A stretch of DNA of 46,231 nucleotides, from positions 1 to 46,231 of the forward strand of contig CAJXCW010000006.1 in the NCBI GenBank assembly GCA_913051705.1, in the 5' to 3' direction. The notes beneath the pieces are model-generated. The model was not told the origin of the DNA. It did not search any database and saw nothing but the letters and a program-made list of their open reading frames with translations. Numbering within the stretch: the stretch's first letter is position 1; each line of letters begins with the position of its first letter. Positions 1-46,231 of the stretch are shown here, piece by piece. The position numbers were made by a program, and so were the translations under genes. The DNA comes from an uncultured bacterium. Its GTDB lineage: Bacteria > JAAXHH01.

Positions 1-68
1 GATTTATGGATCAACTGATGCATCCCAAACCGTATAATACAGCCGCCACTCTTCCCATCGTTTACTCT

Positions 69-99
69 GCGCTCTGTACGCGCACGGCGTACAGAGCGC
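69..99. repeat. 13-bp perfect inverted repeat upstream of the GNAT gene
   Basis: Arms at 69-81 and 87-99 are exact reverse complements, separated by five bases. The hairpin lies about 30 bases before the GNAT start codon. It could be a terminator of an upstream gene outside the window, although no T-run follows, or a REP-like palindrome. It shares the string ACGCGCACGGCG with the palindrome near 36785. Confidence 0.6.
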
Positions 100-130
100 G
101 TACGCGGAACATCGGAACAATCTTTTACTC

Positions 131-1450
131 ATGCCCATCCAACTGAAACCTAAAGAAATTCAGGCGTTCAAGCGCCATCTTGAGGACCTGGGCCTGCCGT
201 CTGTGGCGACGTATCGAGCCTGGTGCCAGGACCATGGGTTTGATCCGGCGGCGAAGAAGCACTGGCGGGACCGGCGTCAGGAACAACTGGCGGCCAGACG
301 GATGGGCACAAAGGATGAAGATGAGGACGCGCTGAAGGCACATATCGCAGCACTGGGACTCGACAGCACCTCTGAATACCAGATATGGTGCCGGACGAAC
401 GGGTTCAGCGGAAAGCTGTACAAGACGCCGTCGCAGCGGGTGCAGGAACGCCGTATGCTGGGGCAGCTGCGTCGTCAGGCCCAACAGGCAGGCAGTCTGT
501 GTCATACGCGGAAGACGGGTACGATCGAGCAGATTTATGCCGGTGATCTGGATGGGGAGCATCCGGCCCATCCATACCTGCATATTATTCACAACCATTT
601 CCAGACCCTGCGTGCGGCAGACCAACCGGATATTGCCGATGCCTATCTGGCGCAGCCGCAGCCTGATTTCACCATGAAGGGCCGAACGGTCGATTCCATG
701 CTGGAACTGGTGGAAGACCGACACGGGGAAAAGCTTGCGGAGATGTGGAACGACAGCGATGGCGAATGGCCCGGCACCTGGACCAGTGGCATGCCTATGA
801 CCGCACAGAATATACGGGACTGGCATGATCGGGAAGAATATCTGACCGTCCATGTGTGGGATGCCGGAGATAAAATTGCCGGGTACTGTTCTCTGATCCA
901 TAAGGAGGACGAAGATGAGGTGGTCTATCTCCCGTTGCTGAATGTATCGCCACATTTTCAAGGCAAGAGTCTGGGCCGGAAAATACTGGTCAACGCGGTA
1001 GAGAAAACTATTGACGAGAAAAAATATCGACTCGATCTGGACACCTGGTCGGGCAATTTCAAGGCGATGGCGGCGTATAAGCGAACCGGTTTTTTCTGGG
1101 ATGTCGGCCCCTGGCCATTGCTGCGTAACTTTATGCCGGCCATCCTGCAGATGCCGTGTACCCGGTACTTTTTCGATAAACACGACTGGTACAGGACCTT
1201 GCAGGGAGACTTAACGCACGTGCCGGATGATGAACAGTGGGATGGGCTGAATGTTTTTATCTATCGATTCGATTCAGGTGATGATCAGTTGACAGTCTGG
1301 GCGGATCGGGAGGCCCGGTGTATCACGGCGGTGGATACGGCCGAGGCGTTTGTCGCTGCGACAGTAGACCACGCTGCGATGGAAGCGGTGCTGGCATGGA
1401 CAGTGGATGTGATCGCGGCCTGGGAGAAAGAAGAAAAGAAAAAGTGGTGA
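131..1450 (+). CDS. GNAT-family N-acetyltransferase with duplicated N-terminal module
   Basis: This 439-residue protein has a GNAT core at roughly residues 245-325. The acetyl-CoA loop is seen as VSPHFQGKSLGRKIL (from about 273), followed by an AYKRTGF segment typical of the last GNAT helix. The substrate cannot be predicted. The N-terminus holds two related modules of about 45 residues: LGLPSVATYRAWCQDHGF (around 21-38) and LGLDSTSEYQIWCRTNGF (around 75-92). The C-terminal 110 residues match no domain I recognise. The start has no clear Shine-Dalgarno sequence. The stop codon lies inside a perfect 16-bp tandem duplication. A 352-residue frame on the opposite strand is a shadow. Confidence 0.85.
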   Translation: MPIQLKPKEIQAFKRHLEDLGLPSVATYRAWCQDHGFDPAAKKHWRDRRQEQLAARRMGTKDEDEDALKAHIAALGLDSTSEYQIWCRTNGFSGKLYKTPSQRVQERRMLGQLRRQAQQAGSLCHTRKTGTIEQIYAGDLDGEHPAHPYLHIIHNHFQTLRAADQPDIADAYLAQPQPDFTMKGRTVDSMLELVEDRHGEKLAEMWNDSDGEWPGTWTSGMPMTAQNIRDWHDREEYLTVHVWDAGDKIAGYCSLIHKEDEDEVVYLPLLNVSPHFQGKSLGRKILVNAVEKTIDEKKYRLDLDTWSGNFKAMAAYKRTGFFWDVGPWPLLRNFMPAILQMPCTRYFFDKHDWYRTLQGDLTHVPDDEQWDGLNVFIYRFDSGDDQLTVWADREARCITAVDTAEAFVAATVDHAAMEAVLAWTVDVIAAWEKEEKKKW

Positions 1451-1474
1451 TCTGGTGAAGTGGTGATCTGGTGA
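1443..1474. repeat. 16-bp perfect tandem duplication at the GNAT stop codon
   Basis: The unit AGTGGTGATCTGGTGA occurs twice head to tail at 1443-1458 and 1459-1474. The first copy contains the stop codon of the GNAT gene and the second immediately precedes the ABC-exporter remnant. It belongs to the group of word arrays found at gene 3' ends across the window. Confidence 0.85.
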
Positions 1475-1579
1475 GTTGAAAATCTTAAAGATGGTCATAT
1501 CGAGGCGCAGGGTACCCTGGACGACTTGCTGAAGAAGGGCGAAGAGATGCGGCAACTGTGGAATATGATGATCTCGTAG
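1475..1579 (+). pseudogene. 3' end of an ABC exporter ATP-binding gene (remnant)
   Basis: A 34-codon open stretch reads like the extreme C-terminus of an ABC exporter nucleotide-binding domain: [16 protein letters not shown], then [10 protein letters not shown], then a TAG stop. In ABC exporters this segment follows the H-loop (DG-I-E-GTH-ELL). No Walker A, signature or Walker B precedes it: upstream are the GNAT gene and a tandem duplication. It has no start codon and is in the same frame as the GNAT gene. I infer that deletion or rearrangement left only the tail of the gene here. Confidence 0.7.
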
Positions 1580-1601
1580 GTACAAAATTAAATAAATTCA
1601 A

Positions 1602-1627
1602 AGATTCTCCGGACGCCCGGAGAATCT
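1602..1627. terminator. 11-bp hairpin after the ABC remnant
   Basis: Perfect arms at 1602-1612 and 1617-1627 around a four-base loop form a GC-rich stem. There is no T-run after it, so a factor-independent terminator is uncertain. It lies 22 bases beyond the stop of the ABC-exporter remnant, where the original gene's terminator would be expected. Confidence 0.45.
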
Positions 1628-1760
1628 CGACTGTATAATAGAATATTGATGTTTATTAAAAATAACTTGGCATCAGGGAAAGAATAATCTATGCTGCTCT
1701 CTGATATAACAGAAAGCGTAATTCGGCAATATGCCGACCGTTCATCCATTAACTGATCTT

Positions 1761-2597
1761 ATGCTTATCTCCAGCCCCTCCAACCCACGCATCAAACAAA
1801 TCCGCGCCCTGTCCCAACGGAAAACACGGCGCGAGACCGGCCTGTTCTTTGTAGAAGGTATTCGTCCAGTGGCCGAAGCCGTTGCGCTACAGGCAGACAT
1901 CGATATCCTGATCGTCGCCCCGGAATTACTGCGTAGTGATTTCGGACAGGAAACGGTGCGGACCGCGGACCAGGTCGGCATTTCAACCCTTGAAGTCAGC
2001 GAGACGGTATTTCAAACGCTCTCCCGTAAGGATGGCCCTCAGGGGCTTGGCGCCGTAGTTCGGCAACGATGGGAAACATTAGAGGCAGTACAGCCGGGCG
2101 ATGAACTGGCCTGGGTCGTCTTGGAAGATGTTCAGAATCCGGGTAATCTGGGATCGATACTTCGTACGTGTGATGCGGTCGGCGCAGCGGGTATCATCCT
2201 GCTGGGCGACACCACCGACCCTTACGATCCGGCTGCCGTCCGCAGCAGTATGGGCGCCATTTTCTCACAACGCCTGATCCGAGCGACGTTGGACGCCCTG
2301 ATAACATGGAAGCAGCAACATCACCTGACCATGATCGGTGCCTCCGATTCGGCGGAAATCGACTATCAAGCCATGCCCTATGGACCACCCATTCTGCTAT
2401 GCATGGGCAGCGAACAACACGGCCTGTCGGATACCCACACAGCCGCCTGTGACGACACCGTACGCATTCCCATGGTCGGCCGCAGTGATTCGCTGAACCT
2501 GGCTGTCGCCACCAGTGTGATTTTATACGAAATATTCAACAAATGGCGGGCAAACGAACAAATCAGACAATCGGAAAATCACCAAATCACCAAATGA
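1761..2597 (+). CDS. TrmH/SpoU-family RNA 2'-O-methyltransferase
   Basis: This is a SPOUT-class methyltransferase transferring a methyl group from SAM to a ribose 2'-OH in rRNA or tRNA. The N-terminal substrate-binding part (SNPRIKQIRAL, then FFVEGIRPVAEA) is typical. The knot motifs are present: EDVQNPGNLGSILRT (motif 1), then LCMGSEQHGL and IPMVGRSDSLNLAVA (motifs 2 and 3). An upstream ATG at 1731 would add ten residues, but homologues usually start near MLISSPSNPRIK, so 1761 is preferred; neither has a strong ribosome site. The last 15 residues (after FNKWR) are encoded by an A-rich repeat array rather than by family sequence, so the natural 3' end was probably replaced. Confidence 0.9.
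   Translation: MLISSPSNPRIKQIRALSQRKTRRETGLFFVEGIRPVAEAVALQADIDILIVAPELLRSDFGQETVRTADQVGISTLEVSETVFQTLSRKDGPQGLGAVVRQRWETLEAVQPGDELAWVVLEDVQNPGNLGSILRTCDAVGAAGIILLGDTTDPYDPAAVRSSMGAIFSQRLIRATLDALITWKQQHHLTMIGASDSAEIDYQAMPYGPPILLCMGSEQHGLSDTHTAACDDTVRIPMVGRSDSLNLAVATSVILYEIFNKWRANEQIRQSENHQITK
2540..2595. repeat. A-rich word array overlapping the methyltransferase 3' end
   Basis: Variants of the words ACAAATC and ACCAAATC recur here, for example two consecutive CACCAAAT units just before the TGA stop. The array supplies the final codons and the stop of the methyltransferase gene and ends at the ribosome site of the creatininase gene. Confidence 0.6.
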
Positions 2598-2607
2598 AGG
2601 AGTCCCC

Positions 2608-3363
2608 ATGCCGACCACCCCCCAATGGCGACACTACCATGAACTGCGCCCCGACGAACTGGCTGTCCTGCGTGATGAAAACCCCGTCGCCTTCTGGCCG
2701 CTTGGATTGCTGGAACACCACGGCTGGCACCTGCCGGTCGGTTTCGACGGCATCAAGGCGGAGCGGCTCTGCATCCGCATCGCCGAGCGCACCGGCGGGG
2801 GGATTCTGCCGGTCATGTGGTGGGGAACCGGTGGTGGACACGATGCCTTCCTGTGGACCCACTACCAGCCGCCCGAAGCCGTAGCAGCCATGCTGACGAC
2901 GACCGTAGAGCAGTTGATTGCTTTCGATTTCCGGGTGATTGTCCTCATGGCAGGACATTATCCATGGCAGGGCATTCTGGACGACTGTCTGCCTGCCATT
3001 CAGAATGCCCACAAGGATATCACCTTGCTGTGGGGTACCGAGGCCTCCATCGGCGGGGACGCCGTACCTTTGCCTGGTGATCATGCCGCGAAAGAGGAGA
3101 CCTCCTACGGCCTGGCGCTCTTTCCCGAACTGGTAGATATGGACGCCCTCATGCCCGGCAGAAACGAAGCCGCTGCCTGGCCTGCCGGTCGCATGCCTCC
3201 AGAAGGAGAACGCCATCCCGGCGTCGTCTTCGAGGCGCATGATCCGCTCTTCGCCCAATTCGGCGAGGACGCCCGGCAGGGGTCGGCCGAACGCGGCGAG
3301 GCAGGGCTCTCGAAGTTGGAAGATTATCTGGCCGGTGTGATCCGTGAGGCCATCAAAGCCTAA
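2608..3363 (+). CDS. Creatininase-family amidohydrolase
   Basis: This 251-residue protein has the metal-binding signature of the creatininase family (PF02633): PLGLLEHHGWHLPVGFD with Glu36, His38 and Asp47, GGGHDAF near 76, AGHYPW with His117, and the acidic GDHAAKEETS near 158-166. The family hydrolyses cyclic or linear amides (creatinine, formamides in cofactor pathways) with two divalent metal ions; the substrate here is unknown. A strong AAGGAG lies seven bases before the ATG. It follows the methyltransferase by ten bases and may be cotranscribed. Codons are richer in G/C at third positions than in flanking genes. Confidence 0.88.
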   Translation: MPTTPQWRHYHELRPDELAVLRDENPVAFWPLGLLEHHGWHLPVGFDGIKAERLCIRIAERTGGGILPVMWWGTGGGHDAFLWTHYQPPEAVAAMLTTTVEQLIAFDFRVIVLMAGHYPWQGILDDCLPAIQNAHKDITLLWGTEASIGGDAVPLPGDHAAKEETSYGLALFPELVDMDALMPGRNEAAAWPAGRMPPEGERHPGVVFEAHDPLFAQFGEDARQGSAERGEAGLSKLEDYLAGVIREAIKA

Positions 3364-3431
3364 GGATGTGCCCTGTATTAAATTCCATACGCACCCTGTC
3401 TTAAAATAAAGACATACGTTTCAACGCCCCG

Positions 3432-3457
3432 AAATATAGACTTCAAAGCCTATATTT
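3432..3457. other. AT-rich hairpin downstream of the creatininase gene
   Basis: The arms AAATATAG and CTATATTT enclose a ten-base loop about 70 bases after the creatininase stop. It may help end transcription, but no T-run of useful length follows. The remainder of 3364-3627 shows no gene that I can support. Confidence 0.35.
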
Positions 3458-3627
3458 TAGCGGCATGTATAGTTTTAGCTACATCATTTCCTGCCGGACT
3501 GGATTGGTCGCTGACCTTCCGGCCATTTGTTTATGGTCATCAAGCGCTTTAGCCTTGATGTTGGCACAGGGTTTGCCTTTACTCAGTAGAAGTATAGTGG
3601 TCGAAATGCTGCGAGTACGGAGCCGAT

Positions 3628-3888
3628 ATGTTATCGTTATTGTATAATCGAATGTGTGCGGTTTTTGGCGTCTTGCTGTTTTCAGGGGCTGTCATAACTG
3701 TACCGGTAAACGCACAAACGGATACCGATGAAAACTACAATGATCTCTTGAAGGACAGTTTCCGACTTCTGCCTGATCCGAAAGGCGCGTTTGTTTCCTC
3801 TGATAATTTCATGGTGCGTTACGCCAATGCGGTAAGATATTTAAACGATACGAAATACATTGAATTGGCGCTACGACCGGATGATTAA
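3628..3888 (+). CDS. N-terminal part of an exported protein, probably truncated
   Basis: This 86-codon frame has GGAG at a good distance from its ATG, a hydrophobic stretch (MCAVFGVLLFSGAVITVPVNA) and a plausible signal peptidase site VNA|QTDTDE, leaving glutamine at the new N-terminus. The mature part, about 55 residues, is unlike any family I know. The last residues are antisense to the C-terminal codons of a DUF433 remnant on the other strand, so I infer that the gene was cut and joined to foreign sequence near 3870. It may be transcribed, but a full-length product is unlikely. Confidence 0.45.
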   Translation: MLSLLYNRMCAVFGVLLFSGAVITVPVNAQTDTDENYNDLLKDSFRLLPDPKGAFVSSDNFMVRYANAVRYLNDTKYIELALRPDD

Positions 3889-4027
3889 GCCGTTGACTGG
3901 CAAATGTCAAACTGGCTGATATATCCTCACGTTCCAGATCAGGTAATTCTTCAAGTATTTGTTCCGGAGATAATCCATTGGCGAGTAAATCCAGTACATC
4001 GGTGACCCGAATACGCGCTGCCTCCAA
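3871..4027 (-). pseudogene. DUF433-family fragment
   Basis: The translation RIRVTDVLDLLANGLSPEQI, followed by LEELPDLEREDI and ending LNHPVVA, matches the C-terminal two thirds of DUF433 proteins, small DNA-binding-type domains that often accompany a PIN-type toxin partner. The conserved N-terminal segment (the GKP-IRGTRI block) is missing. The apparent start is only a TTG, and a different frame runs upstream. Past HPVVA the frame enters antisense sequence of the exported-protein fragment. I take it as one piece of the 3.6-5.0 kb mosaic. No PIN-domain partner is visible. Confidence 0.7.
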
Positions 4028-4213
4028 TACTATTGGGGGTTACGAGAAATGGGCCATCTGTTACGGTCAGCGTTTCCAGGCCGAACGCTACCGTCCACAA
4101 CATGTATTGATGGGAAGAGGGAAATAGATTTCGATACAGAAGGTGACCGGGCGGCGAGTAGCTTTCTATCCCTCGTATATAGTCCGTCGGCATATTCAGG
4201 ATACGGCGACCGG
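4020..4213 (-). other. Unassigned spacer in the gene-fragment mosaic
   Basis: Between the DUF433 fragment and the methyltransferase fragment lie about 190 bases open on the minus strand (VWYSPATGRRILNMPTDY and on). I do not recognise the product. It is probably a fragment of another gene, since both ends fuse into frames of unrelated families. Confidence 0.3.
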
Positions 4214-4536
4214 TGGCCGGAGAATACCATACTCCATTAGCACGAAATCGAAATGACGGATAAAAGGGGTTGTTTGCCACTCTAATACATCTGAGACGAT
4301 ATAGTCAAGGGAGACCCCGGCGGCTCGTGCGCATTCGAGGGCATAACGCTGATTTTCTTCCGTGATATCAACAATCGTCACCTGGGCGCCAAGCAGGGAG
4401 AGGGCGACCGCTTTTTTACCCGAGGAGCCAAGGAGATTAGCTATCTTTTTTCTTTTACATCCCCCAAAAACCTGAAGTAGTCTCGCAGGGTATGCTCGGG
4501 ATTTTCCCGCAGTTTTTCGGCGGCCTCCTCTGGCGT
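4196..4536 (-). pseudogene. Class I SAM methyltransferase fragment (N-terminal half)
   Basis: Reading on the minus strand, TPEEAAEKLRENPEHTL, then RDYFRFLGDVK, then IANLLGSSGKKAVALSLLGA (motif I) and VTIVDITEENQRYA (motif II) are characteristic of a class I SAM-dependent methyltransferase. A one-base loss in a purine run near 4450 shifts the frame between GDVK and IANLL, producing an early TAG at 4441. The sequence stops matching after LMEYGIL near 4214, so the C-terminal half is gone. Its 5' end is fused in frame to a PhyH fragment at about 4534-4548, where both families have glycine/threonine-rich sequence. Confidence 0.75.
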
Positions 4537-4992
4537 GCCGCCGCCCCCGGGTTCGGCAGTCGAGAAAAACAGAAACACATGTACCCCCGTCAGCCCATCG
4601 TCATGTCCCCGCTCATCTCCGTCCCAGTGCCATCCGTCTGCGATGATATCCCAGGGTTGCCCGCTTCCTTCCGGAAAGGTGATTATAAAGCCGCCCCATC
4701 ACGGTGGTTTTTTCCAGGTGCCGGAACCATGCAGTTGATCGAGCGCACCGAACATACGTGGACTGTTGATCCCCTTGAAAATACCGTGGCGGTTGCTGTT
4801 ATTAAGCCCCCGCCAGGGATTCGACCCTGTGGCGCGGTCATTACGGTCGATATCACCAAGGCGCTTGAGTTCGGCCCACATGAAATCTTGCATCGCCAGG
4901 GCCGATTCACCAGGAAAAGCTTCGCGAAGATGTAGATACCCTTTTTCTTTAAATGATTGCAGGTCTTCAGGGGAGAAGATAGGGGTTGTCAA
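4537..4992 (-). pseudogene. Phytanoyl-CoA dioxygenase (PhyH) N-terminal fragment
   Basis: The frame begins MTTPIFSPEDLQSFKEKGYL, the usual start of PhyH-family Fe(II)/2-oxoglutarate oxygenases, and reaches the iron-binding WHWDGD (His and Asp). An in-frame TGA at 4699-4701 interrupts it between KKPP and WGGFIITFPEG. After the conserved EPGGGGT turn the sequence switches to the methyltransferase fragment, so the distal His and Arg of the oxygenase are lost. The PhyH part cannot make a working oxygenase. Intact PhyH genes elsewhere in the window (16543 and 35881) show the family is common in this genome. Confidence 0.8.
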
Positions 4993-5123
4993 AATTCAAC
5001 CGTTCTTTTATGAACGTTTTAAATCCTGGACTGGATCTCAAGTATCTATTTTTTCATCAACGACCTCATTTTGCCGTAAAATAAAGACTACCATGCCACA
5101 ATTTACGCCGAAATGAGAGGCGG

Positions 5124-6383
5124 TTAAGAATGTTCCATCTTTGTTCTCGGGGCCATCACCCTTCCCATCACCTCTCCGAAACCCACTTGATACCCATCCC
5201 CCTGCGCCCAACCCGTGATCGTCAGGCGGTCGCCATCCTGGAGGAATTTGCGGGTTTCACCGGTGGTCAGTTCAAGTGGATTTTCGCCGCGCCAGGTGAT
5301 TTCCAGCATGGAGCCGTAGGTGTCAGGCGTGGGGCCGCTGAGGGTGCCGGACGCCATCAGGTCGCCGGGGCGCATGTTGCAGCCGGTGATGGTATGATGC
5401 GCGAGCTGCTGAGCGATATGCCAGTACATATATTTGAAGTTGGAACGGGCAATGGACATCGGTTCCGTCATGGATTCGCTCTGTAGAAGTACTTCCAGAT
5501 TGATGTCGTACGCCTGATCACCGGCATGGTCCAGATACGACAACGGCGCCGGATCCTGAGGCGGCGCGGCGCAGAGGAACGGCTCCAGCGCGTCCAGGGA
5601 GACCACCCAGGGTGAGATGGAGGTAGCCATATTCTTGGCCAGAAACGGGCCGAGTGGCTGGTATTCCCACCGCTGAATGTCCCGCGCGCTCCAGTCGTTT
5701 ACCAGCACCATTCCGAAAAAATGATCTGCGGCCTGATCGACAGGAATGGGCGTGCCCAGATCGTTGCCGGTTCCGATAAAGTACCCCATCTCCAGTTCGA
5801 AATCCATCACCCTGCTCGGAGCCAGGACCGGCGGTCCGTCCTCCGGCTTGATCTGTCCGTACGGACGGTAGACATCCGTGCCGCTGAGCACCACCGAACT
5901 GGCCCGGCCGTGATAGGCCACCGGGATATACAACCAGTTGGGCATGAGCGCGTTGTCCTTGCCCCGGAACATGGTGCCCATGTTGGTCGCATGTTCCTTT
6001 GAGGAATAGAAGTCCGTATAATCACCGATTTCGACGGGCAGGTGGAGCGTCACATCCGCCACAGGCGTCAGCGCATTTCGGCGCATTTCGGCGTGGTCAC
6101 GCAACGTCGGGTTATCCGAGGCCAGCAGCTCCTGAAGTCGTGATCTGACGGTGCGCCAGGCCTCCCGCCCCTGCGCCATAAACGCATTCAAGGAAGACTG
6201 TGCGAACACGGATGGCTGCGGGAGCAACCCGGCCGCTTCCAGCACGGAAAGATCCAGCACATACGTCCCGATCCGTACCCCCACGCGTGGCGTTCCGCCA
6301 TTCGTGCTGAACACCCCGTAGGGCAGATTCTGAATCGGAAAGTGCGAATCGGCAGGAACCTCGATAAACGATGTAAGCGTCAC
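5124..6383 (-). CDS. fahA: Fumarylacetoacetase
   Basis: This 419-residue protein cleaves fumarylacetoacetate to fumarate and acetoacetate, the last step of tyrosine/homogentisate breakdown. It is co-linear with known enzymes: N-terminal SH3-like part (NLPYGVFS, then PRVGVRIGTYVLDLS), DYTDFYSSKEHATNMGTMFR with the catalytic His and metal Asp, LPVAYHGRASS-like WLYIPVAYHGRASSVV, metal ligands in DFELEMGYFIG and VNDWSARDIQ, and the C-terminal MASGTLSGP. Length matches the family. It starts with GTG at 6383, preceded by AAGGAG at good spacing. It lies 39 bases downstream of another minus-strand gene, likely an operon. Other tyrosine-pathway genes are not in the window. Confidence 0.96.
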   Translation of the reverse strand: MTLTSFIEVPADSHFPIQNLPYGVFSTNGGTPRVGVRIGTYVLDLSVLEAAGLLPQPSVFAQSSLNAFMAQGREAWRTVRSRLQELLASDNPTLRDHAEMRRNALTPVADVTLHLPVEIGDYTDFYSSKEHATNMGTMFRGKDNALMPNWLYIPVAYHGRASSVVLSGTDVYRPYGQIKPEDGPPVLAPSRVMDFELEMGYFIGTGNDLGTPIPVDQAADHFFGMVLVNDWSARDIQRWEYQPLGPFLAKNMATSISPWVVSLDALEPFLCAAPPQDPAPLSYLDHAGDQAYDINLEVLLQSESMTEPMSIARSNFKYMYWHIAQQLAHHTITGCNMRPGDLMASGTLSGPTPDTYGSMLEITWRGENPLELTTGETRKFLQDGDRLTITGWAQGDGYQVGFGEVMGRVMAPRTKMEHS

Positions 6384-6422
6384 TGTAAAACTCCTTAGTT
6401 TCCGTACACCCTCTTATATTTA

Positions 6423-7382
6423 CTACAACCACCCCAGCACCGACAAATCTTCTCGCGGCTCATCAAAGCTGCAGCTCCCGTAAGAGATAAGCGCCTGCGC
6501 CCGTATGCGGACGATGTCCTCAACCGTTGCAGACAGGTGTTGCCATGTGAACATCTGATCCGAAAAAGTAAAATGGCCGACGTCTTCGTCTTCGAGGATC
6601 GTCTGAATATCCTGCAGTCCCAGTCCGTGCACATGCGCCAGAATCCCGGCGCCGAAGAAATTTACGAAACCGTGCATGCGTGTCTGTACACTGTCGTTGT
6701 AATACCGAATCGGGTGGTGCAGCCCCGCCGTAGCTTTCAGCGGCACCGTCGCCTCGCGGCACATCACAATCGCCGCCGCCACCCGCTCCGGAGATGGAAA
6801 GGCCGTTGCCACCACCCCGCCGCAACGCAGTTTGAAGCCGATGGGCGCCGGCGGCTGTGTCCGATTATACGCTCCGATCGCGGTGATGACCACGTTCGCC
6901 GATGGTTGCCAGTCGGCTCCTTTCGGTACTTCGAAGAACGGTCGTAATCCGCCGGCTAACAGCAGGTCGCTTGCCTTGCCTATGACATCATGAATCGCCT
7001 GATCGGAAGCCGGAAGCCGGACTTCGAATATATCCAGCACCGCCTGTGTACCGTGCGATCTTCGGAACTGCTTTACCGTATGAATATCCTGCTCGATCCC
7101 CTTCAAAAACGCGGGGCCGCTCTGTCCGTCCTGCCCAAGGAGCGAGTAGGCTGTGCCGGCGTCGAAGTAATTGTTCCCGGAAACATCGATATGTTCTGTT
7201 AATGCCGCCAGTTGTGATACCGGTATGATAAAACGGGAGAGCATCCAGGCGTCGGCGTCCAGACGATACCGGCGGTAGTGCTCGATCGCTTCGATCAGCG
7301 GTAGTTCCGCAGGGGGAAACAACCCGGCGTAATCGATCAGCCCGGCCAGGAAGGATTTGAGACTCGAAGGAGGTGTAGACAT
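6423..7382 (-). CDS. Conserved protein of unknown function upstream of fahA
   Basis: The product is 319 residues from the ATG at 7382; an alternative GTG at 7424 would add 14. AAAGGA precedes 7382. It has no signal peptide or membrane segment and looks like a cytosolic alpha/beta protein. Conserved-looking blocks are IDYAGLFPPA near the start, IGFKLRCGG, VPLKATAGLHHP and a C-terminal YGSCSFDEPREDL. The lysine and histidine pairs in the middle could belong to a barrel-type active site; this is a guess. Its position directly upstream of fahA on the same strand suggests a role in aromatic amino acid breakdown. Its left border is divergent from the IHF-like gene. Confidence 0.75.
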   Translation of the reverse strand: MSTPPSSLKSFLAGLIDYAGLFPPAELPLIEAIEHYRRYRLDADAWMLSRFIIPVSQLAALTEHIDVSGNNYFDAGTAYSLLGQDGQSGPAFLKGIEQDIHTVKQFRRSHGTQAVLDIFEVRLPASDQAIHDVIGKASDLLLAGGLRPFFEVPKGADWQPSANVVITAIGAYNRTQPPAPIGFKLRCGGVVATAFPSPERVAAAIVMCREATVPLKATAGLHHPIRYYNDSVQTRMHGFVNFFGAGILAHVHGLGLQDIQTILEDEDVGHFTFSDQMFTWQHLSATVEDIVRIRAQALISYGSCSFDEPREDLSVLGWL

Positions 7383-7572
7383 ACGCCCGGTGTCCTTTCC
7401 GGAGACATTCAGATAAGGGGCCACGAACTTCCCTTTTACTGAAGAGGAACCGAGGGATGGTACGCCGGTACGGGAAGACTGTCAACGGAAAATGTAAAGA
7501 GGCCTTGCGGTATTTCAGAGTGAGGCCATGGATTTTCCAGGCAAATAAAATGCCTTGAGGAAACAAAAAATA

Positions 7573-7601
7573 TTGACAGTGCCTCTTCATCCTGTTAGTA
7601 T
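7573..7601 (+). promoter_or_regulatory. Sigma70-like promoter for the IHF/HU gene
   Basis: A consensus -35 TTGACA (7573-7578) is followed after 17 bases by TAGTAT (7596-7601). It sits about 110 bases before the IHF/HU start and in the divergent gap to the fahA operon. Confidence 0.55.
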
Positions 7602-7709
7602 GTAACGCACTGTTGATAACTGGAGCATCTACATAGGGATAGCATCTGTGGATATACGTCATTTCGGATGAATATGCACGACATGCTTCCAGCATAGAGG
7701 AGGTCATTT

Positions 7710-8006
7710 ATGACCACCACCAAGAAAGAACTGGTGGAACAGGTGAGTGAACGTTTAGATATGAAAAAAGAAGACATTTTTCCGATCATCGACCAGACGT
7801 TCGTAACCATGCGTGAATCCCTTATTCATGGTGATCGAATTGAGATTCGCGGGTTCGGCGTCTTTGAAGTCAAGGATACGAAAGCCCGGACATCGGCCCG
7901 TAATCCCCGGACAAGCGCCCTGGTCTACGTACCACCCGGTAAAAAAACACGCTTTAAACCCGGCAAAGTGTTGAAGGAAGCGCTTCGCAAACCGCTTGAT
8001 GACTAA
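7710..8006 (+). CDS. HU/IHF-family DNA-binding protein
   Basis: This 98-residue basic protein has the HU/IHF fold: KKELVEQVSERL at the N-terminal helix, IEIRGFGVFEVKD in the first strand pair, the DNA-bending arm with the RNPRT motif (SARNPRTSALVYVPPGKK) and the C-terminal FKPGKVLKEAL. Members bend or wrap DNA as homodimers or heterodimers. AGGAGG lies seven bases before the ATG. RNPRT resembles IHF-like rather than HU arms (the second paralogue at 40071 has RNPST). It overlaps the start of the following TPR gene, so they are probably cotranscribed. Confidence 0.93.
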   Translation: MTTTKKELVEQVSERLDMKKEDIFPIIDQTFVTMRESLIHGDRIEIRGFGVFEVKDTKARTSARNPRTSALVYVPPGKKTRFKPGKVLKEALRKPLDD

Positions 8007-8772
8007 CAAACATCACCCTGTTTTGATATTCTATCGCTTCATTACATCGGCATTCCAACGAATGCCGTTTGTTTTTATACTCAGTATCGGGGCTGTTCCG
8101 ATCATGGCTCAGGAAGCCTCTATAGATCAGGCCGTCTCCTGGTACCAGGCAGGTGAATGCAGCCGGGCTCGAGAAATCTTCCTGCAGATCATTAAAGACC
8201 AGCCCGAACATCCGGTTGCGCTTTATCATCTCGGTCGTATTGAGACAGCTCACCTGGCGGCAGAGCAATACTATCTTCAGGTTCTGTTGCATGCGCCGCA
8301 ACACCCCTATGCCGATGATGCGCTGCTGGCTGTCACGCGTCTTCAATATCAGCAAGGACGTTATCAGGACGCTGTAAAAGCCTGCAGTCGTCTGCTGGCT
8401 TCCTATCCGAATACCGACCTCAAAAATGAAGTCCGCTACTGGCAGGGTAGGGCATTGCTGGCTAACAAGCAGCCCGCCCTGGCCCGATTGACTTTCCTTC
8501 AACTCCTCACCGTTGCGCCTGAATCCACCTTCATGATGCCGACCCGTCTTGGCATCGCAGATACCTATCGGGCAGAAAATGATTTCATCGAAGCCGCCAG
8601 GTTGTATCTGAAATTCGAAACCGATTTCCCGGATAGCGATAGTCTGCGTATTGCCTTGTTACGAGCGGGTGAAAGTCTTGAAGCCTCCAGTCGAACCAAA
8701 GAAGCCGGCCATGTCTATCAACGATTGATCAATCGGTTCCCGGATAGCCCGGAAGCAGGCAGGGTAAGGTAG
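7999..8772 (+). CDS. Exported tetratricopeptide-repeat protein
   Basis: This 257-residue protein starts at an ATG overlapping the last codons of the IHF/HU gene. A hydrophobic segment (MPFVFILSIGAVPIMA) ends in a signal peptidase-like site IMA|QEASID, leaving an N-terminal glutamine. The mature part is built of TPR-like helical pairs: AVSWYQAGECSRAREIFLQI, PVALYHLGRIE, LQYQQGRYQDAVKACSRLL, YWQGRALLANKQPALARLTF, IADTYRAENDFIEAARLYL, and SRTKEAGHVYQRLINRFPDS. This resembles YbgF/BamD-type periplasmic scaffolds. The partner is unknown. The TAG stop is directly followed by a short GGATGGAAGGATAAA word array. Confidence 0.8.
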   Translation: MTNKHHPVLIFYRFITSAFQRMPFVFILSIGAVPIMAQEASIDQAVSWYQAGECSRAREIFLQIIKDQPEHPVALYHLGRIETAHLAAEQYYLQVLLHAPQHPYADDALLAVTRLQYQQGRYQDAVKACSRLLASYPNTDLKNEVRYWQGRALLANKQPALARLTFLQLLTVAPESTFMMPTRLGIADTYRAENDFIEAARLYLKFETDFPDSDSLRIALLRAGESLEASSRTKEAGHVYQRLINRFPDSPEAGRVR

Positions 8773-8817
8773 GATGGAAGGATAAATACACCGATTGCGT
8801 AACATCAGCTCGTTAAT

Positions 8818-11388
8818 TTACGAGATTATTTCGCAATACACGGAAAAGCCCGGCGCAACAACAATCTGTTTCACCTCGGCCGGCACGATGACCTTGAACG
8901 TATGATATCTGGTCGTATTCCAGATGACCTTCTCGATGGTTGTGCCGTCTTTCAGCTCAAAGTGTATCGGTACCATCGCCTTGAAAATCCGGCCGTCCTG
9001 CTCTTGCGTAATCGTACATTGAATGCTGAACTGGTTGTCCGGCTGTTTCAGACTGGTATAACTCGACCGGTACACCGGATAACCGGTTCCTCTGAGCCAC
9101 TGATCGAAAAACCAGTCCATATCCTGTTTCATCACATCTTCAGCCACCCGTTTGAAGTCGGCGGTAGTCACCAACTGTTGGCGTGAATCCCGGTAGAAAT
9201 CAGACAGGATTTTGTAGAATTTTTCATCCCCGGTGACCTGGCGTAACATGTGCAGGACCATAGCCCCCTTGTCATACACCACCGGTTGAAAAAATTCCTG
9301 TAACCTCCGACCTAAAATGATGGCGCCCTCTTTATCTGCCTGCTTTGCCGCATGAGTATGGGATTTCAACATCTCATGAAATTGATCCTGGCCGATCATA
9401 TTTTCGATAAACAGGTCGGCGGCATACGTCGCCATGCCTTCCGACAGCCAGGCATCCCTATAGGTCCTGGGTATCACGACATTGCCCCACCACTGATGGG
9501 CCAGCTCATGGGCTAAAAACCCTTTGAAAAACTGCTGCACATTGAAGTATTTATTGACGGACAGATCCCGACCCAGCAGATAATCACTCCGAAAATAGAG
9601 TCCCCACAACATCAACATCGTCGGCAACCCCTGCCCGAATTGATAATCATCCGGCATCTGGACGATATCCAGCTTCTTGTACGGATAGTCGCCGAAGGAT
9701 TTGCTGTAAAACGGCAGGGTCTCGTCTATTAATTGGAGGATCTCCTCTTCCCGTGATGCGGACTTCGACAGGTCCTTATCCATGTACACTGTTACATCAA
9801 CATCGCCGGTCCGGGAAGTTAAGGTCCGGTGCTCGGAGAACGTCAGCCCGAGCAGGGTTGTCGGCCGAGGCGCGTGCCAGCGGGAGACCCTTGTGTCGCC
9901 CTCCTCGTATTCCAGTGTTTTTACGCCGGTCGTGATGGACGTCATCGATTTCGGCACCCGCATTTCCATGTCGAACATAAACGCGTCCCGATTGGAATGT
10001 TGAGGCAACCATTGTTCGTTGCGTAATGGCGTGAAGAAGGAATTGTTTACCTTACGAACCATATCTCCTTCATACCAGAACGTCAGCCTGGTACTCTGAT
10101 CCTTGCGGAGCGGTTCAAGCAGCGGAACGGATATGAACGAGCCCTGTTTTATAAGCAAAGCGCCTTCCCCATCGGCATAGGTGACACGCCGGATATCGAA
10201 ATCGGGATTAAGCATAAAGGTCAGCGTCCAGACGGAATCTTCCCTGGCCGTAACGTTGATGACCGTTTTCAGCTTAAGATGTTTCTTGTTATCTGCCAGG
10301 ACCCCCTGGATAAGATAGCTATGTATATTCAATAAAGCCGTACTTGACGGCGCTTTCGCCGCCACGCTATCCGCCTGTTGTTTTTGCGTACCGGGGAAAT
10401 GGCACCAGAGGATCGGCGCTTTCAGGTTGAAGTTACGCGGAAAGCCACTCTTCTGGGTCAGGCTTACCTCCTCCAACTCGAATGGATTATACGCGTAAAC
10501 CAACCACTGGGTGGTGCCGGCCCTGTCGAATTCAGCCCGGAGATAGTCCGGATGCGAAGGCGCGAACGACCATGCTTTCTTACTGGGCTGGATTTTCATC
10601 ATATAGTCTTTATCAACCCGTTTCAAAAGCACTTCGGCGCGTTTGAACACACGGCCTTTTTTTACCGGCTCAAGATCAACCCCATCGATCAGATCGGCAT
10701 AGCCGCCCGGTGAGACAAGCAGAACCATCTGCGTAAATTCCGTCGTATATTGCGCCCCTTTATTCCCGGCGTATTTATTTAACTGCTGGCGTTCTACACT
10801 GTTGGCCGGTGTAAAGGAGAACCGCCCTTGACCGAACAGAACAACGCGGCCGATCTGTCCAGCGGCATAGGCCGGCATCAAAACGCCGTCCGTGATATGA
10901 AATTCGGCGGAATCGCGACGGATAGTCAGGGTGTCAAACGCAAAGATTTCGTCTTTTCGCGGTCGAAATCGGTCGCCTACATGCGTCTTAATCAATGTTT
11001 TATACCGCTTTGGTGTCCATCGTTCTTCTTCCTGCTCAAAGTAAATCTTCCAGAGCTCGGCGGAGAGATGATCTTCTTCCTCTATAAACACGCTCAAGTT
11101 GATCTCCGGGCGGGTCAGCACGCTGTCCACCATCAGATTCGTGTGCAGTCTGATCTTCGCATCCGTATACCGTTCAGCCAGCGGCAGATCGCCTTCTTCC
11201 AACATCTCCTCAAGATCAACCGCATCCACGCGCTTATCTTTCAAAAGCTTATACGCCTGCTTCAAACCCCTTTCGATAGCCGTGCCGTCGATGCGCTGCG
11301 CCTGGTCTGCGGTCGCAACAGGCGAAGAGAAAAGAGAGAGTGCCAGGCAAACGGCGGGAATTAAAAACCACCGACGGGAATCTATCAT
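8818..11388 (-). CDS. Exported M1-family (gluzincin) metallopeptidase
   Basis: This 856-residue protein has a signal peptide (RRWFLIPAVCLALSLFSS, then PVATADQA|QRID). The zinc site is HELAHQWW (His627, Glu628, His631) with the third ligand in WLSEGMATY (Glu650), the HEXXH-X18-E pattern of M1 peptidases. The exopeptidase GxMEN motif expected about 30-40 residues upstream is not seen; that position reads FGQGLPTMLML. It may therefore differ from true aminopeptidases. About 380 N-terminal residues precede the M1 beta domain and are unassigned. AGAGGA precedes the ATG. It is convergent with the TPR gene, 45 bases apart. Confidence 0.88.
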   Translation of the reverse strand: MIDSRRWFLIPAVCLALSLFSSPVATADQAQRIDGTAIERGLKQAYKLLKDKRVDAVDLEEMLEEGDLPLAERYTDAKIRLHTNLMVDSVLTRPEINLSVFIEEEDHLSAELWKIYFEQEEERWTPKRYKTLIKTHVGDRFRPRKDEIFAFDTLTIRRDSAEFHITDGVLMPAYAAGQIGRVVLFGQGRFSFTPANSVERQQLNKYAGNKGAQYTTEFTQMVLLVSPGGYADLIDGVDLEPVKKGRVFKRAEVLLKRVDKDYMMKIQPSKKAWSFAPSHPDYLRAEFDRAGTTQWLVYAYNPFELEEVSLTQKSGFPRNFNLKAPILWCHFPGTQKQQADSVAAKAPSSTALLNIHSYLIQGVLADNKKHLKLKTVINVTAREDSVWTLTFMLNPDFDIRRVTYADGEGALLIKQGSFISVPLLEPLRKDQSTRLTFWYEGDMVRKVNNSFFTPLRNEQWLPQHSNRDAFMFDMEMRVPKSMTSITTGVKTLEYEEGDTRVSRWHAPRPTTLLGLTFSEHRTLTSRTGDVDVTVYMDKDLSKSASREEEILQLIDETLPFYSKSFGDYPYKKLDIVQMPDDYQFGQGLPTMLMLWGLYFRSDYLLGRDLSVNKYFNVQQFFKGFLAHELAHQWWGNVVIPRTYRDAWLSEGMATYAADLFIENMIGQDQFHEMLKSHTHAAKQADKEGAIILGRRLQEFFQPVVYDKGAMVLHMLRQVTGDEKFYKILSDFYRDSRQQLVTTADFKRVAEDVMKQDMDWFFDQWLRGTGYPVYRSSYTSLKQPDNQFSIQCTITQEQDGRIFKAMVPIHFELKDGTTIEKVIWNTTRYHTFKVIVPAEVKQIVVAPGFSVYCEIIS

Positions 11389-11428
11389 AATTATCCTCTA
11401 CAGAGTTGACGGACGATCTTGTAATGCC

Positions 11429-12297
11429 CTATGGTCGAATGTCTCCAGGCACAAACGATGTCTTACCATCTACCGGTACCTCCACCGGAACGACCATCAA
11501 GGTATTCGTTTCGGAATCGACGAAGAACAGCTCATCATTTCGGCTACTCCATTGGGGATATATACCGCCATTTACCGAAACCTGAATAGTCCCTTTACCT
11601 GAGGGAAACTGGACTACAGAAACGTCAAAACGACCAGACGACCAGACGCGTTCGAAGAATATGCCACGTAATCCCCGTCTGGTGAGAGCCTGGCCGAATT
11701 GATACTGTATCGTTCACGAAGAAAACTTACTTGTCGGTCAGGGGCGGAAAGCTCAATATACGAGATGTCGTAATAGCCGGTCGTATCCGTTGTTCTAAAT
11801 ATAATATATTTGCCGTCCGTTGACCAATGTAGCAGTGATACAGTTGCAGAGGTAGTTACTATCAAGGGTTCAGGCGGCGACCTACCGTCAACGGATCGTT
11901 TATACAGGTCTCCTCCCAACAGGCTCTCTGAAGCGGTCTGGAAAATGATCTCCTCGCCTGAGGGTGACCAGGATGGAGACCAGTCTTTAAATTGATCATC
12001 AGGGAGCCTGGTTTTTGTGCCCCGGTTAACATCGTGGATCTAGATATCGACATCTTCTTCCTTGCCCTCTATCTGCTCGGGAGACATGTACGACGGCGTA
12101 CCCATGAAATTCTTACCCTGCGTCAGACTCGGTAGGCCGTCCTCTTCCACCATCGTCACCGTGGGTGCTTCACTGTCCACTGGTTCCGTTTCCTCACGTT
12201 CGATACGGGCAAGACCAAAGTCCAGTATCTTGGGGACACATTCTTCTGTAATCATGATATTTGCGGGCTTTAAGTCCCTGTGTACGCGACCATTTTC
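11429..12297 (-). pseudogene. Ser/Thr kinase with C-terminal beta-propeller, multiply broken
   Basis: From right to left: the kinase catalytic loop [19 protein letters not shown] and [14 protein letters not shown] (12250-12060), then an abrupt step to WD40/TolB-like propeller blades (IHDVNRGTKTRLPDD, WSPSGEEIIF, HWSTDGKYIIF, LSPDGDYVAYSSN, FPSGKGTIQVSVNGG) ending at a TAG at 11429. Lesions: the N-lobe and 5' end are absent; the kinase C-lobe and linker are deleted; a TAG replaces the tryptophan codon of the DIWIHDV-like segment; and an eight-base tandem duplication near 11636-11651 shifts the frame after SSNASGR. The 5' edge abuts an ABC-F remnant on the opposite strand. Confidence 0.85.
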
Positions 12298-13028
12298 TGG
12301 ATCGGACCGTGGCACGGATTCTTGAGCTCCGGCGCGGTCAACTGCGGCTATATACTGGTAATTATACCAATTATGCAGCAGCGAGAAAGCAGGAGGAAGA
12401 GAGCGCCTGGGCGCAATACGGACGGGCTGGTAAAGAGGTACACATGTTACGGGGCGCCGTGGGCGAACGTAAGCGGATGGCACGAAAGGTGCACGGTAAC
12501 AAGGCCACTGCAGGCGCCAGTGCAGATTTTTATGCACGAAAAGCATCAAAGGAAATGAAACGGGCCAAAGCCATAGGAAGAAAAGTAGAACAGCAGCTCG
12601 AACAACAGAAAACAGCTAAACCCTTTGTGGAAAAACAGACCATTCTGGATGAAGCGATGTTCGTCGGTCCGGTAGACGAAACCTGGGCACGTATGGTTCT
12701 CGGCACCTTGCTGTTACGGAGAAATAAGGTACACGATCAGATAAACGTTTTAAGTATCGGCGAGCGGGGTAGAGTCGCCCTGGAAAAATTGTTGCTTTCC
12801 GGGGTCAATATACTGGTACTGGATGAACCGACCAACCATCTGGACATAGATGCCAGAGTCGCCTTGGAACAAGCGCTGGAAAATTATCCCGGCACCATTA
12901 TTTTCATCTCCCATGATCGCCGGCTGATCGAATATCTGGCCGATACGATCCTGATGATAAAAGAAGGTCAGATTCGGTATTATACAGGTAAATATATGGA
13001 GGAAATGTGGAGCAGGTATGATGCGTAA
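12291..13028 (+). pseudogene. ABC-F ATPase remnant lacking both Walker A motifs
   Basis: The frame enters mid-domain at [20 protein letters not shown], the end of the first nucleotide-binding domain, continues through the charged ABC-F linker ([14 protein letters not shown] and on) and then jumps to the second domain at FVGPVDETWARMVLGTLL. It keeps a signature-like LSIGERGR (consensus LSGGE) and Walker B LVLDEPTNHLD, then ends FISHDRRLIEYL. The first domain's Walker A and B and the second domain's Walker A are missing, so it cannot hydrolyse ATP normally. The frame is otherwise open, pointing to fairly recent loss or to block deletion. ABC-F proteins normally act on ribosomes. Confidence 0.85.
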
Positions 13029-13029
13029 G

Positions 13030-13056
13030 AAAATCATATAAAAATCATAATTGAAC
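13030..13056. repeat. AAATCATA word array after the ABC-F remnant
   Basis: Two variants of AAATCATA occur directly after the stop codon of the ABC-F remnant. The same word family is seen in the 13440-13526 array on the far side of the MerR gene. Confidence 0.45.
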
Positions 13057-13068
13057 AATCAACCTGGC

Positions 13069-13431
13069 TTACGAGTTCAGTGTCGCCTGAATACCAAGTA
13101 ATTCGGATCGTAGCCATGAGACAAGTTCAGATTCTGTTATGGGATCGGCGATCATCTTCTCAACCACTTCATGACCCGGCTTGTGAGATAATTCATGGAG
13201 CTTCTTCTTTGCACCGGCGATCGTATACCCCTCATCCCGCGTCAACCGTTTGATCTCCTGGATCAGCTTAATATCCTTTTCGCGATACATCCGGTTGCCC
13301 GCCCGATTTCTTTTGGGCCGTAACTGGCTGAACTCTCTTTCCCAGAACCTCAGTACAGAAGGCTCCAATTCCAGCATATCCGATACCTCACTACTGGAGT
13401 AATACAACTTTCCCGACAGTCCATTATTCAT
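13069..13431 (-). CDS. MerR-family transcriptional regulator
   Basis: This 120-residue protein has an N-terminal winged helix-turn-helix: YYSSSEVSDMLELEPSVLRF, then WEREFSQLRPKRNRAGNRMY, and a second helix REKDIKLIQEIKRLTRDEGY. The short C-terminus (IAGAKKKLHEL and on) has no metal-binding cysteines or clear ligand domain. It belongs to the small MerR-like regulators common in FCB bacteria, and the target is unknown. It lies downstream of der on the same strand, separated by an inverted AT-rich word array, so it may be transcribed separately. Confidence 0.88.
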   Translation of the reverse strand: MNNGLSGKLYYSSSEVSDMLELEPSVLRFWEREFSQLRPKRNRAGNRMYREKDIKLIQEIKRLTRDEGYTIAGAKKKLHELSHKPGHEVVEKMIADPITESELVSWLRSELLGIQATLNS

Positions 13432-13439
13432 ACCTGACC

Positions 13440-13526
13440 ATCCCTGTTAAGGTGATTGTTGAATTATAAATTATGATTGATTTTCAATCACCTAATCATA
13501 ATTCATAATTCAAGAATCATAATTCA
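13440..13526. repeat. AT-rich word array with inverted arms at the der 3' end
   Basis: Variants of ATTATGATT and ATTATAA on the left (13450-13485) are followed by the reverse-complement words (AATCATAATTCATAATTC and variants) on the right (13487-13526). The array reaches into the TGA stop codon of der (13524-13526). The transcript of der could fold these arms into a long imperfect hairpin before merR. Confidence 0.75.
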
Positions 13527-14852
13527 ATCCCTCCCATCTCTTCCTCTGATCAACACCCGGATGGGCGTACCGTCGAAATGGAAGTTTTCACGAAGCTGGT
13601 TTGACAGATACCGTTTGTATGATTCCGGAATCGCATCCGGATGGTTGACAAAAAATACGAACGTGGGCGGGGCGACTCTGACCTGTGTACAATAGAAAAC
13701 CTTTGTCAGGCGTCCTTTGGATCCGGAAGGTGGTGGATAATAGGCGGTGATGCCTTCCACCACTCGGTTCAGTTCGCCCGTAGGCACCCGCATGACGCAC
13801 ATTTTTTTAACCTGATCAACTTTATTCAGAAGCTGGGTCACGCCACGTTTGGTAAGGGCGGATAAAAACATGACCGGGGCGTAATCGACAAAACGGGCAT
13901 ACTCCCGGGCTGCGGCCAGATATTCATCCCCGGAAGCCTCGGTTGTATCAACTAAATCCCATTTATTGAAAGCCAGAATAAGACCTTTACCAGCTTCATC
14001 TACCTGGGATATGATTCGCATCTCCTGGGTGGCAATACCTTCTATGGCATCCACGAGAACCACCGCTACATCACAGCGTTCCAGACTGCGTACGGTGCGC
14101 GTAAAGCTATAGAACTCAATATCACTCGATATACGGGCACGGCGACGCAGGCCTGCCGTATCGATCAGAATATAGGGGACGCCATGCCGGATGATCTTCG
14201 TATCGATCGAGTCGCGGGTTGTGCCGGGAATATCCGAAACGATCACTGTCTCTTTGCCTATGATGGCATTCACCAGGGACGACTTACCTACATTAGGTTT
14301 GCCGATGACGGCGATTTTAATAGCATCCGGCTCCTCTTCTTCCGGCGCCGGTGGTGCAGCAGGCATCCGGTCGGCCATCATGTCGAGCAGATCCCCGGTG
14401 TTTCGTCCTTTCAAAGCGGAAATCATCACCGGTTCGCCCAGGCCGAGCGAGGCAAATTCATAGGCATGGTTTTCCTGAGCGCCGCTGTCCACTTTGTTGG
14501 CCACGATAATGACCTGCTTGGAAACCCGACGGACTACTTCAGCGGCTTTTTGATCCAGAGGCGTCACCCCTGCCCGTACATCCACCACCAGAAGGATGAT
14601 ATCGGCCTCGTTAACCGCCATTTGCGCCTGCCGCTCAATGGCAGACTCCATGGGCTCGTCCGAATCCGGTACCAGCCCGCCGGTGTCAACTATTGTGAAC
14701 TTTTTCCCGAACCAATCCGCCTCCGCATAATGGCGGTCGCGGGTAATGCCCGGCGTATCATGTACAATGGCGTCACGACGACCAAGAATCCGGTTGAACA
14801 ATACGGATTTCCCGACGTTGGGACGGCCTATGATAGCAACAATTGGTGGCAT
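13524..14852 (-). CDS. der: GTPase Der (EngA), ribosome assembly factor
   Basis: This 442-residue protein has two tandem GTPase domains and a C-terminal KH-like domain, the diagnostic Der architecture. G1 motifs are GRPNVGKS (residues 8-15) and GKPNVGKSS (near 183). G3 motifs are DTGG and DTAGL, and the G4 motifs are NKVD and NKWD. It acts in late 50S subunit maturation. The start ATG at 14852 has no good ribosome site. It follows the DUF512 gene on the same strand with 62 bases between, and the last codon and stop run into an inverted word array. Confidence 0.97.
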   Translation of the reverse strand: MPPIVAIIGRPNVGKSVLFNRILGRRDAIVHDTPGITRDRHYAEADWFGKKFTIVDTGGLVPDSDEPMESAIERQAQMAVNEADIILLVVDVRAGVTPLDQKAAEVVRRVSKQVIIVANKVDSGAQENHAYEFASLGLGEPVMISALKGRNTGDLLDMMADRMPAAPPAPEEEEPDAIKIAVIGKPNVGKSSLVNAIIGKETVIVSDIPGTTRDSIDTKIIRHGVPYILIDTAGLRRRARISSDIEFYSFTRTVRSLERCDVAVVLVDAIEGIATQEMRIISQVDEAGKGLILAFNKWDLVDTTEASGDEYLAAAREYARFVDYAPVMFLSALTKRGVTQLLNKVDQVKKMCVMRVPTGELNRVVEGITAYYPPPSGSKGRLTKVFYCTQVRVAPPTFVFFVNHPDAIPESYKRYLSNQLRENFHFDGTPIRVLIRGRDGRD

Positions 14853-14914
14853 GGTATTTTTTTGATGTTTACGTTAAAAATGCACCTACATATAATTGAT
14901 CCCGTACCGATAGA

Positions 14915-16192
14915 TTACAACCCCAACACATCCCGCACGCTATCCGGAAAAATACGTACCGGAACGCCGACCTGATCGCTCAATGTGTGCAGGGTCATAT
15001 CATCGAGAAACAGATCGTCATCGTTAAGAACGTTTTGCGGCAGGTAAACCACATCGCCGTCGACATGCCCCTTTAACGCCTGGGCGATGTCCTGCCCGGT
15101 CAGTAGTCCCGAAACCGTGATACCGTGCCCGAAAAATTGGTTGACCGCCACCACCAGATCCGCGTCCATCCCCTTGATTTGATTAAGCGGGTTGACAAGC
15201 GCCTCTCTAACCACGTCTTGAGCGAGGACGGCCGTTATCAGCGTGATCTTCCGCGGTAGGTCCAATGCTTTCGGCAAACGCCGGATCTGCGTGGCCATAT
15301 TCTCTTTGAACTGTGAAACCATACCCACGCCGTTTTCAATAACAGGGCATCCTTCATATACTTCAGGCGGCGGAAGCGGGGTATCCGACATCAAATACCA
15401 CTCATCTGAAAGATACACCAGAGGATGACCGAATCGTTGACGCATCCCCTCCTGCCAGATCCTGACGGTATCAATCATCCGACGGGCATAGTCGGTGGTC
15501 ACCGCCTCCAGTTTATACAGCCCCTGCCGGTGATCGGACAGGCCCACGGGTACAATAGAGATGGACTCCACGACTGGAAAAAGCATAGCCAGATCATCCA
15601 CTGTTTTTCGTAACGCCGGACCGTCATTCAGACCGGGACACAGGACGATCTGCGTCTCTATCAGAATGCCGCCGTCCACCAGCTTATGTAAAATAGGCAT
15701 GATATCTTTGGCCTTGGGAGAACCAAGTAACATGCGACGTAACGCCGGATCAGTCGCATGTACAGATACATATATCGGACTCAGCCGCTGAACAAGAATC
15801 CGTTCCAGATAGGCATCCGATACAAAAGCCAGCGTGACGTAGTTCCCGTATAAAAACGACAGCCGGACATCTTCATCCTGGAAGTAGACGGCCTTACGCA
15901 TACCCTGCGGATTCTGATGAATAAAACAGAATACGCATTTGTTTGCACAGGCCTGATACGGCGGTTCATGTAACGCCATACCGAGGTCATCCGCCGGATC
16001 TTTTTCGATGTCGATAAGGATACGACTGCCGTCTTTCTGGAGTATATCCAGTTCCAGCATCTCCTCTGACGACCAGAAACGGTAGTCCAGCGCATCTCTG
16101 ACCCTGGCACCATTGATCTTGATCAACCGGTCTCCCGGCTGCAAACCGACCTGATCAGCGATACTCTCCGGTTCTACATGATCGATACGCAT
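14915..16192 (-). CDS. DUF512 radical SAM protein with N-terminal PDZ-like domain
   Basis: From the preferred ATG at 16192 the protein has 425 residues; the frame is open to a GTG at 16267. The first 60 residues form a PDZ-like domain (HVEPESIADQVGLQPGDRLI). The radical SAM site follows: Cys82, Cys86 and Cys89 in ACANKCVFCFIHQNP, then DEDVRLSFLYGNYVTLAF and SVHATDP. The C-terminal half is the DUF512 region (PVIENGVGMVSQF, then GLLTGQDI). The biochemical role of the family is unknown. The neighbour der on the same strand is a recurrent arrangement for this family in other bacteria as far as I recall. Confidence 0.92.
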   Translation of the reverse strand: MRIDHVEPESIADQVGLQPGDRLIKINGARVRDALDYRFWSSEEMLELDILQKDGSRILIDIEKDPADDLGMALHEPPYQACANKCVFCFIHQNPQGMRKAVYFQDEDVRLSFLYGNYVTLAFVSDAYLERILVQRLSPIYVSVHATDPALRRMLLGSPKAKDIMPILHKLVDGGILIETQIVLCPGLNDGPALRKTVDDLAMLFPVVESISIVPVGLSDHRQGLYKLEAVTTDYARRMIDTVRIWQEGMRQRFGHPLVYLSDEWYLMSDTPLPPPEVYEGCPVIENGVGMVSQFKENMATQIRRLPKALDLPRKITLITAVLAQDVVREALVNPLNQIKGMDADLVVAVNQFFGHGITVSGLLTGQDIAQALKGHVDGDVVYLPQNVLNDDDLFLDDMTLHTLSDQVGVPVRIFPDSVRDVLGL

Positions 16193-16461
16193 AGGCTGCT
16201 CACAAAGCAGGCGACCTACCGGTCGCCCTGTTGCTCCAGTTAAATTTATGTCTATCCGGCATAACACATTGATCCCGTTATACCAAACCCTGTGTTACTG
16301 CAAGCAAATGTTTAGGTCATCGAAATAACAAATTGGGACCGTTGACAATATGAAGAATAGTTCGAAAAATGTCAAGGAATATGGTAAAAATAGAAAGGAC
16401 ATAAACCCTATGTTTCCCGTGTTTCCAGGCGGTTTTTTCGCTTGCATAAAACTATGATCGT

Positions 16462-16476
16462 GACGTACATTACGTC
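16462..16476. promoter_or_regulatory. Short palindrome, possible operator
   Basis: GACGTA-CAT-TACGTC is a perfect 6-bp palindrome about 70 bases upstream of the PhyH start. It could be a repressor or activator site. No matching copy was noticed elsewhere in the window. Confidence 0.3.
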
Positions 16477-16542
16477 GGTAGAAAACGATAAGACTTTAAA
16501 TCATAATTTATAATTCATATATTCAAAATTTAGACCTATTAT

Positions 16543-17262
16543 ATGACTGATTCCGATCTCTACACCTTCGATACAAATGGATTTCTTGTCGTTGAAGATG
16601 CACTCAATTCGGCCGAAATAACGGCCATAAATGAAGCGCTCGATAGGGAATGGACCACACGGCGTGATACGTTTTACACGCGTTCGGATAATACCTGGCA
16701 AAGTGTCCGCGCGATGGAGGTGGAAACAGCCTTTGACGACCTGGTTATCCATCCATCTGTCTTCGAGTTACTCAAAGGCATCATGTCGGATGATATCGCC
16801 TTCTCCGAACTATCGGTTATTCTGAAAGCGCCCGGAGCCGATTCGCACGCGCGGTGGCATAAGGATGTCGACTATCAGGGCGCACCGATGTCACAATCAT
16901 TACTACTTATTTCGTGTATCTATTACTTGTCAGATGTAATGGCGGACAGTGCCTGTTTTGCTGTGGTGCCCGGCAGCCACCGCTTTAATCGATCTTTGCC
17001 GGCCGTCGATCACGTTAATGATATGCCTGCTCATATACCGCTGACCGGCAAAGCTGGCACAGCGATTCTCTTCCACGGCAATCTGTGGCATGCAGCCTAT
17101 CCCAGTCGTTCCGATCAGGCGCGACGAACCGTGCATATATACTATTGTCGCCCCTGGATGAAACCATCAGGCCATACGAAAATTCCACCACGCCTGATCG
17201 ATTCAGCCGAAACCGATTTCATGAAAACATTTTATCACACAAATTGGGGCGCAGTAAAATAA
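16543..17262 (+). CDS. Phytanoyl-CoA dioxygenase (PhyH) family oxygenase
   Basis: This 239-residue Fe(II)/2-oxoglutarate oxygenase has the facial triad His106 and Asp108 (RWHKDVD) with the distal His183 (GNLWHAAYP), and the 2-oxoglutarate-binding Arg194/195 (ARRTVHIYY). PGSH near 143 is the usual turn. It starts [13 protein letters not shown], typical of the family. The substrate is unknown. It ends 28 bases before leuC, so it may share a transcript with leuCD; a functional link is not obvious. AT-rich word repeats and a palindrome precede it, with no clear ribosome site. Confidence 0.9.
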
Positions 17263-17290
17263 CTCATACCCACTCAACAAAGGAACGATT

Positions 17291-18691
17291 ATGCCGGCCA
17301 AAACGATGTATGATAAGATCTGGGAGCAGCACGTGGTCCGTGAGATGCCGGATGGATTGACGATTATTTATATAGACGCCCATCTGGTTCACGAAGTGAC
17401 CTCGCCTCAGGCGTTTGAGGGATTACGGGCAGCCGGACGAAAACTGCGGCGCCCTGATCTGATCTACGCCACTATGGATCATAATATTCCCACGACCGAC
17501 TGGTCCCTGCCCATGACCGATGAGATTGCCAAGCTACAGGTGGATATGTTGTCGAAAAACTGTAAAGAATTCGACGTCCCTCTCTATGACCTGGACAGCC
17601 CGCATCAGGGCATTGTCCATATCATCGGGCCCGAATTAGGCATCACTCAGCCGGGAAAAACAATGGTTTGCGGCGACAGCCACACCTCTACGCATGGGGC
17701 CCTCGGCGCCCTGGCATTCGGCATCGGCACAAGCGAAGTAGAACACGTCATGGCCACCCAGTGCTTGTTGCAGAAACGTTCTAAAACGTTTGAAATTCGT
17801 ATTGACGGGACGTTGCCTGAAGGGATTACCGCGAAAGACATCATCCTGAATATTATCGGGCATACCGGTACGGCAGGCGGTACGAGCGCCGTCATTGAAT
17901 ATACCGGCAGTACGATTCGCGGGATGTCTATGGATGAACGGATGACTGTCTGCAACATGTCCATCGAGCTGGGCGCCCGGGCGGGTATGATCGCGCCGGA
18001 TGACACCACATTCGAATATGTTGCAGGCCGGAAATTCGCCCCTTCGGAAGCTCAATTCGATCAGGCGGTAGCACAATGGAAAACGCTCGTAACCGATAGC
18101 GATGCGACGTTCGATCAGCACCTGTCGATCAACGCGGCTGATATTGTCCCCCAGGTCACTTGGGGCACCAACCCCGGTATGGTTACAGATGTAACAGGCA
18201 TCGTACCCGACCCGGCCACCATGCCGGAAGAGAACGACCGTAAAGCCGCCGAACGCGCCCTGGAATATATGGGTCTGAAACCCAATATGCCGATTACGAA
18301 TATCGCTATTGACCGGGTATTTATCGGCAGTTGCACCAATGCAAGACTCAGCGATCTGCACGCTGCGGCCGACATCATTAAAGGACGCAAGGTCTCTCCT
18401 GACGTGGTCGCGCTGGTGGTGCCCGGCTCGCAGTCGATCAAGAAGCAGGCGGAGGCCGAAGGTCTTGATAAGGTATTTAAAGAGGCCGGTTTTGAATGGC
18501 GTGAATCCGGCTGCAGCATGTGCTTGGGTATGAACCCTGATATTTTGCAGCCGGGTGAACGCAGTGCCAGCACATCCAACCGGAATTTCGAAGGCCGACA
18601 GGGGCGCGACGCCCGAACGCACCTGGTCAGCCCCCCCATGGCCGCCGCCGCCGCCATCGCCGGCCATTTTGTCGATATACGCGACTGGTGA
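17291..18691 (+). CDS. leuC: 3-isopropylmalate dehydratase large subunit
   Basis: This 466-residue protein isomerises 2- to 3-isopropylmalate with LeuD in leucine synthesis. The 4Fe-4S ligands are Cys348 (GSCTNAR), Cys408 and Cys411 ([10 protein letters not shown]), almost the numbering of E. coli LeuC. Other marks are [13 protein letters not shown] at the start, [20 protein letters not shown] near 130, and [10 protein letters not shown] near the end. AAGGA lies six bases before the ATG. The stop overlaps the possible GTG start region of leuD. leuA and leuB are not in the window. Confidence 0.97.
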
Positions 18692-18711
18692 ATATCACAA
18701 TGGAGACCACC

Positions 18712-19299
18712 ATGCCGGAACCATTTACCCAACACGAAGGCCGCGTCGCCCCACTGGACCGGACCAATGTAGATACCGATCAGATTATACCGAAGCAATT
18801 CCTGAAACGAATTGAGCGTACCGGTTTCGGTCAGTTTCTGTTCAACGACTGGCGTTTTTTACCGGATGGATCGCTCAATACAGCCTTTGTCCTGAATGAA
18901 CCACGCTATCAGGGAACCACCATTCTGGTAGCTGGCGACAATTTCGGCTGTGGCAGTTCACGTGAACATGCCCCATGGGCCCTGCAGGATTATGGTTTTC
19001 GGGTGGTCATCTCGCCATCGTTCGCAGATATTTTCTACAATAACTGTTTTAAAAATGGACTACTGCCCGTCGTATTATCCGAAGAAACGATCCGGCGGAT
19101 ACTCGCCGATGCATCCGCGCAGGAGATCTATACGCTCTCAGTAGACCTCGAAGCGCAGACCATCTCCGAACCGGACGGAACGGCACACCTGTTCGAAGTT
19201 GATCCATTCCGCAAAAAGTTTATATTAGAAGGGCTGGACGAAATCGGCTGGACCCTGCAGTATGAAGAAGATATTACAGCGTATGAAAACAGCAGGTAG
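18712..19299 (+). CDS. leuD: 3-isopropylmalate dehydratase small subunit
   Basis: This 195-residue swivel-domain partner of LeuC carries [37 protein letters not shown] and [16 protein letters not shown]. The frame is open from 18688, but the ATG at 18712 ([16 protein letters not shown]) aligns with other LeuD starts and has GGAG upstream. It follows leuC closely, so the two are translated together. The last codons and TAG fall inside a word array that continues as a 13-bp hairpin downstream. Confidence 0.96.
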
Positions 19300-19355
19300 G
19301 CAGGTGGGCAAAAAAGCAAACCATCTCTTGCCCACCTGCCCACCTCCACTTGCCC
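19291..19355. repeat. GGCAGGT word array with 13-bp hairpin at the leuD 3' end
   Basis: The left arm 19299-19311 (GGCAGGTGGGCAA) and right arm 19328-19340 are exact reverse complements; further copies of the word flank both arms. The leuD stop codon is within the array. It probably forms a strong RNA hairpin, with only a short A/T tract after it. Confidence 0.85.
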
Positions 19356-19673
19356 ATGCATCCTTCCCCCATCCCCAGCGTTACTGTCGACCGGTTGCTG
19401 GCCCTGTCGAAAGCCAGCGATGAGATGATGCGGAGTGTCTTTCGGCAGGACGGTCATTGCCTGTCGGACACCAAAGGTGAATATGCTGGAAGGTCGGGAT
19501 GATCTGGCGGTGTTATGGGCTCTACGCGCTCATCCGGATTATCGGGGTGAAGGTGTTGGACATCAACTGTTTAAAGCAGCCGTCGCCAGGGCTGTATACT
19601 CGACTCTATTATCACCCACGCCTATGCAGAATTCCCGGACGAAATCCAGTTCATCTGGCGGTTAAAACTATAA
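19356..19673 (+). pseudogene. GNAT acetyltransferase remnant with internal deletions
   Basis: A start-like ATG at 19356 begins a short frame (LLALSKASDEMMRSVF) ending in TGA near 19502. A second frame carries IACRTPKVNMLEGRDD, then LAVLWALRAHPDYRGEGVGH and QLFKAAVAR, a clear GNAT motif A. A third frame supplies a typical C-terminus, AYAEFPDEIQFIWRLKL, with TAA at 19671-19673. The region between motif A and the C-terminus, including the usual ELKVETQNINVPACRFY block, is missing, as is much of the N-terminal half. It cannot be functional. Confidence 0.8.
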
Positions 19674-19952
19674 AGGGTGACTATCTGCATTTGTGCCGAT
19701 GAAACAATCCTGAGTTTACATCATGGCCGGCAGACGAAACCCTCTATACAGGCGTCACATCGAACCTGATACAGATAGCCGGTAGGTTCCGCAAGTAGCC
19801 GATAGGTCCTGCACCTCCTCGAAGATCCCCATTTGCTCATAGTCTATATTATTTCAATATCGACAAGGATTTCCCATTGACAAAATTTCGTGGCAGGCCT
19901 AGTTATGGTTTGGGAATTTTTGAAATTGTATTGCAAAATAACAGGAGACGGT
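19674..19952 (+). other. Gene-free stretch with a degenerate direct repeat
   Basis: No gene is supported here. Two imperfect copies of a unit of about 21 bases (TAGCCGGTAGGTTCCGCA and TAGCCGATAGGTCCTGCA) lie near 19780-19822. The rest holds the promoter of the next gene. Confidence 0.4.
19877..19905 (+). promoter_or_regulatory. Candidate sigma70 promoter of the ceramidase-like gene
   Basis: TTGACA (19877-19882) and TAGTTA (19900-19905) are 17 bases apart, about 50 bases before the preferred start codon. The -35 is consensus and the -10 weak. Confidence 0.45.
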
Positions 19953-21392
19953 ATGAGCCAGCATATTTTGCCCACGCCGCTTGGACGGTGTGTTCTGGGC
20001 TTTGGTCGGGTTAATGTGACGCCGCCGGTGGGTATCTATCATCGATGTTGGGGCGCCGCCCGCCATGATGCGTCTACCGGTGTCCATCGACCGTTAAATG
20101 CGACGGTATTGGTCATCCAGGATCCACAATCAGAAGAACATATCCTTGTTACGCTTGATTTAGGCTGGTTGCGAGAACGAGAGATCGACCGCCTGACCCA
20201 ATCCGTCTCGGAACGGATTGAAGTGGCGCCGGAACGTGTGGTCATCACGTTCTCTCACACGCATGCCGGCGGCAATTTCGACCTGGATCGTATCCATGAT
20301 GAAGGCGGGGATCTGATCCCAGGTTATCTGGACTCACTGCCGATCGCTATTGCCGATGCAATCGAGCAAGCCCGGTCGAACAAACAGCCCGTGGAGCTGG
20401 CCTACGGCGTCGGTCATTGTGATCTGGCATGGAATCGAGACTATTGGGACGAGGAGACGCAGCAATATGTTTGCGGCACCAATCCGGAACGGGACGGAGA
20501 CGATACGGTTATGGTGATCCGGGTCACAGATCGGAACGGGTATCTGATCGTTACACTTATTAATTACGGATGCCATCCCACAACACTCGCCTGGGACAAT
20601 ACGCTGATCAGCCCTGACTATATCGGCGCCATGCGTGAGGTCGTCGAGCGGGATACCGGCGTGCCATGCGTGTTTTTGTTAGGCGCCTGTGGTGACCTCG
20701 GCCCCAAAGACGGTTATGTCGGCGATACGTCCGTGGCGGACCGTAATGGCCGTCAACTTGGCTACGCGGCCCTGTCGGCTCTCGAAGCGTTGACACCGCA
20801 CGGCACCGAGATGCAATATGCCGGACCGGTTACTTCCGGTGCGACCATCGGGACGTGGCGACATGAACCTCTGAATGAGGCAAGAACGCACGTTGTGAAT
20901 CACTTAACCACAGAATACATGACCTTTGAACTCCCGCTTGTGGATCTTCCGGCGCAGGCGGAACTGGATGAAAAGCTGGCGGATTGGCAACAACAGGAAG
21001 ACGCCGCACGGCAGGCAGGACAGGACCAGGAAGCTGCTGACTACCGCGCCCAGGTAGAACGCACCCGACGGGCTATGCGTCGCGTTGAAGGCGTGACCCC
21101 TGGTCAACCGGCGCCATATGGCGTGACTCTATGGCGCCTCGGTGAAGGCGTTTTTGTCCTGGTAAGCGGAGAGCCGTACAACCTCCTGCAACGCGAACTG
21201 CGAGTCCGATTTCCTGATACGCCTATCATCGTCGGTGTCCTTTGCAATCGGGGTACAGGCGGTTATCTCTTGCCTGCCGATGAATATGGCAAAGGGATCT
21301 ATCAGGAATCAGCTGCGGTTATAGGACCGGGAGGTCTGGCTCTGGTCATCGACAACATATCAGAACAATTGAGAACATGGGAAATGCGGTAA
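19953..21392 (+). CDS. Neutral ceramidase-like metal-dependent hydrolase
   Basis: The protein has 479 residues from ATG 19953, which has AGGAG seven bases upstream; the frame is open from 19890. It resembles the catalytic domain of neutral/alkaline ceramidases: GFGRVNVTPPVGI at the start, ITFSHTHAGG with the two zinc-binding histidines, LINYGCHPTTL, LLGACGDLGP and a late CNRGTGGYLLPADEYGKGIYQ that fits the family's conserved C-terminal part of the domain. No signal peptide is seen, so it may act in the cytosol on an amide substrate other than ceramide. A charged segment near 340-385 may be coiled. The TAA stop sits within a word array. Confidence 0.82.
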   Translation: MSQHILPTPLGRCVLGFGRVNVTPPVGIYHRCWGAARHDASTGVHRPLNATVLVIQDPQSEEHILVTLDLGWLREREIDRLTQSVSERIEVAPERVVITFSHTHAGGNFDLDRIHDEGGDLIPGYLDSLPIAIADAIEQARSNKQPVELAYGVGHCDLAWNRDYWDEETQQYVCGTNPERDGDDTVMVIRVTDRNGYLIVTLINYGCHPTTLAWDNTLISPDYIGAMREVVERDTGVPCVFLLGACGDLGPKDGYVGDTSVADRNGRQLGYAALSALEALTPHGTEMQYAGPVTSGATIGTWRHEPLNEARTHVVNHLTTEYMTFELPLVDLPAQAELDEKLADWQQQEDAARQAGQDQEAADYRAQVERTRRAMRRVEGVTPGQPAPYGVTLWRLGEGVFVLVSGEPYNLLQRELRVRFPDTPIIVGVLCNRGTGGYLLPADEYGKGIYQESAAVIGPGGLALVIDNISEQLRTWEMR

Positions 21393-21452
21393 GCAGTAAG
21401 CAGTGGAAAAACTATGGACCTCGCAGTCCTGCCTACTGCCTGCTGCCTTCTG
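21385..21452. repeat. AGCAGTA word array with inverted arms
   Basis: Left words (GGTAAGCAGTAAGCAGTGG, 21387-21406) and right words complementary to them (GCCTACTGCCTGCTGCCTTC near 21431-21450) face each other. The stop codon of the ceramidase-like gene is the TAA of the first word. The array sits between two co-directional genes. Confidence 0.8.
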
Positions 21453-21470
21453 AACACCAAGGAGTAGTAG

Positions 21471-22589
21471 ATGCCAAAGAACGAATTGCGTATTGGCCTT
21501 ATCGGTCTTGGCCAGGTGTGCGCTGCGGTGCACCATCCCGGGTTATCGCGTATTCCAGGCGTGAAAATTGTCGGCTTATGCGAGACGGACGAAATGCTGC
21601 TGGCTCGTCGTCGGAAAGAGTGGGGTATCAAAGCCGGTTATACGGATATAGATGAATTTCTCAAAACCGTTAAACCGGATGCCGTCTCTGTTTCTGTACC
21701 GAATGTCTATCATCATGATCTGGTCCTCAAAGTGATCGAGGCGGGTTGCCATGTGTTGTGCGAAAAGCCCCTCGGTATGGATGTGCCTGAAACCGTTGAT
21801 ATGTATGAGGCGGCACGCAGCGCCGGGGTACGGCACATGACCGCCTTCACCTATCGCTTTGTTCCCGGCATGCAATATCTTAAGTCCCTGGTGGACAAGG
21901 GGGCCCTCGGTGAAATTCGCCATGCTCGTTTTCAGCGCCTGCAGGATTGGGGTGAGGCATCCATCGGCTGGCGTCAATACAAACATATGGCTGCGACCGG
22001 TGAATTGGGCGATATGGGTATCCACCGGCTTGATTTCGCAGAGAATCTACTCGGCCCTATTAAAGCCGTGACTGCTTCCTCTAAACAGGTGGTTCAGCGT
22101 GATCACACGGCAGCCGGAGAACCCTGTGAACCACAGGATGTAGAAGATTGGGTAGCCTGGATAGCAGAATTTGAATCGGGCGCAACCGGCGTATTTGAAA
22201 TGGGTAAATTGACGAAGGGGCACGGCCCCGGGGGCGACCATGATACCTGTGAATTAAACGGCAGCAAAGCCTCTGCAGGTTATCAGCTTCATTCGCCTCA
22301 TACCATCCTGATGGCGTCGCCGGGTAAGAAATACAGACGGCGTACCGTGCCCGAAGCGTTTCTCAAACGCCCTGGTTCACCGAGAAATCCGGCAGAAGGG
22401 GATCCGATGCAGATCTTCCGGTACGATCAAGCCTGGGAGTTCGTAAGCGCAATCCGGGAAGGACGGGATTGCCTTCCGTCCTTCTATCATGGCATGCGCG
22501 CACAGGTCGTCGCAGAAGCGATCGTAGAGGCGGCGGCGACACGCCGATGGGTCAATGTACCGACCTGGACCAAGGGGAAGCAGAAGTAG
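21471..22589 (+). CDS. Gfo/Idh/MocA-family oxidoreductase
   Basis: This 372-residue protein has an N-terminal Rossmann fold (RIGLIGLGQV near residue 6) with the family motif CEKPLG near 100, followed by TAFTYRFVPGM and a C-terminal alpha/beta domain containing GELGDMGIHRLDFAENLLG. Members oxidise or reduce sugars and cyclitols with NAD(P). The D-G-HRLD pattern contains the catalytic region, but the substrate is unknown. AAGGAG precedes the ATG. It follows the ceramidase-like gene on the same strand and ends in front of an inverted word array. Confidence 0.93.
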   Translation: MPKNELRIGLIGLGQVCAAVHHPGLSRIPGVKIVGLCETDEMLLARRRKEWGIKAGYTDIDEFLKTVKPDAVSVSVPNVYHHDLVLKVIEAGCHVLCEKPLGMDVPETVDMYEAARSAGVRHMTAFTYRFVPGMQYLKSLVDKGALGEIRHARFQRLQDWGEASIGWRQYKHMAATGELGDMGIHRLDFAENLLGPIKAVTASSKQVVQRDHTAAGEPCEPQDVEDWVAWIAEFESGATGVFEMGKLTKGHGPGGDHDTCELNGSKASAGYQLHSPHTILMASPGKKYRRRTVPEAFLKRPGSPRNPAEGDPMQIFRYDQAWEFVSAIREGRDCLPSFYHGMRAQVVAEAIVEAAATRRWVNVPTWTKGKQK

Positions 22590-22592
22590 ACC

Positions 22593-22664
22593 GGGATGGA
22601 AGGGTGGAAGGGTGGAAGGTATATCATCCATATTCTTCCCATCCAACCTCCCATCCTTCCACGC
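22593..22664. repeat. GGATGGAAGGGT word array with inverted arms between convergent genes
   Basis: Left words (GGATGGAAGGGTGGAAGGGT) begin four bases after the TAG stop of the Gfo/Idh/MocA gene. Complementary words (CCCATCCTTCC-like) follow at about 22634-22664 and run up to the 3' end of the convergent phzF-like gene. It likely serves as a two-way 3' end structure. Confidence 0.85.
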
Positions 22665-22673
22665 CACTTTTCC

Positions 22674-23597
22674 TCAGATCTCCAGGAACCCTTCTCCAAC
22701 AGAACAGCAGGTCCCACCGACGCGGTCCCCTGTTATTTTATCATCCTCGCTACCGATTTCGATGTGAATGGTGCTGGGACGCCCCATCTCAATACCCTGC
22801 TCGCTGATAATATGCGTCGTCGGCTTGATTGGAACAATCTTGTGGTGTACCAGATAACATCCTAACGGACCGCTGGCGCCGCCTGTCGCCGGATCTTCGT
22901 TGATCCCGAGCGCGCGGGCAAACATTCGACAATGTACGGTTCCATCACTCCGCTCCGTCTGCCTGGTAAAAACGAACACATGCATGCCTTCGTAGTCCCT
23001 CAAGACCTGCTCCCATATCTCTCGTCGAAGCGACACACGCCGTATAGAGGCCAGATCCTGTATCGGGATAAATAAGAACGGTACACCACAAGACACGACC
23101 TGCATAGGCAGACCGGTCTCGCGAATCGCCCCGGGGTCGATATTCAGCATCTCAGCAATAATATCTACATCCTCGAATTCAGACCCGAAGGTGGGTAAGG
23201 GTTGCTCCATCCAGATAAGTTCCGGTTGATGATCCCGCATTTGTATCGTTACGGGGATCACGCCTATTTCTTCCTCCAACTGTATTTGCAGGCAAGTTTC
23301 CTGATCACTGCGATCAACCAGATATTCCTTCGCCAGAACATAGGAGGTGCCTATGGTAGGATGACCGGCCATCGGTAATTCGGTAACCGGCGTGAAAATA
23401 CGTATCCGATAGTCATGGGCCGGATTTTCAGGAGGCAATACAAAGGTCGTTTCAGATAGATTCATTTCATTGGCGATCGCCTGCATGATGGTGGCGGATA
23501 AGCCTCGTGCATTCGTGAAAACCGCCAGTTGGTTCCCACCGAACATATAGTCTGTAAAGACGTCTACCAGATGATATCGTAGTTTGTGTAGTGCCAT
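22674..23597 (-). CDS. PhzF-family isomerase/epimerase-like protein
   Basis: This 307-residue protein has the two-domain PhzF fold: YHLVDVFTDYMFGGNQLAVF near the start, the catalytic glutamate Glu49 in LSETTFVLPP, the second-half marks LPMAGHPTIGTSYVLA and EDPATGGASGPLGCYLV. PhzF isomerises an intermediate of phenazine synthesis, but most members act on unknown small molecules; no phenazine genes are near. AAAGGA lies upstream of the ATG. It is convergent with the Gfo/Idh/MocA gene. Confidence 0.93.
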   Translation of the reverse strand: MALHKLRYHLVDVFTDYMFGGNQLAVFTNARGLSATIMQAIANEMNLSETTFVLPPENPAHDYRIRIFTPVTELPMAGHPTIGTSYVLAKEYLVDRSDQETCLQIQLEEEIGVIPVTIQMRDHQPELIWMEQPLPTFGSEFEDVDIIAEMLNIDPGAIRETGLPMQVVSCGVPFLFIPIQDLASIRRVSLRREIWEQVLRDYEGMHVFVFTRQTERSDGTVHCRMFARALGINEDPATGGASGPLGCYLVHHKIVPIKPTTHIISEQGIEMGRPSTIHIEIGSEDDKITGDRVGGTCCSVGEGFLEI

Positions 23598-23928
23598 GGT
23601 CTGTTTCCTTTTACCAAATACATAAAGGATAAAATCTCCTGGTGCAGAGCATCAGCCATGGTAGTCAAAATAAGACCAAAACGTCAAGCAAGAACTGAAA
23701 GGGACAGGGTGGAAAGGACGAGAAAATTCTTGACACAGGCGTCTAAAATCGTATATTATCACCTAAGTTTTGAAGGAAATATACCACATTCGACATCGTC
23801 AGGGGTTCGCATATATATCATTAGCTAGGGATTTATGTTCGTTAAAGTTTTTAATCTGTTTAAGAAGGTATCGTTGGTAAAGGGTGAAAACGATACAAAC
23901 GAGCAAACCCGATGCGTGATAGGTGAAG
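23598..23928. other. Divergent intergenic region between phzF and porU
   Basis: This stretch of about 330 bases has no supported gene. It contains the upstream region of the phzF-like gene (ribosome site near 23605) and the porU promoter near 23730. The porU leader is about 165 bases. Confidence 0.5.
23730..23759 (+). promoter_or_regulatory. porU promoter
   Basis: TTGACA (23730-23735) is followed after 16 bases by TATATT (23752-23757), or after 18 by TATTAT. The same layout, TTGACA-N16-TATATT, is found before porV at 28087. Confidence 0.6.
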
Positions 23929-26900
23929 ATGTTGAAACGGCAATTGCCGGATAGCCTTCCGAAAAATATTGGATCAGGGTATCTGTTTTTTTTTCTAAGC
24001 CGTTCATCTGTAACCCTGGCGATTTTTTTATGTTTTGTCGCCCCTTTTTTTTCCTCCCTGTACGCATCCACTCAAGTTGACCTGCATGTGTTACGATCCG
24101 ATATAACGGGCGTGACATTTGAATATGTACCGACGCCGGTTCGTCATGATACGGTGTCCCTGAGTGGAGAGCCGTTCGACTTGTTGTCCATTGACCAGTG
24201 TACATTGACCTCGGAACCGGGGCATCCTCAGTTACCGAAGCGGTATGTTCTGATCGGCTTACCGCCCGACGCCAGACCCTCTGTTACGGTACTGGAAGCG
24301 CCTTTTCGATCCGCTCGGGGCTATCGTTTAGCACCAGCGCCCCGGATGGATACGGACGGTCTGAGCTATGCCCTTGATCAAGAGGCCTATAGCTCAAATA
24401 CTATGCGCCCGGTAAACCGTCTCACGGTGGATACGCCGGGGATGATGCGTGGCCATAGCGTCCTGCCGATCGCCCTCTCTCCCGTCGCCTACAGTCCGGC
24501 GGATGGACGTGTAAGATTATATGATCGTATTCGCGTCGATATCCGTTTTAACGCGTCGGAGATCACCACGCCCTTGAGCGGTTGGAGAGGTCCTGACCGG
24601 TTGAATTCCGTTTTTGAACAGTCTGTTCTTAATGCCCGTACAGCGGCTGCCTGGCAACGATTCGGCACAGCCAACCCACCAGCAACGCGGATATCACCTT
24701 TTGGCCCCGGAACCTGGTACAAAGTGAATATAACAGAAGACGGTATGTATCGTATTAACCGGCAATTATTACAAGACACCGGTATCAATGTTGATGGGTT
24801 AGATCCCCATACCATGCGCATGTTCCACGGCGGCGGGCGTGTCCTTCCACAGGATGTGGATTCTCCGCGGCCGTCCTTGAAAGAAATAGCCATCCAGGTA
24901 GAAGGCGAAGCAGACGGTCGTTTTGATGAGAACGACCATATTTTATTTTACGGCACAGCCTTGCATGGCTGGGATTTTTTGCAGACCCTGCGGACCTATC
25001 TCTTTTTTAATAATCCATATACGGATACAAACGTGTATTGGCTGTCCATCGGCGGCACAATACCCGGTAAACGCATGGGGATTCGTGATGGGCGGATCGC
25101 TGGTGGCGTAACACAAATAGATACGCCCGTCAGACGTCGTGAAGAACGGGAAATCCTCAATCCGATCAACTCCGGAACAACCTGGTTCTGGCAACTGTTC
25201 GACGGCGCCTTTCGTGAAGAGGTAACCTTCGCGGTGGACCTGGGAAATGTGGCTCGTAGCGGCCAGGTTACCGCTCGATTCCGATTTCAAAGCAAGACCC
25301 GATTTGCGCACCACGTTCAAGTATTTATCAACAATACCTTCGTGGGCGAACGCATCTGGTCCGGTGAATCTGTCTCAGTAGAATTGTCGGAGACAGGTAA
25401 CTGGCTGCAGGATGGCGTCAATGAAATTCGGATCGTATTGCCGAGGAATAACAGCACAGCAAACCAGCCGGACCATGTGTATTTCGATTGGTTTGAATTT
25501 GCATACCGGGCGCCGATGGATACCTCTGAAGGAACGCTGACCTTTGAGCAGGATCTGCAGGCTGCCGGGCCATTTGTTCGTTATCAGGTAAGCAGCGCCC
25601 CGGCTGATGCCGAAACATTCGATATAACCGATCCGTTTCAGGTAACGCAGATGACGACCGAGCTCGGCAGTGGCTTCAGGGATTCGGTACGTACGATTCC
25701 CACGCAGTATATTCTGGTCACTCCGGAGCAAGGGAAACAACCGGTGTCTCTCTTTCAGGATGCGGATTCCGATCTGCGCAATGTCAACAACGGCGCCGAC
25801 TACATTATCGTCGCCCACGACAGCTTTATCGACGCGGCAGAGAAGTTGCGCGCACATCGCACTGCTTATTCCGGTATGCGGGTGACTGTAGCGAAAACCT
25901 CCGATATCTATGATGAATTTTCCTGGGGGCTGTTCGATCCGACGGCCATCAGAGATTTTCTCCGATATGCGGGGTTGAACTGGTCGTCAGGATCACCGCC
26001 GGCGTTTGCCTTGTTGCTGGGTGACGGCAACTTCGATTACAAAAACCATTCCCGCAACAGTCCCGGTCTCTGGGTACCGCCGTTCGAACAGGGTGATCGC
26101 TGCACTGACGACTGGTTTGTGTATTTCGACGGCAACGGCGACCCGCTCGTAGAAAATGATATTTTTCCGGATATGGCCATCGGCAGACTGCCAGCCCAGT
26201 TGCCCGTGCAGGCAGACATTATGGTCCGTAAGATTATAGATTATGAATCCGCCCCCGAATTCGGTGTCTGGCGTAATACGATTGTGTTGACCGCAGATGA
26301 TGAAAACACGCCGGGCAGCACGTTCGCAGAGTTGTTTCACACCACCGATTCAGAGCGTCTGGCAGACCGGCATCTCCCTCGGTCTTTCCGTGCTGAGAAA
26401 GTCTACCTGACCCAATTCCCTCTGGATGCCGCAGGTGAAAAGCCGGGGGCGAGAGATGCGCTGATCAATCATATCAACGACGGCGTCCTGTTGGTTAACT
26501 GGGTAGGCCACGGCGCCGCCAATCTCTGGGCACATGAGCGTGTATTCAATACCAGCCGGGATTTACCGTCTCTGAACAACGGCAACAAGCTGCCGGTGTT
26601 CGTGACGGCGACATGCACAGCGGGCCGGTTTGATCTGGTCACGGAAGAAGCCATGGCGGAAGATTTTTTACGCGTGGAAGGGAAAGGCGCTGTGGGTTTT
26701 GTCGGGGCGACGCGCCTGTCGTATCCCCATCCGAATGCCGTGCTTAACAGAGCACTGTTCGACGGGATGTTCCAGCAGAATTTGACCATCGGCGAGGCGC
26801 TTCTACAGGCCAAAATACGTACCGTGGATCGGACAAACAGTGAAAAATACATCTATTTCGGCGATCCCGCTATGCGTATCGGCAAACCGAAACAAGCCAT

Positions 26901-27921
26901 CCGATTTACAGAGGTCGTCGATACGCTGCGGGTCCTTCATGTCGCTGAAATTCAGGGCGAGGTCCTGCAGGATTCAACGATAGACCGGTCGTTTTCCGGC
27001 TCGGCGTTTGTTCGTACATCCGATTCAGCCCAGGAGGTAACCTATACTGCTTCTCTGGGCGGACAGGTCCAATATCTATTGCCCGGCGCGGACGTTTTCC
27101 GGGGGACGGTATCGGTGGATCAAGGTCAATTTTCCGCTTCGTTTATAGTACCCAGAGACATCACTTACGGCGGTAATCAGGGACGTATCGCCGTCTATGC
27201 GACGGATGGGCGCAGCGATGCCGCCGGCGTCATCGAACGGTTGCCGTTACGCGGCGCTGACCCGGCCTTTCAGGATTCAACAGGTCCGGAGATTGAAGTC
27301 CTGGTAGACGGCAGGCCCTTCACCGATGAGGATTATACCTCTCCTACACCGACGTTGACCATTAACCTGTTCGACGAAAGCGGTATAAATATTACGGGAG
27401 AAGTCGGTCATCAGATTACCGTTCAGACCGATCGGGATGTAAAAACGAGACAGGATGTAACGAGTCGGTTTACCTATGACAATAATAGTTTTACACGTGG
27501 TAGCCTTCAGGTGCAATTGCCGACGCTGACGGCCGGCGATCATCCGTTGACCATTAAGGCGTGGGACAACTTCAACAATTCCGCCACCACGTCCCTGATC
27601 GTGTCGATCGTAGAAGATATGGATCTCCGCATTACCGATGTGATGAACTATCCAAACCCGTTCGATGGTCCGACGACATTTACATATCAGTTAACCCAGG
27701 ACGCAGATATAACGATTCAGATCTATACGGTGGCAGGCACCCGAGTTCAAAGGTTCGACCTGATCGGATTTCGTGGATTTAATCAAATCGACTGGGATGG
27801 TCGAGATCAGGATAGCGATCGGCTCGCAAACGGCGTTTATCTCTATAAAATCACCGCCCGGTCTCATGCAGAGGAACGTAAGACCACCGCCATATTTGGA
27901 CGGCTGCTTGTGGTACGGTGA
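23929..27921 (+). CDS. porU: PorU-like C25 (gingipain-type) cysteine peptidase, T9SS sortase
   Basis: The protein is 1330 residues from ATG 23929. A signal peptide (TLAIFLCFVAPFFSSLYA) precedes an N-terminal propeptide-like region and a GTWYKVNITEDGMYRI segment typical of PorU. The C25 catalytic domain carries ADYIIVAHDSFIDAAEKLRA, LLGDGNFDYKN, the catalytic His861 (NWVGHGAANLWAHE) and Cys896 (TATCTAGRFD). It ends with a propeller/FlgD-like tail (NYPNPFDGPTTFTYQL, then YTVAGTRVQRF), of the kind used for T9SS targeting. In Bacteroidetes PorU removes substrate tails and attaches LPS at the cell surface. The next gene is porV, its known partner. The role in this phylum is inferred. Confidence 0.9.
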   Translation: MLKRQLPDSLPKNIGSGYLFFFLSRSSVTLAIFLCFVAPFFSSLYASTQVDLHVLRSDITGVTFEYVPTPVRHDTVSLSGEPFDLLSIDQCTLTSEPGHPQLPKRYVLIGLPPDARPSVTVLEAPFRSARGYRLAPAPRMDTDGLSYALDQEAYSSNTMRPVNRLTVDTPGMMRGHSVLPIALSPVAYSPADGRVRLYDRIRVDIRFNASEITTPLSGWRGPDRLNSVFEQSVLNARTAAAWQRFGTANPPATRISPFGPGTWYKVNITEDGMYRINRQLLQDTGINVDGLDPHTMRMFHGGGRVLPQDVDSPRPSLKEIAIQVEGEADGRFDENDHILFYGTALHGWDFLQTLRTYLFFNNPYTDTNVYWLSIGGTIPGKRMGIRDGRIAGGVTQIDTPVRRREEREILNPINSGTTWFWQLFDGAFREEVTFAVDLGNVARSGQVTARFRFQSKTRFAHHVQVFINNTFVGERIWSGESVSVELSETGNWLQDGVNEIRIVLPRNNSTANQPDHVYFDWFEFAYRAPMDTSEGTLTFEQDLQAAGPFVRYQVSSAPADAETFDITDPFQVTQMTTELGSGFRDSVRTIPTQYILVTPEQGKQPVSLFQDADSDLRNVNNGADYIIVAHDSFIDAAEKLRAHRTAYSGMRVTVAKTSDIYDEFSWGLFDPTAIRDFLRYAGLNWSSGSPPAFALLLGDGNFDYKNHSRNSPGLWVPPFEQGDRCTDDWFVYFDGNGDPLVENDIFPDMAIGRLPAQLPVQADIMVRKIIDYESAPEFGVWRNTIVLTADDENTPGSTFAELFHTTDSERLADRHLPRSFRAEKVYLTQFPLDAAGEKPGARDALINHINDGVLLVNWVGHGAANLWAHERVFNTSRDLPSLNNGNKLPVFVTATCTAGRFDLVTEEAMAEDFLRVEGKGAVGFVGATRLSYPHPNAVLNRALFDGMFQQNLTIGEALLQAKIRTVDRTNSEKYIYFGDPAMRIGKPKQAIRFTEVVDTLRVLHVAEIQGEVLQDSTIDRSFSGSAFVRTSDSAQEVTYTASLGGQVQYLLPGADVFRGTVSVDQGQFSASFIVPRDITYGGNQGRIAVYATDGRSDAAGVIERLPLRGADPAFQDSTGPEIEVLVDGRPFTDEDYTSPTPTLTINLFDESGINITGEVGHQITVQTDRDVKTRQDVTSRFTYDNNSFTRGSLQVQLPTLTAGDHPLTIKAWDNFNNSATTSLIVSIVEDMDLRITDVMNYPNPFDGPTTFTYQLTQDADITIQIYTVAGTRVQRFDLIGFRGFNQIDWDGRDQDSDRLANGVYLYKITARSHAEERKTTAIFGRLLVVR

Positions 27922-28054
27922 ACCGGAGGAACAAAAGAACATCTGAATTAAAATATGGTATAGTTAACAGAAGGTCTTTATTGTGTCTGACAGATTGCCT
28001 TGTGCTCCGAGAGCGATTTTTCAGACGCAACCAACGTGTTACAGGAGATCAATA

Positions 28055-28132
28055 CATGAGTAATTGGCGAATCGTAAACGGTAATATTGACAGAGTCTAT
28101 GAAATTATTATATTTACGGGCCATATGATGTG
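28055..28132 (+). CDS. Possible 25-codon leader peptide before porV
   Basis: AGGAGATC precedes an ATG that begins MSNWRIVNGNIDRVYEIIIF and ends at TGA. It overlaps the porV promoter and lies between porU and porV. Only the ribosome site supports it, so it is a weak call. Confidence 0.2.
28087..28114 (+). promoter_or_regulatory. porV promoter
   Basis: TTGACA (28087-28092), a 16-base spacer and TATATT (28109-28114), about 50 bases before the porV start. It has the same geometry as the porU promoter and suggests independent transcription of porV. Confidence 0.6.
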
Positions 28133-28160
28133 ATCATTATGTATTACAAGGAGAACGACT

Positions 28161-29132
28161 ATGAAGAAATTATCTCTACTACTCCTGCTGGCAATGTGTA
28201 TAGCGCCGGCAGATCGTACACTGGCGGTCAGTGAAGCAGGTGGACTATTCTTGCAGATTGCTCCAGATGCCCGATCCACTGCGATGGGCGAAACCGGCGT
28301 AGCCTATGTCCAGGGCGCCATGTCGGCCGCGTGGAACCCCAGCGCGCTGGGATTTGCGGAAAGCCCGGAGTTTTCAGGCACCTATTTTAAATGGCTCCCC
28401 TTTCTGGCAGATGACCTGTATTACCTCTATTTTTCATATATCCATCCGATACCGGGGATCGGCACCATCGGTATCAGTCTCCCCTATCTATCGCTTGGCG
28501 AGCAGGTCCGAACCAATGCCAACGGCGACAATTTAGGGACGTTCAACAGTTTCGATGTGGCGCTCTCTCTGTCCTACGGTGCCAGACTGGCGAAGAATCT
28601 GGCCATCGGCTCAAATCTGAAAGTAATACGCAGCAACCTGTCGAATGTCGGTGCGGGCGCTGAGGCGGGCAAAGGCGCGGCAACGACCTTCGCAGTGGAT
28701 GTCGGCGCGACCTACCGCCTGCATCCGCGCATTACGGTGGCCGGTGTGGTACAGAATCTGGGACCGAAAATCACATTCATTGATGCAGATCAGGGTGATC
28801 CCCTGCCGCGTAACCTTAAAATCGGTTTCGCAATCAAGGTGCTCGACGGAAAATTCAACCGACTGATGGTGGCGCATGATTTTAATAAATCCCTCGTAAC
28901 GAAAAGCACGATCAGATCCATCAAGGAATCCGTATATAACACGGGTATAGAATACTGGTACGGTAATTTTATCGCCCTGCGTACCGGGTTGGTCCATGAT
29001 CCTGCCGGGAATATCACTACACCCACATTCGGCGGTGGTCTTCAGTGGAAGCTGTATCGTCTTGATTTCAGCTATACCACCAGTTCGACTCTTCAGAATA
29101 TCACGAAGTTTTCTATATCCGCCGGATTTTAA
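28161..29132 (+). CDS. porV: PorV/PorQ-family outer membrane protein of the T9SS
   Basis: This 323-residue protein has a signal peptide (KKLSLLLLLAMCIAPADRTLA|VSEAG) and the family's opening LQIAPDARSTAMGETGVAYV followed by AAWNPSALGFAE. The remainder alternates strand-like segments (IGTIGISLPYLSLGEQ, VGATYRLHPRITVAGVVQNLG, WKLYRLDFSYTT), fitting a beta-barrel. It ends in SISAGF with a C-terminal aromatic, common for outer-membrane barrels. In Bacteroidetes PorV shuttles T9SS substrates to PorU. AAGGAG lies before the ATG. A word array starts a few bases after the stop. Confidence 0.9.
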   Translation: MKKLSLLLLLAMCIAPADRTLAVSEAGGLFLQIAPDARSTAMGETGVAYVQGAMSAAWNPSALGFAESPEFSGTYFKWLPFLADDLYYLYFSYIHPIPGIGTIGISLPYLSLGEQVRTNANGDNLGTFNSFDVALSLSYGARLAKNLAIGSNLKVIRSNLSNVGAGAEAGKGAATTFAVDVGATYRLHPRITVAGVVQNLGPKITFIDADQGDPLPRNLKIGFAIKVLDGKFNRLMVAHDFNKSLVTKSTIRSIKESVYNTGIEYWYGNFIALRTGLVHDPAGNITTPTFGGGLQWKLYRLDFSYTTSSTLQNITKFSISAGF

Positions 29133-29136
29133 AAGC

Positions 29137-29207
29137 AGGATGGAAGGGTGGCAGGATGGAAGGGTGACAGGAGATATAGATTTTTTCTCCTATCCTCCAT
29201 CCTTCTG
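29137..29207. repeat. GGATGGAAGGGTGG word array with inverted arms at the porV 3' end
   Basis: Two units GGATGGAAGGGTG-CA occur at 29141-29166, and CTCCTATCCTCCATCCTTC, complementary in style, follows near 29186-29204 after a T-rich loop. It starts about five bases after the porV stop. The word is the same family as at 22593 and 8773. Confidence 0.8.
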
Positions 29208-29381
29208 TCCAACCACTCAAATGTGTGATATCACTCATATTATTGTCATATGAAGCACCATATTTACTGTTTCACGACTTTGAATCCGTAATCCCCAACC
29301 ACATAGTGCTCGATGTGTCCCCGTAGGGGATCATCCATCTTAAATCCACAATTGATATTACGCCCGCCCCGGGATCTATTA

Positions 29382-32300
29382 GTGCATCCAATTTTTTCCT
29401 CTCGTTTCCAAATAGCTTTCACACTGATCGTTTTGACCGGTTTATTTCTCCCTTTTATTGCAAGGGCTCAGGTCATACCTATCCGACGCGTGGATAGACC
29501 GGATGAATCGATTCAAGCCCATCCTCTTTTTCGAAATCATCAAGTCTCCAGGCGGAACCTCCTACAGATAGACCGGCCGACGCCATACAGCCTACCCCTG
29601 CCCAAACCGATCCAGGCCGGAATGCAAACCGTCCGTATTCTGGCCATCCGGGTTGACTTTCCTTCTGATGCCATGGAGAGTACGACAGGAAATGGCCAGT
29701 TCGATTATCGGACGCCGGAGCAGTTTGAGCAGGAAGAAGGCCATGTCATCGACCAGGCGCCGCATGACCGGCTTTATATTGAACGGCACCTGGAGGCGAT
29801 GAAAGCGTACTATGATGTCGCCTCGTTCGGCCAATTGCAATTGACGTATCGCGTTGTGCCCAATGGTCTTCAGACGACCTATAACCTGCCGAACCAGATG
29901 GCCTTCTACAGTCCGGACGTGGATTTCTTCGATCCGCTCAAAGTCGATCGGCTGGTGATCTTCTTGAGGGACGCCTTCGTCGCTGCCGATCAGGACCCGT
30001 CCATCACCTTTGCCGATTACGATGCCTTTATCGTGTTTCATGCCGGTTCGGATTTACAGCATGACCGGCTGCAAAACAGCCCGAGTGATCTACAGACCGG
30101 TTTCCTCCGGATCGGAGATGATCGGCCGCCGATCATCGTCGACGGCAATAAAGAAATTCGTGAATTTATCATGATGCCGGAGACCACTTCGCAGGATACC
30201 AATATCGGGGCGCTCAATACGTCCCTCACGCATGAGTTCGGTCATCAGCTTGGATTACCGGATTTATACAGTACCTTCAATCAGGCGCCGGGCGTCGGCG
30301 CGTTCGATCTGATGGACCTGGAGAGTGGGACAGTTAATGTAGGGGAGGCAGGAGAGCAGATTGTTTCCGGCGCGTTACCTGCAGGTCTTGGCGCCTGGAG
30401 CCGCGCCTTTCTCGGTTGGCTCACACCGGTAGAGGTTTCCAGCGATTCCGTGGATGTGGACCTGATTGCTTCCTGGCTCGACGGCAGCGGCGTAAAGGCG
30501 GTTAAAGTGCCTATCGCCCCCGGTGAATATTTTCTTATTGAAAACCGGCAGACGGACCTGGACGGCGACGGTGTCGCTTTTCTTAATTTTCAGAACGGTA
30601 TTATCGTGGGCCCGTCCGACGCCAACAAGCAACCGAACCGGGAATACGACTACCTGCTGCCCGGCTCCGGCGTCCTCATCTGGCATGTGGATGAGAATGT
30701 GGCCTTCGGTGATTTTAACCAGAGCGGCGAGAGCAACTGGATCGAGAATGCATTGCAATGGGATGAGCTACATCGGTTTGTCGATGTGGAAGAGGCAGAT
30801 GGCATTCAGAATTTAGGATTTACGACCGAGGCGGTCCGGGCTGAAGATCTCTTTTATACCGGTAACAACGGGGTGTTCGGGCCATCGACATCACCTGATA
30901 GCCGTCATTATTCCGGGGGCAACAGCCACGTTACGATCCGCATACGCAGTGTCCCGGCCTTGAATATGCGCATCAGCGTCGCCGTGGCGCATGCCCGGCA
31001 GGGCTGGCCCATGGCCCTGGGCGGTCCAGCCGGAACCCATGCGCCGGTCTTGACGGACGTCAACGGAGATCGCTTTCTGGAAACCTTTATGGCTTCCCCC
31101 GATGGCCGGTTGTACGCCTGGCAGCACGACGGCGCCCGGCTCATATCGAATACAGAGGTTGTCAAAACAGTAAGTTTTACAGGAGACACCCTGACCGGGC
31201 CGGCCGCTGTATTTGCTGAATCGGCCGGTTCCTTCTTTACCGCACCCGTAATTGCAGATCTTGAAGGGGATGGGACGACCGACATCATCACGACCGACGC
31301 AGAACAGGTGTTTGTCTTCACGCCGATAGATGCCGACAATGATGGCCGGGGAGACCTTAAACCCGGTTATCCGATTCGGTTGATCCAGCCGGTGACAGGC
31401 GGGCCGATTCAAACCCAAACTGCCGTCTTGAACGCGCCGAGACTCTTCCGGCTCGGTAATGGTACATTTGGCATCGTAGTCGGTACTTCCACAGGCGGGT
31501 TGTTCGCGTTTGAACCCGACGGTACGGTCCGTTTTTCAATCAACATCTCTCGAAACATAGACGATCGCATGACCGTACCGCCGACCACCGCTGACCTGGA
31601 TGGAGATGGGCTGGACGAACTCATCGTGGTGCTGGCCTCCTCCGGTGGGGGAAGAATACAGGTTGTCAATTTATCAGGACTCACCCTGTGGACGCAATCT
31701 ACTGGCCTTCTCGGACGGTCATCGACCCCGCTGGTCGCGGATATCGATGGCGATCAATCTTTCGATGTCGTGGTGGTTGGCGCTGATGGACAGGTGAATG
31801 CCTGGACAGGTACAGGCGAATTAAAACGGGGATGGCCGGTCAGCCTGGGATCCGAGATCGGCGGACCGCCGGCTGCAGGCGATATCGACGAGGACGGATT
31901 GCCGGAGATTATTGTGTCGGGAAACAACCAGCTCTTTGCGCTTCACGGCAACGGAACCAGCGTCGGCAATTTCCCGATTATTATTGATCGGGTGAACCCG
32001 ATCGGCCTTATTGAATCGTCGCCTGTTATCGGCGATCTGGATGGGGATCGCGTCCCTGAAATCGTAGTCGGTTTGCCGAACGGCTCTTTAGCAGGCTATC
32101 ATGCGGATGGTAGGCAGGTAGATGGTTTTCCCCTGGGGACCAGCGGTGCGATTTCTTCAACACCGGCGCTGGGTGATCTTACCGGTAATGGAGATATCGC
32201 CGTAATAATTGGATCGGATGATGCTTTTGTCCACCTATGGACATTTCGAGGCAACCCGGACGCGCTTCCCTGGCCGATGCTGGGTCATGATGCACGACGA

Positions 32301-32633
32301 TCCGGCGCTGCAACGGCCGTGACTCAACCTCCGACGCCCGGAAGCGGCGATCTACTGGCCTCTTCATCCGTGTTCTGCTACCCGAATCCGGTTAACGGTG
32401 GTTCTGCCGGCATCCGATACAGGTTGAATCGTAATGCAGATCAGGTTCGTATTCGCATCTTTACATTAACAGGCAATCTGGTGGAAGAGTTATCAGGATC
32501 GGCGATTCAGAACCAGAATGAGGTAAAATGGAACGTCAGCCGAGTTGTCAGCGGCATATACCTGTGTCAGGTAGAAGCCCGCGATGCCACCGGCGTTCAG
32601 ACCCTGTTCTGCAAAATCGCCGTGGTAAAATAA
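29382..32633 (+). CDS. Secreted M6-type metalloprotease with FG-GAP repeats and T9SS tail
   Basis: The GTG at 29382 (GGGA upstream) gives a clean signal peptide (FQIAFTLIVLTGLFLPFIARA|QV); the frame is open from an ATG at 29313, whose added residues look non-native. The M6 zinc site is His284, Glu285 and His288 in LTHEFGHQLGLPDLYS, followed by AFDLMDLESG and GLGAWSRAFLGWL as in immune inhibitor A-like enzymes. Residues of about 560-1000 carry FG-GAP/VCBS-like units (LTDVNGDRFLETFMAS, ADLDGDGLDELIV, GDIDEDGLPEIIVSGN, GDLDGDRVPEIVVG) with Ca-binding DxDGDG turns. The C-terminus (YPNPVNGGSAGIRYRLN, then FTLTGNLVEEL) looks like a T9SS type A sorting domain. It is therefore probably a substrate of the PorU/PorV system encoded just upstream. 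Confidence 0.88.
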   Translation: MHPIFSSRFQIAFTLIVLTGLFLPFIARAQVIPIRRVDRPDESIQAHPLFRNHQVSRRNLLQIDRPTPYSLPLPKPIQAGMQTVRILAIRVDFPSDAMESTTGNGQFDYRTPEQFEQEEGHVIDQAPHDRLYIERHLEAMKAYYDVASFGQLQLTYRVVPNGLQTTYNLPNQMAFYSPDVDFFDPLKVDRLVIFLRDAFVAADQDPSITFADYDAFIVFHAGSDLQHDRLQNSPSDLQTGFLRIGDDRPPIIVDGNKEIREFIMMPETTSQDTNIGALNTSLTHEFGHQLGLPDLYSTFNQAPGVGAFDLMDLESGTVNVGEAGEQIVSGALPAGLGAWSRAFLGWLTPVEVSSDSVDVDLIASWLDGSGVKAVKVPIAPGEYFLIENRQTDLDGDGVAFLNFQNGIIVGPSDANKQPNREYDYLLPGSGVLIWHVDENVAFGDFNQSGESNWIENALQWDELHRFVDVEEADGIQNLGFTTEAVRAEDLFYTGNNGVFGPSTSPDSRHYSGGNSHVTIRIRSVPALNMRISVAVAHARQGWPMALGGPAGTHAPVLTDVNGDRFLETFMASPDGRLYAWQHDGARLISNTEVVKTVSFTGDTLTGPAAVFAESAGSFFTAPVIADLEGDGTTDIITTDAEQVFVFTPIDADNDGRGDLKPGYPIRLIQPVTGGPIQTQTAVLNAPRLFRLGNGTFGIVVGTSTGGLFAFEPDGTVRFSINISRNIDDRMTVPPTTADLDGDGLDELIVVLASSGGGRIQVVNLSGLTLWTQSTGLLGRSSTPLVADIDGDQSFDVVVVGADGQVNAWTGTGELKRGWPVSLGSEIGGPPAAGDIDEDGLPEIIVSGNNQLFALHGNGTSVGNFPIIIDRVNPIGLIESSPVIGDLDGDRVPEIVVGLPNGSLAGYHADGRQVDGFPLGTSGAISSTPALGDLTGNGDIAVIIGSDDAFVHLWTFRGNPDALPWPMLGHDARRSGAATAVTQPPTPGSGDLLASSSVFCYPNPVNGGSAGIRYRLNRNADQVRIRIFTLTGNLVEELSGSAIQNQNEVKWNVSRVVSGIYLCQVEARDATGVQTLFCKIAVVK

Positions 32634-32639
32634 CGGCGC

Positions 32640-32678
32640 AGACAGGAAGTACCATTAGAAGACAGGAAGTACCATTAA
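32640..32678. repeat. Direct repeat of 18 bases after the M6 protease gene
   Basis: AGACAGGAAGTACCATTA occurs twice, separated by two bases, just after the M6 stop codon and before the DUF5683-like start. It may be a small insertion or a slipped duplication. Confidence 0.7.
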
Positions 32679-32725
32679 ATGATCGAACCCGGCATAACAG
32701 GATTATAGAACAAAGGCAAACATAC

Positions 32726-33466
32726 ATGCGGCAATATATCCTCCTTCTCATTATGGTGCTGATCACCCCGCAACTATCGATCGGTCAAACCATCCGGACC
32801 ATGCGGGAGCGATTGACCATCAATCAGGCAACAGCCAGCATCATCCCGCAAAGTGTATCGACAGCGCCGCCGAAGATGGGCAAAGATCCCAGGAAAGCGT
32901 TTCTATTTTCCGTCCTATTGCCAGGTACCGGTGAGCTGTATGCCGGTCGGAAACGAGGTTTTTTCTTTATGGCCCTGGAAGTCGGCGGCCTGGCGACCTA
33001 TGTGCTGATGAACCGCCGTGGGGATGAGCGAAAGCGCCAGGTACTGGCCTTTGCCGATGCCCATTGGGACAGTACCCTCTGCGCCCCGAATTGCCTCGAC
33101 CCTTCCGTTGGCACAGAAGCGCTGGGTGAACCCGGAAGCCAGCAATATTACGAACAAATCGGTAAATATAATAAGTTTCAGGAAGGCTGGGACGATTACG
33201 ACCCTATCAGTACAAGCCTCTCATCCAACCGGCAGGCCTATGTCAATATGCGGCACAACATGAATAAGGCCTATAAACTGGCGACCTGGATGGCTGGCGC
33301 TGTCCTGTTCAACCATGTCTTCAGTGCTATACAGGCTGCACTGCTTGTTAACATGGACAATAGATCTAATACCGAAACCCAGGAAGCCCGTTTACGAATT
33401 CGGGTGGACGGCTTTAATAGAGCAGGAAATTTGGCGCCGTCCGCTACGGTGTCATATTCATTTTAG
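32726..33466 (+). CDS. DUF5683-like exported membrane protein
   Basis: This 246-residue protein starts at ATG 32726; the frame is open further upstream through non-native sequence. A signal peptide MRQYILLLIMVLITPQLSIG|QTIR leaves an N-terminal Gln. The core PRKAFLFSVLLPGTGELYAG followed by FFFMALEVGGLATYVL is the DUF5683 pattern (P-KA-L-S-LLPG-GE-Y-G), and a second hydrophobic segment sits near residue 195. Function is unknown; DUF5683 proteins are common in FCB genomes. It follows the M6 protease by about 90 bases, and a paralogue-like gene follows. Confidence 0.75.
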   Translation: MRQYILLLIMVLITPQLSIGQTIRTMRERLTINQATASIIPQSVSTAPPKMGKDPRKAFLFSVLLPGTGELYAGRKRGFFFMALEVGGLATYVLMNRRGDERKRQVLAFADAHWDSTLCAPNCLDPSVGTEALGEPGSQQYYEQIGKYNKFQEGWDDYDPISTSLSSNRQAYVNMRHNMNKAYKLATWMAGAVLFNHVFSAIQAALLVNMDNRSNTETQEARLRIRVDGFNRAGNLAPSATVSYSF

Positions 33467-33469
33467 GTA

Positions 33470-33622
33470 AGAAGAAAGTGAAAAGTACAGAGTAAAGAGT
33501 GAAGAGCGAAGAGATAAAAGAAAGTTCCGAGTTCTGAGTTCTGAGTAAAAAGAAAGTGAAGAGTAAAGAGTGAAGAGTGAAGAGTTAAAACATAGCACAG
33601 AGAACAGAGTTCTGAGTTCCGT
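33470..33622. repeat. GAAGAGT / GAGTTCTGAG composite array, two tandem blocks
   Basis: Each of two blocks of about 75 bases starts with GAAGAGT-like words (AAAGAGTGAAGAGCGAAGAG; AAAGAGTGAAGAGTGAAGAG) and ends with GAGTTCTGAG-like words. It begins four bases after the stop of the first DUF5683-like gene and runs into the start region of the second. There is no complementary arm here, unlike the other arrays. Confidence 0.85.
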
Positions 33623-34325
33623 GTTGAAAGAAAAAACAGGGCCTTACGGAGAAACCAGGTGGGGTATCTTACGGTGGATGGTGGGCTTAATCATTTCTTT
33701 TGTCATGATAAATTCGGCATATAGTCAGGAGGATATTGACCTTTCCTCTCCAGCAGATACGTCCTTCAATCACCCATCCAAAAGAACGGCCATCCTCCTC
33801 TCCCTCGCCCTCCCCGGTCTTGGTGAGGCCTATGGGGGCAACTGGGCTCGCGCACGGACTTTTTTCATCACCGAGGGCATCACCTGGACCAGTTTCACGG
33901 CCTTGCGGGTGTACGGTGGCTGGCGTGCCGATGATTACCGTGTATATTCCGCCGATCATGCCGGTGTCAGGTTGACCGGTCAGTCTGATTCCTTCTTTCG
34001 GGATATCGGCTCCTTCTCCGGCAGTGAGGTGTTCAACACTGAGCAATTGCTTACGCAGCGGGCGCAGGCGCAGGTCTACACGGGGGTTAACACTTGGGCC
34101 TGGGACAAGGAGGCCTCGCGGAAGACCTATCTCGACATCAGGCGGTCCAGTCGCCGGGCACAGGTCCGCAGTGTATATCTCATCGGTTTTGCCATCTTAA
34201 CCCGCGTAGTCAGTGCCATCGATGCAGGCCGGATTATCGACAGCCGGTCTCCCTCCATGCCTGTATTGAATATGTATTTCCCGCCCGATGGCAGTATTCG
34301 GATGGCTCTTGGATACAGATTCTAA
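33621..34325 (+). CDS. DUF5683-like exported membrane protein, paralogue
   Basis: The frame opens at 33570, but its first 17 residues are encoded by the word array. A GTG at 33621 gives a signal peptide with a basic N-region (RWGILRWMVGLIISFVMI then NSAYS|QED); an ATG at 33678 is an alternative. The mature protein would begin with glutamine. The DUF5683 core is KRTAILLSLALPGLGEAYGG, and the second half contains a hydrophobic VRSVYLIGFAILTRVVSA. It is similar in layout to the gene at 32726, and the two may have arisen by duplication. Function is unknown. Confidence 0.7.
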   Translation: MLKEKTGPYGETRWGILRWMVGLIISFVMINSAYSQEDIDLSSPADTSFNHPSKRTAILLSLALPGLGEAYGGNWARARTFFITEGITWTSFTALRVYGGWRADDYRVYSADHAGVRLTGQSDSFFRDIGSFSGSEVFNTEQLLTQRAQAQVYTGVNTWAWDKEASRKTYLDIRRSSRRAQVRSVYLIGFAILTRVVSAIDAGRIIDSRSPSMPVLNMYFPPDGSIRMALGYRF

Positions 34326-34398
34326 ATTCAACCTTAAGCCTGCCTGATCAGAATATTTTTTATGTATCTTGAAAACAGATAGTATCCATATAAAAAAC

Positions 34399-34416
34399 TT
34401 AACAGGTCCCTGTTAA
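34399..34416. promoter_or_regulatory. 7-bp palindrome, possible operator
   Basis: TTAACAG and CTGTTAA face each other across four bases in the gene-free region. No clear promoter was identified beside it. Confidence 0.3.
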
Positions 34417-34711
34417 AACGTATACTTTAGAAGTAGTACACGACATGTTAAAGCAGGTGGCAACCATCCGAAATGATCTGGAGGATAAATCGTCCGGCAG
34501 ACCACCATTCAGTACGACAGAAGAGTGAAGAAGTTTGGTCACTCAAGGAATTTTTTCTCTATGCGCTGATACGGACTGTATACGATTTGAGTAAAAGATA
34601 GTGGATCGCGGATGTGCGTTAGGGCCGTATGGTTGAGATGTTGTGAAGAAAGGAGAGGGGGTATGAGTCCGCCGGACATATTATGGAGGTCGAAACAATG
34701 GACGGTTCTAC

Positions 34712-34748
34712 AAAGCCGTGATGGCAGCATGCCCATCACGGCTTTTTT
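34712..34748 (+). terminator. Factor-independent terminator
   Basis: A perfect 13-bp stem (34712-34724 and 34733-34745) with an eight-base loop ends in a run of six Ts, on the plus strand. It lies 29 bases from the 3' end of the convergent cyclotransferase gene and may serve it too, though that side has a poor T tail. Confidence 0.85.
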
Positions 34749-34776
34749 ATTGGCCTGGAATCTGTCTGAAAAGAAC

Positions 34777-35634
34777 TTACTGTTCTATCAGCTTGATTTC
34801 GAACAGCTTGGGCCAGAGCTTGCCGGTGACGAACAGGCGGTTCTTGACTGAATCGTAGGCAATACCGTTCAACACGTCTACCGTAGAACTATGATCTTCG
34901 GGGGGGAGCAGGCCGGCCAGGTCAATCCAGCCAACCACCCGGCCGTTGGCGGGATTGATGCGGGCGATCCGATCCGATTGCCAGACATTGGCGTAAATCT
35001 CACCTTTGACGTACTCCAGTTCGTTAAGTCGGGTAACCTTCCCCTGGTCGTCCCTTACAGTGACCCGATCAATCTCCTCAAACGTAATCTTATCACGGAA
35101 ATAGAGATTGGCCGTGCCGTCGCTTATGATAAATTGCGTGCCGTCGTACGTAATGCCCCAGCCTTCGGTCGGGTAGGTCACGCTGCGAAGCTGCTCGAAC
35201 GTGTCTTTGTTGTAGATAAAACCGATGCGGGAGGTCCAGGATAGCTGAAGGATTTTGTTGTCATAGACGACAATGCCCTCGCCGAATATGGAAGATGATA
35301 AATGATGAATCTGCTCTACGCTGCCTGTTTGAAGATCGACCTTCCTCAGCGAGGAACGGCCGCGGAGACCGGTCCCTTCAAAAACTTTCTCACCCTCTAT
35401 CATCAGCCCCTGTGTGTACGCTCCAGAATCATGAGGATACGTATTGACCACTTCGTAGGTATAATTCCTGACGGGCGCCTCACCCGAGGAAGAAGAAGCG
35501 CCGAAGGGTTCCGTTGAAGATTCAGATTTTGAATTAGTGGGATCGGCGCAGGTGACAAAACCAAGCATGCCGATCATGACCAGTACACAGGTAAAGATTA
35601 TATGGAACATGCACCATCGGCCTTTTGAAAACAT
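34777..35634 (-). CDS. Glutaminyl-peptide cyclotransferase (PF05096-type), exported
   Basis: This 285-residue protein has a hydrophobic N-terminus (HIIFTCVLVMIGMLGFVTC|ADPT) with a lipobox-like Cys, though Thr at -1 is unusual, followed by a serine-rich linker. The body matches the five-bladed beta-propeller of plant/bacterial glutamine cyclotransferases: TYPHDSGAYTQGLMIEGEKV, FEGTGLRGRSSLRKVDLQTG, EGWGITYDGTQFIISDG, LNELEYVKGEIYANVWQSD, LNGIAYDSVKNRLFVTGKLW. The enzyme turns N-terminal Gln into pyroglutamate. Several exported proteins here would expose an N-terminal Gln, fitting a partner role. AAGGG precedes the ATG. Confidence 0.93.
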   Translation of the reverse strand: MFSKGRWCMFHIIFTCVLVMIGMLGFVTCADPTNSKSESSTEPFGASSSSGEAPVRNYTYEVVNTYPHDSGAYTQGLMIEGEKVFEGTGLRGRSSLRKVDLQTGSVEQIHHLSSSIFGEGIVVYDNKILQLSWTSRIGFIYNKDTFEQLRSVTYPTEGWGITYDGTQFIISDGTANLYFRDKITFEEIDRVTVRDDQGKVTRLNELEYVKGEIYANVWQSDRIARINPANGRVVGWIDLAGLLPPEDHSSTVDVLNGIAYDSVKNRLFVTGKLWPKLFEIKLIEQ

Positions 35635-35880
35635 CCTATTTACCCTTGTCGTAAATCCTGGTACATAATATAGGCATCTTCCAGACCATGATCAGGGTGT
35701 TTGAAGGCGCAGGGCAACGTGCCTACGATGTTAAAACCCACGCTTGTTCCCGACTGGTATCCGGTGGATAGGGATAGGTATCCGCCTGCCCCACCACCTG
35801 ATGAAAAATAGGCCATATCACGTTAAAATCGTTGTCCAAAGCCGGTCGAATAGTCAACATAATTTAATCAATGCGCCAAC

Positions 35881-36696
35881 TCAAATCGCCCAATATTTCC
35901 ACAGATCCTCAGGCACTTCGAGCTTGAAGGCCGGATCTTCTTTCAATCGATGGGCGTAACGGACCACCACGGCAAACCGGGGAGACGGATGGACATTGAC
36001 CGAACCGCTATGGCATAGATATGAATGCCATAGCAGCACATCGCCGGCTTTTCCCGTAAATTCCCGGGATGACTCCGGCGCGATATCGGAAAAGATGGGG
36101 CGACTATGCTTACGAAAGCTACCGGCTATTTCATCGGGATGTTCCAGAAAATATCGGTGCGTCGTCAAATGACTTCCGGGCCAGTATGTAAATGCGCCGC
36201 CACGCGACGCAACGTCGTACAAATAGGTGGTGAATCCGACCATAAAGGGTACGTGCGGTTGACCGATATGCTGCGCATACCCGTCGATATGACCAATCGT
36301 TGGGATGGACCAGGCTTCGGCCTGCTCCGGTTTGGGCCAGTTCAGGATAGGGGCGCCGCCCCCGACGTGATCATCCGGTCCCCTGCAGAAGTCTCCGCCG
36401 CCGAGTTGGTTGCCGATAGCCTGATACGTTGGATAACGCGTCGGCTGTTTATCCGGCGGATCAAACTGGAAATCGTTCAAATTATGCCGATCAGGCCAGG
36501 ATTCACGGTCTCCCGGACGGATACCGAGAGCTTGCCAAATCTGATCACGCCAGAACGTGAGCGTATCTCCATCGATCAGGTTTTCTAAAATAAGATACCC
36601 ATGGGCCTTAAAAAAGCCAACCTGGTCCACATCCAATCGAAACTCAGATTCCAACGTTACCACCCCTCGTTCATGCTGATTATTTAATCGTCTCAT
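35881..36696 (-). CDS. Phytanoyl-CoA dioxygenase (PhyH) family oxygenase
   Basis: This 271-residue Fe(II)/2-oxoglutarate oxygenase has His136 and Asp138 (GHIDGYAQ), a distal His in WHSYLCHSGSVN (His229, with His224 nearby) and Arg240 in PSPRFAVVVRY for 2-oxoglutarate. FFKAHGYLILENL is the usual N-terminal motif and YWPGSH the turn. Its sequence differs from the PhyH at 16543, so it is not a recent duplicate. The start lacks a good ribosome site; a GTG 33 bases downstream is an alternative. The gene follows the M32 gene on the same strand. Confidence 0.9.
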   Translation of the reverse strand: MRRLNNQHERGVVTLESEFRLDVDQVGFFKAHGYLILENLIDGDTLTFWRDQIWQALGIRPGDRESWPDRHNLNDFQFDPPDKQPTRYPTYQAIGNQLGGGDFCRGPDDHVGGGAPILNWPKPEQAEAWSIPTIGHIDGYAQHIGQPHVPFMVGFTTYLYDVASRGGAFTYWPGSHLTTHRYFLEHPDEIAGSFRKHSRPIFSDIAPESSREFTGKAGDVLLWHSYLCHSGSVNVHPSPRFAVVVRYAHRLKEDPAFKLEVPEDLWKYWAI

Positions 36697-36784
36697 TATT
36701 CATCATACCAAAGAACACCTCAAAATGCAATAATGAATACACCGAAAATGGTTATCCGCACACGATTAATGGCACCCTGAACGC

Positions 36785-36825
36785 GCACGGCGCGCCGTGC
36801 ACCTAACTCACCAACTCACCACTTT
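36785..36825. repeat. 16-bp palindrome plus CTCACCA word array at the M32 3' end
   Basis: GCACGGCGCGCCGTGC (36785-36800) is a perfect palindrome. It is followed by repeated CTCACCAA words (36805-36819) that reach the TAG stop of the M32 gene. The palindrome shares a core with the hairpin at 69-99. Confidence 0.6.
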
Positions 36826-38319
36826 CTACACTTCGTACAACCTGCCGAATTTTTCCTCCATATAGGTCAGGAAATAATCCGCTGACAGCGCTTTACCGGT
36901 CACCTGTTTCACCAGATCTTTGGGGCGATAGGCCATACCCAATTGATGGATATTTTCCCTGAGCCATTCACGTAAAGGTAATAACTCGCCGTGGGCGATC
37001 TGCTCCGTCAGGTCCGGCAGGGCCTGTTTTGCCGTATCATAGAATTGCGCCCCGTACAGATTACCCAGCGTATAAGTGGGAAAATACCCGAAGCTGCCGT
37101 GGGACCAGTGAATATCCTGTAGCACCCCACTTCGGTCATCCGGCGGTTCGATGCCGAAGTATTCTTTCATCTTGGCATGCCATATATCCGGTAGATCGTT
37201 AACCGTATATACATCCGCGAACAGGCCCCGTTCGATTTCAAAACGCAACAGGATGTGGAGGTTGTATGTCACTTCATCCGCTTCGACGCGAATCAGCGAC
37301 GGCGTGACTTCGTTGACGGCGGCATAGAGTTCTTCTTCGGTGACGCCCTGCATACTCTCCGGGAATGTCTCAACGAATTTGGGGTAGAAATAACGCCAGA
37401 ACGCCCTGCTGCGACAGACCATATTCTCCCACATACGGGATTGCGACTCATGGATGCCCAAGGAGACCGATTGCCCTCTTGGCGTCCCTTCGTGATTTAC
37501 ATCCTGTCCCTGCTCATATAGACCATGCCCGGTTTCGTGAATAATGCCGTACAGCGACTGGGCCGGCAAATTCTCGGCATACCGAGTGGTCAGCCGGACA
37601 TCCTGGACGCCCATGTGGGTGCAGAAAGGGTGTGGAGAAATATCCAACCGGCCGGCCTCATAATCGAAACCCATCTGCTTCGAGACCATCACACCGAACC
37701 GGCGCTGATCTTCAACAGGGTAAGTCTTTTTGAGGAAATCGGTACGTGGCTTGACCTCTGAATTCTGTATCCGTTGCACCAGATCCACTGTGGGGCCGCG
37801 TAAGGCCTCGAACACATCGGCTATGTCCTGGGTAGAAGCGCCGGGCTCATATTCTTCCAGAAGGGCATCGTAGGGTTCGTTCTCATAGCCGATGGCTTCA
37901 GCGCTTTCTTTCTGGAGTTTAACCAGTTTTTCGACCCAGGGGGCAAATGAAGGAAAGTCGTTATTTGCACGGGCTTGCATCCATACTTCTATGGCGGCGG
38001 AACTGGTCTCTGCCAGCGCTTTGACCAGGCTGGTCGGTAATTTTTCAGCCCGTTTATGAGACCAGGTGATCTCTCTCAGATTAACCTGTTGATCTAAGGT
38101 AAGTTCTTCAGACCCGGCCCTTTCAATGGCATGGCCCATTTCCTCGGATATAAACCGGGTATGAGCCATGCCGGATAAGGTCGCCAGCTGACGACCACGC
38201 GTCGCCGCGCCCTTTCGAGGCATATAGACCTCCTGATCCCATCCCATCAGAGCCAGCGCCCCATGGATATCACCCACCTCTTGCTGTATAACCATCATTT
38301 GACCATAGTATTTACCCAT
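36826..38319 (-). CDS. M32-family carboxypeptidase (thermostable carboxypeptidase Taq-like)
   Basis: The protein has 497 residues from ATG 38319, preceded by GGGAG; the frame is open eight residues further. The zinc site is His261, Glu262 and His265 in IIHETGHGLYEQG, with the family's ESQSRMWENMV containing the third ligand, and an N-terminal helical lid (ALMGWDQEVYMPRKGAATRG). YFPTYTLGNLYGAQFY and DIHWSHGSFGYFP are further M32 marks. It removes C-terminal residues in the cytosol. It lies 28 bases downstream of the ATP-grasp gene, probably in one operon. Confidence 0.95.
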   Translation of the reverse strand: MGKYYGQMMVIQQEVGDIHGALALMGWDQEVYMPRKGAATRGRQLATLSGMAHTRFISEEMGHAIERAGSEELTLDQQVNLREITWSHKRAEKLPTSLVKALAETSSAAIEVWMQARANNDFPSFAPWVEKLVKLQKESAEAIGYENEPYDALLEEYEPGASTQDIADVFEALRGPTVDLVQRIQNSEVKPRTDFLKKTYPVEDQRRFGVMVSKQMGFDYEAGRLDISPHPFCTHMGVQDVRLTTRYAENLPAQSLYGIIHETGHGLYEQGQDVNHEGTPRGQSVSLGIHESQSRMWENMVCRSRAFWRYFYPKFVETFPESMQGVTEEELYAAVNEVTPSLIRVEADEVTYNLHILLRFEIERGLFADVYTVNDLPDIWHAKMKEYFGIEPPDDRSGVLQDIHWSHGSFGYFPTYTLGNLYGAQFYDTAKQALPDLTEQIAHGELLPLREWLRENIHQLGMAYRPKDLVKQVTGKALSADYFLTYMEEKFGRLYEV

Positions 38320-38347
38320 GGCGGATCTCCCAATATAAAACACATCT

Positions 38348-39622
38348 TTACGATTTTATTAACGGCAATTCTTCTTTAATACGCAATCGCAGACAATCAT
38401 ATGCGTTTCTGAGCGCCTGTTCTACGAAGGCCGGCGTAGTACCCCGCGCGAACAGAAAGCCGGGGTAACCGCCGCCCTCCGGTAATGGTTTCAAGATCTC
38501 ACCTTTTTTAGCGGTGATCACCATGTTTTCGATACCCTCTACTTGACGGGCAGCCTCCACCCCTTCAACCCTCTCGAAAATTCCGCCCTCTGGTATCGGC
38601 AGCATCATCACGCCACTGGCCTGCCCGCATTGTTCTAATGTATCGATGTCCAGACGCAATGCCTGCCGTAATATAAGCTCTTCCAGTGAGATACCCAGAC
38701 CGAATTGGAGTGTGCGTGAACACAGGCCGCCGATGGATCGACCGGCGACTTCGATCACCCAGGGGCCATCATTGTTGATTCGAAGTTCGGCGTGGACAGG
38801 GCCCTCCGACAAACCAATGGCCCTGGTCGCCTGCTCCGCCGTGTCTATTATAGCCTGTTGGATACCTTCCGGCAGCCGGGATGGGGTGACATAGATCGTC
38901 TCTTCAAAATAAGGGCCTTCCAGCGGGTCGGGCTTGTCGAAGATAGCCAGAACCCGGAGATCACCGTGCATCAACAGGCCTTCTAAGGCGACCTCCACGC
39001 CGGGGATATATGATTCCACCAGGAGACGTTGCGCATCCGGATCATCACTGGGCGCCAGGTCGGGTGAATGTTGTAGAATTCGCCCGATCCGATAAAACGC
39101 CTCGACGAAAGTCTCCGGCGTATCGACACGGATGACACCCCGGCTCCCGGAGAGTAAAAGGGGTTTCAAGACACACGGATATGTTTGTTCGGATGCTATT
39201 TGTACGGGATCATCGGTCAATTCATAACGCGAATAAGCCGGAGAGGCCACCTCCGCACGGTCGAGCAGTGTACGCAACCGATATTTGTTCCGGGAGGCCA
39301 CAGCGGCAGCCGGCGCATTATGAGCTAAGGCCAGGGCTTCACATGCCCTGGCAGCTATCTCTGTGGTTTTGTCATCCACAGGCACAATCGCATCAAGCGG
39401 ATGCGCCCGGTCATAGTCAATAATATCCACCACAGCCTGCGAAGGATCTCTAAAGCGCAGGGCCAGGGGGACGTTCCACTCATCCGCCAGGACATGACAG
39501 AAATCGGTGCCTACCACCACCTCTATATCCAACTGTTGAGCCGCCTCTAAAAACGGTTCAGCCCGATAGGTGGTTGTGGGCATCAACAGAAGAAGACGTT
39601 TTCGGATGTGATCGTCAGACAT
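38348..39622 (-). CDS. ATP-grasp enzyme, possible amino acid/peptide ligase
   Basis: The protein has 424 residues from ATG 39622; the frame is open to 39670 through a repeat array. An N-terminal pre-ATP-grasp Rossmann-like part (LLLLMPTTTYRAEPFLEAAQ) precedes the ATP-grasp domain: YPCVLKPLLLSGSRGVIRVD with the ATP lysine, then LLVESYIPGVEVALEGLL and IEVAGRSIGGLCSRTLQFG with magnesium ligands. This resembles carnosine/L-amino acid ligases. The substrate cannot be told. The M32 peptidase partner is consistent with peptide metabolism but not proof. Confidence 0.85.
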   Translation of the reverse strand: MSDDHIRKRLLLLMPTTTYRAEPFLEAAQQLDIEVVVGTDFCHVLADEWNVPLALRFRDPSQAVVDIIDYDRAHPLDAIVPVDDKTTEIAARACEALALAHNAPAAAVASRNKYRLRTLLDRAEVASPAYSRYELTDDPVQIASEQTYPCVLKPLLLSGSRGVIRVDTPETFVEAFYRIGRILQHSPDLAPSDDPDAQRLLVESYIPGVEVALEGLLMHGDLRVLAIFDKPDPLEGPYFEETIYVTPSRLPEGIQQAIIDTAEQATRAIGLSEGPVHAELRINNDGPWVIEVAGRSIGGLCSRTLQFGLGISLEELILRQALRLDIDTLEQCGQASGVMMLPIPEGGIFERVEGVEAARQVEGIENMVITAKKGEILKPLPEGGGYPGFLFARGTTPAFVEQALRNAYDCLRLRIKEELPLIKS

Positions 39623-39624
39623 GA

Positions 39625-39692
39625 GCAAATAAGCAAATGGATCAAGGGATAAAGGAGTCCTATGGATCAATGAACTAATGAATATATCGCCT
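39625..39692. repeat. GCAAATAA / GGATCAA word array before the ATP-grasp gene
   Basis: Words AGCAAATAAGCAAATGGATCA and ATGGATCAATGAACTAATGA recur at 39625-39692, at the 5' side of the minus-strand gene. It supplies the non-native N-terminal codons of the longest frame. Confidence 0.6.
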
Positions 39693-39907
39693 TTCGGTCA
39701 AGGTTTTCCGGTAGATTCCAAGGTCTTTTACCCTGTTTTTTAACTTTTTTCCAAGGATCGTTTTTACGAGCCTTTAGAAAGGGCGCTATTATGTATCTTA
39801 TTGATTTTAATTGAGATATGTAATTTACAAAACGCATGTTTGGCATAGAAAGTTAAAAAAATGGCGTGGTGCCCGTGGTTATTGGCTTCCGCAGTGATAA
39901 AAATATC

Positions 39908-39936
39908 TTGCGCACCTATATGCAAGCCATTATACT
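39908..39936 (+). promoter_or_regulatory. Candidate promoter for the HU gene
   Basis: TTGCGC (39908-39913) and TATACT (39931-39936) are 17 bases apart, about 130 bases before the HU start. The -10 is near consensus. Confidence 0.45.
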
Positions 39937-40070
39937 TGTACGCAACGTACACCTTTTTAACACCCGTGTTGTTACCGGATACATCTTTCGGTCAACTGCG
40001 GGGTCGTCTTTGCACCACAAGGTGCATTGCATTACTCTCATACAGATTCCTATTTATAGGAGGGTAACAC

Positions 40071-40343
40071 ATGAATCGCGCAGAATTGGCTGCTCAAGTT
40101 GCCGATGCGGCAGGTTTGTCCAAATCCGATGCTGATAGCGCTGTTGCAGCAACCCTGGATGCCATCAAAGGTAGCCTGGCAGACGGCGACTCCGTAACGC
40201 TGATTGGTTTCGGTACGTTCAGCGTATCGCAGCGGGAAGCCCGGACCGGTCGAAATCCGTCAACGGGTGCCAAGATCAATATTCCTGCTAAGAAAGTAGC
40301 CAAGTTTTCAGCAGGCAAAGCCTTGAAAGATGCTGTAGCTTAA
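40071..40343 (+). CDS. hup: HU-type DNA-binding protein
   Basis: This 90-residue protein starts MNRAELAAQVADAAGLSKSD, has LIGFGTFSVSQREARTGRNP and the RNPST arm, then KVAKFSAGKALKDAVA. It is a bacterial HU-like nucleoid protein, forming dimers that bend DNA. AGGAGG precedes the ATG. It is monocistronic: a terminator follows at 40356. It is distinct from the IHF-like gene at 7710 (98 residues, RNPRT). Confidence 0.95.
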   Translation: MNRAELAAQVADAAGLSKSDADSAVAATLDAIKGSLADGDSVTLIGFGTFSVSQREARTGRNPSTGAKINIPAKKVAKFSAGKALKDAVA

Positions 40344-40355
40344 GAAACACCCTTT

Positions 40356-40391
40356 AAGCCCATCTGGTCTCTTCGACTGGATGGGCTTTTT
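40356..40391 (+). terminator. Factor-independent terminator of the HU gene
   Basis: AAGCCCATC (40356-40364) pairs with GATGGGCTT (40380-40388) and is followed by a run of Ts. It lies 13 bases after the HU stop codon. Confidence 0.85.
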
Positions 40392-40479
40392 CTATTTAGA
40401 GCCTATCCGAATTCCCTGTGTTCCCTGTGGTTAAATCTCTCCGGTAATTCTGCTATCCGTGTTTTATTTTCAAGGATCA

Positions 40480-41791
40480 ATGATGCCGACTCGAGAACAT
40501 TAGCGCCTGGGTGATACGGTTGCCGGTGGCGTGCCGCCCTGGAACCGTTGGGGCCCCTATGTCAGTTCACGTGCCTGGGGGACCGTGGGGGAAGACTATA
40601 GTCCGGACGGGAATGCATGGACCTTCCTGCCGCATGACCTGGCCCGCAGCAAAACCTACCGAAGGGGGAAGCCGGCCTGGCCGGTATTTGCGACCGGTTT
40701 CAACTTCTGAACTTCTCCCTCGGTCTGTGGAATACCCGGGACCCCTTCCTCAAAGAACGAGCCTTCGGTCTGACCGCCCCGGAAGGCAATCACGGCGAAG
40801 ACGTTAAAGAGTACTATTTCTACCTCGACAATACGCCGACCCATAGCTATATGCGGTACCTGTACAAGTACCCGCAGGTCGCATACCCCTATCAAAAACT
40901 CATGGAAAAAAACCGGCAACGGGCGGGCCAGGGTTTGGAATACGAATTACTGGATACGGGCGTATTTGATGAAGACCGTTATTTCGATATCTTCGTCGAA
41001 TACGCCAAAGCAGACGCGGACGACATATGTATTCGTATAGAAGCCTTTAACCGCGGACCGCGTTGCTGCATATCCTTCCGCATCTTTGGTTTCGGAATTC
41101 ATGGAGCTGGTCCGTTCCGCGTCCGATCTCTAATCGGACTGATTCCTCTATTCGCTATCGATGTCCTGAAAGAAAAAGACCTGCAAGATTTTCCTGAATT
41201 TCGCTCGGATCTCAACTGGTTCCTGGATAACAGCCGTGATCTGGTCAGCCGGTGTTGTTATACGGATGAGACCCGGAATGAACGGCGGCATATCCTGACC
41301 GTGGTGGATCAGGATCAGCTCGGGCGGATACTCAGACGGGTATGGGATCCTGAGGAATTTCTATCTCCGGCCGGCATACTCAGCCTGTCGAAGATCCACG
41401 AAACACACCCGTTTATTTACGGTGAGGCGGATGTACGTTACGAACCGGCGGAAGCGATAATCAAGCTCAAAGGGGGCCACTCAAACTGGCGTGGTCCAGT
41501 CTGGTTTCCCACCTCCTATTTGCTCATTTCGGCCTTGAAAATGTTCGGTGAGGCCTACGGTCCTGAGTTTGTCGTCGACCTACCACCGAGCTCGTCAGAG
41601 CGCCCACTGTCTCCGACGGACACCGACCGATCTACGGCGATACCACCAAATTCCAGGAAGATCCTCACTTGCGCGATTGCCCCCTGTTTCATGAATACTT
41701 TCACGGCGACAACGGTGCCGGTCTGGGTGCAAGTCACCAGACGGGCTCGACGGGGTTGGTGGCGTCTTTGATTGATGAGTGGCGGCGGTAA
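40480..41791 (+). pseudogene. MGH1-like glucosidase (GH63-related) with nonsense, frameshifts and internal deletion
   Basis: The gene reads [41 protein letters not shown], then in another frame [53 protein letters not shown], and later [17 protein letters not shown] and [20 protein letters not shown], the hallmark blocks of MGH1-like glucosidases. Lesions: TAG at 40501, eight codons in; a shift in a G-run near 40660; a large loss after EAFNRGP near 41060 that removes the middle of the enzyme; and a shift near 41585 with further loss. It ends at TAA 41789-41791, six bases from the stop of the convergent isomerase gene. The family length is about 850-900 residues, so roughly half is gone. Confidence 0.88.
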
Positions 41792-41796
41792 ATCCA

Positions 41797-42741
41797 CTAT
41801 ATCTCCACCCCTACTTCCGCCGCTACTCGCCGGACGAACGCATTCGCGGCCGGAATTTTCTCTGGTGGGATATGCTCGAACAGCAGATAACCGTCTGGAT
41901 TGATGGCCTGGAAACGCGTAAGAAACGTCTTATAGTCAAGTATCCCTTCACCGGGAACCTCTTCGTCAAGATGAGAGACCAGATCGTTACCGACGCGGAT
42001 GTCTTTGGCATGGCCAATGGGTGAAATGGGACCGAGGCGATCAAAAATATAGTTTAGTTGCGCCGTACTGTTGAACGCCTGATGAATCGACTCAAAGTGG
42101 TTGACCGGATCCATCACCACGCGTATCCGGGACGAGCCGACGCGTTCGATCACCTCAACGCAAATATCTGGATTGCGCATGATAGAGACCACATGGCACT
42201 CCACCACAACCGTCACACCATTGGTTTCGGCATCATCCCCGATTTCACGCAGCGAATCGACAAAACGATCTACACTCTCCGACGTATGGTTGTCCGGATG
42301 GGGCGTCCAGGAACCGGCCGGATTAAGACTGCCGGGACGGATCAGGTGGACACCGGCCTTGAGGTGTCGCGCCATTCGGTTTCCAGCTTGGATTTTATCG
42401 ATGACCCGGCGCCGCACCGTGTCGTCCGGATCGAACAGACATTCCCCATAGAGGAGCAGAAACTGAGCCATCTCCAGGCCAAGCGATTCCCATATCTCGC
42501 ATCCACGCCCGCATTCTTCCTCGGTAACCGTAGTCGGATCACCACCGAAATGGTGGCCGAAACCGGTAAAACCCATCTCAAGAACGCTATCAAACTGATT
42601 GGATGTAAATGTACGGAAATCATTCGGTAGCATATGGACTACCTGAGTACCGGTCACACCGATCATCCTTGTTTCCGTACTCTGATCATCTGCCGCCGGT
42701 TGTAACGTATTGGGCAGCATACCAACAACGCCGAGACGCAT
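41797..42741 (-). CDS. Sugar phosphate isomerase/epimerase-like TIM-barrel protein
   Basis: This 314-residue protein resembles the AP-endonuclease-2/xylose isomerase-like barrel family: MRLGVVGMLPN at the start, HFGGDPTTVTEEECGRGCEI, GVTVVVECHVVSIMRNPD with the metal Glu, VVMDPVNHFESIHQ, GHAKDIRV and LFEHIPPEKIPAA with His and Glu metal-ligand positions. Such enzymes isomerise or epimerise sugars or cyclitols. AAAGGA precedes the ATG. Its 3' end almost touches the glucosidase remnant. Confidence 0.85.
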   Translation of the reverse strand: MRLGVVGMLPNTLQPAADDQSTETRMIGVTGTQVVHMLPNDFRTFTSNQFDSVLEMGFTGFGHHFGGDPTTVTEEECGRGCEIWESLGLEMAQFLLLYGECLFDPDDTVRRRVIDKIQAGNRMARHLKAGVHLIRPGSLNPAGSWTPHPDNHTSESVDRFVDSLREIGDDAETNGVTVVVECHVVSIMRNPDICVEVIERVGSSRIRVVMDPVNHFESIHQAFNSTAQLNYIFDRLGPISPIGHAKDIRVGNDLVSHLDEEVPGEGILDYKTFLTRFQAINPDGYLLFEHIPPEKIPAANAFVRRVAAEVGVEI

Positions 42742-42862
42742 GAGGGTTCCTTTGAAGTGAAGCGTGAAGCGTCATTTTTCTGTAATTCGCCCATATTGTC
42801 AAGACAATTATCCCATTCATGACCGTATACTTTTGAAAACTGGTCTAATCAGGTCATAGTAC

Positions 42863-42944
42863 TGTCATGCCCGAAAGCCTTAATCGGGCATCCATAGCAG
42901 GGATCGGTCATATGGATGCCCGATTAAGGCTTTCGGGCATGACA
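42863..42944. repeat. REP-like element: 34-bp perfect inverted repeat
   Basis: Arms at 42863-42896 and 42911-42944 match exactly as reverse complements around a 14-base loop. Each arm itself contains TGCCCGA-N9-TCGGGCA, a small hairpin, and the GTCATGCCCG...CGGGCATCCA layout of REP-type palindromes widespread in bacteria. The two inverted units form a BIME-like pair. It may be mobilised by a RAYT-type transposase; none is in this window. Confidence 0.9.
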
Positions 42945-43074
42945 AAATGGCTCCAATAAGAAGTGATGTCGAAAGTGTACGGTAGTGAATCATCCCATCG
43001 GGGAATACCATATTTTTGTCCTTTTACCTGCCTGATCATTTGGCTGGCCGGCTGATCTGTTGATTGAAAAACCT

Positions 43075-43140
43075 CCTATCGCTTACCGCTTACTGCCTAC
43101 CGCCTTTTGCTTTCTGCCTTCTGCTATTTTGCCTTCTGCC
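43075..43140. repeat. CTTACCGC / CTTCTGC word array
   Basis: CGCTTAC-CGCTTAC-TGCCTAC-CGCC and then CTTTCTGCCTTCTGC-like words repeat with a 7-base period. The array lies between the REP-like element and the tRNA promoter. Its words match the right arm of the 21385 array. Confidence 0.8.
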
Positions 43141-43155
43141 GCCCCATATTTTCCC

Positions 43156-43184
43156 TTGACTTAAACAGGGCTGTCCCGTATTTT
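43156..43184 (+). promoter_or_regulatory. Promoter of the tRNA-Leu/tRNA-Val pair
   Basis: TTGACT (43156-43161) and TATTTT (43179-43184) are 17 bases apart and lie 42 bases upstream of the mature tRNA-Leu. Confidence 0.5.
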
Positions 43185-43226
43185 TATGGACCCAATATGA
43201 TGCCGGTGATACAGAGTATGTGATAC

Positions 43227-43313
43227 GCCGGGGTGGTGAAATTGGTAGACACAGGAGACTTAAAATCTCCCGGACCTCAATAGTCCGTGCCGGTTCGAGT
43301 CCGGCCCTCGGTA
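43227..43313 (+). tRNA. tRNA-Leu (anticodon TAA)
   Basis: The 87-base gene has an acceptor stem GCCGGGG/CCTCGGT, a D-arm with TGGTGAAATTGGTAGACA, an anticodon stem GGAGA/TCTCC enclosing CTTAAAA (anticodon TAA at 43261-43263), a long class II variable arm and the T-loop TTCGAGT. CCA is not encoded. It is followed after 26 bases by tRNA-Val. Confidence 0.96.
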
Positions 43314-43339
43314 TCAGTTTGGTCATATTAAGATAACAA

Positions 43340-43413
43340 GGGCGCTTAGCTCAGATGGTTAGAGTGCCACGTTGACATCGTGGAGGTCAGTGGTTCGATC
43401 CCACTAGCGCCCA
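43340..43413 (+). tRNA. tRNA-Val (anticodon GAC)
   Basis: The 74-base gene has an acceptor stem GGGCGCT/AGCGCCC, a D-arm TAGCTCAGATGGTTAGA, an anticodon stem CCACG/CGTGG enclosing TTGACAT (anticodon GAC at 43374-43376) and a T-loop TTCGATC. CCA is not encoded. It is cotranscribed with tRNA-Leu, probably. Confidence 0.96.
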
Positions 43414-43597
43414 TTTTATTTTTTCTTCACAATATACGTGTAGCCCAGACCTATGTCGGTGCGGTTCATCAAGCCGGCCAGGCCACTGATCCTACCGGGC
43501 TGCACTGTTTTATTTCCGGCTAATCCTCCAATCTATTTCTTACATGTAGCCGTTCTTGTAACCATTCACCATCTGGTCTTATTTGGAGTGTCTGCTG

Positions 43598-44599
43598 ATG
43601 CCACGAATCTCACGTCCGATCGGCGTAGCAGTTATCGGCACCCGGTTCGGAAATTTACACGCGGAAGCGATATCGGAGATCCCGGAGCGGGCGCGTGTTG
43701 TCGCCATCTGTTCGCGTACCGAAGAACATGCACAGCAGTCTGCCGAGCGCTGGGGGGCGGATCTGGGCACTACTTCCCTGGAAAAGGTGTTAAACCATCC
43801 AGGGGTGGATGCGGTGCATCTTTGCGTTCCCCATCATCTGCATGCGCCCATGGCTATCGCAGCGGCCCGGGCGGGTAAGCACATCCTGACGGAAAAGCCG
43901 ATCGCTGCCACCATGGATGAGGCCGACCGAATGATCGAAGCTGCCGAGCAGGCCGGGGTCTTACTTATGGTGAGTCTCAACCATCGTTTTCTTCGCCACC
44001 ACCAACGCGCGAAAGCACTGATTGATTCAGGGTCCATTGGGGAGATCTTTTTATGTCAAGGAGCGTTCCTGGGGTTCTCGGATATTAAGGGCTGGCGCAT
44101 TGATCCGGTACAGACGGGTGGCGGCGTCCTGATCGACTCAGGCATGCACCGCATCGACCTGCTTCGATGGCTGGTAGGCGAGGTCGTGTCGGTACAGGCG
44201 GAATCCGGTACTTACGTCCATAAGCAGATGGGCGGCGAAGATACGGCCTCGATGTTGCTTCGTTTTGATAACGGCGCTATAGGTCATCTGGTCTGCAGTT
44301 GGGGCATTGAGACACCGACCCGGGAAGAGTCTCTGATGCTCGCCGGTAGAAATGGCACCATCTGGACCGAAAATGCGGACCTGACGTTACGATATACGAT
44401 CGGCCGGCAGCCTGTTGAGCAGGAAGCCTTTCCTGAGGTCTCGTATCCTGATTCCGTGAAACACCTTATCACTCATTTTCTTGATTGTCTCCAACAGGAT
44501 GTCGTGCCCGTGATCACCGCAGAAGACGCCCGTACGGCGCTTCGTATCGCGCAAGCCGCCTACCACGCGATGGAGACCGGGGGAAAGGTGATATTGTAG
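43598..44599 (+). CDS. Gfo/Idh/MocA-family oxidoreductase
   Basis: The protein has 333 residues from ATG 43598, with GGAG nine bases upstream; an earlier TTG is less likely. The Rossmann fold (GVAVIGTRFGNLHAEAIS) has the less usual GTRFGN turn. LTEKPIA near residue 95, LNHRFLRHH near 127 and GGGVLIDSGMHRIDLLRWLV near 180 are family marks. It oxidises or reduces a sugar-like compound with NAD(P). An enolase-superfamily dehydratase follows on the same strand, 51 bases away, suggesting a sugar-acid route. It is only distantly similar to the family member at 21471. Confidence 0.92.
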   Translation: MPRISRPIGVAVIGTRFGNLHAEAISEIPERARVVAICSRTEEHAQQSAERWGADLGTTSLEKVLNHPGVDAVHLCVPHHLHAPMAIAAARAGKHILTEKPIAATMDEADRMIEAAEQAGVLLMVSLNHRFLRHHQRAKALIDSGSIGEIFLCQGAFLGFSDIKGWRIDPVQTGGGVLIDSGMHRIDLLRWLVGEVVSVQAESGTYVHKQMGGEDTASMLLRFDNGAIGHLVCSWGIETPTREESLMLAGRNGTIWTENADLTLRYTIGRQPVEQEAFPEVSYPDSVKHLITHFLDCLQQDVVPVITAEDARTALRIAQAAYHAMETGGKVIL

Positions 44600-44650
44600 G
44601 GATTGATCTGTTGATCGACTGACTTATCGGATGATGCTCAGGAGCCGACT

Positions 44651-45700
44651 ATGAAAATCACAGATGTAAAAGCCGTATATCCGAAGTGGCGCAACAGGGC
44701 CCAGGGCGCCTGGCAATCGCATTTCTGGCAGATCGTGGTGCGGATCGAGACGGATGCGGGCGTGACGGGCTATGGGTATGGCGGTGGAGGGGAACCGGGG
44801 GTGCTGATCATCAACGGGCATCTGCGTGAATTATTGATTGGGAAGACCGTGGGTAGTATCAAGGATATCCGGACGATCTGGGATCATCTGTATTTCAAAT
44901 CATTGCCGTATGGCCGCAAGGGCATCGCGCTCATGGCGCTCAGTGGGGTCGATCTGGCGTTGTGGGATCTGCTCGGCAGGGCCGAAGGCAAACCGGTATA
45001 CGACCTGCTCGGTGGATTGAAGAAGCACCCTGTGCGGGCGTATGCGACAGGCCAGGACTTTGCCCGGGCGCGCGATCTGGGATATACCGCCGTCAAATTT
45101 TCCCATCGGTGGCAATCAGATGCCGATTACGACACAGCTATCGAACAGGCAGGACAGGCGAGGAAGAGATTAGATCCCGACGCGCTGCTTATGATTGACT
45201 GCTACATGTCCTGGGACGCCGAGGTCACGCTGGAGATGCACCACCTTCTAACTGATTACCGGATCTACTGGTTTGAAGATGTCCTCACCCCCGACCATCT
45301 GGACGAACTCGCTGCCCTGCGCCCACAACTCACCCCCGTCCTCCTTGCCGGCGGCGAGCACGACTTCTCCCACCACAGCTTCGCCGACCTCGCCCGTACC
45401 GGCGCCCTCGGCCTCTGGCAGCCCGACCTCACCTGGTGCGGCGGTCTCACCGCCGGCCTGCGCATCCTTGACCTGGCTCGCGCCCACCGCATCCCCGTAT
45501 GCCCCCACCGGGGCGGCGAAATCTGGAGCCTCCACTTCATCGCTGCCACCGACTGTATGGATTTGGCTGAGACACATCCGGCGCGGTGGGATACGCCTGA
45601 GAACCTGCTCTGGATGGATGAACCACGGATGCACGATGGTGTCATTTCGCCGCTGGACAGGCCGGGGTTCGGTGTCAGGTTAAATGAGGAGATGGTGTAG
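44651..45700 (+). CDS. Mandelate racemase/muconate lactonising (enolase superfamily) dehydratase-like
   Basis: This 349-residue protein has the enolase-superfamily plan. Metal ligands are Asp183 (LMIDCYMSWD), Glu209 (YWFEDVL) and Glu236 (AGGEHDFS), with a general base His286 (VCPHRGGE), an Asp259 partner (QPDLTWCGG) and Lys149 in VKFSHRW. This resembles L-rhamnonate-type sugar acid dehydratases. AGGAG lies before the ATG. Residues 211-297 (45281-45540) are coded almost only by C-ending codons (CTC, GCC, ACC), unlike the remainder of the gene, hinting at a mosaic origin. A word array follows the stop. Confidence 0.88.
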   Translation: MKITDVKAVYPKWRNRAQGAWQSHFWQIVVRIETDAGVTGYGYGGGGEPGVLIINGHLRELLIGKTVGSIKDIRTIWDHLYFKSLPYGRKGIALMALSGVDLALWDLLGRAEGKPVYDLLGGLKKHPVRAYATGQDFARARDLGYTAVKFSHRWQSDADYDTAIEQAGQARKRLDPDALLMIDCYMSWDAEVTLEMHHLLTDYRIYWFEDVLTPDHLDELAALRPQLTPVLLAGGEHDFSHHSFADLARTGALGLWQPDLTWCGGLTAGLRILDLARAHRIPVCPHRGGEIWSLHFIAATDCMDLAETHPARWDTPENLLWMDEPRMHDGVISPLDRPGFGVRLNEEMV

Positions 45701-45702
45701 AT

Positions 45703-45745
45703 TATGCTTTTTACTTCGTGCTTCGCCACTTGCCTACTTGACTCT
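45703..45745. repeat. Short CTTCG / CTTGCC word array after the dehydratase gene
   Basis: CTTCGTGCTTCGCCACTTGC and CTACTTGACTCTTGAC form degenerate 7-8-base words starting three bases after the stop codon. It overlaps a possible -35 (TTGACA at 45745-45750, with TACCTT 17 bases on). Confidence 0.45.
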
Positions 45746-45911
45746 TGACATCCTGCCCCTCGGTCCTTACCTTACCCATCAGGCTGTTTGGAGACAGCCG
45801 CCACGTCCGCGGGAAGGACTGAGTCCATCTTCAATGCATTATTGCAGCACCTATCAACCCTCTTTCTGCCTGAGGTTGCGGACGCCGGGCGATATATGAG
45901 AGAGGGTTCCT

Positions 45912-46231
45912 ATGCCTTCGAAGGGTTTACCTTCGCAGCCCAGTCTTCTCCAGCTAAAACACCAAGCCAAAGAGTTATTACGTGCGTACCTTGCGGATGA
46001 TATGGTCGCGGTAGAACGCATTCGTGCGTCGTTGACCAATGGTGCATCGCGTGTCCGTGTGTCCCTACAGGATGTGCAGGCGGTCCTGGCGCGGGAGTAC
46101 GGTTTTGCAAGCTGGACAAGGCTGAAACGGCATGTACAAATCCTGCAGAATCACAGGGGACTCAAGATGTCTGACGTACTACAGCAATTCATTCTGGCCG
46201 CAGCCGCAGCGAACTTACGTTGGCTGTTGCC
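45912..46231 (+). CDS. N-terminal part of an ankyrin-type protein, cut by the window end
   Basis: The frame starts at ATG 45912 after GAGAGAGGG and is open to the end of the window (106 codons). PSLLQLKHQAKELLRAYL, then AVERIRASL and LARE-YGFASWTRLKRHVQIL match the N-terminal leader common to a family of ankyrin-repeat proteins (usually LKRQAKDLLRA-FRAGD and AREYGF-SWP-LK-HVE). The repeats themselves would lie outside the window. The call rests on this leader only. Confidence 0.65.
   Translation, partial: MPSKGLPSQPSLLQLKHQAKELLRAYLADDMVAVERIRASLTNGASRVRVSLQDVQAVLAREYGFASWTRLKRHVQILQNHRGLKMSDVLQQFILAAAAANLRWLL

Follow-up and report, generated by a model that had tools for sequence, protein, structure and literature searches.

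The 46,231-nt stretch analysed here (the window) corresponds to contig C6 of the draft genome G000 (5.45 Mb, 405 contigs, 97% complete, 5.7% contamination), and carries at its gene junctions tandem arrays of degenerate 7-8-base words, which raises the question of what these arrays are, how they spread, and whether they serve the genes beside them. The array statistics refer to a sample formed by the window and forty 20-kb stretches of the same genome (846 kb, about 15% of the genome), in which genes were called with a hexamer model and an array score threshold of T>=10 was used. Within this sample we found 139 arrays in 105 kb of intergenic DNA, where shuffles lead one to expect about one, and the period is 7 or 8 in 130 of the 139. 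This amounts to 1,329 arrays per Mb of intergenic DNA, compared with about 10 per Mb in Markov shuffles (an excess of about 130-fold) and 73 per Mb in coding DNA, so that the initial annotation, which had described such arrays and placed them between genes, holds on both counts. Being tandem, degenerate, made of 7(-8)-base units, intergenic and present many times per genome, they have the properties of STRR or intergenic heptamer repeats, and the likeness to cyanobacterial STRR heptamers that had been pointed out is an apt one. Twelve sites had been claimed in the window, nine of which are clear, with Tandem Repeats Finder (TRF) or by eye; the other three, at 8752-8781 (TPR), 13030-13064 and 45708-45749, reach neither detector and are weak or unsupported. 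An Rfam scan of the window returned two tRNAs and no other family. The features located are listed in Table 1.

Table 1. Word arrays, array hairpins and element copy located in the window.
Position	Strand	Feature	Basis
1443..1474	+	Word array GTGGTGATCTGGTGA with a period of 8/16; it overlaps the GNAT-like gene 131-1450 at its stop codon	TRF; sequence
2560..2597	+	Word array AAATCAGA/AAATCACC in C-rich orientation, ending in the stop codon of gene 1731-2597 (SpoU in the initial annotation) and directly preceding the next start (2608)	TRF; sequence
13453..13526	-	Hairpin of AATTATG/GGTGATT words, lying between the der stop and the next (MerR-like) gene	TRF; fold z -5.1; relatives
16496..16530	+	AATTCAT/ATAATTC array preceding the gene at 16543, newly listed here	TRF; sequence
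19292..19344	+	leuD 3' hairpin: GGCAGGTG array and complementary CCACCTGCCC array	TRF; fold z -4.95
21388..21452	+	3' hairpin after gene 19890-21392: GTAAGCA array and complementary CTGCCTA/CTGCCTT array	TRF; fold z -2.6
22594..22661	+	Hairpin formed by GGAAGGGT and CCTTCCATCC words in a convergent gap, on the Gfo/Idh/MocA side	TRF; fold z -2.9
29135..29210	+	porV 3' hairpin: (GCAGGATGGAAGGGTG) array and complementary CCTCCATCCTTC arm	TRF; fold z -3.6
29298..29336	-	Copy of the 39-nt two-hairpin element at GAT^T; core match of model R3 at 29297-29335, 50.1 bits	cmsearch; covariation
33467..33633	+	AGTGAAG/AGTAAAG/AGTTCTG words in direct array, following the DUF5683 gene and making up about 2 copies of a higher unit of 71-78 nt	TRF
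36805..36821	-	TGGTGAGT array after the stop of the M32 peptidase gene (36826-38343, minus strand)	TRF; sequence
43077..43124	+	CTGCCTT/CCGCTTA array in the divergent gap upstream of two tRNA genes, newly listed here	TRF; sequence

Regarding their position relative to genes, the 3'-end bias that had been proposed is real, but modest and weaker than claimed: of the 117 arrays in co-directional gaps spanning 60 bp or more, 49 begin no further than 20 nt from the upstream stop codon, against 33.9 expected (z 3.2), and in the same kind of gap there is no excess of arrays near the next start (36 vs 33.1 expected). The density is lowest in divergent gaps, with 0.92 arrays per kb versus 1.7-2.1 in the other gaps, and in 21 of 115 gaps the first array overlaps the upstream stop codon. 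Orientation is a stronger rule than stop proximity: G-rich words follow a stop and complementary C-rich words precede the next start. G-rich words prevail in the half of the gap at the stop (53:16) and C-rich words in the half at the start (13:44), and convergent gaps present the G-rich-after-stop pattern from both sides. The complementary second arms seen at several window sites proved to be a genome-wide feature, as 38% of 182 arrays have a complementary partner within the same gap, versus 4% when the partner is sought in other gaps; 11% of these arrays have a direct copy at another place in their own gap. At five of the window sites the fold surpasses that of nearly all shuffles (z -2.6 to -5.1).

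This layout had been considered unfamiliar, but the GGGAATC and GGGGATT heptamers of Xanthomonas and Nostoc are mostly intergenic and already known to lie 0-50 bp from stop codons on the coding strand (PMC4692102). The GGGAATC-type heptamers are also located within the same distance of start codons on the non-coding strand, overlap stop codons and, in Xanthomonas, often form inverted pairs (PMC4692102). The G000 arrays resemble them in their 7-base units, mostly intergenic location, stop overlap and inverted pairs, and obey the same coding-strand rule near stops with the inverse rule at starts, so that these traits are not new. The difference is that in the heptamers of PMC4692102 there is one word family per genus, whereas G000 has many families, of lengths 7 and 8, with words that mostly lack runs of three G, and contains inserted elements. 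The cyanobacterial STRR and the TAACTGA repeats of Beggiatoaceae (PMC4679880) are likewise intergenic arrays of degenerate heptamers, sporadic across phyla, the TAACTGA repeats differing in that they consist of a single word and are found mostly upstream of start codons.

The statement that words differ between sites is correct only in part, because a small vocabulary recurs: 171 gap-words fall into 80 classes, and the same word is present in 273 pairs of gaps, with 4.9 expected, the commonest being AATCACC/AAATCACC variants, AATTATG, ACCTGCCC and AACTCGG. Since the same words recur at unrelated gaps, they constitute a vocabulary of the lineage and are not site-specific. This vocabulary looks different from that of the cyanobacterial STRR, whose words are of the type TTGGTCA and CCCCAGT. 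Among the relatives, G014 (same order as G000) has many period-7/8 arrays with different words, G001 has a few, and in G002 (genus g3, same family as G000) none was detected at the same threshold in 100 kb. In the stretches L065 and L091-L094 of G014 the arrays are dense, and the words entirely different (ACTCGTC, AATCCAA, CGGGGTT). At the der/MerR junction, a 92-bp gap filled by the hairpin separates the genes in G000, which in relatives overlap (ATGA) or nearly abut. Arrays are present in G000 at 9 of 45 conserved adjacent gene pairs, and three conserved gaps are longer there (-4, 46 and 13 bp becoming 92, 112 and 127 bp), the other array-bearing pairs having no clear lengthening.

Outside this group, (GGTGATTT)3 is present in over 100 stretches belonging to many phyla, with loci in Desulfobacterota, Bacteroidota, Cyanobacteria, Cloacimonadota, Acidobacteria and others. 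With the GGTGATTT word excluded, these other-phylum loci follow the same strand rule (33:10 and 11:28) and display inverted pairing in 40% versus 1%, counts that do not gauge array prevalence, since the loci were picked by a repeat. Arrays of 7-8-base words under one strand rule in several phyla make a general cause worth seeking. A common vocabulary across phyla was considered and dropped, as other words are shared no more than reversed controls (7 vs 4), and so was carriage of the GGTGATTT word by phages, for which a single viral contig was found.

A comparison of the gaps with one another by blastn revealed dispersed modules, which the initial annotation had not noticed and of which A and D represent one 39-nt fold, composed of a 4-bp stem, a bulge, a 6-bp stem with a 3-nt loop, GAGC, a short hairpin and GGTT. 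A covariance model trained on 17 copies (R3) gave 135 matches genome-wide in G000 at E<=0.1, of which 97 at E<=1e-4, and recovered module C, which was outside its training set. The same model has 6 matches in G001, and none among the 14 remaining members of the phylum that were scanned, 13 further bacterial genomes and 14 array-bearing genomes of other phyla. Among 80 distinct copies the fold comprises 15 pairs, with 93.6% of pair cells standard, compared with at most 48% paired in slid versions, and changes on both sides are observed in 11 of the 15 pairs. Double-changed cells number 165, versus 56 in shuffles, in this 80-copy alignment, which was fitted to R3; the count from the plain alignment of the training set, A5 (41 vs 17, with the structure derived from the same copies), is for that reason the more independent. 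The element is, in our view, among the smallest traceable putative mobile DNA elements, with about a hundred or more copies. Module B is a larger, multi-hairpin element of ~83 nt, with 63 matches. Element copies were also seen in pairs, nearly successive at one site with a word or a few bases between them (L295 255-340, L297 234-318, L270 1501-1599) or 93 bases apart (L296 212-382), and in one copy (L315 257-314) the loop of the first hairpin is longer by about 19 bases, which may be another insertion.

The 39-nt element is preceded by GAT (+G), with about 77 of 83 copies agreeing at each base, and followed by T in 79-82 of 83, and for 56 of 74 copies the context has period 7 or 8. When 39 nt are taken out, 20 copies return to the octamer phase (at least 7/8 matches), the next best length being 38 nt with 8 copies, and the periodicity across the junction is 0.728, above the maximum of 0.670 reached in 500 re-pairings of left and right words. 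In the case of module B, 7 of 10 copies regain the octamer phase once 83-84 nt are removed, and the words to the left and right match locally, GTTGAT sites joining to TTGTTGAT and GGTGAT sites to TTGGTGAT. The 39-nt element also occurs in a minitransposon, where an empty site in which AATGGAT adjoins TTCCGC (L012/L279) can be compared with filled copies, AATGGAT[GGAAGG...GTGG]TTCCCGC; this is the sole direct empty site, from one minitransposon copy, and could be a precise deletion. The minitransposon is ~110-180 nt long, has inverted ends GTCGGCGGAA ... TTCCGCCGAC, and is found with and without the element (L258-L260, L279-L285). In one case, L323 279-346, the element is nested, and removal of 39 nt leaves an almost canonical outer copy, and in G001 it lies within a different larger repeat, again with GAT and T at its flanks. 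At the level of sequence, the precision of insertion, the conserved structure, the nesting and the copy number can be taken as established.

The small dispersed repeats (SDR) of Nostoc and its relatives are reportedly 21-27 nt long. The elements described here, of 39 nt and 83-84 nt, fall outside this range and, in a comparison made by description, differ also in their target, GAT^T, and in their non-cyanobacterial host. Like the SDR, the 39-nt element is short and dispersed, and its secondary structure is conserved through compensatory changes; it is likewise embedded in heptamer arrays or in minitransposon copies and, in the single case of L323, inserted into a copy of itself. That the host is not a cyanobacterium we infer from its type IX secretion-type PorV protein and from the small size of its phylum among the genomes compared. 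Small elements within heptamer arrays and minitransposons are known from Nostoc (Elhai et al. 2008, Genome Res. 18:1484, as cited in PMC3116915); what appears to be new is the insertion of 39-nt and ~83-nt elements in arrays outside the cyanobacteria.

Another system for comparison is that of the REP/REPIN sequences with RAYT (Y1) transposases (PMC3116915), which are also short, non-autonomous hairpin elements dispersed in intergenic DNA, but in G000 the element sits in tandem words and no Y1_Tnp gene accompanies it. A search for Y1_Tnp (PF01797) gave none in G000 and one copy in G001, with the control genomes positive, and RVT_1 (PF00078) was absent from G000, G001 and G014 and present in G002, whose sample contains no arrays. 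The Y1 transposase of REPIN/RAYT systems and the reverse transcriptase of retroelements were thus rejected as movers, the two best-known mover kinds being either absent or missing from the ~97%-complete draft. The elements would move as folded single-stranded DNA or RNA, with the enzyme acting in trans. Reports of very small mobile elements come, to our knowledge, mainly from cyanobacteria, and we know of no mover for them. This would be a second, unrelated lineage with such elements, here larger and in about a hundred copies, and the defined target GAT^T, the empty site, the nested copy and the copy number make target choice, intermediate and enzyme testable.

The sequence evidence leads us to regard as probable a two-layer model, in which tiny structured mobile elements land in arrays of the STRR type. 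In the first layer, a small lineage-specific vocabulary of 7-8-base words, lengthened and shortened probably by replication slippage, would be distributed over many gaps, often as an inverted pair, resulting in transcripts in which the stop is followed in turn by G-rich words, a spacer, the complementary C-rich words and the next start, and the arrays would accumulate at gene junctions because junctions tolerate them. In the second layer the arrays would act as landing pads, where the 39-nt and ~83-nt elements insert between GAT and T, a site present in every copy of many words (GGTGATTT, GTTGATTT, GACTGATT), with a mover probably supplied in trans. Of the element-driven process initially suggested, the part that stands is the insertion of structured micro-elements in the arrays, but an origin of the arrays themselves from an element is conjectural.

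The complementary arms, the G-rich-first orientation on both sides of the gap and the strong folds are also what would be seen if the inverted arrays were functional 3' ends, with a hairpin that terminates transcription or shields the mRNA from 3' exonucleases and with selection keeping the pairing, and in Xanthomonas citri transcript starts and stops are indeed commoner at G4-forming heptamer repeats (PMC4692102). We consider this reading unlikely. Beyond the last array, T-runs are no commoner than in the background (0.06 vs 0.06), which makes classical terminators unlikely and led us to reject the arrays as intrinsic terminators, leaving that earlier idea without sequence support; several arrays lie within conserved gene junctions such as der/MerR, some directly before the next start codon, and most gaps, as well as the array-free relatives, manage without arrays. 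The order of variant units does not match between the two arms in a permutation test (p 0.56, with only 38 informative hairpins), on account of which arm copying or exact compensatory pairing of the arms was dropped, and this result together with the lack of T-runs argues against selection as precise terminators. Most likely the arrays are neutral or selfish rather than terminators, but pure neutrality leaves the G-first orientation unexplained, which could reflect a function at the RNA level.

It seems quite improbable that the arrays have separate origins, each through polymerase slippage at its own locality with no spread between sites, because unrelated gaps share words 50 times more often than expected and inverted second arms are not produced by slippage alone, even if period 7 is dominant in long simple repeats of many bacteria, for which a slippage origin has been proposed (as cited in PMC4679880). 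The words GGTGATT/GTTGATT flank most element copies, in line with the period-7/8 context described above, and one could take the arrays for the ends of the structured elements, carried along on moving. We hold this to be very improbable, given that most arrays have no element, that elements are found also in the minitransposon, in another element and in the different G001 repeat, in each case at GAT^T or a similar site, and that the flanking words vary between copies yet agree across each junction. Beyond the two-layer model, it is conceivable, if doubtful, that the 39-nt/~83-nt elements are inserted exactly at GAT^T by an undescribed system that uses neither a reverse transcriptase nor a Y1 transposase of the known types, and that this kind of activity also seeds and spreads inverted-pair arrays in many phyla.

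Other repeated modules were noticed beside the arrays. In a Paludibacteraceae MAG (L145, L162, L175), recurrent GC-rich modules such as GTCGCGCAGCGACTTTATTCGGGCTGCGCCC flank arrays and are perhaps an analogous element system in Bacteroidota, and in Desulfobacterota MAGs (L159, L160, L149) a common long module, GTAAGCGTTTACAGGGCACCGCATCTGC..., is located soon after stop codons, adjoining word arrays. In the window, the divergent gap upstream of the tRNAs contains a perfect 28-nt inverted repeat at 42866-42941 (CATGCCCGAAAGCCTTAATCGGGCATCC ... complement), which is probably another dispersed element.

Follow-up and report, generated by a model that had tools for sequence, protein, structure and literature searches.

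The 1.7-kb interval between an M1-family metallopeptidase gene and a MerR-type regulator gene (positions 11389-13068 of the window) is very probably a non-functional relic field formed by ordinary gene decay through deletion. Two relics meet head to head in it: one, on the minus strand, comes from a Ser/Thr kinase/PD40-propeller gene, and the other, on the plus strand, from an antibiotic-resistance-type ABC-F gene reduced to its 3' half. The damage to this interval comprises at least four deletions, one nonsense codon and one frameshift, and includes a scrap of a second kinase gene. The window, a stretch of 46,231 nucleotides, is the whole of contig C6 of genome G000, which belongs to an uncultured Latescibacterota bacterium and is an incomplete assembly of 5.45 Mb in 405 contigs with 5.7% contamination; the comparison set consisted of 16 genomes of the phylum Latescibacterota.

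Locus layout and flanking genes

Both flanking genes are intact and lie on the minus strand. The M1 peptidase gene (8818-11388, 856 aa; Pfam Peptidase_M1, E=2e-30), whose orthologs are 61% identical in G001 and 54% in G014, served as the gene-order anchor, and the MerR-type regulator gene (13069-13431, 120 aa; MerR_1, E=1.9e-19) adjoins it in G001 and in genomes of genus g3. Directly 3' of the ABC-F stop, a repeat search detected a partial copy (13033-13062) of an AT-rich palindromic dispersed repeat, which is represented more fully at 13453-13527 with 26-nt arms that are 92% complementary and a DNA fold z-score of -5.4. G000 contains about 50 matches to this repeat, whereas a single weak match in G001 is practically all that the family members show. 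It was rejected as a marker of kinase relics, since a copy lies within 1 kb of 3 of the 21 relics, where about one would be expected (Poisson P=0.10). Elsewhere in the window, the regions 23923-27921 and 29313-32633 encode a C25 (gingipain-type) peptidase that includes its propeptide and an FG-GAP-repeat protein. Both are large and end in Por-type sorting domains, which suggest a type IX-like secretion route in the lineage.

Kinase-propeller relic

The minus-strand relic consists of two parts. A fragment running from the kinase catalytic loop to the activation segment (12052-12297; VHRDLKPAN...DFGLAR) matches Pfam Pkinase with E=1.2e-12, only over profile positions 117-173 of 263, and is about 49-59% identical to the intact kinases of the g3 relatives. 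It is followed by part of a PD40/TolB-like propeller (11433-12039; PD40, E=1e-5), which is truncated at the C-terminus and carries a frameshift at about 11638, its two frames being matched successively by the G005 and G011 kinases. A TAG stop (12040-12042, minus strand) occupies the site of a propeller Trp codon, where the relatives read LWLYD and the relic I(stop)IHD. Measured against the g3 kinases, the catalytic-loop part keeps about 73 residues and the propeller about 190, the latter in two frames. The N-terminus has lost about 137 residues, about 440-470 more are gone between the catalytic loop and the propeller, and the C-terminal end is missing. A functional Ser/Thr kinase combines a Gly-rich loop, a catalytic Lys, HRD and DFG in a single open frame; here the HRD and DFG motifs are retained, but the N-lobe is gone and the frame is stopped at 12040. 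Descent from a Latescibacterota kinase-propeller gene is evident in the loop and propeller fragments, which match the G005, G011 and G013 copies in order. Genes of this type are found in one copy in genus g3 and in several copies in G014 and G015.

Past the propeller end and directly before the peptidase start codon, a second Ser/Thr kinase gene is represented by its N-terminal tip (11394-11432, minus strand), which is absent from the first-pass annotation of this DNA. The tip, IGHYKIVRQLCRG (IGHYKIVRQL), corresponds to the start of the glycine-rich loop region; it was first spotted by eye and scored afterwards, and it ranks first of the 60,564 13-mers of the window against 13 kinase N-termini (31.9 versus 17.7 for the next). 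A relic on contig C58 of the same genome has the comparable tip TKIGHYKIIHALGKGGMG. Since this tip is present besides the loop-propeller relic, two kinase copies are represented in the block by scraps, a remainder of the kind that a tandem pair would leave. Kinase copies do occur in tandem on one strand in the more distant genome G040 (C281, C295).

ABC-F relic and the probable time of its death

The plus-strand relic (12291-13028) was delimited by alignment with the intact 565-aa ABC-F protein of G014, to which it is 63-69% identical. It corresponds to residues 223-341 and 436-561 and forms an open frame without a start of its own. Residues 1-222 and 342-435 are missing, the second loss being an in-frame deletion of 94 aa (282 bp) that includes the second Walker A motif. 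At the join of this internal deletion (12636-12641, plus strand) the sequence CAGACC fits both edges, with a short C-GAC overlap. The linker and the signature, Walker B and switch His of an ABC-F-type second domain (LSIGE, LDEPTNHLDID, SHDR) are kept and mark the frame as a descendant of an ABC-F gene; the ABC_tran_Xtn match is weak (E=9e-4). A functional ABC-F protein has two ATPase domains with a Walker A motif in each, and here both Walker A motifs are gone.

The relic comprises 245 codons free of stops and frameshifts, and this could hint at residual use despite the missing Walker A and start. One may thus ask whether the frame encodes a shortened protein that is still in use, for example a linker plus half-domain. 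Besides the open frame, the in-frame character of both deletions and the coding-like substitutions would agree with such a protein. It would, however, lack the whole first ATPase domain as well as both Walker A motifs, its first in-frame ATG is codon 62, the relic-specific changes are in mild excess, and the short form is kept in no relative. We consider a surviving short protein quite improbable, and a dead gene remains our preferred reading of the frame.

The substitutions bear on when this death occurred. Compared with G014, codon positions 1 and 2 (p1, p2) of the ABC-F relic have changed far less than position 3 (p3): the ratio of (p1+p2)/2 to p3 is 0.39, versus 0.30 for Der, 0.32 for MerR and 0.51 for M1. 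Relic-specific changes number 10-17 and G014-specific changes 6-11, a mild excess seen against all eleven outgroups, although the counts are small and the outgroups non-independent. Because the substitution pattern is coding-like and the excess of relic-specific changes mild, the sequence fits a late death of an ABC-F gene that had been functional for the greater part of its existence.

Head-to-head junction

The first-pass annotation had described the kinase loop VHRDLKPAN (minus strand) and the ABC-F block HFLDRTVAR (plus strand) as meeting within about ten bases, with the 5' part of each gene absent and with internal deletions in both. Each element of this description agrees with the alignments. 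Both homologies are real and overlap by eight bases at 12290-12297 with no filler between them; the overlap, CCATTTTC, fits the kinase (E-N-G, minus strand) as well as the ABC-F protein (H-F, plus strand). The kinase is without its approximately 137 N-terminal residues and the ABC-F protein without residues 1-222, and the internal losses of about 440-470 residues and 94 aa complete the picture. Short sequence overlaps are thus present at two deletion joins of the locus, 12290-12297 and 12636-12641. A genome-wide search for the missing 5' parts yielded just distant ABC-F paralogs (43%) and other kinase relics; neither gene has an intact copy elsewhere in the genome.

A single rearrangement had also been proposed as the cause of this arrangement. 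For the junction this explanation stands in part: the simplest cause would be a single deletion that took both 5' ends, which is in keeping with the short overlap and would account well for the join alone. It is insufficient for the locus as a whole, where no fewer than four deletions have to be explained together with the nonsense codon, the frameshift and the scrap of the second kinase.

Gene order in related genomes

In G001 and in the g3 genomes checked, all of the same family as G000, the M1 and MerR genes are direct neighbors separated by 160-340 bp, and no convincing trace of a kinase or ABC-F gene was found in these gaps in G001 and the sampled g3 genomes, apart from one weak stray match in the G001 gap. 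The kinase gene of g3 sits at an unrelated locus. In G014, a member of the same order, the intact ABC-F gene is divergent from M1 at a distance of about 390 bp, with the side and orientation that the relic has in the window and with no kinase between them; it is followed by a copper-type P-type ATPase gene (named from its translation). G015 has M1 followed by the same P-type ATPase gene, without ABC-F. In both G014 and G015 the MerR gene is on a different contig, beside a glycosyltransferase-like gene. The G014 ABC-F gene is flanked on contig C259 (L094) by short inverted TAGGGGCG-type repeats (3183-3601 and 5300-5373), as if it lay in a repeat-rich or once mobile segment.

The relatives thus give a mixed answer on the former adjacency of the two decayed genes that the single rearrangement implied. 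ABC-F adjoins M1 in G014 without a kinase, the kinase homologs are found elsewhere, and none of the 16 phylum genomes has an intact kinase gene divergent from and adjacent to an intact ABC-F gene. The former adjacency is therefore presumed. The M1-ABC-F order common to G014 and the window is most likely inherited; ABC-F would have disappeared from the other lineages and been half removed here. G014 is the only relative that keeps the gene. A peptidase tree intended to order these losses joins long branches with only moderate support and was set aside. With one relative that keeps ABC-F, a ruin in G000 and none in the rest of the family, the locus offers a clean comparative example of gene decay.

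The same gene orders bear on a sequencing join error at 12290, which the first-pass annotation had named as a possible objection. The 405 contigs and 5.7% contamination of the assembly would speak for a misjoin of two contigs. The genes on either side of the join, M1 and MerR, are nevertheless true neighbors in the same family, and ABC-F stands beside M1 as in G014, so that an artifact would need to reproduce a genuine gene order. We regard an assembly artifact as extremely improbable.

We propose that the M1 peptidase gene and a divergent ABC-F gene were neighbors in an ancestor of the order. In the window's lineage, one or more Ser/Thr-kinase/PD40-propeller genes would have come between them, and several independent short-overlap deletions, a nonsense mutation and a frameshift would have eroded the kinase and ABC-F genes. 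One of these deletions may have run from the kinase gene through the divergent intergenic region into the ABC-F gene, taking the 5' end of each and creating the join at 12290. Taken as a whole, an eroded kinase and an inherited ABC-F gene reduced by several deletions form a highly likely history of the locus; its presumed steps are a former side-by-side arrangement of two intact genes, kinase and ABC-F, the sequence in which the deletions occurred, and a short-overlap deletion as the origin of the join.

Alternatively, a kinase fragment or an already broken kinase block could have been inserted in place of the ABC-F 5' region, the junction being the edge of the insertion. The arrangement in G014, where no kinase separates ABC-F from M1, would suit this origin, as would the plentiful broken copies, with kinase relics at about 20 places in the genome. 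On the other hand, no source copy is seen: the relics are unlike one another in DNA sequence (66-90% over short stretches) and similar kinase DNA was not found elsewhere in the genome. A plain insertion would also leave the ABC-F 5' part beyond the kinase, and that part is absent. Insertion is accordingly an unlikely origin, and erosion of resident genes by deletion is preferred.

Decay of the kinase-propeller family across the genome

About 20 other kinase-propeller relics are scattered over G000 (for example on C14, C58, C76, C106, C278, C312 and C333), according to a census based on homology searches with few queries and on selected contigs. A full-length g3 kinase-propeller query gave 14 matches at E<=1e-10 in G000. 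One is a distant kinase (29%) in a 986-aa frame, and the open frames of the others do not exceed 375 aa; a full-length copy of the query type was not found in this incomplete genome. Each g3 genome, in turn, has one full-length kinase-propeller gene, that of G012 being split over two contigs. A few of the short kinase frames lie near contig ends and most are interior. In several relics, as at C76:4585-4990 and C106:5899-6595, the N- and C-terminal tips are joined across a large internal deletion. A kinase relic of N-terminal and C-terminal tips close together is also present at G014:C80:15922-16378, so this tip-to-tip decay extends beyond the window's genome.

Five of the six Pfam Pkinase matches in G000 are fragments, whereas in the control family ABC_tran the frames are short or broken for about 5 of 85 domains. 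Coding density is 0.83-0.87 in G000 versus 0.86-0.92 in the relatives. General genome decay was rejected on account of this near-ordinary coding density and the contrast between the two domain families, and for the same reasons the decay looks family-specific. With moderate confidence, given few queries, one control family and an incomplete genome, we attribute it to the kinase-propeller family. Whether the whole family of propeller-linked Ser/Thr kinases died across G000 while coding density stayed ordinary is close to an even question, and we advance it tentatively. If true, it would point to a family-specific release from, or selection against, such signaling in one lineage. About 20 dead copies beside living relatives with at least one intact copy provide a chance to study the loss of a bacterial signaling family.

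Comparison with known systems

The minus-strand relic has the same domain order as Ser/Thr kinases fused to a PD40/TolB-like propeller and resembles them at the level of identity given above for the loop fragment. It differs from the intact genes in having a stop and a frameshift and in the deletion of half of the propeller and the greater part of the kinase domain. The closest known family for the ABC-F relic, through its alignment with the G014 counterpart, is the ribosomal protection-like ABC-F family NF000355. The intact G014 protein passes the family cut-off of 380 with a score of 510.8, whereas the relic, which has lost the second Walker A along with the first ATPase domain, scores 182 (E=1.5e-53), below the cut-off.

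Bacterial pseudogenes are eroded by deletions; our literature search on this erosion gave no useful source. The locus shows the same kinds of damage, with a nonsense codon and a frameshift accompanying truncated genes and internal deletions while the neighbors stay intact and conserved, and the short overlaps at two of its joins are also alike. It does not depart from bacterial pseudogenes in any respect, the head-to-head join being incidental.
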